Assembly (NCBI RefSeq): GCF_964204865.1
Contig: NC_135261.1
Location: 10,664,001 to 10,728,000 of the forward strand
Length of the DNA: 64,000 bases
From: Styela clava
Lineage: Eukaryota; Chordata; Ascidiacea; Stolidobranchia; Styelidae
Direction: 5' to 3'
Shown here: positions 1 to 64,000 of the stretch, piece by piece
Layout: each line of letters opens with the position of its first letter
How positions within the stretch are numbered: the stretch's first letter is position 1
Notes under the pieces: model-generated
Told to the model about the DNA's origin: nothing
What the model saw: the letters and a program-made list of their open reading frames with translations, nothing else
Database searches by the model: none
Position numbers and translations under genes: made by a program

Positions 1-170
1 AAAAATAAAGCTCTTTGTGCTTTGCGAAGTATGTAACTGATGTTATTGCGTGATACAATTTTACATGTAAATGTATAGAAATAGTGTTCAATCCACACGT
101 ACTTTCAAATCCCGGTCACTAAGAATGCTTCTAACCACATTATAACACTTCTATTTGCATTTGCTTAGAA

Positions 171-176
171 TTTATT
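171..176 (-). terminator. AATAAA poly(A) signal, gene copy 1
   Basis: AATAAA on the minus strand begins 106 nt past the TAA stop (282-284) and is the first canonical signal after exon 11. Confidence 0.65.
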
Positions 177-281
177 GTCAATATCAGCAGATGGTAAAGG
201 CAATTGGCATAAATTCATCAGCCTAATCTAAAACTAAGATATTTCCATGGTCGTTTGTCGTTCGGTTGATGTCGGCGGTGT

Positions 282-2937
282 TTATATACATCTGACATAT
301 CTGAAGCATCCGTCATACTTGACAATGCGGTAGGATTTGTACGTGCTGAAATAGGATTATGTTAAGCAGGAAAAACTCTGATTCAATTCAATTACAAAAC
401 TAACTAAGACTTACCAGAATTGCTTGTAAGCAAAGCAATAAGAAGAAGACGTGGGCAACACGCATCGATAATTATAGGTGATCTTAAGTTCTCGAAGTTG
501 CACACAGTATGTACATTTGAATCCACAAGCATAATGCTCCTTCAGATCACTGAGATGTTTCCCCCAGTCTTGTTCAATCTTGGTCACTATGTCGGTGTTT
601 TCTTTCTTCGTTTTCTCTTCGTAGGCGTTGTACAATTTTTGAGCTTCGTTGCCGAGTGGTTTGCCCATATAAAATTCAAGCAGTTTCAAATACTGTTCTG
701 TTCTGAGTTGGGCAATCTAAACATTTTTGCAAGAATTATATAAATATAAATTCATATTTTAAACAAAATGTCACGCTGTCAACCTTTTCCAATCTCTCTG
801 TAATGCATTTCAGTCTTCTTTCAAACCGTTCCGATAAGCACTTTACGTAGCTTTCGATCTTTGTCTTTCTGGTAGATAGGCATGTTGCATATTGTGCAAC
901 ATATTTGGCAATTCGCTCATTGAACCTTTGCTCGTGGCAACCAATCATGTCAGTGTATGCCTTGGAAGCGCGAGAAAGGCGCTCCCCAAGCTTTTTTTCA
1001 TACTCTGCAATCGCTTTTTTCTTTTGTTCGTCCAATGATTTCTGATATTCTTCTAGGGAAGTCAAGTTATCTGCTGTGATGCAATTGTTTCTAGAAATAT
1101 AAAGAGCAACTGAGCCAAATGTCATCTTATGATATACTTATTCACCGTGACACTTACTGTACTAAGTAATTTGCTTTATAATACGTTATCAAACATTTGT
1201 GTCTCTCATCAACAATCTTTTTGAAAGACTCCAATGCCTTCTGATTAGTTATTTTTGCTTGCGCATACCAATCATCATATGTTTTCTTCATGGATTCAAT
1301 TATTGTCTTAGCTTTATTATCAAGGTCTTCTTTGAATTTTTGTTCGGTGATATTAACTTCATCTTAAGTGTAATAAAAACATTAAATTCAGTGAAACATA
1401 AAGACAATTGAGCAAACGTTTTAGGACTTGCACTAACCGGTTACACATTTTTTCAGCTCCTTGTATTTGATTGTCCTGTATTGAAATTTGTAGGTCAAGA
1501 AACGGAAGCAACTTCTTTGGGTAGTAATTTTGTACGTCCACCATTTCCCGATACTTCGACTATAAAGAAAAAACCAAGAGTAGAATTATATTGATATATA
1601 CTATTTACCTGCCATTTATTTATAATTACCAATTGGTGTAAAATTGACTTCTGCCAAAACAGAGAGTTCCGCCGTATGCGCACTGATAAGCGCATGCGTA
1701 GCTTTTTACAAGTTCTCCGATAGCTGCAGTTAGCTTCGCGGTGTATTCGTCCAACTGTGTTTGATATGATTGAGTTTCTTTAGTTTTGAAAGCCTCCAAA
1801 ACTGCATTAACGTCTGCTCCGTTCCAATCCTCAGAACCTAGATGTAAAGTTCCATTGTGAATAAAATTATGTTCAAAATTCGAAAGAAAAGAAAAAACTT
1901 ACAATGGGCTCTGTATATCAGTTTTTGGAACACTTGAGATCTCTGTTTTACGATGGCTTCCATGACACATTTATATTTTGTCTCGTACTCTGTCACGCGC
2001 TTTTCGAGAGCTTTTTTGTATTCTTCTATTTTAGCTAAACGAGTGGTGAAGCATGTAACAGACCTGGAATAAGAAAGGTTCGAATTTTAGTTCTCTTGTA
2101 AACGAACTTTTAAACTTACAGTAACTCACCTCTCGACAAGTTTTTCGTGATATTCCAGCACACAAGCGTATCTTTTCTTCATGTCATCGTTATAATTTTT
2201 TTTTGCTTCTTCCAACAAAGAATCTAGTTTTGTATTATAATTTTCAATAGCCTTCTTGTTGGTCTGCTTCATTTCTTCTGACTCTTCCTGCAATCCCGTA
2301 ATTCTAAAAATTCACGATGTTAGTAATTTGAGTAAGAAAAGAATACGTAAGAAAGAATTGTAAGAAGAAATACAAACTTCAAATACTGCTTTGTATATTC
2401 CTCGATAGCGTCTTCGTGCTTTGTCTTTGCCTCGGTATTTTGATTTGTTGCAGTTTCAACCCAATCTTCATATTTTTGTTGCATATCAAGATCTATTTTA
2501 TCGGCCACTTCTTTCAATTGTTTTTTAACTTCAGTTTCAAAAACGGCGACCGTCATCTCTATAATACAAAAATTCATGCCTCAAAATGTGTGTTTCTCAA
2601 ATTATTCAGAAAAACTTATCAAGATACAATTCAGAATTACCTTCGAATCCATCCTCTGTGCATTTCTCTCCTGGATAGCTCTTCAGAACATTAGAGTAAT
2701 ATTTCGTTGTGAACCAAGCAGGACAGTAGTAGCTTCGGAAACTGTAGCATCCGTAATTTATTCGGTAAAATTGTCCGACATTGTAAGTAACATATCCGCA
2801 ATGACTCGGTTGGTATAGAGCGGCATTGGCAACCTGTAAACATTATAATTTAGGTAAAATTGATAAAAAGAAACGAAGGGCACTATTTATCAAATACTTA
2901 CGGCCAAACAGCCTAGAAGTAACAATAGAATCTTCAT
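282..2937 (-). CDS. Secreted coiled-coil, Tyr/Cys-rich protein, copy 1 (11 exons)
   Basis: Exons, 5' to 3': 2902-2937, 2641-2833, 2378-2558, 2130-2303, 1903-2063, 1630-1837, 1438-1559, 1185-1362, 784-1090, 415-716, 282-345. All introns are GT..AG, 66-94 bp, and phases agree throughout, giving 641 residues. Residues 1-16 (MKILLLLLGCLAVANA) form a signal peptide. Residues 17-77 are Tyr-rich with Cys 24, 41, 49 and 70. Residues ~77-250 are Lys/Glu-rich coiled coil with a YEDW motif. Residues ~290-355 are Cys/Tyr-rich (SYACAYQCAY). Residues ~360-560 are a second coiled coil with YDDW, and ~575-641 a second Cys/Tyr-rich tail (HYACGFKCTYC). The start is the only ATG before the signal peptide. The family is unknown to me; an extracellular structural, adhesive or mucus role is a guess from composition. 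Copy-specific: Asp in KIDLDMQ, Asn in KKENTD and Phe in EQRFNER. Confidence 0.85.
1615..1620 (-). terminator. Internal AATAAA directly after exon 6
   Basis: This AATAAA lies 6 nt past the TAA (1626-1628) that is reached only if intron 6 is not spliced. It could end a short transcript whose protein stops after ...FYTNW. It is present in every unit at the same relative place. Confidence 0.35.
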
Positions 2938-2994
2938 GATCGTCTTTATTCAGGTTGTTGAACAACGACTTGTCGAATCCCTGTTGTGCGCTTG

Positions 2995-3001
2995 TAGATA
3001 T
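2995..3001 (-). promoter_or_regulatory. Degenerate TATA-like box, gene copy 1
   Basis: Units 2-7 read TATATAT here on the plus strand, 58 nt above the start codon, but unit 1 reads TAGATAT. The change may weaken the core promoter of this copy. The position implies a 5' leader of roughly 25-30 nt. Confidence 0.45.
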
Positions 3002-3473
3002 AGGATTTCTTCCCTCTCTTCAAAATCCAAGTACCAGCTCCTTTATGTTTTAATGTTACTTTAGTGAGCTCTTATCTCGACCACAATGATTGAAATTGTC
3101 AGAAGCGCAACAAATGTTTACCTCGAATCGCTATGCCGTAGTTATAACAGAAAGTTCAGTTTATTTCATTTAAATCTTCCATCATTGTGCATTTAGTAAA
3201 AAGGTAATTGTTAATTAATCTTTTTATTGTGAAGTACATTATTTTTCAACTAATAAGATACCACTTCGACATAGCTATTCACTTCATCAGTACGCATTGT
3301 TTATATAAATATAACTTCAGGGTTGAAGATAGTTAGTCAATAGCTATTACATCCAATTGAACAGCATTACTAAAAAAATAGAAGTTTTTCAACAACACCT
3401 TATTTTTATTATTCACTCTTTGGTATACGCATACAATTGTTTTAACAGCAAAATGTACGACTTTTGAATCATA

Positions 3474-3513
3474 GATTGATTGACGTTCTCGTGCTTGACA
3501 GCGTCAATCAATC
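3474..3513. repeat. Perfect 12-bp inverted repeat, 16-nt loop
   Basis: The arms are GATTGATTGACG and CGTCAATCAATC. The same stem-loop occurs in each unit at 11447, 19522, 27591, 35668, 43734, 54837 and 62804. It also lies inside a short plus-strand open frame that I do not accept as a gene. Confidence 0.7.
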
Positions 3514-4208
3514 AGAAAAATTTCCTGATCATATAAGCATTAACAATGTATCTGGAATAGCCATAATGAATGGACACTGTAATATGAGTTATTCGGACAT
3601 GGATTGTGCACACGAAGAATATTTCACTCGTTGTCAGTGGTATTGGAGTTGGGAATTATCTTTTCACCTCCAAAATGATAAATCGGAAATTGGTGTAGAA
3701 TACTCCAATTAATTTAAAAATGAATTTTATGTTCTGTTTAATTGCTGGCATTTAAACATATATATATCTAACGCCAACGACAACCTCTAAATGAAAAGAT
3801 AACGATTGTATTAATATCGGGATCGACACAAAACAGGATTATACAGAACTCGACGACGTTCGTCGACAACACCAATAAAGTCGAAATATCCAGTTTCATA
3901 ACGTTTCGTCATAGGTCTCAAAGTCGAAAATTTTATTTCCGAATTCGGAATTCTCAAAACATTCGAATCCTACTTCAATATGATAAAGTTGGAAAGTACT
4001 AAATATTTTTAGTGTATTTCCATCATATTCAAAGCAAAAACACAAAATGTTGAGTTATAAATTATATTTTTAATCAAGAGCTGTCATATCCGTATAAATA
4101 ATATCACAAATAAACCATTTGTTTTTGACGAAGCACTTATATCCTTATGTTAGAACAAGCAGTTTATTTTGCATATTCGTATGCAAGTAAAACGTTGATG
4201 TTTCGATA

Positions 4209-4484
4209 GATTGATTGACGTTGTCATTCTCCGAGAATACTGAATCCCAAAAGAATATTTCAACTACTTACCTAGCATCTAGTGGACAGTTTCATATCGG
4301 ACGCCTTTAAATATATGGACTTCAAGATATTTTTTTGTAATTCGAAACAAATTTCCAAACATCATCAATATTTCCCGGATTCTCCTCATGCATAAATATT
4401 TCTATTTCTGAAAATATTCAATATGCTAATGTGCAGCTCGACTTTTGACGCGCGTCAAATATTGTTTGACAACGTCAATCAAAC
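4209..4484. mobile_element. Possible MITE-like element with 18-bp terminal inverted repeats
   Basis: The left arm GATTGATTGACGTTGTCA (4209-4226) matches the reverse complement of 4467-4484 at 17 of 18 positions. Just inside the right arm is the perfect palindrome TTTGACGCGCGTCAAA (4444-4459). There is no ORF and no clear target duplication. The left arm shares its first 14 bases with the stem-loop at 3474, so this may be a family of related short elements. It recurs in each unit. Confidence 0.4.
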
Positions 4485-5727
4485 AAAACATGTAATTGTT
4501 TAGATAATAGATGCTCAAAAATTGTAAGCAAAACAATGTTTGTGATTACACCCTGTAGGAAGTGGATAATTCAGAACCGAAGATCAGCCATCATCAGAAT
4601 TTGTTAAAACTCGTCAGTTGTTAAATATCATATTAATTAAAAGGCTATATCATGATATTAGTTCATGAAATGGTTTATTTTTCTGGAGAGCCTGCTGATG
4701 GGTTAGAAAACTCTCTTGGAGATTTTCCTGACTGGTAACAGTATTCGTCACCATCAATGACAAAGCGGTATCTCGAAAGTATCCTCGAAACAATTTTCAG
4801 GGGATGAATCATGATTTTGATTAAGGTGAACTTATGATGAATAATTTGCCAATAATTAAATCATGAATTGAAATACATATTTATAACTGAACGTATTTGC
4901 AATCGTAGAGGTAGAAATTAATAACATACATATATTCAATTTAGAAAAAAAAAGGTTATGACCAACATGTCCTCATAATATCCTGAGCATCATTTTTTTT
5001 ATCGTCACTTTTCAATTCCCCAAGTTTTACGTTAACTTAAAATAACCAAATCGGTCTGACGTTAGCACATTGTACAGTTATACTATCAACTGCCGAGCAG
5101 GATAATGGTGTTCAGCACAACACCATCGTCGGCAATAGATTGTGTGCAGGCATGCATCTTTCAAAAATCCCATATTTTATTTCACCAAAGACCAAAATTT
5201 GATGAAAAATCCGATTTGTTAAAAAATCATCTAAATTAAGAAATGAAGACCTAAAATTGAACATTTCATATGACATTGAATTATTTTGCACAAATCCTGG
5301 AATAACATAATATAAATATGTACGATTCATAACATGCATTAAGTGGGAAAACTGTTCTAATCATAAAATATTAAATAGCTGATCCCACCTTTGGGGGTAG
5401 CCCACAGAATTTCTTTATTATTTCTCCTTTTTTTTAAGGGCTGATCCAAAGATGTCTAACTTGATTATCCGTTCATGTTGTAGTTTACAGGTGGCAAGAG
5501 TTATAGCTTGCATATTCTAAAATCGTTTAAATCTTCTAAACCATTTCATGATTTTTTTAAACGAAGTAACAACAAACCATGACTGGGAAAGTCTGCGAAT
5601 CAAAGCTCCGGAAGGGTGAAATTGAGGGAGGTATACGAGCAGGATATATGTGACTTGTGGTAAGGTATAGGATTCTGTATGGATTCAATACTGTTACCGA
5701 CAACAACAGCCACCGTAGTTGATGTAG

Positions 5728-5786
5728 AACGGATCCACCGATTCACCGAACGGATTCGGACAGGCCGAATGGATTCACCGATTTTC
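5728..5786. repeat. Short run of degenerate GGATTC / CCGAACGGATTC repeats
   Basis: CGGATCC, CGATTC, CGGATTC, TGGATTC and their partners alternate with CCGAA and CACCG in about 60 bp, giving direct and inverted repetition. The run is kept in every unit, and units 2-7 read CGGATTC where unit 1 has TGGATTC. Confidence 0.5.
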
Positions 5787-6746
5787 ACAACGAGTAATGC
5801 AAGATCAGACTCTCAACATTCATTTATTTTTATTTTTTCCTGCCTGCTTTCACTTTTATGGTTGAACTTGAATGTCCAGGAAGAATAACCTATTATATTG
5901 ATAACTGATAATAATACGTCTTTTGGCTTAAATATATTATTTAATTACCTCATTAATTAATTACCTTTTCTTTAATGTACTTTATTTCAGCTATCTGAGA
6001 ATCACTCTACAATACATGAACTAACAACCTCTATTGACTTGAATAAAATACACGCAGTCAATACATCTTGCTATATGAAATCCTATTTCATAAATATATA
6101 TACCAAATAGGCTATGATGGATGCTTACCTGCCCTTTCACCCCAATTAATTCATTTATATATTTTACCATATTTCCATGCATATTTTTAGGTTGTTTTTT
6201 TGAGTTGCGCCTAAAAGTGGTTTGCGTGTTTAAAACTATAATTTCACATGACATTTAACGGTATTAATTCCGAATGTCAACCCAGGTAGATCCAAATTTT
6301 AACTTCGTTCCATGACTCCAATATTAGGAAATCGTTGCGTCTTCAAAAAGTTTGGGTTACTACTGTTTGATGAATAAAGTTGAATAAAATCCAGAAAAAC
6401 ACATTTAGTGTTACAACAACGTACAATGTTTTTGAAATTTGTTCCGGAGAATACAAGCAAACGAACAGTAACCCCAACACCTGTTTTGCATAGTCGTTCC
6501 CGAAGTTGGCGATTAATCATCAGTGGCTTTAAAAAACTATAATGACGTCATATTGGATATAACGCATTGAGCCAAATAAAAAAATAACGTTGTACTTAAG
6601 TTTTCAATTTCTAAACTGAATTTATTAAGATCGGATGCCCTTGATTCTTCTGATTATATTCTCCAAGTTTTTGTTACTCTAAGTTTAGGTAATGTTTCCT
6701 AATTATCAATAAAATACCAGTCTTTCGAAACAGGAATGTACTAGAG

Positions 6747-7590
6747 CAGGGGTCAGCCCACGGCCCGCGGGCCAGATCCTGTCCGCGGAGTAAAATAATC
6801 CAGCACGCCATACTTTACTGAATTATAGAAATCGGCTGTTTTGATGATTATATTCTTTACGTAACAGAATTTATTTTAAGTCACGTGTAGACTAATTTAT
6901 ACTATAACCTAACAAGTAAATAAGTAGGCTACTCGTTTATTAATTATAATTAGACAAATGGCAACAAACCGCAGAATAGTTTATGCTAAGTGCAAAGGGT
7001 TCAATGGCGCAGAAAATATTTAAATGAGTTTTATTGAGATGAAGAAATAAATTTATATTCCTTTTTAAGAAATGTATCTTTGCTTGATTTTTATAAAAAA
7101 GTATCTTCTTGAAAGAAAACCTTACCCCAATTTGAGTGACAAATCATGCGAATAACTTTCTATCGATGTTTGGAAGTACATATGTACGCAAACAATTATT
7201 TCAGAAAACGAACATTACAAAGAACAAGCTGAGAATTCGGATTAGTGATGCCCATTTATAAAATGTTTTTATCTTGGCTTCATTCAGTGTCCCATTCAGA
7301 AAACGTTTCCCATACAGTGACGTTGAAAACGTATTAAGCGGGTTGCAACAAAAAGTGTCACATTAAATGTCATTTGTAATCTTTCTTCTCAAGTAAAACG
7401 ATTAAGTTGAGTTCACGAGTTGTCGCAGTCTTCGCACGCTGCTTAAATCCTAAAATGTCAACATCTGATCTGATCAAAAAATTGCGATTAATCGGCCATA
7501 CCTTCGGTTTTTAACTTTCTAAAAATATGTGACACCCAACAAGACTCGCAACCTTTAGTTTTGGTCCGCGAGCGACAAAAGGTTGCCGAC
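6747..7590. mobile_element. hAT-like terminal-repeat remnant, unit 1
   Basis: The left end starts CAGGGGTCAGCC followed by a GC-rich block (CGGCCCGCGGGCCAGATC). The right end, read inverted, is GTCGGCAACCTTTTGTCGC then TCGCGGACCAAA. CAGGGGTCGGCAACC-type termini are typical of many animal hAT elements. There is no transposase ORF, the outermost right bases have decayed, and I find no 8-bp target duplication. Confidence 0.55.
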
Positions 7591-7905
7591 ATCATAAAGT
7601 TTTCTTATATGGTGCACAAATATCACCAGTATGTTATTAAGATATACTAATTGTGGAATTTGGCAATAATATGATTGTTCTGAGACATTCTTTTTAATAT
7701 AATTCCATTTCTCATCCAACATTTGTCATTTCTGAACCTAACAATTTGACCTGTATTTCCCATTTTGATTTCTTGTGCATCGCTCAGAGTTTCATCTCAA
7801 GTTATCAATTTTTAGAAGTACAATTTCAATGAGAAGTTTGAAAGTATCGGTTGTGCTTTAATAGGGATTTGGGAAATGAATTTTCGGCACAACAGCTTTT
7901 TCTAC

Positions 7906-7938
7906 TATTTGCACCCTGGCGTTACCGGGTCGCAAATA
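7906..7938. other. Hairpin with TATTTGC / GCAAATA arms
   Basis: The arms enclose ACCC...GGGT, so the stem could reach 11 pairs or more. It lies about 320 nt past the stop of gene copy 2. Units 5 (TTTGGACC) and 8 (TTTCCACC) have a base change in the stem, so pairing is not strictly kept. Confidence 0.35.
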
Positions 7939-8143
7939 AAGGAGGTTACAAGGAGTATGAAGCATGCATGTTGAAAAATAAAGCGCCTTGTGCTTTGCGA
8001 AGTATGTAACTGATGTTATTGCGTGATACAATTTTACATGTAAATGTATAGAAATAGAGTTCAATCCACACGTACTTTCAAATCCCGGTCACTAAGAATG
8101 CTTCTAACCACATTATAACACTTCTATTTGCATTTGCTTAGAA

Positions 8144-8149
8144 TTTATT
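8144..8149 (-). terminator. AATAAA poly(A) signal, gene copy 2
   Basis: First canonical signal after the stop codon at 8255-8257. Confidence 0.65.
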
Positions 8150-8254
8150 GTCAATATCAGCAGATGGTAAAGGCAATTGGCATAAATTCATCAGCCTAAT
8201 CTAAAACTAAGATATTTCCATGGTCGTTTGTCGTTCGGTTGATGTCGGCGGTGT

Positions 8255-10910
8255 TTATATACATCTGACATATCTGAAGCATCCGTCATACTTGACAATG
8301 CGGTAGGATTTGTACGTGCTGAAATAGGATTATGTTAAACAGGAAAAACTCTGATTCAATTCAATTACAAAACTAACTAAGACTTACCAGAATTGCTTGT
8401 AAGCAAAGCAATAAGAAGAAGACGTGGGTAACACGCATCGATAATTATAGGTGATCTTAAGTTCTCGAAGTTGCACACAGTATGTACATTTGAATCCACA
8501 AGCATAATGCTCCTTCAGATCACTGAGATGTTTCCCCCAGTCTTGTTCAATCTTGGTCACTATGTCGGTGTGTTCTTTCTTCGTTTTCTCTTCGTAGGCG
8601 TTGTACAATTTTTGAGCTTCGTTGCCGAGTGGTTTGCCCATATAAAATTCAAGCAGTTTCAAATACTGTTCCGTTCTGAGTTGGGCAATCTAAAAATTTT
8701 TGCAAGAATTATATAAATATAAATACATATTTTAAACAAAATGTCACGTAGTCAACCTTTTCCAATCTCTCTGTAATGCATTTCAGTCTTCTTTCAAACC
8801 GTTCCGATGAGCACTTTACGTAGCTTTCGATCTTTGTCTTTCTGGTAGATAGGCATGTTGCATATTGTGCAACATATTTGGCAATTCGCTCATTGAGCCT
8901 TTGCTCGTGGCAACCAATCATGTCAGTGTATGCCTTGGAAGCGCGAGAAAGGCGCTCCCCAAGCTTTTTTTCATACTCTGCAATCGCTTTTTTCTTTTGT
9001 TCGTCCAATGATTTCTGATATTCTTCTAGGGAAGTCAAGTTATCTGCTGTGATGCAATTGTTTCTGGAAATATAAAGAGCAACTGAGCCAAATGTCATCT
9101 TATGATATACTTATTCACCGTGACACTTACTGTACTAAGTAATTTGCTTTATAATACGTTATCAAACATTTGTGTCTCTCATCAACAATCTTTTTGAAAG
9201 ACTCCAATGCCTTCTGATTAGTTATTTTTGCTTGCGCATACCAATCATCATATGTTTTCTTCATGGATTCAATTATTGTCTTAGCTTTATTATCAAGGTC
9301 TTCTTTGAATTTTTGTTCGGTGATATTAACTTCATCTTAAGTGTAATAAAAACATTAAGTTCAGTGAAACATAAAGACAATTGAGCAAACGTTTTAGGAC
9401 TTGCACTAACCGGTTACACATTTTTTCAGCTCCTTGTATTTGATTGTCCTGTATTGAAATTTGTAGGTCAAGAAACGGAAGCAACTTCTTTGGGTAGTAA
9501 TTTTGTACGTCCACCATTTCCCGATACTTCGACTATAAAGAAAAAACCAAGAGTAGAATTATATTGATATATACTATTTACCTGCCATTTATTTATAATT
9601 ACCAATTGGTGTAAAATTGACTTCTGCCAAAACAGAGAATTCCGCCGTATGCGCACTGATAAGCGCATGCGTAGCTTTTTACAAGTTCTCCGATAGCTGC
9701 AGTTAGCTTCGCGGTGTATTCGTCCAACTGTGTTTGATATGATTGAGTTTCTTTAGTTTTGAAAGCCTCCAAAACTGCATTAACGTCTGCTCCGTTCCAA
9801 TCCTCAGAACCTAAATGTAAAGTTCCATTGTGAATAAAATTATGTTCAAAATTCGAAAGAATAGAAAAAACTTACAATGGGCTCTGTATATCAGTTTTTG
9901 GAACACTTGAGATCTCTGTTTTACGATGGCTTCCATGACACATTTATAGTTTGTCTCGTACTCTGTCACGCGCTTTTCGAGAGCTTTTTTGTATTCTTCT
10001 ATTTTAGCTAAACGAGTGGTGAAGCATGTAACAGACCTGAAATAAGAAAGGTTCGAATTTTAGTTCTCTTGTAAACGGACTTTTAAACTTACAGTAACTC
10101 ACCTCTCGACAAGTTTTTCGTGATATTCCAGCACACAAGCGTATCTTTTCTTCATGTCATCGTTATAATTTTTTTTTGCTTCTTCCAACAATGAATCTAG
10201 TTTTGTATTAAAATTTTCAATAGCCTTCTTGTTGGTCTGCTTCATTTCTTCTGACTCTTCCTGCAATCCCGTAATTCTAAAAATTCACGATGTTAGTAAT
10301 TTGAGTAAGAAAAGAATACGTAAGAAAGAATTGTAAGAAGAAATACAAACTTCAAATACTGCTTTGTATATTCCTCGATAGCGTCTTCGTGCTTTGTCTT
10401 TGCCTCGGTATTTTGATTTGTTGCAGTTTCAACCCAATCTTCATATTTTTGTTGCATATCAAGATATATTTTATCGGCCACTTCTTTCAATTGTTTTTTA
10501 ACTTCAGTTTCAAAAACGGCGACCGTCATCTCTATAATACAAAAATTCATGCCTCAAAATGTGTGTTTCTCAAATTATTCAGCAAAACATATCAAGATAC
10601 AATTCAGAAGTACCTTCGAATCCATCCTCTGTGCATTTCTCTCCTGGATAGCTCTTCAGAACATTAGAGTAATATTTCGTTGTGAACCAAGCAGGACAGT
10701 AGTAGCTTCGGAAACTGTAGCATCCGTAATTGATTCGGTAAAATTGTCCGACATTGTAAGTAACATATCCACAATGACTCGGTTGGTATAGAGCGGCATT
10801 GGCAACCTGTAAACATTATAATTTAGGCAAAATTGATAAAAAGAAACGAAGGGCACTATTTATCAAATACTTACGGCCAAACAGCCTAGAAGTAACAATA
10901 AAATCTTCAT
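8255..10910 (-). CDS. Secreted coiled-coil, Tyr/Cys-rich protein, copy 2 (11 exons)
   Basis: Exons: 10875-10910, 10614-10806, 10351-10531, 10103-10276, 9876-10036, 9603-9810, 9411-9532, 9158-9335, 8757-9063, 8388-8689, 8255-8318. The structure is collinear with copy 1 with no indel, so 641 residues are predicted. The exon 2 donor is GTACTT rather than GTAATT, still a usable GT site. Replacements include Tyr in KIYLDMQ, ENFNTK for ENYNTK in exon 4, Lys to Asn in TNYKCV of exon 5, and Leu to Ser in KCSSERF of exon 9. The Cys positions of the N-terminal domain and both Cys/Tyr-rich segments are kept. Function is not recognised. Confidence 0.85.
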
Positions 10911-10967
10911 GATCGTCTTTATTCAGGTTGTTGAACAACGACTTGTCGAATCCCTGTTGTGCGCTTG

Positions 10968-10974
10968 TATATAT
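10968..10974 (-). promoter_or_regulatory. TATA box, gene copy 2
   Basis: TATATAT (ATATATACAAG on the minus strand), 58 nt above the ATG. It is the only TATA-like run near the start. Confidence 0.55.
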
Positions 10975-13900
10975 GGGATTTCTTCCCTCTCTTCAAAATC
11001 CAAGTACCAGCTCCTTTATGTTTTAATGTTAATTTAGTGAGCTCTTATCTCGACCACAATGATTGAAATTGTCAGAAGCGCAACAAATGTTTACCTCGAA
11101 TCGCTATGCCGTAGTTATAACAGAAAGTTCAGTTTATTTCATTTAAATCTTCCATCATTGTGCATTTAGTAAAAAGGTAATTGTTAATTAATCTTTTTAT
11201 TGTGAAGTACATTATTTTTCAACTAATAAGATACCACTTCGACATAGCTATTCACTTCATCAGTACGCATTGTTTATATAAATATAACTTCAGGGTTGAA
11301 GATAGTTAGTCAATAGCTATTACATCCAATTGAACAGCATTACTAAAAAAATAGAAGTTTTTCAACAACACTTTATTTTTATTATTCACTCTTTGGTATA
11401 CGCATACAATTGTTTTAACAGCAAAATGTACGACTTTTGAATCATAGATTGATTGACGTTCTCATGCTTGACAGCGTCAATCAATCAGAAAAATTTCCTG
11501 ATCATATAAGCATTAACAATGTATCTGGAATAGCCATATTGAATGGACACTGTAATATGAGTTATTCGGACATGGATTGTGCACACGAAGAATATTTCAC
11601 TCGTTGTCAGTGGTATTGGAGTTGGGAATTATCTTTTCACCTCCAAAATGATAAATCGGAAATTGGTGTAGAATACTCCAATTAATTTAAAAATGAATTT
11701 TATGTTCTGTTTAATTGCTGGCATTTAAACATATATATATCTAACGCCAACGACAACCTCTAAATGAAAAGATAACGATTGTATTAATATCGGGATCGAC
11801 ACAAAACAGGATTATACAGAACTCGACGACGTTCGTCGACAACACCAATAAAGTCGAAATATCCAGTTTCATAACGTTTCGTCATAGGTCTCAAAGTCGA
11901 AAATTTTATTTCCGAATTCGGAATTCTCAAAACATTCGAATCCTACTTCAATATGATAAAGTTGGAAAGTACTAAATATTTTTAGTGTATTTCCATCATA
12001 TTCAAAGCAAAAACACAAAATGTTGAGTTATAAATTATATTTTTAATCAAGAGCTGTCATATCCGTATAAATAATATCACAAATAAACCATTTGTTTTTG
12101 ACGAAGCACTTATATCCTTATGTTAGAACAAGCAGTTTATTTTGCATATTCGTATGCAAGTAAAACGTTGATGTTACGATAGATTGATTGACGTTGTCAT
12201 TCTCCGAGAATACTGAATCCCAAAAGAATATTTCAACTACTTACCTAGCATCTAGTGGACAGTTCCATATCGGGCGCCTTTAAATATATGGACTTCAAGA
12301 TATTTTTTTGTAATTCGAAACAAATTTCCAAACATCATCAATATTTCCCGGATTCTCCTCATGCATAAATATTTCTATTTCTGAAAATATTCAATATGCT
12401 AATGTGCAGCTCGACTTTTGACGCGCGTCAAATATTGTTTGACAACGTCAATCAAACAAAACATGTAATTGTTTAGATAATAGATGCTCAAAAATTGTAA
12501 GCAAAACAATGTTTGTGATTACACCCTGTAGGAAGTGGATAATTGAGAACCGAAGATCAGCCATCATCAGAATTTGTTAAAACTCGTCAGTTGTCAAATA
12601 TCATATTAATTAAAAGGCTATATCATGATATTAGTTCATGAAATAGTTTATTTTTACTGCCTAATAACCGGTAACCAAGACTGAAACAAGCAAATTAAAT
12701 TCAGAGGAAACCCTACAGACGACGATCAATCTGTTGGGGTAGCTTTGCTCGTACTGGAGAGCCTGCTGATGGGTTAGAAAACTCTCTTGGAGATTTTCCT
12801 GACTGGTAACAGTATTCGTCACCATCAATGACAAAGCGGTATCTCGAAAGTATCCTCGAAACAATTTTCAGGGGATGAATCATGATTTTGATTAAGGTGA
12901 ACTTATGATGAATAATTTGCCAATAATTAAATCATGAATTGAAATACATATTTATAACTGAACGTATTTGCAATCGTAGAGGTAGAAATTAATAACATAC
13001 ATATATTCAATTTAGAAAAAAAAAGGTTATGACCAACATGTCCTCATAATATCCTGAGCATCATTTTTTTTATCGTCACTTTTCAATTCCCCAAGTTTTA
13101 CGTTAACTTAAAATAACCAAATCGGTCTGACTTTAGCACATTGTACAGTTATACTATCAACTGCCGAGCAGGATAATGGTGTTCAGCACAACACCATCGT
13201 CGGCAATATATTGTGTGCAGGCATGCATCTTTCAAAAATCCCATATTTTATTTCACCAAAGACCAAAATTTGATGAAAAATCCGATTTGTTAAAAAATCA
13301 TCTAAATTAAGAAATGAAGACCTAAAATTGAACATTTCATATGACATCGAAATATTTTGCACAAATCCTGGAATAACATAATATAAATATGTACGATTCA
13401 TAACACGCATTAAGTGGGAAAACTGTTCTAATCATAAAATATTAAATAGCTGATCCCACCTTTGGGGGTAGCCCACAGAATTTCTTTATTATTTCTCCTT
13501 TTTTTTAAGGGCTGATCCAAAGATGTCTAACTTGATTATCCGTTCATGTTGTAGTTTACAGGTGGCAAGAGTTATAGTTTGCATATTCTAAAATCGTTTA
13601 AATCTTCTAAACCATTTCATGATTTTTTTACACGAAGTAACAGCAAACCATGACTGGGAAAGTCTGCGAATCAAAGCTCCGGAAGGGTGAAATTGAGGGA
13701 AGGGTACGAGCAGGATATATGTGACTTGTGGGAAGGTATAGGATTCTGTATGGATTCAATACTGTTACCGACAACAACAGCTACCGTAGTTGCTGTAGAA
13801 CGGATCCACCGATTCACCGAACGGATTCGGACAGGCCGAACGGATTCACCGATTTTCACAACGAGTAATGCAAGATCAGACTCTCAACATTCATTTATTT

Positions 13901-14611
13901 TTATTTTTTCCTGCCTGCTTTCACTTTTATGGTTGAACTTGAATGTCCAGGAAGAATAACCTATTATATTGATAACTGATAATAATACGTCTTTTGGCTT
14001 AAATATATTATTTAATTACCTCATTAATTAATTACCTTTTCTTTAATGTACTTTATTTCAGCTATCTGAAAATCACTCTACAATACATGAACTAACAACC
14101 TCTATTGACTTGAATAAAATACACGCAGTCAATACATCTTGCTATATGAAATCCTATTTCATAAATATATATACAAAATAGGCTATGATGGATGCTTACC
14201 TGCCCTTTCACCTCAATTAATTCATTTATATATTTTACCATATTTTCATGCATATTTTGAGGTTGTTTTTTCGAGTTGCGCCTAAAAGTGGTTTGCGTGT
14301 TTAAAACTATAATTTCACATGACATTTAACGGTATTAATTCCGAATGTCAACCCAGGTAGATCCAAATTTTAACTTCGTTCCATGACTCCAATATTAGGA
14401 AAACGTTGCGTCTTCAAAAAGTTTGGGTTACTACTGTTTGATGAATAAAGTTGAATAAAATCCAGAAAAACACATTTAGTGTTACAACAACGTACAATGT
14501 TTTTGAAATTTGTTCCGGAGAATACAAGCAAACGAACAGTAACCCCAACACCTGTTTCGCATAGTCGTTCCCGAAGTTGGCGATTAATCATCATTGGCTT
14601 TTAAAAACTAT

Positions 14612-14623
14612 TATGACGTCATA
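14612..14623. promoter_or_regulatory. CRE-like palindrome TATGACGTCATA
   Basis: This 12-bp perfect palindrome contains TGACGTCA, the consensus bound by CREB/ATF-type bZIP factors. It occurs in every unit (unit 1: 6543-6550), extended to 12 bp in units 2, 3 and 7. It lies about 3.7 kb upstream of the gene, so any role in driving it is a guess. Confidence 0.35.
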
Positions 14624-14818
14624 TTGGATATTACGCATTGAGCCAAATACAAAAATGACGTTGTACTTGTGTTTTTAATTTGTAAACTGAATTTATTAAG
14701 ATCGGATGCCCTTGATTCTTCTAATTATATTCTCCAAGTTTTTTGTTACTATAAGTTGAGGTAATGTTTCCTAATTATCAATAAAATACCAGTCTTTCGA
14801 AACAGGAATGTACTAGAG

Positions 14819-15666
14819 CAGGGGTCGGCCTACGGCCCGCGGGCCAGATCCGGTCCGCGGAGTAAAATAATCCAGCCCGCGATTCTTTACTGAATTATAG
14901 TAAGAAATCGGCTGTTTTGATAATTATATTCTTTACGTAACAGAATTTATTGTAAGTCACGTGTAAACTAATTTATACTATAACCTAACAAGTAAATAAG
15001 TAGGCTACTCGTTTATTAATTATAATTAGACAAATGGCAACAAACCGCAGAATAGTTTATTCTAAGTGCAAAGGGTTCAATGGCGCAGAAAATATTTAAA
15101 TGAATTTTATTGAGATGAGGAAATAAACTTATATTCCTTTTTAAGAAATGTATCTTTGCTTGATTTTTATAAAAAAGTATCTTCTTGAAAGAAAACCTTA
15201 CCCCAATTTGAGTGACAAATCATGCGAATAATTTTCTATCGATGTTTGGAAGTACATATGCACGCGAACAATTATTTCAGAAAACGAACATTACAAAGAA
15301 CAAGCTGAAAATTCGGATTAGTGATGCCCATTTATAAAAGGTTTTTATCTTGGCTTCATTCAGTGTCCCATTCAGAAAACGTTTCCCATTCAGTGATGTT
15401 GAAAACGTATTAAGCGGGTTGCAACAAAAAGTGTCACATTAAATGTCATTTGTAATTTTTCTTCTCAAGTAAAACGACTAAGTTGAGTTCACGAGTTGTC
15501 GCAGTCTTCGCACGCTACTTAAATCTTAAAATGTCAACATCTGATCTGATCAAAAAATTGCGATTAATCGGCCATACCTTCGGTTTTTAACTTTCTAAAA
15601 ATATGTGACACCCAACAAGACTTGCAACCTTTAATTTTGGTCCGCGAGCGACAAAAGGTTGCCGAC
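14819..15666. mobile_element. hAT-like terminal-repeat remnant, unit 2
   Basis: Left end CAGGGGTCGGCCTACGG, right end ending GGTTGCCGAC. Here the left end keeps GGTCGGCC, closer to the expected GGTCGGCAACC terminus than unit 1. Confidence 0.55.
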
Positions 15667-16218
15667 ATCATAAAGTTTTCTTATATGGTGCACAAATATC
15701 ACCAGTATGTTATTAAGATATACTAATTGTGGAATTTGGCAATAATATGATTGTTCTGAGACATTCTTTTTAATCTAATTCCATTTCTCATCCAACATTT
15801 GTCATTCTTGAACCTAACAATTTGACCTGTATTTCCCATTTTGATTTCTTGTGCATCGCTCAGAGTTTCATCTCAAGTTATCAATTTTTAGAAGTACAAT
15901 TTCAATGAGAAGTTTGAAAGAATCGGTTGTGCTTGAAAAGAATTTGGGAAATGAATTTTTGGCACAACAGCTTTTTCTACTATTTGCACCCTGGCGTTAC
16001 CGGGTCGCAAATAAAGGAGATTACAAGGAGTATGAAGCATGCATGTTGAAAAATAAAGCGCCTTGTGCTTTGCGAAGTATGTAACTGATGTTATTGCATG
16101 ATACAATTTTACATGTAAATGTATAGAAATAGAGTTCAATCCACACGTACTTTCAAATCCCGGTCACCAAAGATGCCTCTAACCACATTATAACACTTCT
16201 ATTTGCATTTGCTTAGAA

Positions 16219-16224
16219 TTTATT
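16219..16224 (-). terminator. AATAAA poly(A) signal, gene copy 3
   Basis: First canonical signal after the stop codon at 16330-16332. Confidence 0.65.
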
Positions 16225-16329
16225 GTCAATATCAGCAGATGGTAAAGGCAATTGGCATAAATTCATCAGCCTAATCTAAAACTAAGATATTTCCAAGGTC
16301 GTTTGTCGTTCGGTTGATGTCGGCGGTGT

Positions 16330-18985
16330 TTATATACATCTGACATATCTGAAGCATCCGTCATACTTGACAATGCGGTAGGATTTGTACGTGCTGAAAT
16401 AGGATTATGTTAAACAGGAAAAACTCTGATTCAATTCAATTACAAAACGAACTAAGCCTTACCAGAATTGCTTGTAAGCAAAGCAATAAGAAGAAGACGT
16501 GGGCAACACGCATCCATAATTATAGGTGATCTTAAGTTCTCGAAGTTGCACACAGTATGTACATTTGAATCCACAAGCATAATGCTCCTTCAGATCACTG
16601 AGATGTTTCCCCCAGTCTTGTTCAATCTTGGTCACTATGTCGGTGTGTTCTTTCTTCGTTTTCTCTTCGTAGGCGTTGTACAATTTTTGAGCTTCGTTGC
16701 CGAGTGGTTTGCCCATATAAAATTCAAGCAGTTTCAAATACTGTTCCGTTCTGAGTTGGGCAATCTAAACATTTTTGCAAGAATTATATAAATATAAATA
16801 CATATTTTAAACAAAATTTCACACTGTCAACCTTTTCCAATCTCTCTGTAATGCATTTCAGTCTTCTTTCAAACCCTTCCGATAAGCACTTTACGTAGCT
16901 TTCGATCTTTGTCTTTCTGGTAGATAGGCATGTTGCATATTGTGCAACATATTTGGCAATTCGCTCATTGAGCCTTTGCTCGTGGCAACCAATCATGTCA
17001 GTGTATGCCTTGGAAGCGCGAGAAAGGCGCTCCCCAAGCTTTTTTTCATACTCTGCAATCGCTTTTTTCTTTTGTTCGTCCAATGATTTCTGATATTCTT
17101 CTAGTGAAGTCAAGTTATCTGCTGTGATGCAATTGTTTCTGGAAATATAAAGAGCAACTGAGCCAAATGTCATCTTATGATATACTTATTCACCGTGACA
17201 CTTACTGTACTAAGTAATTTGCTTTATAATACGTTATTAAACATTTGTGTCTCTCATCAACAATCTTTTTGAAAGACTCCAATGCCTTCTGATTAGTTAT
17301 TTTTGCTTGCGCATACCAATCATCATATGTTTTCTTCATGGATTCAATTATTGTCTTAGCTTTATTATCAAGGTCTTCTTTGAATTTTTGTTCGGTGATA
17401 TTAACTTCATCTTAAGTGTAAGAAAATCATTAAATTCAGTGAAACATAAAGACAATTGAGCAAACGTTTTAGGACTTGCACTAACCGGTTTCACATTTTT
17501 TCAGCTCCTTGTATTTGATTGTCCTGTATTGGAATTTGTAGGTCAAGAAACGGAAGCAACTTCTTTGGGTGGTAATTTTGTACGTCCACCATTTCCCGAT
17601 ACTTCGGCTATAAAGAAAAAACCAAGAGTAGAATTATATTGATATATACTATTTACCTAACATTTATTTATAATTACCAATTGGTGTAAAATTGACTTCT
17701 GCCAAAACAGAGAGTTCCGCCGTATGCGCACTGATAAGCGCATGCGTAGCTTTTTACAAGTTCTCCGATAGCTGCAGTTAGCTTCGCGGTGTATTCGTCC
17801 AACTGTGTTTGATATGATTGAGTTTCTTTAGTTTTGAAAGCCTCCAAAACTGCATTAACGTCTGCTCCGTTCCAATCCTCAGAACCTAAATGTAAAGTTC
17901 CATTGTGAATAAAATTATGTTCAAAATTCGAAAGAATAGAAAAAACTTACAATGGGCTCTGTATATCAGTTTTTGGAACACTTGAGATCTCTGTTTTACG
18001 ATGGCTTCCATGACACATTTATATTTTGTCTCGTACTCTGTCACGCGCTTTTCGAGAGCTTTTTTGTATTCTTCTATTTTAGCTAAACGAGTGGTGAAGC
18101 ATGTAACAGACCTGAAATAAGAAAGGTTCGAATTTTAGTTCTCTTGTAAACGGACTTTTAAACTTACAGTAACTCACCTCTCGACAAGTTTTTCGTGATA
18201 TTCCAGCACACAAGCGTATCTTTTCTTCATGTCATCGTTATAATTTTTTTTTGCTTCTTCCAACAATGAATCTAGTTTTGTATTATAATTTTCAATAGCC
18301 TTCTTGTTGGTCTGCTTCATTTCTTCTGACTCTTCCTGCAATCCCGTAATTCTAAAAATTCACGATGTTAGTAATTTGAGTAAGAAAAGAATACGTAAGA
18401 AAGAATTGTAAGAAGAAATACAAACTTCAAATACTGCTTTGTATATTCCTCGATAGCGTCTTCGTGCTTTGTCTTTGCCTCGGTATTTTGATTTGTTGCA
18501 GTTTCAACCCAATCTTCATATTTTTGTTGCATATCAAGATATATTTTATCGGCCACTTCTTTCAATTGTTTTTTAACTTCAGTTTCAAAAACGGCGACCG
18601 TCATCTCTATAATACAAAAATTCATGCCTCAAAATGTGTGTTTTTCAAATTATTCAGCAAAACATATCAAGATACAATTCAGAATTACCTTCGAATCCAT
18701 CCTCTGTGCATTTCTCTCCTGGATAGCTCTTCAGAACATTAGAGTAATATTTCGTTGTGAACCAAGCAGGACAGTAGTAGCTTCGGAAACTGTAGCATCC
18801 GTAATTGATTCGGTAAAATTGTCCGACATTGTAAGTAACATATCCACAATGACTCGGTTGGTATAGAGCGGCATTGGCAACCTGTAAACATTATAATTTA
18901 GGCAAAATTGATAAAAAGAAACGAAGGGCACTATTTATCAAATACTTACGGCCAAACAGCCTAGAAGTAACAATAAAATCTTCAT
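16330..18985 (-). CDS. Secreted coiled-coil, Tyr/Cys-rich protein, copy 3 (11 exons)
   Basis: Exons: 18950-18985, 18689-18881, 18426-18606, 18178-18351, 17951-18111, 17678-17885, 17486-17607, 17233-17410, 16832-17138, 16463-16764, 16330-16393. The exon 10 donor is GTAAGG. Exon 7 differs from copy 1 at several sites. Three or more changes are silent in the frame chosen here (TGT/TGC, ACT/ACC, TTT/TTC) and one is Val to Glu before the exon end (KKCETD), which supports that frame. Exon 9 has SEGFERR, and exon 10 has Gly for Arg after ITYNY. The reading frame is intact throughout. Confidence 0.85.
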
Positions 18986-19042
18986 GATCGTCTTTATTCA
19001 GGTTGTTGAACAACGACTTGTCGAATCCCTGTTGTGCGCTTG

Positions 19043-19049
19043 TATATAT
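19043..19049 (-). promoter_or_regulatory. TATA box, gene copy 3
   Basis: TATATAT, 58 nt above the start codon. Confidence 0.55.
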
Positions 19050-22000
19050 GGGATTTCTTCCCTCTCTTCAAAATCCAAGTACCAGCTCCTTTATGTTTTA
19101 ATGTTACTTTAGTGAGCTCTTATCTCGACCACAATGATTGAAATTGTCAGAAGCGCAACAAATGTTTACCTCGAATCGCTATGCCGTAGTTATAACAGAA
19201 AGTTCAGTTTATTTCATTTAAATCTTCCATCATTGTGCATTTAGTAAAAAGGTAATTGTTAATTAATCTTTTTATTGTGAAGTACATTATTTTTCAACTA
19301 ATAAGATACCACTTCGACATAGCTATTCACTTCATCAGTACGCATTGTTTATATAAATATAACTTCAGGGTTGAAGATAGTTAGTCAATAGCTATTACAT
19401 CCAATTGAACAGCATTACTAAAAAAATAGAAGTTTTTCAACAACACTTTATTTTTATTATTCACTCTTTGGTATACGCATACAATTGTTTTAACAGCAAA
19501 ATGTACGACTTTTGAATCATAGATTGATTGACGTTCTCATGCTTGACAGCGTCAATCAATCAGAAAAATTTCCTGATCATATAAGCATTAACAATGTATC
19601 TGGAATAGCCATATTGAATGGACACTGTAATATGAGTTATTCGGACATGGATTGTGCACACGAAGAATATTTCACTCGTTGTCAGTGGTATTGGAGTTGG
19701 GAATTATCTTTTCACCTCCAAAATGATAAATCGGAAATTGGTGTAGAATACTCCAATTAATTTAAAAATGAATTTTATGTTCTGTTTAATTGCTGGCATT
19801 TAAACATATATATATCTAACGCCAACGACAACCTCTAAATGAAAAGATAACGATTGTATTAATATCGGGATCGACACAAAACAGGATTATACAGAACTCG
19901 ACGACGTTCGTCGACAACACCAATAAAGTCGAAATATCCAGTTTCATAACGTTTCGTCATAGGTCTCAAAGTCGAAAATTTTATTTCCGAATTCGGAATT
20001 CTCAAAACATTCGAATCCTACTTCAATATGATAAAGTTGGAAAGTACTAAATATTTTTAGTGTATTTCCATCATATTCAAAGCAAAAACACAAAATGTTG
20101 AGTTATAAATTATATTTTTAATCAAGAGCTGTCATATCCGTATAAATAATATCACAAATAAACCATTTGTTTTTGACGAAGCACTTATATCCTTATGTTA
20201 GAACAAGCAGTTTATTTTGCATATTCGTATGCAAGTAAAACGTTGATGTTACGATAGATTGATTGACGTTGTCATTCTCCGAGAATACTGAATCCCAAAA
20301 GAATATTTCAACTACTTACCTAGCATCTAGTGGACAGTTCCATATCGGGCGCCTCTAAATATATGGACTTCAAGATATTTTTTTGTAATTCGAAACAAAT
20401 TTCCAAACATCATCAATATTTCCCGGATTCTCCTCATGCATAAATATTTCTATTACTGAAAATATTCAATATGCTAATGTGCAGCTCAACTTTTGACGCG
20501 CGTCAAATATTGTTTGACAACGTCAATCAAACAAAACATGTAATTGTTTAGATAATAGATGCTCAAAAATTGTAAGCAAAACAATGTTTGTGATTACACC
20601 CTGTAGGAAGTGGATAATTGAGAACCGAAGATCAGCCATCATCAGAATTTGTTAAAGCTCGTCAGTTGTCAAATATCATATTAATTAAAAGGCTATATCA
20701 TGATATTAGTTCATGAAATGGTTTATTTTTACTGCCTAATAACCGGTAACCAAGACTGAAACAAGCAAATTAAATTCAGAGGAAACCCTACAGACGACGA
20801 TCAATCTGTTGGGGTAGCTTTGCTCGTACTGGAGAGCCTGCTGATGGGTTAGAAAACTCTCTTGGAGATTTTCCTGACTGGTAACAGTATTCGTCACCAT
20901 CAATGACAAAGCGGTATCTCGAAAGTATCCTCGAAACAATTTTCAGGGGATGAATCATGATTTTGATTAAGGTGAACTTATGATGAATAATTTGCCAATA
21001 ATTAAATCATGAATTGAAATACATATTTATAACTGAACGTATTTGCAATCGTAGAGGTAGAAATTAATAACATACATATATTCAATTTAGAAAAAAAAAG
21101 GTTATGACCAACATGTCCTCATAATATCCTGAGCATCATTTTTTTTATCGTCACTTTTCAATTCCCCAAGTTTTACGTTAACTTAAAATAACCAAATCGG
21201 TCTGACTTTAGCACATTGTACAGTTATACTATCAACTGCCGAGCAGGATAATGGTGTACAGCACAACACCATCGTCGGCAATATATTGTGTGCAGGCATG
21301 CATCTTTCAAAAATCCCATATTTTATTTCACCAAAGACCAAAATTTGATGAAAAATCCGATTTGTTAAAAAATCATCTAAATTAAGAAATGAAGACCTAA
21401 AATTGAACATTTCATATGACATTGAATTATTTTGCACAAATCCTGGAATAACATAATATAAATATGTACGATTCATAACATGCATTAAGTGGGAAAACTG
21501 TTCTAATCATAAAATATTAAATAGCTGATCCCACCTTTGGGGGTAGCCCACAGAATTTCTTTATTATTTCTCCTTTTTTTTAAGGGCTGATCCAAAGATG
21601 TCTAACTTGATTATCCGTTCATGTTGTAGTTTACAGGTGGCAAGAGTTATAGCTTGCATATTCTAAAATCGTTTAAATCTTCTAAACCATTTCATGATTT
21701 TTTTACACGAAGTAACAACAAACCATGACTGGGAAAGTCTGCGAATCAAAGCTCCGGAAGGGTGAAATTGAGGGAAGGGTACGAGCAGGATATATGTGAC
21801 TTGTGGGAAGGTATAGGATTCTGTATGGATTCAATACTGTTACCGACAACAACAGCTACCGTAGTTGCTGTAGAACGGATCCACCGATTCACCGAACGGA
21901 TTCGGACAGGCCGAACGGATTCACCGATTTTCACAACGAGTAATGCAAGATCAGACTCTCAACATTCATTTATTTTTATTTTTTCCTGCCTGCTTTCACT

Positions 22001-22893
22001 TTTATGGTTGAACTTGAATGTCCAGGAAGAATAACCTATTATATTGATAACTGATAATAATACGTCTTTTGGCTTAAATATATTATTTAATTACCTCATT
22101 AATTAATTACCTTTTCTTTAATGTACTTTATTTCAGCTATCTGAGAATCACTCTACAATACATGAACTAACCACCTCTATTGACTTGAATAAAATACACG
22201 CAGTCAATACATCTTGCTATATGAAATCCTATTTCATAAATATATATACCAAATAGGCTATGATGGATGCTTACCTGCCCTTTCACCCCAATTAATTCAT
22301 TTATATATTTTACCATATTTTTATGCATATTTTGAGGTTGTTTTTTCGAGTTGCGCCTAAAAGTGGTTTGCGTGTTTAAAACTATAATTTCACATGACAT
22401 TTAACGGTATTAATTCCGAATGTCAACCCAGGTAGATCCAAATTTTAACTTCGTTCCATGACTCCAATATTAGGAAAACGTTGCGTCTTCAAAAAGTTTG
22501 GGTTACTACTGTTTGATGAATAAAGTTGAATAAAATCCAGAAAAACACATTTAGTGTTACAACAACGTACAATGTTTTTGAAATTTGTTCCGGAGAATAC
22601 AAGCAAACGAACAGTAACTCCAACACCTGTTTCGCATAGTCGTTCCCGAAGTTGGCGATTAATCATCATTGGCTTTTAAAAACTATTATGACGTCATATT
22701 GGATATTACGCATTGAGCCAAATACAAAAATGACGTTGTACTTGTGTTTTTAATTTGTAAACTGAATTTATTAAGATCGGATGCCCTTGATTCTTCTAAT
22801 TATATTCTCCAAGTTTTTTGTTACTATAAGTTGAGGTAATGTTTCCTAATTATCAATAAAATACCAGTCTTTCGAAACAGGAATGTACTAGAG

Positions 22894-23741
22894 CAGGGGT
22901 CGGCCTACGGCCCGCGGGCCAGATCCGGTCCGCGGAGTAAAATAATCCAGCCCGCGATTCTTTACTGAATTATAGTAAGAAATCGGCTGTTTTGATAATT
23001 ATATTCTTTACGTAACGGAATTTATTGTAAGTCACGTGTAAACTAATTTATACTATAACCTAACAAGTAAATAAGTAGGCTACTCGTTTATTAATTATAA
23101 TTAGACAAATGGCAACAAACCGCAGAATAGTTTATGCTAAGTGCAAAGGGTTCAATGGCGCAGAAAATATTTAAATGAATTTTATTGAGATGAAGAAATA
23201 AATTTATATTTCTTTTTAAGAAATGTATCTTTGCTTGATTTTTATAAAAAAGTATCTTCTTGAAAGAAAACCTTACCCCAATTTGAGTGACAAATCATGC
23301 GAATAACTTTCTATCGATGTTTGGAAGTACATATGTACGCGAACAATTATTTCAGAAAACGAACATTACAAATAACAAGCTGAGAATTCGGATTAGTGAT
23401 GCCCATTTATAAAATGTTTTTATCTTGGCTTCATTCAGTGTCCCATTCAGAAAACGTTTCCCATTCAGTGACGTTGAAAACGTATTAAGCGGGTTGCAAC
23501 AAAAAGTGTCACATTAAATGTCATTTGTAATTTTTCTTCTCAAGTAAAACGATTAAGTTGAGTTCACGAGTTGTCGCAGTCTTCGCACGCTGCTTAAATC
23601 CTAAAATGTCAACATCTGATCTGATCAAAAAATTGCGATTAATCGGCCATACCTTCGGTTCTTAACTTTCAAAAAATATGTGTCACCCAACAAGACTCGC
23701 AACCTTTAGTTTTGGTCCACGAGCGACAAAAGGTTGCCGAC
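22894..23741. mobile_element. hAT-like terminal-repeat remnant, unit 3
   Basis: Same CAGGGGTCGGCC left end as unit 2. The right part carries GTCCACGAGC where unit 2 has GTCCGCGAGC. No ORF. Confidence 0.55.
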
Positions 23742-24294
23742 ATCATAAAGTTTTCTTATATGGTGCACAAATATCACCAGTATGTTATTAAGATATACTA
23801 ATTGTGGAATTTGGCAATAATATGATTGTTCTGAGACATTCTTTTTAATATAATTCCATTTCTCATCCAACATTTGTCATTTCTGAACCTAACAATTTGA
23901 CCTGTATTTCCCATTTTGATTTCTTGTGCATCGCTCAGAGTTTCATCTCAAGTTATCAATTTTTAGAAGTACAATTTCAATGAGAAGTTTGAAAGTATCG
24001 GTTGTGCTTTAATAGGGATTTGGGAAATAAATTTTCGGCACAACAGCTTTTTCTACTATTTGCACCCTGGCGTTACCGGGTCGCAAATAAAGGGGGTTAC
24101 AAGGAGTATGAAACATGCATGTTGAAAAATAAAGCGCCTTGTGCTTTGCGAAGTATGTAACTGATGTTATTGCGTGATACAATTTTACATGTAAATGTAT
24201 AGATATAGTGTTCAATCCACACGTACTTTCAAATCCCGGTCACCAAAGATGCCTCTAACCACATTATAACACTTCTATTTGCATTTGCTTAGAA

Positions 24295-24300
24295 TTTATT
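24295..24300 (-). terminator. AATAAA poly(A) signal, gene copy 4
   Basis: First canonical signal after the stop codon at 24406-24408. Confidence 0.65.
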
Positions 24301-24405
24301 GTCAATATCAGCAGATGGTAAAGGCAATTGGCATAAATTCATCAGCCTAATCTAAAACTAAGATATTTCCATGGTCGTATGTCGTTCGGTTGATGTCGGC
24401 GGTGT

Positions 24406-27054
24406 TTATATACATCTGACATATCTGAAGCATCCGTCATACTTGACAATGCGGTAGGATTTGTACGTGCTGAAATAGGATTATGTTAAACAGGAAAAAC
24501 TCTGATTCAATTCAATTACAAAACTAACTAAGACTTACCAGAATTGCTTGTAAGCAAAGCAATAAGAAGAAGACGTGGGCAACACGCATCGATAATTATA
24601 GGTGATCTTAAGTTCTCGAAGTTGCACACAGTATGTACATTTGAATCCACAAGCATAATGCTCCTTCAGATCACTGAGATGTTTCCCCCAGTCTTGTTCA
24701 ATCTTGGTCACTATGTCGGTGTGTTCTTTCTTCGTTTTCTCTTCGTAGGCGTTGTACAATTTTTGAGCTTCGTTGCCGAGTGGTTTGCCCATATAAAATT
24801 CAAGCAGTTTCAAATACTGTTCCGTTCTGAGTTGGGCAATCTAAACATTTTTGCAAGAATTATATAAATATAAATACATATTTTAAACAAAATGTCACGC
24901 TGTCAACCTTTTCCAATCTCTCTGTAATGCATTTCAGTCTTCTTTCAAACCGTTCCGATAAGCACTTTACATAGCTTTCGATCTTTGTCTTTCTGGTAGA
25001 TAGGCATGTTGCATATTGTGCAACATATTTGGCAATTCGCTCATTGAGCCTTTGCTCGTGGCAACCAATCATGTCAGTGTATGCCTTGGAAGCGCGAGAA
25101 AGGCGCTCCCCAAGCTTTTTTTCATACTCTGCAATCGCTTTTTTCTTTTGTTCGTCCAATGATTTCTGATATTCTTCTAGGGAAGTCAAGTTATCTGCTG
25201 TGATGCAATTGTTTCTGGAAATATAAAGAGCAACTGAGCCAAATGTCATCTTATGATATACTTATTCACCGTGACACTTACTGTACTAAGTAATTTGCTT
25301 TATAATACGTTATCAAACATTTGTGTCTCTCATCAACAATCTTTTTGAAAGACTCCAATGCCTTCTGATTAGTTATTTTTGCTTGCGCATACCAATCATC
25401 ATATGTTTTCTTCATGGATTCAATTATTGTCTTAGCTTTATTATCAAGGTCTTCTTTGAATTTTTGTTCGGTGATATTAACTTCATCTTAAGTGTAATAA
25501 AAACATTAAATTCAGTGAAACATAAAGACAATTGAGCAAACGTTTTAGGACTTGCACTAACCGGTTACACATTTTTTCAGCTCCTTGTATTTGATTGTCC
25601 TGTATTGAAATTTGTAGGTCAAGAAACGGAAGCAACTTCTTTGGGTAGTAATTTTGTACGTCCACCATTTCCCGATACTTCGACTATAAAGAAAAAACCA
25701 AGAGTAGAATTATATTGATATATACTATTTACCTGCCATTTATTTATAATTACCAATTGGTGTAAAATTGACTTCTGCCAAAACAGAGAGTTCCGCCGTA
25801 TGCGCACTGATAAGCGCATGCGTAGCTTTTTACAAGTTCTCCGATAGCTGCAGTTAGCTTCGCGGTGTATTCGTCCAACTGTGTTTGATATGATAAAGTT
25901 TCTTTAGTTTTGAAAGCCTCCAAAACTGCATTAACGTCTGCTCCGTTCCAATCCTCAGAACCTAAATGTAAAGTTCCATTATGAATAAAAGTATGTGCAA
26001 AATTCGAAAGAATAGAAAAAACTTACAATGGGCTCTGTATATGAGTTTTTGGAACACTTCAGATCTTTGTTTTACGATGGCTTCCATGACACATTTATAT
26101 TTTGTCTCATACTCTGTCACGCGCTTTTCGAGAGCTTTTTTGTATTCTTCTATTTTAGCTAAACGAGTGTTGAAGCATGTAACAGACCTGAAATAAGAAA
26201 GGTTCGAATTTTTTGTTCTCTTGTAAACGAACTTTTGAACTTACAGTAACACACCTCTCGACAAGTTTTTTGTGATATTCCTGCACACAAGCGAATCTTT
26301 TCTGCATGTCATCGTTATAATTTTTTTTTGCTTCTTCCAACAATGAATCTAGTTTTGTATTATAATTTTCAATAGCCTTCTTGTTGGTCTCCTTCATTTC
26401 TTCTGACTCTTCCTGCAATCCCGTAATTCTAAAAATTCACGATGTTAGTAATTTGAGTAAGAAAAGAATACGTAAGAAAGAATTGTAAGAAGAAATACAA
26501 ACTTCAAATACTGCTTTGCATATTCCTCGATAGCGTCTTCGTGCTTTGTCTTTGCCTCGGTATTTTGATTTGTTGCAGTTTCAACCCAATCCCCCTTTTT
26601 TTGTTGCATATCAAGATATATTTTATCGGCCACTTCTTTCAATTGTTTTTTAACTTCAGTTTCAAAAACGGCCACCGTCATCTCTATAATACAAAAAATC
26701 ATGCCTCAAAATGTGTGTTTCTCAAATTATTCAGAAAAACATACAATTCAGAATTACCTTCGAATCCATCCTCTGTGCATTTCTCTCCTGGATAGCTCTT
26801 CAGAACATTAGAGTAATATTTCGTTGTGAACCAAGCAGGACAGTAGTAGCTTCGGAAACTGTAGCATCCGTAATTGATTCGGTAAAATTGTCCGACATTG
26901 TAAGTAACATATCCACAATGACTCGGTTGGTATAGAGCGGCATTGGCAACCTGTAAACATTATAATTTAGGCAAAATTGATAAAAAGAAACGAAGGGCAC
27001 TATTTATCAAATACTTACGGCCAAACAGCCTAGAAGTAACAATAAAATCTTCAT
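24406..27054 (-). CDS. Secreted coiled-coil, Tyr/Cys-rich protein, copy 4 (11 exons)
   Basis: Exons: 27019-27054, 26758-26950, 26503-26683, 26255-26428, 26027-26187, 25754-25961, 25562-25683, 25309-25486, 24908-25214, 24539-24840, 24406-24469. Intron 2 is 8 bp shorter and intron 4 is 1 bp longer than in copy 1. In exon 3 the YEDW motif has become QKKGDW through a clustered multi-base change. Exon 4 has KET for KQT and reads MQKRFACVQEYHKK, adding Phe for Tyr beside the Cys. Exon 5 has RSEVFQ. The donor of exon 4 is GTGTGT. All frames and splice sites remain usable. Confidence 0.85.
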
Positions 27055-27111
27055 GATCGTCTTTATTCAGGTTGTTGAACAACGACTTGTCGAATCCCTG
27101 TTGTGCGCTTG

Positions 27112-27118
27112 TATATAT
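27112..27118 (-). promoter_or_regulatory. TATA box, gene copy 4
   Basis: TATATAT, 58 nt above the start codon. Confidence 0.55.
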
Positions 27119-29287
27119 GGGATTTCTTCCCTCTCTTCAAAATCCAAGTACCAGCTCCTTTATGTTTTAATGTTACTTTAGTGAGCTCTTATCTCGACCA
27201 CAATGATTGAAATTGTCAGAAGCGCAACAAATGTTTACCTCGAATCGCTATGCCGTAGTTATAACAGAAAGTTCAGTTTATTTCATTTAAATCTTCCATC
27301 ATTGTGCATTTAGTAAAAAGGTAATTGTTAATTAATCTTTTTATTGTGAAGTACATTATTTTTCAACTAATAAGATACCACTTCGACATAGCTATTCACT
27401 TCATCAGTACGCATTGTTTATATAAATATAACTTCAGGGTTGAAGATAGTTAGTCAATAGCTATTACATCCAATTGAACAGCATTACTAAAAAAATAGAA
27501 GTTTTTCAACAACACTTTATTTTTATTATTCACTCTTTGGTATACGCATACAATTGTTTTAACAGCAAAATGTACGACTTTTGAATCATAGATTGATTGA
27601 CGTTCTCATGCTTGACAGCGTCAATCAATCAGAAAAATTTCCTGATCATATAAGCATTAACAATGTATCTGGAATAGCCATAATGAATGAACACTGTAAT
27701 ATGAGTTATTCGGACATGGATTGTGCACACGAAGAATATTTCACTCGTTGTCAGTGGTATTGGAGTTGGGAATTATCTTTTCACCTCCAAAATGATAAAT
27801 CGGAAATTGGTGTAGAATACTCCAATTAATTTAAAAATGAATTTTATGTTCTATTTAATTGCTGGCATTTAAACATTTATATATATAACGCCAACGACAA
27901 CCTCTAAATGAAAAGATAACGATTGTATTAATATCGGGATCGACACAAAACAGGATTATACAGAACTCGACGACGTTCGTCGACAACACCAATAAAGTCG
28001 AAATATCCAGTTTCATAACGTTTCGTCATAGGTATCAAAGTCGAAAATTTTATTTCCGAATTCGGAATTCTCAAAACATTTGAATCCTACTTCAATATGA
28101 TAAAGTTGGAAAGTACTAAATATTTTTAGTGTATTTCCATCATATTCAAAGCAAAAACACAAAATGTTGAGTTATAAATTATATTTTTAATCAAGAGCTG
28201 TCATATCCGTATAAATAATATCACAAATAAACCATTTGTTTTTGACGAAGCACTTATATCCTTATGTTAGAACAAGCAGTTTATTTTGTATATTCGTATG
28301 CAAGTAAAACGTTGATGTTTCGATAGATTGATTGACGTTGTCATTCTCCGAGAATACTGAATCCCAAAAGAATATTTCAACTACTTACCTAGCATCTAGT
28401 GGACAGTTTCATATCGGGCGCCTTTAAATATATGGACTTCAAGATATTTTTTTGTAATTCGAGACAAATTTCCAAACATCATCAATATTTCCCGGATTCT
28501 CCTCATGCATAAATATTTCTATTTCTGAAAATATTCAATATGCTAATGTGCAGCTCGACTTTTGACGCGCGTCAAATATTGTTTGACAACGTCAATCAAA
28601 CAAAACATGTCATTGTTTAGATAATAGATGCTCAAAAATTGTAAGCAAAACAATGTTTGTGATTACACCCTGTAGGAAGTGGATAATTGAGAACCGAAGA
28701 TCAGCCATCATCAGAATTTGTTAAAACTCGTCAGTTGTCAAATATCATATTAATTAAAAGGCTATATCATGATATTAGTTCATGAAATGGTTTATTTTTA
28801 CTGCCTAATAACCGGTAACCAAGACTGAAACAAGCAAATTAAATTCAGAGGAAACCCTACAGACGACGATCCATCTGTTGGGGTAGCTTTGCTCGTACTG
28901 GAGAGCCTGCTGATGGGTTAGAAAATTCTCTTGGAGATTTTCCTGACTGGTAACAGTATTCGTCACCATCAATGACAAAGCGGTATCTCGAAAGTATCCT
29001 CGAAACAATTTTCAGGGGATGAATCATGATTTTGATTAAGGTGAACTTATGAAGAATAATTTGCCAATAATTAAATCATGAATTGAAATACATATTTATA
29101 ACTGAACGTATTTGCAATCGTAGAGGTAGAAATTAATAACATACATATATTCAATTTAGAAAAAAAAAGGTTATGACCAACATGTCCTCATAATATCCTG
29201 AGCATCATTTTTTTTATCGTCACTTTTCAATTCCCCAAGTTTTACGTTAACTTAAAATAACCAAATCGGTCTGACTTTAGCACATTG

Positions 29288-29293
29288 TAGGTA
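29288..29293. other. Probable transposon excision footprint TA-GG-TA
   Basis: Empty-site units read cattgTAcagtt, while here the site reads cattgTAGGTAcagtt. The extra GG plus a second TA is what remains if an element with a TA duplication and GGGG...CCCC ends leaves two terminal bases. The intact element sits at exactly this site in unit 6. Confidence 0.7.
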
Positions 29294-30974
29294 CAGTTAT
29301 ACTATCAACTGCCGAGCAGGATAATGGTGTTTAGCGCAACACCATCGTCGGCAATATATTGTGTGCGGGCATGCATCTTTCAAAAATCCCATATTTTATT
29401 TCACCAAAGACCATAATTTGATGAAAAATCCGATTTGTTAAAAAATCATCTAAATTAAGAAATGAAGACCTAAAATTGAACATTTCATATGACATTGAAT
29501 TATTTTGCACAAATCCTGGAATAACATAATATAAATATGTACGATTCATAACATGCATTAAGTGGGAAAACTGTTCTAATCATAAAATATTAAATAGCTG
29601 ATCCCACCTTTGGGGGTAGCCCACAGAATTTCTCTATTATTTCTCCTTTTTTTTAAGGGCTGATCCAAAGATGTCTAACTTGATTATCCGTTCATGTTGT
29701 AGTTTACAGGTGGCAAGAGTTATAGCTTGCATATTCTAAAATCGTTTAAATCTTCTAAACCATTTCATGATTTTTTTACACGAAGTAACAACAAACCATG
29801 ACTGGGAAAGTCTGCGAATCAAAGCTCCGGAAGGGTGAAATTGAGGGAAGGGTACGAGCAGGATATATGTGACTTGTGGGAAGGTATAGGATTCTGTATG
29901 GATTCAATACTGTTACCGACAACAACAGATACCGTAGTTGATGTAGAACGGATCCACCGATTCACCGAACGGATTCGGACAGGCCGAACGGATTCACCGA
30001 TTTTCACAACGAGTAATGCAAGATCAGACTCTCAACATTCATTTATTTTTATTTTTTCCTGCCTGCTTTCACTTTTATGGTTGAACTTGAATGTCCAGGA
30101 AGAATAACTTATTATATTGATAACTGATAATAATACGTCTTTTGGCTTAAATATATTATTTAATTACCTCATTAATTAATTACCTTTTCTTTAATGTACT
30201 TTATTTCAGCTATCTGAGAATCACTCTACAATACATGAACTAACAACCTCTATTGACTTGAATAAAATACACGAAGTCAATACATCTTGCTATATGAAAT
30301 CCTATTTCATAAATATATATACCAAATAAGGCAAATAGGCTATGATAGATGCTTACCTGTCCTTTCACCCCAATCAATTCATTTATATATTTTACCATAT
30401 TTCCATGCATATTTTGAGGTTGTTTTTTCGAGTTGCGCCTAAAAGTGGTTTGCGTGTTTAAAACTATAATTTTACATGACATTTAACGGTATTAATTCCG
30501 AATGTCAACCCAGGTAGATCCAAATTTTAACTTCGTTCCATGACTCCAATATTAGGAAATCGTTGCGTCTTCAAAAAGTTTGGGTTACTACTGTTTGACG
30601 AATAAAGTTGAATAAAATCCAGAAAAACACATTTAGTGTTACAACAACGTACAATGTTTTTGAAATTTGTTCCGGAGAATACAAGCAAACGAACAGTAAC
30701 CCCAACACCTGTTTTGCATAGTCGTTCCCGAAGTTGGCGATTAATCATCAGTGGCTTTAAAAAACTATAATGACGTCATATTGAATATAACGCATTGAGC
30801 CAAATAAAAAAATAACGTTGTACTTAAGTTTTCAATTTGTAAACTGAATTTATTAAGATCGGATGCCCTTGATTCTTCTGATTATATTCTTCAAGTTTTT
30901 GTTACTCTAAGTTTAGGTAATGTTTCCTAATTATCAATAAAATACCAGTCTTTCGAAACAGGAATGTACTAGAG

Positions 30975-31818
30975 CAGGGGTCAGCCTACGGCCCGCGGGC
31001 CAGATCCTGTCCGCGGAGTAAAATAATCCAGCACGCGATTCTTTACTGAATTATAGAAATCGGCTGTTTTGATGATTATATTCTTTACGTAACAGATTTT
31101 ATTTTAAGTCACGTGTAGACTAATTTATACTATAACCTAACAAGTAAATAAGTAGGCTACTCGTTTATTAATTATAATTAGACAAATGGCAACAAACCGC
31201 AGACTAGTTTATGCTAAGTGCAAAGGGTTCAATGGCGCAGAAAATATTTAAATGAATTTTATTGAGATGAAGAAATAAATTTATATTCCTTTTTAAGAAA
31301 TGTATCTTTGCTTGATTTTTATAAAAAAGTATCTTCTTGAAAGAAAACCTTACCCCAATTTGAGTGACAAATCATGCGAATAACTTTCTATCGATGTTTG
31401 GAAGTACATATGTACGCGAACAATTATTTCAGAAAACGAACATTACAAAGAACAAGCTGAGAATTCGGATTAGTGAAGCCCATTTATAAAATGTTTTTAT
31501 CTTGGCTTCATTCAGTGTCCCATTCAGAAAACGTTTCCCATTCAGTGACGTTGAAAACGTATTAAGCGGGTTGCAACAAAAAGTGTCACATTAAATGTCA
31601 TTTGTAATTTTTCTTCTCAAGTAAAACGATTAAGTTGAGTTCACGAGTTGTCGCAGTCTTCGCACGCTGCTTAAATCCTAAAATGTCAACATCTGATCTG
31701 ATCAAAAAATTGCGATTAATCGGCCATACCTTCGGTTTTTAACTTTCTAAAAATATGTGACACCCAACAAGACTCGCAACCTTTAGTTTTGGTCCGCGAG
31801 CGACAAAAGGTTGCCGAC
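30975..31818. mobile_element. hAT-like terminal-repeat remnant, unit 4
   Basis: Left end CAGGGGTCAGCCTACGG, right end GGTTGCCGAC. Of the ATCCTGTC sequence type. No ORF. Confidence 0.55.
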
Positions 31819-32371
31819 ATCATAAAGTTTTCTTATATGGTGCACAAATATCACCAGTATGTTATTAAGATATACTAATTGTGGAATTTGGCAATAATAT
31901 GATTGTCCTGAGACATTCTTTTTAATATAATTCCATTTCTCATTCAACATTTGTCATTTCTGAACCTAACAATTTGACCTGTATTTCCCATTTTGATTTC
32001 TTGTGCATCGCTCAGAGTTTCATCTCAAGTTATCAATTTTTAGAAGTACAATTTCAATGAGAAGTTTGAAAGTATCGGTTGTGCTATAATAGGGATTTGG
32101 GAAATGAATTTTCGGCACAACAGCTTTTTCTACTATTTGGACCCTGGCGTTACCGGGTCGCAAATAAAGGAGGTTACAAGGAGTATGAAGCATGCATGTT
32201 GAAAAATAAAGCGCCTTGTGCTTTGCGAAGTATGTAACTGATGTTATTGCGTGATACAATTTTACATGTAAATGTATAGAAATAGTGTTCAATCCACACG
32301 TACTTTCAAATCCCGGTCACCAAAGATGCCTCTAACCACATTATAACACTTCTATTTGCATTTGCTTAGAA

Positions 32372-32377
32372 TTTATT
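32372..32377 (-). terminator. AATAAA poly(A) signal, gene copy 5
   Basis: First canonical signal after the stop codon at 32483-32485. Confidence 0.65.
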
Positions 32378-32482
32378 GTCAATATCAGCAGATGGCAAAG
32401 GCAATTGGCATAAATTCATCAGCCTAATCTAAAACTAAGATATTTCCATGGTCGTTTGTCGTTCGGTTGATGTCGGCGGTGT

Positions 32483-35131
32483 TTATATACATCTGACATA
32501 TCTGAAGCATCCGTCATACTTGACAATGCGGTAGGATTTGTACGTGCTGAAATAGGATTATGTTAAACAGGAAAAACTCTGATTCAATTCAATTACAAAA
32601 CTAACTAAGACTTACCAGAATTGCTTGTAAGCAAAGCAATAAGAAGAAGACGTGGGCAACACGCATCGATAATTATAGGTGATCTTAAGTTCTCGAAGTT
32701 GCACACAGTATGTACATTTGAATCCACAAGCATAATGCTCCTTCAGATCACTGAGATGTTTCCCCCAGTCTTGTTCAATCTTGGTCACTATGTCGGTGTG
32801 TTCTTTCTTCGTTTTCTCTTCGTAGGCGTTGTACAATTTTTGAGCTTCGTTGCCGAGTGGTTTGCCCATATAAAATTCAAGCAGTTTCAAATACTGTTCC
32901 GTTCTGAGTTGGGCAATCTAAACATTTTTGCAAGAATTATATAAATATAAATACATATTTTAAACAAAATGTCACGCTGTCAACCTTTTCCAATCTCTCT
33001 GTAATGCATTTCAGTCTTCTTTCAAACCGTTCCGATAAGCACTTTACATAGCTTTCGATCTTTGTCTTTCTGGTAGATAGGCATGTTGCATATTGTGCAA
33101 CATATTTGGCAATTCGCTCATTGAGCCTTTGCTCGTGGCAACCAATCATGTCAGTGTATGCCTTGGAAGCGCGAGAAAGGCGCTCCCCAAGCTTTTTTTC
33201 ATACTCTGCAATCGCTTTTTTCTTTTGTTCGTCCAATGATTTCTGATATTCTTCTAGGGAAGTCAAGTTATCTGCTGTGATGCAATTGTTTCTGGAAATA
33301 TAAAGAGCAACTGAGCCAAATGACATCTTATGATATACTTATTCACCGTGACACTTACTGTACTAAGTAATTTGCTTTATAATACGTTATCAAACATTTG
33401 TGTCTCTCATCAACAATCTTTTTGAAAGACTCCAATGCCTTCTGATTAGTTATTTTTGCTTGCGCATACCAATCATCATATGTTTTCTTCATGGATTCAA
33501 TTATTGTCTTAGCTTTATTATCAAGGTCTTCTTTGAATTTTTGTTCGGTGATATTAACTTCATCTTAAGTGTAATAAAAACATTAAATTCAGTGAAACAT
33601 AAAGACAATTGAGCAAACGTTTTAGGACTTGCACTAACCGGTTACACATTTTTTCAGCTCCTTGTATTTGATTGTCCTGTATTGAAATTTGTAGGTCAAG
33701 AAACGGAAGCAACTTCTTTGGGTAGTAATTTTGTACGTCCACCATTTCCCGATACTTCGACTATAAAGAAAAAACCAAGAGTAGAATTATATTGATATAT
33801 ACTATTTACCTGCCATTTATTTATAATTACCAATTGGTGTAAAATTGACTTCTGCCAAAACAGAGAGTTCCGCCGTATGCGCACTGATAAGCGCATGCGT
33901 AGCTTTTTACAAGTTCTCCGATAGCTGCAGTTAGCTTCGCGGTGTATTCGTCCAACTGTGTTTGATATGATAAAGTTTCTTTAGTTTTGAAAGCCTCCAA
34001 AACTGCATTAACGTCTGCTCCGTTCCAATCCTCAGAACCTAAATGTAAAGTTCCATTATGAATAAAAGTATGTGCAAAATTCGAAAGAATAGAAAAAACT
34101 TACAATGGGCTCTGTATATGAGTTTTTGGAACACTTCAGATCTTTGTTTTACGATGGCTTCCATGACACATTTATATTTTGTCTCATACTCTGTCACGCG
34201 CTTTTCGAGAGCTTTTTTGTATTCTTCTATTTTAGCTAAACGAGTGTTGAAGCATGTAACAGACCTGAAATAAGAAAGGTTCGAATTTTTTGTTCTCTTG
34301 TAAACGAACTTTTGAACTTACAGTAACACACCTCTCGACAAGTTTTTTGTGATATTCCTGCACACAAGCGAATCTTTTCTGCATGTCATCGTTATAATTT
34401 TTTTTTGCTTCTTCCAACAATGAATCTAGTTTTGTATTATAATTTTCAATAGCCTTCTTGTTGGTCTCCTTCATTTCTTCTGACTCTTCCTGCAATCCCG
34501 TAATTCTAAAAATTCACGATGTTAGTAATTTGAGTAAGAAAAGAATACGTAAGAAAGAATTGTAAGAAGAAATACAAACTTCAAATACTGCTTTGCATAT
34601 TCCTCGATAGCGTCTTCGTGCTTTGTCTTTGCCTCGGTATTTTGATTTGTTGCAGTTTCAACCCAATCCCCCTTTTTTTGTTGCATATCAAGATATATTT
34701 TATCGGCCACTTCTTTTAATTGTTTTTCAACTTCAGTTTCAAAAACGGCCACCGTCATCTCTATAATACAAAAAATCATGCCTCAAAATGTGTGTTTCTC
34801 AAATTATTCAGAAAAACATACAATTCAGAATTACCTTCGAATCCATCCTCTGTGCATTTCTCTCCTGGATAGCTCTTCAGAACATTAGAGTAATATTTCG
34901 TTGTGAACCAAGCAGGACAGTAGTAGCTTCGGAAACTGTAGCATCCGTAATTGATTCGGTAAAATTGTCCGACATTGTAAGTAACATATCCACAATGACT
35001 CGGTTGGTATAGAGCGGCATTGGCAACCTGTAAACATTATAATTTAGGCAAAATTGATAAAAAGAAACGAAGGGCACTATTTATCAAATACTTACGGCCA
35101 AACAGCCTAGAAGTAACAATAAAATCTTCAT
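32483..35131 (-). CDS. Secreted coiled-coil, Tyr/Cys-rich protein, copy 5 (11 exons)
   Basis: Exons: 35096-35131, 34835-35027, 34580-34760, 34332-34505, 34104-34264, 33831-34038, 33639-33760, 33386-33563, 32985-33291, 32616-32917, 32483-32546. Intron 2 has the 8-bp deletion seen in copies 4, 6 and 7. Exon 3 differs from copy 4 by Lys to Glu (EVEKQLKEV), and GDW replaces the EDW motif of copies 1-3. Exons 5-8 and 10 match copy 4 as far as I compared. Frames and splice sites are intact. Confidence 0.85.
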
Positions 35132-35188
35132 GATCGTCTTTATTCAGGTTGTTGAACAACGACTTGTCGAATCCCTGTTGTGCGCTTG

Positions 35189-35195
35189 TATATAT
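35189..35195 (-). promoter_or_regulatory. TATA box, gene copy 5
   Basis: TATATAT, 58 nt above the start codon. The next bases are GGAATT rather than GGGATT. Confidence 0.55.
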
Positions 35196-37362
35196 GGAAT
35201 TTCTTCCCTCTCTTCAAAATCCAAGTACCAGCTCCTTTATGTTTTAATGTTACTTTAGTGAGCTCTTATCTCGACCACAATGATTGAAATTGTCAGAAGC
35301 GCAACAAATGTTTACCTCGAATCGCTATGCCGTAGGTATAACAGAAAGTTCAGTTTATTTCATTTAAATCTTCCATCATTGTGCATTTAGTAAAAAGGTA
35401 ATTGTTAATTAATCTTTTTATTGTGAAGTACATTATTTTTCAACTAATAAGATACCACTTCGACATAGCTATTCACTTCATCAGTACGCATTGTTTATAT
35501 AAATATAACTTCAGGGTTGAAGATAGTTAGTCAATAGCTATTACATCCAATTGAACAGCATTACTAAAAAAATAAAAGTTTTTCAACAACACTTTATTTT
35601 TATTATTCACTCTTTGGTATACGCATACAATTGTTTTAACAGCAAAATGTACGACTTTTGAATCATAGATTGATTGACGTTCTCATGCTTGACAGCGTCA
35701 ATCAATCAGAAAAATTTCCTGATCATATAAGCATTAACAATGTATCTGGAATAGCCATAATGAATGAACACTGTAATATGAGTTATTCGGACATGGATTG
35801 TGCACACGAAGAATATTTCACTCGTTGTCAGTGGTATTGGAGTTGGGAATTATCTTTTCACCTCCAAAATGATAAATCGGAAATTGGTATAGAATACTCC
35901 AATTAATTTAAAAATGAATTTTATGTTCTGTTTAATTGCTGGCATTTAAACATATATATATCTAAGGCCAACGACAACCTCTAAATGAAAAGATAACGAT
36001 TGTATTAATATCGGGATCGACACAAAACAGGATTATACAGAACTCGACGACGTTCGTCGACAACACCAATAAAGTCGAAATATCCAGTTTCATAACGTTT
36101 CGTCATAGGTCTCAAAGTCGAAAATTTTATTTCCGAATTCGGAATTCTCAAAACATTTGAATCCTACTTCAATATGATAAAGTTGGAAAGTACTAAATAT
36201 TTTTAGTGTATTTCCATCATATTCAAAGCAAAAACACAAAATGTTGAGTTATAAATTATATTTTTAATCAAGAGCTGTCATATCCGTATAAATAATATCA
36301 CAAATAAACCATTTGTTTTTGACGAAGCACTTATATCCTTATGTTAGAACAAGCAGTTTATTTTGAATATTCGTATGCAAGTAAAACGTTGATGTTTCGA
36401 TAGATTGATTGACGTTGTCATTCTCCGAGAATACTGAATCCCAAAAGAATATTTCAACTACTTACCTAGCATCTAGTGGACAGTTTCATATCGGGCGCCT
36501 TTAAATATATGGACTTCAAGATATTTTTTTGTAATTCGAGACAAATTTCCAAACATCATCAATATTTCCCGGATTCTCCTCATGCATAAATATTTCTATT
36601 TCTGAAAATTTCAATATGCTAATGTGCAGCTCGACTTTTGACGCGCGTCAAATATTGTTTGACAACGTCAATCAAACAAAACATGTCATTGTTTAGATAA
36701 TAGATGCTCAAAAATTGTAAGCAAAACAATGTTTGTGATTACACCCTGTAGGAAGTGGATAATTGAGAACCGAAGATCAGCCATCATCAGAATTTGTTAA
36801 AACTCGTCAGTTGTCAAATATCATATTAATTAAAAGGCTATATCATGATATTAGTTCATGAAATGGTTTATTTTTACTGCCTAATAACCGGTAACCAAGA
36901 CTGAAACAAGCAAATTAAATTCAGAGGAAACCCTACAGACGACGATCAATCTGTTGGGGTAGCTTTGCTCGTACTGGAGAGCCTGCTGATGGGTTAGAAA
37001 ACTCTCTTGGAGATTTTCCTGACTGGTAACAGTATTCGTCACCATCAATGACAAAGCGGTATCTCGAAAGTATCCTCGAAACAATTTTCAGGGGATGAAT
37101 CATGATTTTGATTAAGGTGAACTTATGATGAATAATTTGCCAATAATTAAATCATGAATTGAAATACATATTTATAACTGAACGTATTTGCAATCGTAGA
37201 GGTAGAAATTAATAACATACATATATTCAATTTAGAAAAAAAAAGGTTATGACCAACATGTCCTCATAATATCCTGAGCATCATTTTTTTATCGTCACTT
37301 TTCAATTCCCCAAGTTTTACGTTAACTTAAAATAACCAAATCGGTCTGACTTTAGCACATTG

Positions 37363-37369
37363 TAGGCTA
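37363..37369. other. Probable transposon excision footprint TA-GGC-TA
   Basis: This site reads cattgTAGGCTAcagtt against the empty site cattgTAcagtt. GG could come from the left end and C from the right end of the element kept in unit 6. It differs from the unit 4 footprint, so the two would be separate excisions. Confidence 0.7.
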
Positions 37370-39040
37370 CAGTTATACTATCAACTGCCGAGCAGGATAA
37401 TGGTGTTTAGCACAACACCATCGTCGGCAATATATTGTGTGCAGGCATGCATCTTTCAAAAATCCCATATTTTATTTCACCAAAGACCAAAATTTGATGA
37501 AAAATCCGATTTGTTAAAAAATCATCTAAATTAAGAAATGAAGACCTAAAATTGAACATTTCATATGACATTGAATTATTTTGCACAAATCCTGGAATAA
37601 CATAATATAAATATGTACGATTCATAACATGCATTAAGTGGGAAAACTGTTCTAATCATAAAATATTAAATAGCTGATCCCACCTTTGGGGGTAGCCCAC
37701 AGAATTTCTCTATTATTTCTCCTTTTTTTAAGGGCTGATCCAAAGATGTCTAACTTGATTATCCGTTCATGTTGTAGTTTACAGGTGGCAAGAGTTATAG
37801 CTTGCATATTCTAAAATCGTTTAAATCTTCTAAACCATTTCATGATTTTTTTACACGAAGTAACAACAAACCATGACTGGGAAAGTCTGCGAATCAAAGC
37901 TCCGGAAGGGTGAAATTGAGGGAAGGGTACGAGCAGGATATATGTGACTTGTGGGAAGGTATAGGATTCTGTATGGATTCAATACTGTTACCGACAACAA
38001 CAGATACCGTAGTTGATGTAGAACGGATCCACCGATTCACCGAACGGATTCGGATAGGCCGAACGGATTCACCGATTTTCACAACGAGTAATGCAAGATC
38101 AGACTCTCAACATTCATTTATTTTTATTTTTTCCTGCCTGCTTTCACTTTTATGGTTGAACTTGAATGTCCAGGAAGAATAACTTATTATATTGATAACT
38201 GATAATAATACGTCTTTTGGCTTAAATATATTATTTAATTACCTCATTAATTAATTACCTTTTCTTTAATGTACTTTATTTCAGCTATCTGAGAATCACT
38301 CTACAATACATGAACTAACAACCTCTATTGACTTGAATAAAATACACGCAGTCAATACATCTTGCTATATGAAATCCTATTTCATAAATATATATACCAA
38401 ATAGGCTATGATGGATGCTTACCTGCCCTTTCACCCCAATTAATTCATTTATATATTTTACCATATTTCCATGCATATTTTGAGGTTGTTTTTTCGAGTT
38501 GCGCCTAAAAGTGGTTTGCGTGTTTAAAACTATAATTTCACATGACATTTAACGGTATTAATTCCGAATGTCAACCCAGGTAGATCCAAATTTTAACTTC
38601 GTTTCATGACTCCAATATTAGGAAATCGTTGCGTCTTCAAAAAGTTTGGGTTACTACTGTTTGACGAATAAAGTTGAATAAAATCCAGAAAAACACATTT
38701 AGTGTTACAACAACGTACAATGTTTTTGAAATTTGTTCCGGAGAATACAAGCAAACGAACAGTAACCCCAACACCTGTTTTGCATAGTCGTTCCCGAAGT
38801 TGGCAATTAATCATCAGTGGCTTTAAAAAACTATAATGACGTCATATTGGATATAACGCATTGAGCCAAATAAAAAAATAACGTTGTACTTAAGTTTTCA
38901 ATTTGTAAACTGAATTTATTAAGATCGGATGCCCTTGATTCTTCTGATTATATTCTCCAAGTTTTTGTTACTCTAAGTTTAGGTAATGTTTCCTAATTAT
39001 CAATAAAATACCAGTCTTTCGAAACAGGAATGTACTAGAG

Positions 39041-39884
39041 CAGGGGTCAGCCTACGGCCCGCGGGCCAGATCCTGTCCGCGGAGTAAAATAATCCAGCAC
39101 GCGATTCTTTACTGAATTATAGAAATCGGCTGTTTTGATGATTATATTCTTTACGTAACAGAATTTATTTTAAGTCACGTGTAGACTAATTTATACTATA
39201 ACCTAACAAGTAAATAAGTAGGCTACTCGTTTATTAATTATAATTAGACAAATGGCAACAAACCGCAGAATAGTTTATACTAAGTGCAAAGGGTTCAATG
39301 GCGCAGAAAATATTTAAATGAATTTTATTGGGATGAAGAAATAAATTTATATTCCTTTTTAAGAAATGTATCTTTGCTTGATTTTTATAAAAAAGTATCT
39401 TCTTGAAAGAAAACCTTACCCCAATTTGAGTGACAAATCATGCGAATAACTTTCTATCGATGTTTGGAAGTACATATGTACGCGAACAATTATTTCAGAA
39501 AACGAACATTACAAAGAACAAGCTGAGAATTCGGATTAGTGATGCCCATTTATAAAATGTTTTTATCTTGGCTTCATTCAGTGTCCCATTCAGAAAACGT
39601 TTCCCATTCAGTGACGTTGAAAACGTATTAAGCGGGTTGCAACAAAAAGTGTCACATTAAATGTCATTTGTAATTTTTCTTCTCAAGTAAAACGATTAAG
39701 TTGAGTTCACGAGTTGTCGCAGTCTTCGCACGCTGCTTAAATCCTAAAATGTCAACATCTGATCTGATCAAAAAATTGCGATTAATCGGCCATACCTTCG
39801 GTTTTTAACTTTCAAAAAATATGTGACACCCAACAAGACTCGCAACCTTTAGCTTTGGTCCACGAGCGACAAAAGGTTGCCGAC
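39041..39884. mobile_element. hAT-like terminal-repeat remnant, unit 5
   Basis: Left end CAGGGGTCAGCC. The right part has AGCTTTGGTCCACGAGC. No ORF. Confidence 0.55.
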
Positions 39885-40437
39885 ATCATAAAGTTTTCTT
39901 ATATGGTGCACAAATATCACCAGTATGTTATTAAGATATACTAATTGTGGAATTTGGCAATAATATGATTGTTCTGAGACATTCTTTTTAATATAATTCC
40001 ATTTCTCATCCAACATTTGTCATTTCTGAACCTAACAATTTGACCTGTATTTCCCATTTTGATTTCTTGTGCATCGCTCAGAGTTTCATCTCAAGTTATC
40101 AATTTTTAGAAGTACAATTTCAATGAGAAGTTTGAAATTATCGGTTGTGCTTTAATAGGGATTTGGGAAATAAATTTTCGGCACAACAGCTTTTTCTACT
40201 ATTTGCACCCTGGCGTTACCGGGTCGCAAATAAAGGGGGTTACAAGGAGTATGAAGCATGCATGTTGAAAAATAAAGCGCCTTGTGCTTTGCGAAGTATG
40301 TAACTGATGTTATTGCGTGATACAATTTGACATGTAAATGTATAGAAATAGTGTTCAATCCACACGTACTTTCAAATCCCGGTCACCAAAGATGCCTCTA
40401 ACCACATTATAACACTTCTATTTGCATTTGCTTAGAA

Positions 40438-40443
40438 TTTATT
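40438..40443 (-). terminator. AATAAA poly(A) signal, gene copy 6
   Basis: First canonical signal after the stop codon at 40549-40551. Confidence 0.65.
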
Positions 40444-40548
40444 GTCAATATCAGCAGATGGTAAAGGCAATTGGCATAAATTCATCAGCCTAATCTAAAA
40501 CTAAGATATTTCCATGGTCGTTTGTCGTTCGGTTGATGTCGGCGGTGT

Positions 40549-43197
40549 TTATATACATCTGACATATCTGAAGCATCCGTCATACTTGACAATGCGGTAG
40601 GATTTGTACGTGCTGAAATAGGATTATGTTAAACAGGAAAAACTCTGATTCAATTCAATTACAAAACTAACTAAGACTTACCAGAATTGCTTGTAAGCAA
40701 AGCAATAAGAAGAAGACGTGGGCAACACGCATCGATAATTATAGGTGATCTTAAGTTCTCGAAGTTGCACACAGTATGTACATTTGAATCCACAAGCATA
40801 ATGCTCCTTCAGATCACTGAGATGTTTCCCCCAGTCTTGTTCAATCTTGGTCACTATGTCGGTGTGTTCTTTCTTCGTTTTCTCTTCGTAGGCGTTGTAC
40901 AATTTTTGAGCTTCGTTGCCGAGTGGTTTGCCCATATAAAATTCAAGCAGTTTCAAATACTGTTCCGTTCTGAGTTGGGCAATCTAAACATTTTTGCAAG
41001 AATTATATAAATATAAATACATATTTTAAACAAAATGTCACGCTGTCAACCTTTTCCAATCTCTCTGTAATGCATTTCAGTCTTCTTTCAAACCGTTCCG
41101 ATAAGCACTTTACATAGCTTTCGATCTTTGTATTTCTGGTAGATAGGCATGTTGCATATTGTGCAACATATTTGGCAATTCGCTCATTGAGCCTTTGCTC
41201 GTGGCAACCAATCATGTCAGTGTATGCCTTGGAAGCGCGAGAAAGGCGCTCCCCAAGCTTTTTTTCATACTCTGCAATCGCTTTTTTCTTTTGTTCGTCC
41301 AATGATTTCTGATATTCTTCTAGGGAAGTCAAGTTATCTGCTGTGATGCAATTGTTTCTGGAAATATAAAGAGCAACTGAGCCAAATGTCATCTTATGAT
41401 ATACTTATTCACCGTGACACTTACTGTACTAAGTAATTTGCTTTATAATACAATATCAGACATTTGTGTCTCTCATCAACAATCTTTTTGAAAGACTCCA
41501 ATGCCTTCTGATTAGTTATTTTTGCTTGCGCATACCAATCATCATATGTTTTCTTCATGGATTCAATTATTGTCTTAGCTTTATTATCAAGGTCTTCTTT
41601 GAATTTTTGTTCGGTGATATTAACTTCATCTTAAGTGTAATAAAAACATTAAATTCAGTGAAACATAAAGACAATTGAGCAAACGTTTTAGGACTTGCAC
41701 TAACCGGTTACACATTTTTTCAGCTCCTTGTATTTGATTGTCCTGTATTGAAATTTGTAGGTCAAGAAACGGAAGCAACTTCTTTGGGTAGTAATTTTGT
41801 ACGTCCACCATTTCCCGATACTTCGACTATAAAGAAAAAACCAAGAGTAGAATTATATTGATATATACTATTTACCTGCCATTTATTTATAATTACCAAT
41901 TGGTGTAAAATTGACTTCTGCCAAAACAGAGAGTTCCGCCGTATGCGCACTGATAAGCGCATGCGTAGCTTTTTACAAGTTCTCCGATAGCTGCAGTTAG
42001 CTTCGCGGTGTATTCGTCCAACTGTGTTTGATATGATAAAGTTTCTTTAGTTTTGAAAGCCTCCAAAACTGCATTAACGTCTGCTCCGTTCCAATCTTCA
42101 GAACCTAAATGTAAAGTTCCATTATGAATAAAAGTATGTGCAAAATTCGAAAGAATAGAAAAAACTTACAATGGGCTCTGTATATGAGTTTTTGGAACAC
42201 TTCAGATCTTTGTTTTACGATGGCTTCCATGACACATTTATATTTTGTCTCATACTCTGTCACGCGCTTTTCGAGAGCTTTTTTGTATTCTTCTATTTTA
42301 GCTAAACGAGTGTTGAAGCATGTAACAGACCTGAAATAAGAAAGGTTCGAATTTTTTGTTCTCTTGTAAACGAACTTTTGAACTTACAGTAACACACCTC
42401 TCGACAAGTTTTTTGTGATATTCCTGCACACAAGCGAATCTTTTCTGCATGTCATCGTTATAATTTTTTTTTGCTTCTTCCAACAATGAATCTAGTTTTG
42501 TATTATAATTTTCAATAGCCTTCTTGTTGGTCTCCTTCATTTCTTCTGACTCTTCCTGCAATCCCGTAATTCTAAAAATTCACGATGTTAGTAATTTGAG
42601 TAAGAAAAGAATACGTAAGAAAGAATTGTAAGAAGAAATACAAACTTCAAATACTGCTTTGCATATTCCTCGATAGCGTCTTCGTGCTTTGTCTTTGCCT
42701 CGGTATTTTGATTTGTTGCAGTTTCAACCCAATCCCCCTTTTTTTGTTGCATATCAAGATATATTTTATCGGCCACTTCTTTCAATTGTTTTTCAACTTC
42801 AGTTTCAAAAACGGCCACCGTCATCTCTATAATACAAAAAATCATGCCTCAAAATGTGTGTTTCTCAAATTATTCAGAAAAACATACAATTCAGAATTAC
42901 CTTCGAATCCATCCTCTGTGCATTTCTCTCCTGGATAGCTCTTCAGAACATTAGAGTAATATTTCGTTGTGAACCAAGCAGGACAGTAGTAGCTTCGGAA
43001 ACTGTAGCATCCGTAATTGATTCGGTAAAATTGTCCGACATTGTAAGTAACATATCCACAATGACTCGGTTGGTATAGAGCGGCATTGGCAACCTGTAAA
43101 CATTATAATTTAGGCAAAATTGATAAAAAGAAACGAAGGGCACTATTTATCAAATACTTACGGCCAAACAGCCTAGAAGTAACAATAAAATCTTCAT
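40549..43197 (-). CDS. Secreted coiled-coil, Tyr/Cys-rich protein, copy 6 (11 exons)
   Basis: Exons: 43162-43197, 42901-43093, 42646-42826, 42398-42571, 42170-42330, 41897-42104, 41705-41826, 41452-41629, 41051-41357, 40682-40983, 40549-40612. The last two bases of exon 8 are TT instead of AC, so residue 418 becomes Leu; the GTATTA donor itself is kept. Exon 9 has STRNTK for STRKTK, and exon 3 has EVEKQ. The gene is intact despite the transposon ~2.2 kb upstream of its start. Confidence 0.85.
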
Positions 43198-43254
43198 GAT
43201 CGTCTTTATTCAGGTTGTTGAACAACGACTTGTCGAATCCCTGTTGTGCGCTTG

Positions 43255-43261
43255 TATATAT
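43255..43261 (-). promoter_or_regulatory. TATA box, gene copy 6
   Basis: TATATAT, 58 nt above the start codon. The transposon lies farther upstream and does not disturb it. Confidence 0.55.
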
Positions 43262-45431
43262 GGGATTTCTTCCCTCTCTTCAAAATCCAAGTACCAGCTC
43301 CTTTATGTTTTAATGTTACTTTAGTGAGCTCTTATCTCGACCACAATGATTGAAATTGTCAGAAGCGCAACAAATGTTTACCTCGAATCGCTATGCCGTA
43401 GTTATAACAGAAAGTTCAGTTTATTTCATTTAAATCTTCCATCATTGTGCATTTAGTAAAAAGGTAATTGTTAATTAATCTTTTTATTGTGAAGTACATT
43501 ATTTTTCAACTAATAAGATACCACTTCGACATAGCTATTCACTTCATCAGTACGCATTGTTTATATAAATATAACTTCAGGGTTGAAGATAGTTAGTCAA
43601 TAGCTATTACATCCAATTGAACAGCATTACTAAAAAAATAGAAGTTTTTCAACAACACTTTATTTTTATTATTCACTCTTTGGTATACGCATACAATTGT
43701 TTTAACAGCAAAATGTACGACTTTTGAATCATAGATTGATTGACGTTCTCATGCTTGACAGCGTCAATCAATCAGAAAAATTTCCTGATCATATAAGCAT
43801 TAACAATGTATCTGGAATAGCCATAATGAATGAACACTGTAATATGAGTTATTCGAACATGGATTGTGCACACGAAGAATATTTCACTCGTTGTCAGTGG
43901 TATTGGAGTTGGGAATTATCTTTTCACCTCCAAAATGATAAATCGGAAATTGGTGTAGAATACTCCAATTAATTTAAAAATGAATTTTATGTTCTGTTTA
44001 ATTGCTGGCATTTAAACATATATATATCTAACGCCAACGACAACCTCTAAATGAAAAGATAACGATTGTATTAATATCGGGATCGACACAAAACAGGATT
44101 ATACAGAACTCGACGACGTTCGTCGACAACACCAATAAAGTCGAAATATCCAGTTTCATAACGTTTCGTCATAGGTCTCAAAGTCGAAAATTTTATTTCC
44201 GAATTCGGAATTCTCAAAACATTTGAATCCTACTTCAATATGATAAAGTTGGAAAGTACTAAATATTTTTAGTGTATTTCCATCATATTCAAAGCAAAAC
44301 ACAAAATGTTGAGTTATAAATTATATTTTTAATCAAGAGCTGTCATATCCGTATAAATAATATCACAAATAAACCATTTGTTTTTGACGAAGCACTTATA
44401 TCCTTATGTTAGAACAAGCAGTTTATTTTGAATATTCGTATGCAAGTAAAACGTTGATGTTTCGATAGATTGATTGACGTTGTCATTCTCCGAGAATACT
44501 GAATCCCAAAAGAATATTTCAACTACTTACCTAGCATCTAGTGGACAGTTTCATATCGGGCGCCTTTAAATATATGGACTTCAAGATATTTTTTTGTAAT
44601 TCGAGACAAATTTCCAAACATCATCAATATTTCCCGGATTCTCCTCATGCATAAATATTTCTATTTCTGAAAATATTCAATATGCTAATGTGCAGCTCGA
44701 CTTTTGACGCGCGTCAAATATTGTTTGACAACGTCAATCAAACTAAACATGTCATTGTTTAGATAATAGATGCTCAAAAATTGTAAGCAAAACAATGTTT
44801 GTGATTACACCCTGTAGGAAGTGGATAATTGAGAACCGAAGATCAGCCATCATCAGAATTTGTTAAAACTCGTCAGTTGTCAAATATCATATTAATTAAA
44901 AGGCTATATCATGATATTAGTTCATGAAATGGTTTATTTTTACTGCCTAATAACCGGTAACCAAGACTGAAACAAGCAAATTAAATTCAGAGGAAACCCT
45001 ACAGACGACGATCAATCTGTTGAGGTAGCTTTGCTCGTACTGGAGAGCCTGCTGATGGGTTAGAAAACTCTCTTGGAGATTTTCCTGACTGGTAACAGTA
45101 TTCGTCACCATCAATGACAAAGCGGTATCTCGAAAGTATCCTCGAAACAATTTTCAGGGGATGAATCATGATTTTGATTAAGGTGAACTTATGATGAATA
45201 ATTTGCCAATAATTAAATCATGAATTGAAATACATATTTATAACTGAACGTATTTGCAATCGTAGAGGTAGAAATTAATAACATACATATATTCAATTTA
45301 GAAAAAAAAAGGTTATGACCAACATGTCCTCATAATATCCTGAGCATCATTTTTTTTATCGTCACTTTTCAATTCCCCAAGTTTTACGTTAACTTAAAAT
45401 AACCAAATCGGTCTGACTTTAGCACATTGTA

Positions 45432-45455
45432 GGGGAAAGGCAGGTTAGTTGATGC
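45432..45455 (+). repeat. Left terminal inverted repeat of the pogo-like element
   Basis: GGGGAAAGGCAGGTTAGTTG pairs with the right end at 48446-48469 with two mismatches in the first 20 bases. The match extends a few bases further. Confidence 0.88.
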
Positions 45456-45803
45456 TGTAGTTTAGATGATACAGCGCTTCTCACGGCCGTGCAATGCACT
45501 TTAAGAAACTAATGCGCCACCTGGTGTTTGGCTAGAATATGATCTTCCTTTCTGTTAGTCGTCTGACGATGTTGGTTGCAGCACGTGTAAAATTTTCGAA
45601 AAAAATCAATTTTTGAGATCTGGAGTGAAAACGTCAAATCAAGGTAAATTGATTATTTTTTCAGGCATTATAAATGAGCGATGCAAGCGAGTATTTCCTT
45701 GCAGTAGTGTATGATATCGCTTACATAACAGCCTACATGTTTCTGGATACTGATTTGATTTCTTCCCACTACGGGCCTTTTTTTCAAAATGGCCACAGGT
45801 TGA

Positions 45804-45852
45804 CTAGTTGATACAATCGTGGTTCCATTAGTTGATACGTGTATCGACTAAC
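45804..45852. repeat. Subterminal AGTTGATAC repeats
   Basis: TAGTTGATAC occurs at 45805-45814 and 45829-45838, with an inverted GTATCGACTAAC at 45841-45852. Related inverted copies GTATCAAC lie at 48226 and in the right terminal repeat. They resemble the TIR sequence AGTTGAT and may be transposase binding sites. Confidence 0.5.
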
Positions 45853-45991
45853 CCTGTTATTTATTCCATGTATTTTTTTAGCATATTTTTCAGCAAATAT
45901 ATTTTCAGACTTTCTTTTAACCGGCTTTTATGGTTTGCAGCATTGTCAATATTTTTACGCTGCCAATATTGTTTTCAACGTATTTTAGGTG

Positions 45992-47301
45992 ATGCCTCAG
46001 TTCTAGAGAAGAAAAACAAACAGAGCCATAAGAACTCCCCCGGATGTGATGTCGAGGGCGGCTGACGATGTTGTTCGCGGGCGATCATTGAGGAGTGTAG
46101 CTGAAGCATTTGGCATCGATAAAATGACTTTGTCTCGTTTTATAGCCAAGCGCAAAAATAATCCTAACGCAATTACAGGTTACGCTGCTGTTGCTCATGC
46201 ACATTATGTTATTCCTCAGCAAATGGAAGAAGATCTGGGAAATCATGTCAAACGATTGGCCGACATGTTTTTTGGACTCTCTCTTGAAACAGTGTTGTAA
46301 ACTAGCTTATGAATTTACATTTCAAAACCAGCTGTATATGCCATTGTCTTGGAAAATCAACAAAAAAGCGGGAAAAGCTTGGTGGCTAGGGTTCAAAAAA
46401 CGACAAAATCTTTCCATACGGACTCCAGAGGCAACTTCACTCGGAAGGGCGACTGCATTTAATCGTCACACGGTTGGTGAATTTTTCGACAACTTAGCAC
46501 AGGTCATGGATGTGGACGATTTTCACCCTGAAGATATTTACAATCTCGATGAAACCGGGTGCACCACTGTTCAAACCCCATCTGATATTGTTACAGCCAA
46601 GGGTAAAAAACAAGTGGGTGCAGCTACGTCTGCTGAGCGTGGTGAACTGGTTACGGTAGTCTACACCATCTGCGCCTCTGGTAATGTGCTTCCACCTATG
46701 TTTATATTTCCGCGCGTAAACTTCCACAACCACTTTATCATTGAAGGGCCACCGGGCTGCATTGGACAAGCAACAAAGTCTGGCTAGATTAATGAAGAAC
46801 TTTTTCTCGTTTATCTAGAACATCTGGTGCGCCAGACTCGTTGTACTCCCGAAAGAAAAATTCTTTTGATTTTGGATAACCACGAGTCTCATATTTCTTT
46901 ACGTGCTGTTGAGATGGCAAGATCCAATGGAGTAGTTATGCTTACTTCACCACCTCACACATCTCATCGATTGCAACCGCTTGATAAAACGGTGTATGGT
47001 CCTTTCAAAGCCAGTTATAACAGAGCGATGGAGAGTTGGCTACGTAGTCATGCTGGGAAAACTGTTACAATATATGATGTTCCTGGCATTGTAAAAGAGG
47101 CTCAAATGTCAGCAATGACATCGAGGAATATTCTATCTGGATTTCAAAGCACTGGGATATACCCTTTCAATCGCGATATTTTTACTGATGCAGATTTTGC
47201 AGCTGCAACTTTAACGGACCGAGAAGTCGTTGGCGTTGATCGTAATGAACCAGGACAGTCCTCAAAATGCACGGATCCACTGACCCCATGCTGTAGTACT
47301 G

Positions 47302-47337
<36 letters not shown>

Positions 47338-48037
47338 CTGAAAATCGTTGCACTCCTAAACCGAGGGTTGATGAATCAGCGTTTCAGTTACAGAAAACGG
47401 GCAACCCAGATCCCGACTTATCAAATTCTTGCTCGTCGTACGTATCGCCAAGCGAGATTCAAAAAATCCCAAAAGCTCCACAAAGAAAGACCAAGCGCTC
47501 CCGAAAAAAGGAAAGACAAAGATTTTAACATCTACGCCTGTATTAAAAGAGATTTCCCTAGAGAATGAAAAAAGAAAGAAAAACAAGATATGCAGTTCGA
47601 GAAAAAAACTTTTCGCTACAAAAAATAGGAAAGTTCGCCCCCACAATACTAGCAATAGTTCAGAAGAGGAGCGTGCTGTTGTTAGATATGATGATACGAC
47701 TGATGAAGATGAATTATCTGCAGAAGAAATTATGGAAGGTGATTACGTGGTTGTCAAAGTTGACGGGAGATCTAGAAATGTACATTACATCGCTCGTATA
47801 GATTTGCTGGAAGATAATGAGTATGAGGGAGTTTTTCTAAAGAAAGTTTCTAGTCGAGTTTCTGTCGAAGGAGAGCACACTGGTTTTGTATTTGTTCCAA
47901 ATGAAGATGATGGGGCTTCATTCTCGCATGAGGACATAATATGCAGACTACCTCAGCCAACAATTCTTGCAGGATCAGCTCGGAGATGTGTTCGACTTAA
48001 ATTTGATTGCGATTTGAGTAAATGGAATGTAAATTAG
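45992..48037 (+). pseudogene. Decayed pogo/Tigger-like DDE transposase
   Basis: The likely start is the ATG at 45992. The reading continues after a stop at codon 5 (TAG 46004-46006) into RTPPDVMSRA and a helix-turn-helix (SLRSVAEAFGIDKMTLSRF), as in CENP-B/Tigger N-termini. A frameshift near 46291-46296 leads into the DDE domain. Acidic residues are in NLDETGC (46548), LILDNHESH (46875) and QPLDKTVYG (46983), with 35 residues between the last two. TAG at 46785-46787 replaces an expected sense codon, probably Trp. A 33-A tract (47302-47334) adds polylysine in frame. A second frameshift at the A-run 47504-47509 precedes the C-terminal domain ending near DLSKWNVN. With two stops and two frameshifts it cannot make a full protein. 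Its strand is opposite to the array genes. Confidence 0.9.
47295..47344. repeat. 33-nt poly(A) tract flanked by an 11-bp direct repeat
   Basis: AGTACTGAAAA occurs at 47295-47305 and 47334-47344, overlapping both ends of an uninterrupted A33 (47302-47334). The added length is 39 nt, a multiple of three. It could be a slippage product or a short poly(A) insertion with target duplication. Confidence 0.75.
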
Positions 48038-48445
48038 AGGTTGTCTACCACCATCCAGCAAACCATTTCGTTAAATGAGTTATTTGTTCTTTTTTATTTT
48101 TTTTGCCGCCGTTTCTGGTGAAACTTTCTCTCTCGTTCTTTTGAAACAAGTTATAAGTGATATTTGTGCCTCGTTCCATTTCATTTTTGGAGTAATTGCC
48201 TGCTTTTAAAAACTTTATGCAGAGTGTATCAACAAAACTACCACTGCGCATCAAGTAACCTTACCAGGCAGGATATTTGATACGTTTGACAAGAAAACTT
48301 TAGCGACTGTAAGCGCTAAGTTAGGAAATGACTGAGAGCCCCATTTTGTGGTCATATGTGAGGGACCTATAAATGAATAAATAGGACAAACCAGAACGGC
48401 GATTATTCGAACGGTATTTTTTATGGATCAGTAAAACTAAATTAT

Positions 48446-48469
48446 GTATCAACTTACCTGCCTCTCCCC
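48446..48469 (-). repeat. Right terminal inverted repeat of the pogo-like element
   Basis: On the minus strand it begins GGGGAGAGGCAGGTAAGTTG, followed by ATAC. It abuts the TA duplicate at 48470-48471. Confidence 0.88.
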
Positions 48470-50143
48470 TACAGTTATACTATCAACTGCCGAGCAGGAT
48501 AATGGTGTTTAGCACAACACCATCGTCGGCAATATATTGTGTGCAGGCATGCATCTTTCAAAAATCCCATATTTTATTTCACCAAAGACCAAAATTTGAT
48601 GAAAAATCCGATTTGTTAAAAAATCATCTAAATTAAGAAATGAAGCCCTAAAATTGAACATTTCATATGGCATTGAATTATTTTGCACAAATCCTGGAAT
48701 AACATAATATAAATATGTACGATTCATAACATGCATTAAGTGGGAAAACTGTTCTAATCATAAAATATTAAATAGCTGATCCCACCTTTGGGGGTAGCCC
48801 ACAGAATTTCTCTATTATTTCTCCTTTTTTTTAAGGGCTGATCCAAAGATGTCTAACTTGATTATCCGTTCATGTTGTAGTTTACAGGTGGCAAGAGTTA
48901 TAGCTTGCATATTCTAAAATCGTTTAAATCTTCTAAACCATTTCATGATTTTTTTACACGAAGTAACAACAAACCATGACTGGGAAAGTCTGCGAATCAA
49001 AGCTCCGGAAGGGTGAAATTGAGGGAAGGGTACGAGCAGGATATATGTGACTTGTGGGAAGGTATAGGATTCTGTATGGATTCAATACTGTTACCGACAA
49101 CAACAGATACCGTAGTTGATGTAGAACGGATCCACCGATTCACCGAACGGATTCGGACAGGCCGAACGGATTCACCGATTTTCACAACGAGTAATGCAAG
49201 ATCAGACTCTCAACATTCATTTATTTTTATTTTTTCCTGCCTGCTTTCACTTTTATGGTTGAACTTGAATGTCCTGGAAGAATAACTTATTATATTGATA
49301 ACTGATAATAATACGTCTTTTGGCTTAAATATATAATTTAATTACCTCATTAATTAATTACCTTTTCTTTAATGTACTTTATTTCAGCTATCTGAGAATC
49401 ACTCTACAATACATGAACTAACAACCTCTATTGACTTGAATAAAATACACGCAGTCAATACATCTTGCTATATGAAATCCTATTTCATAAATATATATAC
49501 CAAATAGGCTATTATGGATGCTTACCTGCCCTTTCACCCCAATTAATTCATTTATATATTTTACCATATTTCCATGCATATTTTGAGGTTGTTTTTTCGA
49601 GTTGCGCCTAAAAGTGGTTTGCGTGTTTAAAACTATAATTTCACATGACATTTAACGGTATTAATTCCGAATGTCAACCCAGGTAGATCCAAATTTTAAC
49701 TTCGTTCCATGACTCCAATATTAGGAAATCGTTGCGTCTTCAAAAAGTTTGGGTTACTACTGTTTGACGAATAAAGTTGAATAAAATCCAGAAAAACACA
49801 TTTAGTGTTACAACAACGTACAATGTTTTTGAAATTTGTTCCGGAGAATACAAGCAAACGAACAGTAACCCCAACACCTGTTTTGCATAGTCGTTCCCGA
49901 AGTTGGCGATTAATCATCAGTGGCTTTAAAAAACTATAATGACGTCATATTGGATATAACGCATTGAGCCAAATAAAAAAATACCGTTGTACTTAAGTTT
50001 TCAATTTGTAAACTGAATTCATTAAGATCGGATGCCCTTGATTCTTCTGATTATATTCTCCAAGTTTTTGTTACTCTAAGTTTAGGTAATGTTTCCTAAT
50101 TATCAATAAAATACCAGTCTTTCGAAACAGGAATGTACTAGAG

Positions 50144-50987
50144 CAGGGGTCAGCCTACGGCCCGAGGGCCAGATCCTGTCCGCGGAGTAAAATAATCCAG
50201 CACGCGATTCTTTACTGAATTATAGAAATCGGCTGTTTTGATGATTATATTCTTTACGTAACAGAATTTATTTTAAGTCACGTGTAGACTAATTTATACT
50301 ATAACCTAACAAGTAAATAAGTAGGCTACTCGTTTATTAATTATAATTAGACAAATGGCAACAAACCGCAGAATAGTTTATGCTAAGTGCAAAGGGTTCA
50401 ATGGCGCAGAAAATATTTAAATGAATTTTATTGAGATGAAGAAATAAATTTATATTCCTTTTTAAGAAATGTATCTTTGCTTGATTTTTATAAAAAAGTA
50501 TCTTCTTGAAAGAAAACCTTACCCCAATTTGAGTGACAAATCATGCGAATAACTTTCTATCGATGTTTGGAAGTACATATGTACGCGAACAATTATTTCA
50601 GAAAACGAACATTACAAAGAACAAGCTGAGAATTCGGATTAGTGATGCCCATTTATAAAATGTTTTTATCTTGGCTTCATTCAGTGTCCCATTCAGAAAA
50701 CGTTTCCCATTCAATGACGTTGAAAACGTATTAAGCGGGTTGCAACAAAAAGTGTCACATTAAATGTCATTTGTAATTTTTCTTCTCAAGTAAAACGATT
50801 AAGTTGAGTTCACGAGTTGTCGCAGTCTTCGCACGCTGCTTAAATCCTAAAATGTCAACATCTGATCTGATCAAAAAATTGCGATTAATCGGCCATACCT
50901 TCGGTTTTTAACTTTCAAAAAATATGTGACACCCAACAAGACTCGCAACCTTTAGTTTTGGTCCACGAGCGACAAAAGGTTGCCGAC
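50144..50987. mobile_element. hAT-like terminal-repeat remnant, unit 6
   Basis: Left end CAGGGGTCAGCC. The GC block reads CGGCCCGAGGGCC here, breaking the palindrome found in other units. No ORF. Confidence 0.55.
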
Positions 50988-51540
50988 ATCATAAAGTTTT
51001 CTTATATGGTGCACAAATATCACCAGTATGTTATTAAGATATACTAATTGTAGAATTTGGCAATAATATGATTGTTCTGAGACATTCTTTTTAATATAAT
51101 TCCATTTCTCATCCAACATTTGTCATTTCTGAACCTAACAATTTGACCTGTATTTCCCATTTTGATTTCTTGTGCATCGCTCAGAGTTTCATCTCAAGTT
51201 ATCAATTTTTAGAAGTACAATTTCAATGAGAAGTTTGAAAGTATCGGTTGTGCTTTAATAGGGATTTGGGAAATAAATTTTCGGCACAACAGCTTTTTCT
51301 ACTATTTGCACCCTGGCGTTACCGGGTCGCAAATAAAGGGGGTTACAAGGAGTATGAAGCATGCATGTTGAAAAATAAAGCGCCTTGTGCTTTGCGAAGT
51401 ATGTAACTGATGTTATTGCGTGATACAATTTTACATGTAAATGTATAGAAATAGTGTTCAATCCACACGTACTTTCAAATCCCGGTCACCAAAGATGCCT
51501 CTAACCACATTATAACACTTCTATTTGCATTTGCTTAGAA

Positions 51541-51546
51541 TTTATT
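51541..51546 (-). terminator. AATAAA poly(A) signal, gene copy 7
   Basis: First canonical signal after the stop codon at 51652-51654. Confidence 0.65.
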
Positions 51547-51651
51547 GTCAATATCAGCAGATGGTAAAGGCAATTGGCATAAATTCATCAGCCTAATCTA
51601 AAACTAAGATATTTCCATGGTCGTTTGTCGTTCGGTTGATGTCGGCGGTGT

Positions 51652-54300
51652 TTATATACATCTGACATATCTGAAGCATCCGTCATACTTGACAATGCGG
51701 TAGGATTTGTACGTGCTGAAATAGGATTATGTTAAACAGGAAAAACTCTGATTCAATTCAATTACAAAACTAACTAAGACTTACCAGAATTGCTTGTAAG
51801 CAAAGCAATAAGAAGAAGACGTGGGCAACACGCATCGATAATTATAGGTGATCTTAAGTTCTCGAAGTTGCACACAGTATGTACATTTGAATCCACAAGC
51901 ATAATGCTCCTTCAGATCACTGAGATGTTTCCCCCAGTCTTGTTCAATCTTGGTCACTATGTCGGTGTGTTCTTTCTTCGTTTTCTCTTCGTAGGCGTTG
52001 TACAATTTTTGAGCTTCGTTGCCGAGTGGTTTGCCCATATAAAATTCAAGCAGTTTCAAATACTGTTCCGTTCTGAGTTGGGCAATCTAAACATTTTTGC
52101 AAGAATTATATAAATATAAATACATATTTTAAACAAAATGTCACGCTGTCAACCTTTTCCAATCTCTCTGTAATGCATTTCAGTCTTCTTTCAAACCGTT
52201 CCGATAAGCACTTTACATAGCTTTCGATCTTTGTCTTTCTGGTAGATAGGCATGTTGCATATTGTGCAACATATTTGGCAATTCGCTCATTGAGCCCTTG
52301 CTCGTGGCAACCAATCATGTCAGTGTATGCCTTGGAAGCGCGAGAAAGGCGCTCCCCAAGCTTTTTTTCATACTCTGCAATCGCTTTTTTCTTTTGTTCG
52401 TCCAATGATTTCTGATATTCTTCTAGGGAAGTCAAGTTATCTGCTGTGATGCAATTGTTTCTGGAAATATAAAGAGCAACTGAGCCAAATGTCATCTTAT
52501 GATATACTTATTCACCGTGACACTTACTGTACTAAGTAATTTGCTTTATAATACGTTATCAAACATTTGTGTCTCTCATCAACAATCTTTTTGAAAGACT
52601 CCAATGCCTTCTGATTAGTTATTTTTGCTTGCGCATACCAATCATCATATGTTTTCTTCATGGATTCAATTATTGTCTTAGCTTTATTATCAAGGTCTTC
52701 TTTGAATTTTTGTTCGGTGATATTAACTTCATCTTAAGTGTAATAAAAACATTAAATTCAGTGAAACATAAAGACAATTGAGCAAACGTTTTAGGACTTG
52801 CACTAACCGGTTACACATTTTTTCAGCTCCTTGTATTTGATTGTCCTGTATTGAAATTTGTAGGTCAAGAAACGGAAGCAACTTCTCTGGGTAGTAATTT
52901 TGTACGTCCACCATTTCCCGATACTTCGACTATAAAGAAAAAACCAAGAGTAGAATTATATTGATATATACTATTTACCTGCCATTTATTTATAATTACC
53001 AATTGGTGTAAAATTGACTTCTGCCAAAACAGAGAGTTCCGCCGTATGCGCACTGATAAGCGCATGCGTAGCTTTTTACAAGTTCTCCGATAGCTGCAGT
53101 TAGCTTCGCGGTGTATTCGTCCAACTGTGTTTGATATGATAAAGTTTCTTTAGTTTTGAAAGCCTCCAAAACTGCATTAACGTCTGCTCCGTTCCAATCC
53201 TCAGAACCTAAACGTAAAGTTCCATTATGAATAAAAGTATGTGCAAAATTCGAAAGAATAGAAAAAACTTACAATGGGCTCTGTATATGAGTTTTTGGAA
53301 CACTTCAGATCTTTGTTTTACGATGGCTTCCATGACACATTTATATTTTGTCTCATACTCTGTCACGCGCTTTTCGAGAGCTTTTTTGTATTCTTCTATT
53401 TTAGCTAAACGAGTGTTGAAGCATGTAACAGACCTGAAATAAAAAAGGTTCGAATTTTTTGTTCTCTTGTAAACGAACTTTTGAACTTACAGTAACACAC
53501 CTCTCGACAAGTTTTTTGTGATATTCCTGCACACAAGCGAATCTTTTCTGCATGTCATCGTTATAATTTTTTTTTGCTTCTTCCAACAATGAATCTAGTT
53601 TTGTATTATAATTTTCAATAGCCTTCTTGTTGGTCTCCTTCATTTCTTCTGACTCTTCCTGCAATCCCGTAATTCTAAAAATTCACGATGTTAGTAATTT
53701 GAGTAAGAAAAGAATACGTAAGAAAGAATTGTAAGAAGAAATACAAACTTCAAATACTGCTTTGCATATTCCTCGATAGCGTCTTCGTGCTTTGTCTTTG
53801 CCTCGGTATTTTGATTTGTTGCAGTTTCAACCCAATCCCCCTTTTTTTGTTGCATATCAAGATATATTTTATCGGCCACTTCTTTCAATTGTTTTTTAAC
53901 TTCAGTTTCAAAAACGGCCACCGTCATCTCTATAATACAAAAAATCATGCCTCAAAATGTGTGTTTCTCAAATTATTCAGAAAAACATACAATTCAGAAT
54001 TACCTTCGAATCCATCCTCTGTGCATTTCTCTCCTGGATAGCTCTTCAGAACATTAGAGTAATATTTCGTTGTGAACCAAGCAGGACAGTAGTAGCTTCG
54101 GAAACTGTAGCATCCGTAATTGATTCGGTAAAATTGTCCGACATTGTAAGTAACATATCCACAATGACTCGGTTGGTATAGAGCGGCATTGGCAACCTGT
54201 AAACATTATAATTTAGGCAAAATTGATAAAAAGAAACGAAGGGCACTATTTATCAAATACTTACGGCCAAACAGCCTAGAAGTAACAATAAAATCTTCAT
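51652..54300 (-). CDS. Secreted coiled-coil, Tyr/Cys-rich protein, copy 7 (11 exons)
   Basis: Exons: 54265-54300, 54004-54196, 53749-53929, 53501-53674, 53273-53433, 53000-53207, 52808-52929, 52555-52732, 52154-52460, 51785-52086, 51652-51715. Exon 3 has the GDW form but keeps EVKKQ, so it resembles copy 4 rather than 5 and 6. Exon 7 carries a CAA to CAG change, silent in the chosen frame. Exon 9 has HEQGLNER where copies 2-6 have HEQRLNER. No disabling change is seen. Confidence 0.85.
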
Positions 54301-54357
54301 GATCGTCTTTATTCAGGTTGTTGAACAACGACTTGTCGAATCCCTGTTGTGCGCTTG

Positions 54358-54364
54358 TATATAT
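54358..54364 (-). promoter_or_regulatory. TATA box, gene copy 7
   Basis: TATATAT, 58 nt above the start codon. Confidence 0.55.
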
Positions 54365-57300
54365 GGGATTTCTTCCCTCTCTTCAAAATCCAAGTACCAG
54401 CTCCTTTATGTTTTAATGTTACTTTAGTGAGCTCTTATCTCGACCACAATGATTGAAATTGTCAGAAGCGCAACAAATGTTTACCTCGAATCGCTATGCC
54501 GTAGTTATAACAGAAAGTTCAGTTTATTTCATTTAAATCTTCCATCATTGTGCATTTAGTAAAAAGGTAATTGTTAATTAATCTTTTTATTGTGAAGTAC
54601 ATTATTTTTCAACTAATAAGATACCACTTCGACATAGCTATTCACTTCATCAGTACGCATTGTTTATATAAATATAACTTCAGGGTTGAAGATAGTTAGT
54701 CAATAGCTATTACATCCAATTGAACAGCATTACTAAAAAAATAGAAGTTTTTCAACAACACTTTATTTTTATTATTCACTCTTTGGTATACGCATACAAT
54801 TGTTTTAACAGCAAAATGTACGACTTTTGAATCATAGATTGATTGACGTTCTCATGCTTGACAGCGTCAATCAATCAGAAAAAATTCCTGATCATATAAG
54901 CATTAACAATGTATCTGGAATAGCCATAATGAATGGACACTGTAATATGAGTTATTCGGACATGGATTGTGCACACGAAGAATATTTCACTCGTTGTCAG
55001 TGGTATTGGAGTTGGGAATTATCTTTTCACCTCCAAAATGATAAATCGGAAATTGGTGTAGAATACTCCAATTAATTTAAAAATGAATTTTATGTTCTGT
55101 TTAATTGCTGGCATTTAAACATATATATATCTAACGCCAACGACAACCTCTAAATGAAAAGATAACGATTGTATTAATATCGGGATCGACACAAAACAGG
55201 ATTATACAGAACTCGACGACGTTCGTCGACAACACCAATAAAGTCGAAATATCCAGTTTCATAACGTTTCGTCATAGGTCTCAAAGTCGAAAATTTTATT
55301 TCCGAATTCGGAATTCTCAAAACATTCGAATCCTACTTCAATATGATAAAGTTGGAAAGTACTAAATATTTTTAGTGTATTTCCATCATATTCAAAGCAA
55401 AAACACAAAATGTTGAGTTATAAATTATATTTTTAATCAAGAGCTGTCATATCCGTATAAATAATATCACAAATAAACCATTTGTTTTTGACGAAGCACT
55501 TATATCCTTATGTTAGAACAAGCAGTTTATTTTGCATATTCGTATGCAAGTAAAACGTTGATGTTTCGATAGATTGATTGACGTTGTCATTCTCCGAGAA
55601 TACTGAATCCCAAAAGAATATTTCAACTACTTACCTAGCATCTAGTGGACAGTTTCATATCGGGCGCCTTTAAATATATGGACTTCAAGATATTTTTCTG
55701 TAATTCGAAACAAATTTCCAAACATCATCAATATTTCCCGGATTCTCCTCATGCATAAATATTTCTATTTCTGAAAATATTCAATATGCTAATGTGCATC
55801 TCGACTTTTGACGCGCGTCAAATATTGTTTGACAACGTCAATCAAACAAAACATGTCATTGTTTAGATAATAGAAGCTCAAAAATTGTAAGCAAAACAAT
55901 GTTTGTGATTACACCCTGTAGGAAGTGGATAATTGAGAACCGAAGATCAGCCATCATCAGAATTTGTTAAAACTCGTCAGTTGTCAAATATCATATTAAT
56001 TATAAGGCTATATCATGATATTAGTTCATGAAATGATTTATTTTTACTGCCTAATAACCGGTAACCATGACTGAAACAAGCAAATTAAATTCAGAGGGAA
56101 CCCTACAGACGACGATCAATCTGTTGGGGTAGCTTTGCTCGTACTGGAGAGCCTTCTGATGGGTTAGAAAACTCTCTTGGAGATTTTCCTGACTGGTAAC
56201 AGTATTCGTCACCATCAATGTCAAAGCGGTATCTCGAAAGTATCCTCGAAACAATTTTCAAGGGATGAATCATGATTTTGATTAAGGTGAACTTATGATG
56301 AATAATTTGCCAATAATTAAATCATGAATTGAAATACATATTTATAACTGAACGCATTTGCAATCGTAGAGGTAGAAATTAATAACATACATATATTCAA
56401 TTTAGCAAAAAAATAGTTATGACCAACATGTCCTCATAATATCCTGGGCATCATTTTTTTTATCGTCACTTTTCAATTCCCCAAGTTTTACGTTAACTTA
56501 AAACAACCAAATCGGTCTGACTTTAGCACATTGTACAGTTATACTATCAACTGCCGAGCAGGATAATGGTGTTCAGCACAACACCATCGTCGGCAATATA
56601 TTGTGTGCAGGCATGCATCTTTCAAAAATCCCATATTTTATTTCACCAAAGACCAAAATTTGATGAAAAATCCGATTTGTTAAAAAATCATCTAAATTAA
56701 GAAATGAAGACCTAAAATTGAACATTTCATATGACATTGAATTATTTTGCACAAATCCTGGAATAACATAATATAAATATGTACGATTCATAACATGCAT
56801 TAAGTGGGAAAACTGTTCTAATCATAAAATATTAAATAACTGATCCCACCTTTGGGGGTAGCCCACAAGATTTCTTTAATATTTCTCCTTTTTTTAAGGG
56901 CTGATCCAAAGATGTCTAACTTGATTATCCGTTCATGTTGTAGTTTACAGGTGGCAAGAGTTATAGCTTGCATATTCTAAAATCGTTTAAATCTTCTAAA
57001 CCATTTCATGATTTTTTTACACAAAGTAACAACAAACCATGACTGGGAAAGTCTAGGAAAGTTCTGTATGGATTCAATACTGTTACCGACAACAACAGCT
57101 ACCGTAGTTGATGTAGAACGGATCCACCGATTCACCGAACGGATTCGGACAGGCCGAACGGATTCACCGATTTTCACAACGAGTAATGCAAGATCAGACT
57201 CTCAACATTCATTTATTTTTATTTTTTCCTGCCTGCTTTCACTTTTATGGTTGAACTTGAATGTCCAGGAAGAATAACCTATTATATTGATAACTGATAA

Positions 57301-58135
57301 TAATACGTCTTTTGGCCCAAATATATTATTTAATTACCTCATTAATTAAATACCTTTTCTTTAGTGTACTTTATTTCAGCTATCTGAGAATCACTCTACA
57401 ATACATGAACTAACAACCTCTATTGACTTTAATAAAATACACGCAGTCAATACATCTTGCTATATGAAATCCTATTTCATAAATATATATACCAAATAGG
57501 CTATGATGGATGCTTACCTGCCCTTTCACCCAAATTAATTCATTTATATATTTAACCATATTTTCATGCATATTTTGAGGTTGTTTTTTCGAGTTGCGCC
57601 TAAAGTGGTTTGCGTGTTTAAAACTATAATTTCACATGACATTTAACGGTATTAATTCCGAATGTCAACCCAGGTAGATCCAAATTTTAACTTCGTTCCA
57701 TGACTCCAATATTAGGAAATCGTTGCGTCTTCAAAAAGTTTGGGTTACTACTGTTTGATGAATAAAGTTGAATAAAATCCAGAAAAACACATTTAGTGTT
57801 ACAACAACGTACAATGTTTTTGAAAATTGTTCCGGAGAATACAAGCAAACGAACAGTAACCCCAACACCTGTTTCGCATAGTCGTTCCCGAAGTTGACGA
57901 TTAATCATCATTGGCTTTAAAAAACTATTATGACGTCATAATGGATATTAAGCATTGAGCCAAATACAAAAATGACGTTGTACTTAAGTTTTCAATTTGT
58001 TAACTGATTTTATTAAGATCGGATGCCCTTGATTCTTCTGATTATATTCTCCAAGTTTTTTGTTACTCTAAGTTGAGGTAATGTTTCCTAATTATCAATA
58101 AAATACCAGTCTTTCGAAACAGAAATGTACTAGAG

Positions 58136-58949
58136 CAGGGGTCACCATACGGCCCGCGGGCCAGATCCGGTCCGCGGAGTAAAATAATCCAGCCCGCGAT
58201 TCTTTACTGAATTATAGTAAGAAATCGGCTGTTTTGATGATTATATTCTTTACGTAACCTAATAACCTAATAACCTAACAAGTAAATAAGTAGGCTACTC
58301 TTTTATTAATTATAATTAGACAAATGGCAACAAACCGCAGAATAGTTTATGCTAAGTGCAAAGGGTTCAATGGCGCAGAAAATATTTAAATGAATTTTAT
58401 TGAGATGAGTAAATAAATTTATATTCCTTTTTAAGAAATGAAACTTTGCTTGATTTTTATAAAAAAGTATCTTCTTGAAAGAAAACCTTACCCCAATTTG
58501 AGTGACAAATCATGCGAATAATTTTCTATCGATGTTTGGAAGTACATACGCACGCGAACAATTATTTCAGAAAACGAAAATTACAAAGAACAAGCTGAGA
58601 TTAGTGATGCCCATTTATAAAATGTTTTTATCTTGGCTTCATTCAGTGTCCCATTCAGAAAACGTTTCCCATTCAGTGATGTTGGAAACTTATTAAGCGG
58701 GATGCAACAAAAAGTGTCACATTAAATGTCATTTGTAATTTTTCTTCTCAAGTAAAACGACTAAGTTGAGTTCACGAGTTGTCGCAGTCTTCGCACGCTG
58801 CTTAAATCTTAAAATGTCAACATCTGATCTGATCAAAAAGTTGCGATTAATCAGCCATACCTTCGGTTTTCAACTTTCTAAAAATATGTGACACCCAACA
58901 AGACTCGCAACCTTTAATTTTGGTCCGCGAGGGACAAAAGGTTGGCGAC
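58136..58949. mobile_element. hAT-like terminal-repeat remnant, unit 7
   Basis: Left end CAGGGGTCACCATACGG, right end GGTTGGCGAC. It is ~35 bp shorter than the others owing to the deletion near 58,256 and smaller ones. No ORF. Confidence 0.5.
58255..58278. repeat. Three tandem copies of TAACCTAA
   Basis: Three 8-bp repeats stand where other units have ~45 bp of non-repetitive sequence ending in the same ATAACCTAACAAG. Only the last copy has a counterpart elsewhere, so the other two were probably templated during repair of a deletion. Confidence 0.75.
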
Positions 58950-59502
58950 ATCATAAAGTTTTCTTATATGGTGCACAAATATCACCAGTATGTTATTAAG
59001 ATATATTAATTGTGGAATTTGGCAATAATATGATTGTTCTGAGACATTCTTTTTAATATAATTCCATTTCTCATCCAACATTTGTCATTCCTGAACCTAA
59101 CAATTTGACCTGTATTTCCCATTTTGATTTCTTGTGCATTGCTCAGAGTTTCATCTCAAGTTATCAATTTTTAGAAGTACAATTTCAATGAGAAGTTTGA
59201 AAGAATCGGTTGTGCTTTAATAGGGATTTGGGAAATGAATTTTCGGCACAACAGCTTTTTCTACTATTTCCACCCTGGCGTTACCGGGTCGCAAATAAAG
59301 GAGGTTACAAGGAGTATGAAGCATGCATGTTGAAAAATAAAGCGCCTTGTGCTTTGCGAAGTATGTAACTGATGTTATTGCATGATACAATTTTACATGT
59401 AAATGTATAGAAATAGAGTTCAATCCACACGTACTATCAAATCCCGGTCACTAAGAATGCTTCTAACCACATTATAACACTTCTATTTGCATTTGCTTAG
59501 AA

Positions 59503-59508
59503 TTTATT
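59503..59508 (-). terminator. AATAAA poly(A) signal, gene copy 8
   Basis: First canonical signal after the stop codon at 59614-59616. Confidence 0.65.
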
Positions 59509-59613
59509 GTCAATATCAGCAGATGGTAAAGGCAATTGGCATAAATTCATCAGCCTAATCTAAAACTAAGATATTTCCATGGTCGTTTGTCGTTCGGTTG
59601 ATGTCGGCGGTGT

Positions 59614-62270
59614 TTATATACATCTGACATATCTGAAGCCTCCGTCATACTTGACAATGCGGTAGGATTTGTACGTGCTGAAATAGGATTATGTTAAACA
59701 GGAAAAACTCTGATTCAATTCAATTACAAAACTAACTAAGACTTACCAGAATTGCTTGTAAGCAAAGCAATAAGAAGAAGACGTGGGCAACACGCATCCA
59801 TAATTATAGGTGATCTTAAGTTCTCGAAGTTGCACACAGTATGTACATTTGAATCCACAAGCATAATGCTCCTTCAGATCACTGAGATGTTTCCCCCAGT
59901 CTTGTTCAATCTTGGTTACTATGTCGGTGTGTTCTTTCTTCGTTTTCTCTTCGTAGGCGTTGTACAATTTTTGAGCTTCGTTGCCGAGTGGTTTGCCCAT
60001 ATAAAATTCAAGTAGTTTCAAATACTGTTCCGTTCTGAGTTGGGCAATCTAAACATTTTTGCAAGAATTATATAAATATAAATACATATTTTAAACAAAA
60101 TTTCACACTGTCAACCTTTTCCAATCTCTCTGTAATGCATTTCAGTCTTCTTTCAAACCGTTCCGATAAGCACTTTACGTAGCTTTCGATCTTTGTCTTT
60201 CTGGTAGATAGGCATGTTGCATATTGTGCAACATATTTGGCAATTCGCTCATTGAGCCTTTGCTCGTGGCAACCAATCATGTCAGTGTATGCCTTGGAAG
60301 CGCGAGAAAGGCGCTCCCCAAGCTTTTTTTCATACTCTGCAATCGCTTTTTTCTTTTGTTCGTCCAATGATTTCTGATATTCTTCTAGTGAAGTCAAGTT
60401 ATCTGCTGTGATGCAATTGTTTCTAGAAATATAAAGAGCAACTGAGCCAAATGTCATCTTATGATATACTTATTCACCGTGACACTTACTGTACTAAGTA
60501 ATTTGCTTTATAATACGTTATTAAACATTTGTGTCTCTCATCAACAATCTTTTTGAAAGACTCCAATGCCTTCTGATTAGTTATTTTTGCTTGCGCATAC
60601 CAATCATCATATGTTTTCTTCATGGATTCAATTATTGTCTTAGCTTTATTATCAAGGTCTTCTTTGAATTTTTGTTCGGTGATATTAACTTCATCTTAAG
60701 TGTAATAAAAACATTAAATTCAGTGAAACATAAAGACAACTGAGCAAACATTTTAGGACTTGCACTAACCGGTTTCACATTTTTTCAGCTCCTTGTATTT
60801 GATTGTCCTGTATTGGAATTTGTAGGTCAAGAAACGGAAGCAACTTCTTTGGGTGGTAATTTTGTACGTCCACCATTTCCCGATACTTCGACTATAAAGA
60901 AAAAACCAAGAGTAGAATTATATTGATATATACAATGTACCTGCCATTTATTTATAATTACCAATTGGTGTAAAATTGACTTCTGCCAAAACAGAGAGTT
61001 CCGCCGTATGCGCACTGATAAGCGCATGCGTAGCTTTTTACAAGTTCTCCGATAGCTGCAGTTAGCTTCGCGGTGTATTCGTCCAACTGTGTTTGATATG
61101 ATTGAGTTTCTTTAGTTTTGAAAGCCTCCAAAACTGCATTAACGTCTGCTCCGTTCCAATCCTCAGAACCTAAATGTAAAGTTCCATTGTGAATAAAAGT
61201 ATGTGCAAAATTCGAAAGAATAGAAAAAACTTACAATGGGCTCTGTATATGAGTTTTTGGAACACTTCAGATCTCTGTTTTACGATGGCTTCCATGACAC
61301 ATTTATATTTTGTTTCGTACTCTGTCACGCGCTTTTCGAGAGCTTTTTTGTATTCTTCCATTTTAGCTAAACGAGTGGTGAAGCATGTAACAGACCTGAA
61401 ATAAGAAAGGTTCGAATTTTTTGTTCTCTTGTTAACGGACATTTAAACTTACAGTAACCCACCTCTCGACAAGTTTTTCGTGATATTCCAGCACACAAGC
61501 GTATCTTTTCTTCATGTCATCGTTATAATTTTTTTTTGCCTCTTCCAACAATGAATCTAGTTTTGTATTATAATTTTCAATAGCCTTCTTGTTGGTCTCC
61601 TTCATTTCTTCTGACTCTTCCTGCAATCCCGTAATTCTAAAAATTCACGATGTTAGTAATTTGAGTAAGAAAAGAATACGTAAGAAAAAATTGTAAGAAG
61701 AAATACAAACTTCAAATACTGCTTTGTATATTCCTCGATAGCGTCTTCGTGCTTTGTCTTTGCCTCGGTATTTTGATTTGTTGCAGTTTCAACCCAATCA
61801 TCATATTTTTGTTGCATATCAAGATATATTTTATCGGCCACTTCTTTCATTTGTTTTTTAACTTCAGTTTCAAAAACGGCGACCGTCATCTCTATAATAC
61901 AAAAATTCATGCCTCAAAATGTGTGTTTCTCAAATTATTCAGAAAAACATATTAAGATACAATTCAGAATTACCTTCGAATCCATCCTCTGTGCATTTCT
62001 CTCCTGGATAGCTCTTCAGAACATTAGAGTAATATTTCGTTGTGAACCAAGCAGGACAGTAGTAGCTTTGGAAACTGTAGCATCCGTAATTGATTCGGTA
62101 AAATTGTCCGACATTGTAAGTAACATATCCGCAATGACTCGGTTGGTATAGAGCGGCATTGGCAACCTGTAAACATTATAATTTAGGCAAAATTGATAAA
62201 AAGAAACGAAGGGCACTATTTATCAAATACTTACGGCCAAACAGCCTAGAAGTAACAATAAAATCTTCAT
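59614..62270 (-). CDS. Secreted coiled-coil, Tyr/Cys-rich protein, copy 8 (11 exons)
   Basis: Exons: 62235-62270, 61974-62166, 61711-61891, 61463-61636, 61235-61395, 60962-61169, 60770-60891, 60517-60694, 60116-60422, 59747-60048, 59614-59677. Intron 2 is full length and intron 4 has the extra base of copies 4-7. Exon 2 has Arg45 to Gln. Exon 3 reads KKQMKEV and KYDDW, the latter identical to the motif of exon 8. Exon 4 combines KET with MKKRYACVLEYHEK, and exon 5 has AKMEEYKK. Exons 7-10 share variants with copy 3 (VT to ET, Gly for Arg in exon 10). The gene is intact at the array edge. Confidence 0.85.
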
Positions 62271-62327
62271 GATCGTCTTTATTCAGGTTGTTGAACAACG
62301 ACTTGTCGAATCCCTGTTGTGCGCTTG

Positions 62328-62334
62328 TATATAT
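62328..62334 (-). promoter_or_regulatory. TATA box, gene copy 8
   Basis: TATATAT followed by A, so the run is one base longer than in units 2-7. It lies 58 nt above the start codon. Confidence 0.55.
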
Positions 62335-63953
62335 AGGACTTCTTCCCTCTCTTCAAAATCCAAGTACCAGCTCCTTTAGGTTTTAATGTTACTTTAGTGA
62401 GCTCTTGTCTCGACCACAATGATTGAAATTGTCAGAAGCGCAACAAATGTTTACCTGAATCGCTATGCCGTAGTTATAACAGAAAGTTCAGTTTATTTCA
62501 TTCAAATCTTCCATCATTGTACATTTAGTAAAAAGGTAATTGGTAATTAATCTTTTTATTGTGAAGTACATAATTTTTCAACTCATAAGATACCACTTCG
62601 ACATCGCTATTCACTTCATCAGTACGCATTGTTTATATAAATATAACTTCAGGATTGAAGATAGTTAGTGAATAGCTATTACATCCAATTGAACAGCATT
62701 ACTAAAAAATAGAAGTTTTTCAACAACACTTTATTTTATTATTCACTCTTTGGTATACGCATACAATTGTTTTAACAGCAAAATGTACGACATTTGAATC
62801 ATAGATTGATTGACGTTCTCATGCTTGACAGCGTCAATCAATCAAAAATTTTCCCTGCTAATATAATCACTGGCAATGTATCTGAAATAGCCATAATGAT
62901 TGGATACTGTAATATGAGGTATTTGGACATGAATTTTGCTCACGAAGTATATTTCACTCGTTGTCAGTGGTATTGGAGTTGGGAACAATTTTTTTACCTC
63001 CAAGTTGATTTAGCGGAAATTAGTGTAGAATACTTCAATTAATCCAAAAACGAATTTTATGTTCTGTTCAATTGCTGGCATTTAAACACTTATAAAACTA
63101 ACGCCAACCAAAACCCCCAAATTAAAAGATTGAATTAATATCGAGATCGACACAAAACAGGATTATACGGAACTCGACGACGGTCGTCATAAACACCAAT
63201 AAAGTCAAAATATCCAGTTTCATAACGTTTCGTCATAGGTCTCAAAGTCGAAAATTTTATTCCCGAATTCCGAATTCTCAAAACATTTGAATCTTACTTC
63301 AGTATAGTAAAGTTGAAAAGTACTAAATATTTTAAGTTTATTTCTGTCATATTCAAAGCAAAAACACAAAATGTTGAGTTAAATACCAATTTTAAAGATT
63401 AATATATTTTTAATCAAGATCTGTACTATCCGTATAAATGCTATCACAAATAAACCATTTGTTTTTGATGAAGCACTTATATCCTTATGTTAGAACAAAC
63501 AGTTTATTTTGCATACTCGTTTGCAAGCAGAACTTTGGTGTTTCGATGGATTGATTGACGTTGTCATTCTCCGAGAATACTTAATTCCAAAAGAATATTT
63601 CAACTACTTAACCAGCATCTAGCGGACAGTTTCATATCGGTCGCTTTAAAAAATTTGGACTTTAGGATATTTTTTTGTAATTCGAAACGAATTTCCAAAC
63701 ATCATCAATATTTCCCGGATTCTCCTCATGCATAAATATTTCTATTTCAGGAAATATTCAATATGCTAATGTGCAGCTCGACTTTTGACTCGCGTCAAAT
63801 ATTGTTTGACAACGTCAATCAAACAAAATATGTCATTGTTTAGATAATAGATGCTCAAAATGGTAAGCAAAACAATGTTTGTGATTACATCCTGTAAGAA
63901 GTGGATAATTGAAAACCGAAGATCAGCCATCATCAAAATTTGTTAAAACTCGT

Positions 63954-64000
63954 GTTCAGGCATAATTGCACTCGAACATCACTTCATTCATCTTCAAACC
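63954..64000. other. Sequence outside the array
   Basis: These 47 bases have no counterpart after AAAACTCGT in any other unit. They are too short to identify. Confidence 0.8.

Follow-up and report, generated by a model that had tools for sequence, protein, structure and literature searches.

The window analysed here, a 64,000-nucleotide stretch of Styela clava DNA, carries eight gene copies, all on the minus strand, at 282..2937 (c1), 8255..10910 (c2), 16330..18985 (c3), 24406..27054 (c4), 32483..35131 (c5), 40549..43197 (c6), 51652..54300 (c7), and 59614..62270 (c8), so that the span 282-62270 runs from the stop of the first copy to the ATG of the last. In c1, exons 1-6 lie at 2902-2937, 2641-2833, 2378-2558, 2130-2303, 1903-2063, and 1630-1837, and exons 7-11 at 1438-1559, 1158-1362, 784-1090, 415-716, and 282-345. 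The same 11-exon model holds for all eight copies, each with a 1953-nt CDS (stop included) and 10 GT..AG introns of 65-82 bp whose phases are identical. A TATA-like hexamer is found 63-65 bp upstream of the ATG in every copy (TATATC at 2997..3002, minus strand, in c1; TATATA in the other seven), and an AATAAA, located in c1 at 171..176 (minus strand), 106 bp past the stop, occurs at the equivalent position in all eight. These observations bear out an earlier note on this DNA, which had described eight intact 11-exon genes in a common, unstated orientation, with phase-matched GT..AG introns, a TATA-like box and AATAAA. Its protein length of 641 aa has to be corrected to 650 aa, and the signal peptide that it proposed agrees with how the N-terminus reads when judged by eye.

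Between c6 and c7 lies a pogo/Tigger-type DNA transposon (45432..48469, plus strand), which is flanked by TA, has terminal inverted repeats, and has an interrupted frame. No tRNA or Rfam match was obtained in the window, and of six further open frames, half of them intergenic and half antisense to the gene, none had a Pfam family above cut-off. Beyond c8, which is the end copy of its array, no further gene copy was found in C16:10727500-10736000.

The differences among the copies are those of coding sequence under constraint. Of 1953 CDS columns, 57 are variable among the eight copies and none of the changes creates a premature stop, whereas in 98% of 5000 simulations with uniform random changes placed on c1 one or more stops arose. 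Nonsynonymous variable columns number 33, against 45.8 expected and a lowest simulated value of 35. None of the 20 distinct gap events in units 1-7 falls in an exon (2 are in introns and 18 in flanks). The ratio dN/dS is 0.14-0.49 in all 28 window pairs, with the pairs among c4-c7 based on 2-8 differences, and no window pair exceeds 1. The absence of premature stops and exon indels, together with these ratios, supports the coding status of the copies. Near-identical copies are prone to mis-assembly, and units 1-7, which form a head-to-tail array of kilobase-scale repeats with intact genes, are 98.0-99.6% identical when the transposon is excluded. It is nonetheless very improbable that the array is an assembly artefact, or non-transcribed repeat DNA with chance open frames, in view of the coding-like differences just described, of unit-specific features such as the transposon, and of the intact diverged paralogs with identical phases on other chromosomes.

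The pattern of divergence is not the same for all window copies. The fourfold sites and introns of c8 differ from those of the other seven by 2.4-2.6% and its distal 5' flank by 8.4%, while c1-c3 differ from c4-c7 by 2.36% in introns and 1.61% at fourfold sites but by only 0.86% in the distal 5' flank. The fact that within c1-c7 the distal flank has diverged less than the gene body, the opposite of what is seen for c8, indicates that homogenisation is not targeted to the gene.

The encoded protein is an internal duplicate, in which two helical modules lie between three Tyr/Cys-rich domains, with a total of 29 Cys and 57 Tyr in 650 residues. The alignment of the duplicated halves crosses exon joints and scores 222, against a maximum of 96 in one set of 300 shuffles and of 103 in another, which supports the exon chain. 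Among the Tyr/Cys domains, similarity relative to shuffles is weak between the N-terminal and the middle domain (p 0.043), better between the middle and the C-terminal domain (p 0.002), and not beyond shuffles between the N- and C-terminal domains (p 0.81). Structure prediction, which the earlier note had proposed, gave a clear result for one exon and not for another. Exon 9 of c1 (784..1090, minus strand) is predicted to form a single 96-residue helix (mean pLDDT 92.5, pTM 0.49), a helicity that depends on this one exon modelled from one sequence; exon 10 (415..716, minus strand), which holds the end of the second helical module and the start of the C-terminal Tyr/Cys domain, gave a poor model with that domain included (pLDDT 48.6).

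The earlier note had described Lys/Glu-rich coiled coil alternating with Tyr/Cys-rich segments. The alternation is present and exon 9 is predicted to be fully helical, but a heptad period is not dominant. In four regions, two of them nested in the other two, the best helical periods are 3.64, 3.72, 3.66, and 3.68, and the power at 3.5 is 0.1-2.3 versus 6.1-14.7 at the best period. The periodicity exceeds the 99% shuffle level in three of the four regions, exons 4-5 being below it. A classical left-handed coiled coil is therefore unsupported, given that the period is nearer to 11/3 than to 3.5; a hendecad-type arrangement is still compatible. A period near 11/3 is also compatible with lipid-binding amphipathic helices, and sub-threshold apolipoprotein matches recur in the searches described below.

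A search of the animal's own genome over 376.6 Mb, in which copies were counted by exon 9, showed that the family occurs in several tandem arrays on three chromosomes. Array 1, which includes the window copies, has 14 genes (C16:10.610-10.726 Mb, minus strand), and about 650 kb away an inverted array 2 has 11 (C16:11.376-11.497 Mb, plus strand). Seven paralogous copies are arrayed on C3 and about 10 on C17. No member outside the arrays was found in an own-genome search with exon 2, in which the sole other match had E=0.34. On C16, 22 of 25 genes are intact, and the three with premature stops (a1, b10, and b11) are all located at array ends. The C3 and C17 paralogs are 34-39% identical to the window protein, and the three modelled paralog groups agree in all intron phases. 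Fourteen Cys are common to the three, one of them within the probable signal peptide.

Comparison of c3 with b2, one from each C16 array, gives dN/dS values of 0.05, 0.22, and 0.20 for the Tyr/Cys domains and of 0.47 and 0.74 for the helices, the most constrained part being the N-terminal Tyr/Cys domain encoded by exon 2 (2641..2833 in c1, minus strand). In all four between-array pairs the Tyr/Cys domains have lower ratios than the helices. The helices are not always free to change, since helix 2 has a dN/dS of 0.08 between c3 and c5 within array 1. Array 1 also contains type A and type B variants, with 11 fixed amino-acid differences that all fall within residues 106-271. Constraint looks looser on C17, where e2 and e4 are separated by 23.5 nonsynonymous against 10.5 synonymous changes; the two C3 copies compared have 3 synonymous changes between them and no nonsynonymous one. 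The A/B variants and the looser constraint on C17, together with the turnover of units and the location of every member found in an array, would fit ampliconic reproductive or selfish arrays (e.g., of seminal or egg-coat proteins) that are multicopy for reasons besides bulk material. Such arrays are an improbable explanation, given that dN/dS is below 0.5 in every window pair and that the Tyr/Cys domains have low ratios between arrays.

The paralogs differ markedly in charge. The net charge is +21 for the window protein, +68 to +70 for three C17 copies, and +227 for two C3 copies; the C3 paralog has 234 basic residues (147 Arg and 87 Lys) and 7 acidic ones among 652. At the 88 positions where the window protein is acidic, the C3 paralog has 51 basic, 31 other, and 6 acidic residues. 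No acidic member or partner was found. A protein with such an excess of Arg and Lys could be a secreted polycation that kills microbes or binds extracellular DNA or other polyanions, with the less charged paralogs as partners, and defence genes are often amplified in tandem. This role in host defence is considered unlikely, because the window copies are alike, under purifying selection and without diversification, and their product is only +21. Moreover, antimicrobial peptides are short, and the long multi-domain architecture is unlike them.

No model of Pfam or NCBIfam was above cut-off for the window protein, Pfam searches of two paralogs gave weak families only, and among solved structures in the PDB, queried both with the sequence and with a three-row profile, no match was accepted as homology. 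Within these collections, the result agrees with the earlier note, in which the protein was assigned to no family. The best PDB values were E=0.083, 0.1, and 0.02, the last two being RPRD1B, and these matches are too weak to be taken as homologues. Matches to Apolipoprotein A1/A4/E (PF01442; E=0.002 for the whole protein, 0.0028 and 0.001 for the modules, and 3.4 for the reversed whole protein), to the ANG-1-like domain (PF25443; 16.1 and 18.4 bits versus a cut-off of 28.5), to NCBIfam NF048001 (E=0.0047, 16.7 of 50 bits), and to DUF725 in one paralog (E=0.0079) were judged to be driven by composition or period. Scans of viral and prokaryote contigs yielded no relative, exact peptide strings of the protein had no match in the papers searched, and the titles and abstract openings retrieved by keyword contained nothing recognisable as this family.

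The recurrence of PF01442 in the whole protein and in both modules separately, the helical period of 3.64-3.72, and the weak ApoE and ApoA-I sequences among the PDB matches (E=0.27, 0.69, and 0.97) raise the question of whether these are secreted lipid- or surface-binding proteins resembling exchangeable apolipoproteins, whose 11-residue-periodic amphipathic helices lie on lipid or an interface while the Tyr/Cys domains dimerise. This seems quite unlikely. The matches reach 18.3 bits for the whole protein and 17.8 and 19.2 for the modules, against a cut-off of 90. Apolipoprotein helices are punctuated by proline, and the helical modules have a single one, at residue 549. The protein is rich in Cys and Tyr, and exchangeable apolipoproteins are not known to have either Tyr/Cys-rich domains or the two-module architecture. 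The class-A helix pattern requires acidic residues, which the +227 paralog almost lacks.

The explanation that we favour, and hold to be somewhat better than even, is a family of secreted fibrous proteins that serve an extracellular material, amplified for dosage and with paralogs specialised by charge. Each gene would encode a secreted product some 650 aa long, made in bulk and assembling outside the cell. Its constrained Tyr/Cys domains may act as nodes for disulfide or tyrosine cross-linking, with the long amphipathic helices between them serving as rods or spacers. The large product demand put forward in the earlier note fits the likeness of the copies and the location of every member found in an array, and a structural, adhesive, or mucus role would be in line with it. 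Unequal crossing-over and gene conversion could keep the copies alike. Given that the frame is kept while net charge takes values of +21, about +69, and +227, the paralogs probably contribute components of different charge to one material and bind each other or polyanions such as sulfated polysaccharide. This suggests a bulk extracellular material in which versions of one protein that differ electrically are combined.

A more specific form of this explanation is offered tentatively, as a doubtful possibility. The family may be a charge-graded secreted scaffold, ranging from a near-neutral version to a supercharged polycation, of near-constant length, exon plan, and Tyr/Cys domains, in which each version was separately amplified. 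Mixed together, the versions would assemble by themselves into a cross-linked fibre or coacervate-like material with affinity for an anionic matrix, for instance the sulfated polysaccharide of the tunic, as a natural system of charge-tuned building blocks. The same genome has, on C9 (23.8 Mb), one bacterial-type cellulose-synthase exon (26.6 bits versus the PF03552 cut-off of 24.7), in keeping with a tunicate, whose best solved match is the cellulose synthase 5ej1/4hg6, bacterial BcsA (E=2.9e-21). As a control, PF03552 matched in 3 of 14 genomes (Escherichia coli, Synechococcus elongatus, and Lactococcus lactis); bacterial-type cellulose-synthase genes are also present outside animals.

That genes for abundant secreted proteins can be amplified in tandem is already known. 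What is unusual is that a family without a recognised relative has every member found in an array, on three chromosomes, and that one architecture is kept while net charge goes from +21 to +227. If the favoured explanation is correct, the family would offer a natural test of how a protein outside the cell is tuned by its charge alone, and would be a candidate for an animal fibre, adhesive, or mucus of a new class. It would also exemplify concerted evolution that preserves the terminal and middle domains and lets the helices change.

Several known systems resemble this family in part. Exchangeable apolipoproteins (PF01442) have amphipathic helices with 11-residue-type periodicity, which the present family may share, and match both modules weakly and below threshold, at 18-19 versus 90 bits. 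Multigene families for extracellular structural proteins, the role that is proposed here, include insect cuticular proteins, for which gene conversion and concerted evolution are described (PMC2793513), and silkmoth chorion (PMC4639761). These are other protein families, compared here by description, and near-identical 11-exon arrays are not part of the descriptions consulted. The oikosins of the larvacean house (PMC3390340), likewise compared by description, are also tunicate proteins of an extracellular structure, and the likeness lies in the role proposed. In genomic organisation the family is like the antifreeze-protein genes of flounders (PMC9122973): the starry flounder has twelve near-identical tandem repeats of 11.2 kb and the winter flounder a repeated gene of 7.8 kb, the proteins are almost identical and helical, and unequal crossing-over was suggested. 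Both systems are near-identical kilobase-scale tandem repeats of genes for helical proteins, but those of the flounders encode small Ala-rich proteins at one locus, whereas the present family has Tyr/Cys proteins of about 650 aa in arrays on three chromosomes, with charge-diverged paralogs.

The window consists of head-to-tail repeats of a unit of ~8.07 kb, with seven units measuring 7,962-8,077 bp (transposon excluded) and a further, last one truncated by the window end. The eight gene copies of one orientation described in the earlier note (c1-c8) are all present, encoded by the minus strand; 282-62270 runs from the stop codon of the first copy to the ATG of the last. The proposed 11 exons recur in 8/8 copies, and each of the 10 introns (65-82 bp) has GT..AG borders. 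The TATA-like box and AATAAA also occupy corresponding positions in every copy, with the TATA-like hexamer at -63 or -65. The protein length of 641 aa had to be revised, given that the corrected model gives 650 residues in all eight copies, with a putative signal peptide, MKILLLLLGCLAVANA, read by eye at the N-terminus. Homology to the unit ends at ~63953 (63953-64000), the upstream end of array 1 to which these copies belong, and no further gene copy was found in the next 8.5 kb read past the window end.

Among the eight copies, 57/1953 columns of the coding sequence are variable and none makes a stop, when at least one stop is expected in 98% of 5000 simulations of uniform random changes on c1. 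Nonsynonymous variable columns number 33 against 45.8 expected, the exons, which occupy approximately one quarter of the unit, contain none of the 20 distinct gap events recorded across units 1-7, and dN/dS ranges from 0.14 to 0.49 across the 28 pairs of window copies. When c8 is compared with the other seven copies, divergence is 2.42% at fourfold sites, 2.60% in introns, 2.30% in the 3' flank and 2.48% in the proximal 5' flank, but 8.36% in the distal 5' flank. That introns and silent sites are alike to the same degree points to conversion or exchange across the gene, rather than selection alone. Nonetheless, c1-c3 differ from c4-c7 by 2.36% in introns and by 0.86% in the distal 5' flank, and this greater divergence within the gene counts against a gene-centred view. 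These two types are separated by 11 fixed amino-acid differences, all within residues 106-271, and by 5 fixed synonymous codons, 4 of them within residues 80-243.

A pogo/Tigger-type transposon (45432-48469; DDE_1, E=6.4e-15) lies at a TA between c6 and c7, with similar terminal inverted repeats at each end and an interrupted transposase frame. The unit carrying it spans 11,103 bp, and a similar spacing, 11,067 bp, occurs twice elsewhere in array 1, which indicates, from spacing alone, that the transposon-bearing unit itself has probably been multiplied. At ~6744-7600 in unit 1, the ends CAGGGGTCAGCC... and, on the opposite strand, GTCGGCAACC... resemble hAT-type terminal repeats, and may mark an old non-autonomous element carried by the unit. 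Each of the eight copies carries repeated motifs resembling TTGACRRCGTCAATCAA, in both orientations, at 0.55-1.55 kb upstream of its ATG (3495-3511, 4211-4223 and 4445-4482); in c8, the flank of which has diverged by 8%, three of the four searched sites are preserved and one is missing. These may be regulatory sites.

The search of the genome (376,610,584 bases, 379 contigs; window at C16:10664001-10728000) with exon 9 returned 14 copies in array 1 (eight in the window and six to its left), 11 in the inverted array 2, ~650 kb away, and, on C3 and C17, seven and 10, respectively; the remaining 17 of 59 rows are weak (E > 1) and all within the C16 arrays. With a C17-type exon 2 as query, 10 matches were obtained on C17, 24 on C16 and seven on C3, and the sole further match is at chance level (E=0.34). 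Given that this list omits c8, a known copy, the searches are not exhaustive and the counts are lower bounds. One C17 array-edge member (C17:7271000-7280900) is partial: essentially only exons 9-10 are matched in this copy at 7.274 Mb, plus one short match at E=0.43. No exon-9 match accompanies the C17 exon 2 at 7.295 Mb, and the two sets of 10 C17 copies are not identical. Counting the eight window genes together with the other 17 C16 copies, all of which were retrieved, 22/25 genes are intact. Premature stops occur in three: the copy at the left end of array 1 and the last two at the right end of array 2. The other two array ends, c8 and b1, are intact. No gene copy was found in a ~16.8 kb stretch inside array 2. 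The simplest reading would be one of dosage, with bulk secretion served by multiple near-identical copies.

GC content is 34%, with a CpG observed/expected of 1.0 and short introns. A bacterial-type cellulose synthase exon on the large contig C9 (C9:16177300-16178100) scores above the Pfam cellulose synthase cut-off, its nearest solved protein being the cellulose synthase 5ej1 (bacterial BcsA; E=2.9e-21). Tunicates are the animals known to have a gene of this type, and the host is probably a tunicate.

The protein matched no known family within the profile and structure libraries searched. Exons 2-6 align with exons 7-11 with a local score of 222, against maxima of 96 and 103 in two sets of 300 shuffles, revealing an internal duplication whose two helical modules share 32% identity. 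Three Tyr/Cys-rich domains (~residues 17-76, 293-357 and 589-650, with boundaries set by us) frame these modules; the middle and C-terminal domains resemble each other above shuffles (p 0.002), the N-terminal and middle ones weakly (p 0.043), and the N- and C-terminal ones not above shuffles (p 0.81). The alternation of coiled coil with Tyr/Cys segments proposed earlier is upheld as an alternation of helical modules and Tyr/Cys domains, though the periodicity does not point to a classical heptad coiled coil: four regions, some of them nested, have their best helical period at 3.64-3.72, three exceeding the 99% shuffle level, and none has much power at 3.5. Taken by itself, exon 9 is predicted with high local confidence as a single 96-residue helix, with a middling score for the overall fold; exon 10 is poorly modelled, as helices and then strands.

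For c3 versus b2, a copy of array 2, overall dN/dS is 0.39; the Tyr/Cys domains give 0.05/0.22/0.20, against 0.47/0.74 for the helical modules. In all four between-array pairs every Tyr/Cys domain lies below every helical module, with small counts per domain in the five pairs analyzed and with copies that are not independent of one another. The single within-array pair, c3/c5, gives 0.44 for helix 1, 0.08 for helix 2 and 0.07 for the middle Tyr/Cys domain. Paralogs share 40-56% identity across the first two Tyr/Cys domains (N-terminal and middle) and 25-35% in the helices; the C-terminal domain, at 27-39%, is a weaker result.

When the window protein was mapped by spliced alignment to a single copy each from C3 and C17, both models had 11 exons, the intron phases of the window gene, a similar signal peptide and no internal stop; in all, 2/7 C3 and 3/10 C17 copies were modelled. 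Synonymous and nonsynonymous changes number 3 and 0, respectively, between the two C3 copies and, among the C17 copies, 0 and 2 for e2/e7, 10.5 and 23.5 for e2/e4, and 10.5 and 21.5 for e4/e7. Net charge rises from +21 in the window protein to +68 to +70 in the C17 paralog (654 aa, three copies; 34% identity with the window protein) and +227 in that of C3 (652 aa; K87 R147 D3 E4; 39% identity). The 88 acidic residues of the window protein correspond in C3 to 51 basic, 31 other and 6 acidic residues, and the 21 positions at which the window and C17 proteins are both acidic correspond to 13 basic, 5 other and 3 acidic. Most of the charge is carried by the helices (module 1, -7/+20/+81; module 2, +7/+20/+90 for window/C17/C3), the Tyr count being nearly constant (57/53/53) and 14 Cys columns being common to the three proteins, one within the signal peptide. 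A polycation that retains its Cys/Tyr nodes suggests a polyanion-binding component of a cross-linked material, inside which the polycationic paralog would bind polyanions; roles in defence, reproduction or lipid binding remain as alternatives.

We know of no comparable charge series in flounder antifreeze arrays or cuticular-protein genes. The nearest parallel in organisation to the window array is that of the flounder antifreeze arrays (PMC9122973), and the cuticular-protein genes offer a parallel for the concerted evolution of extracellular proteins (PMC2793513).
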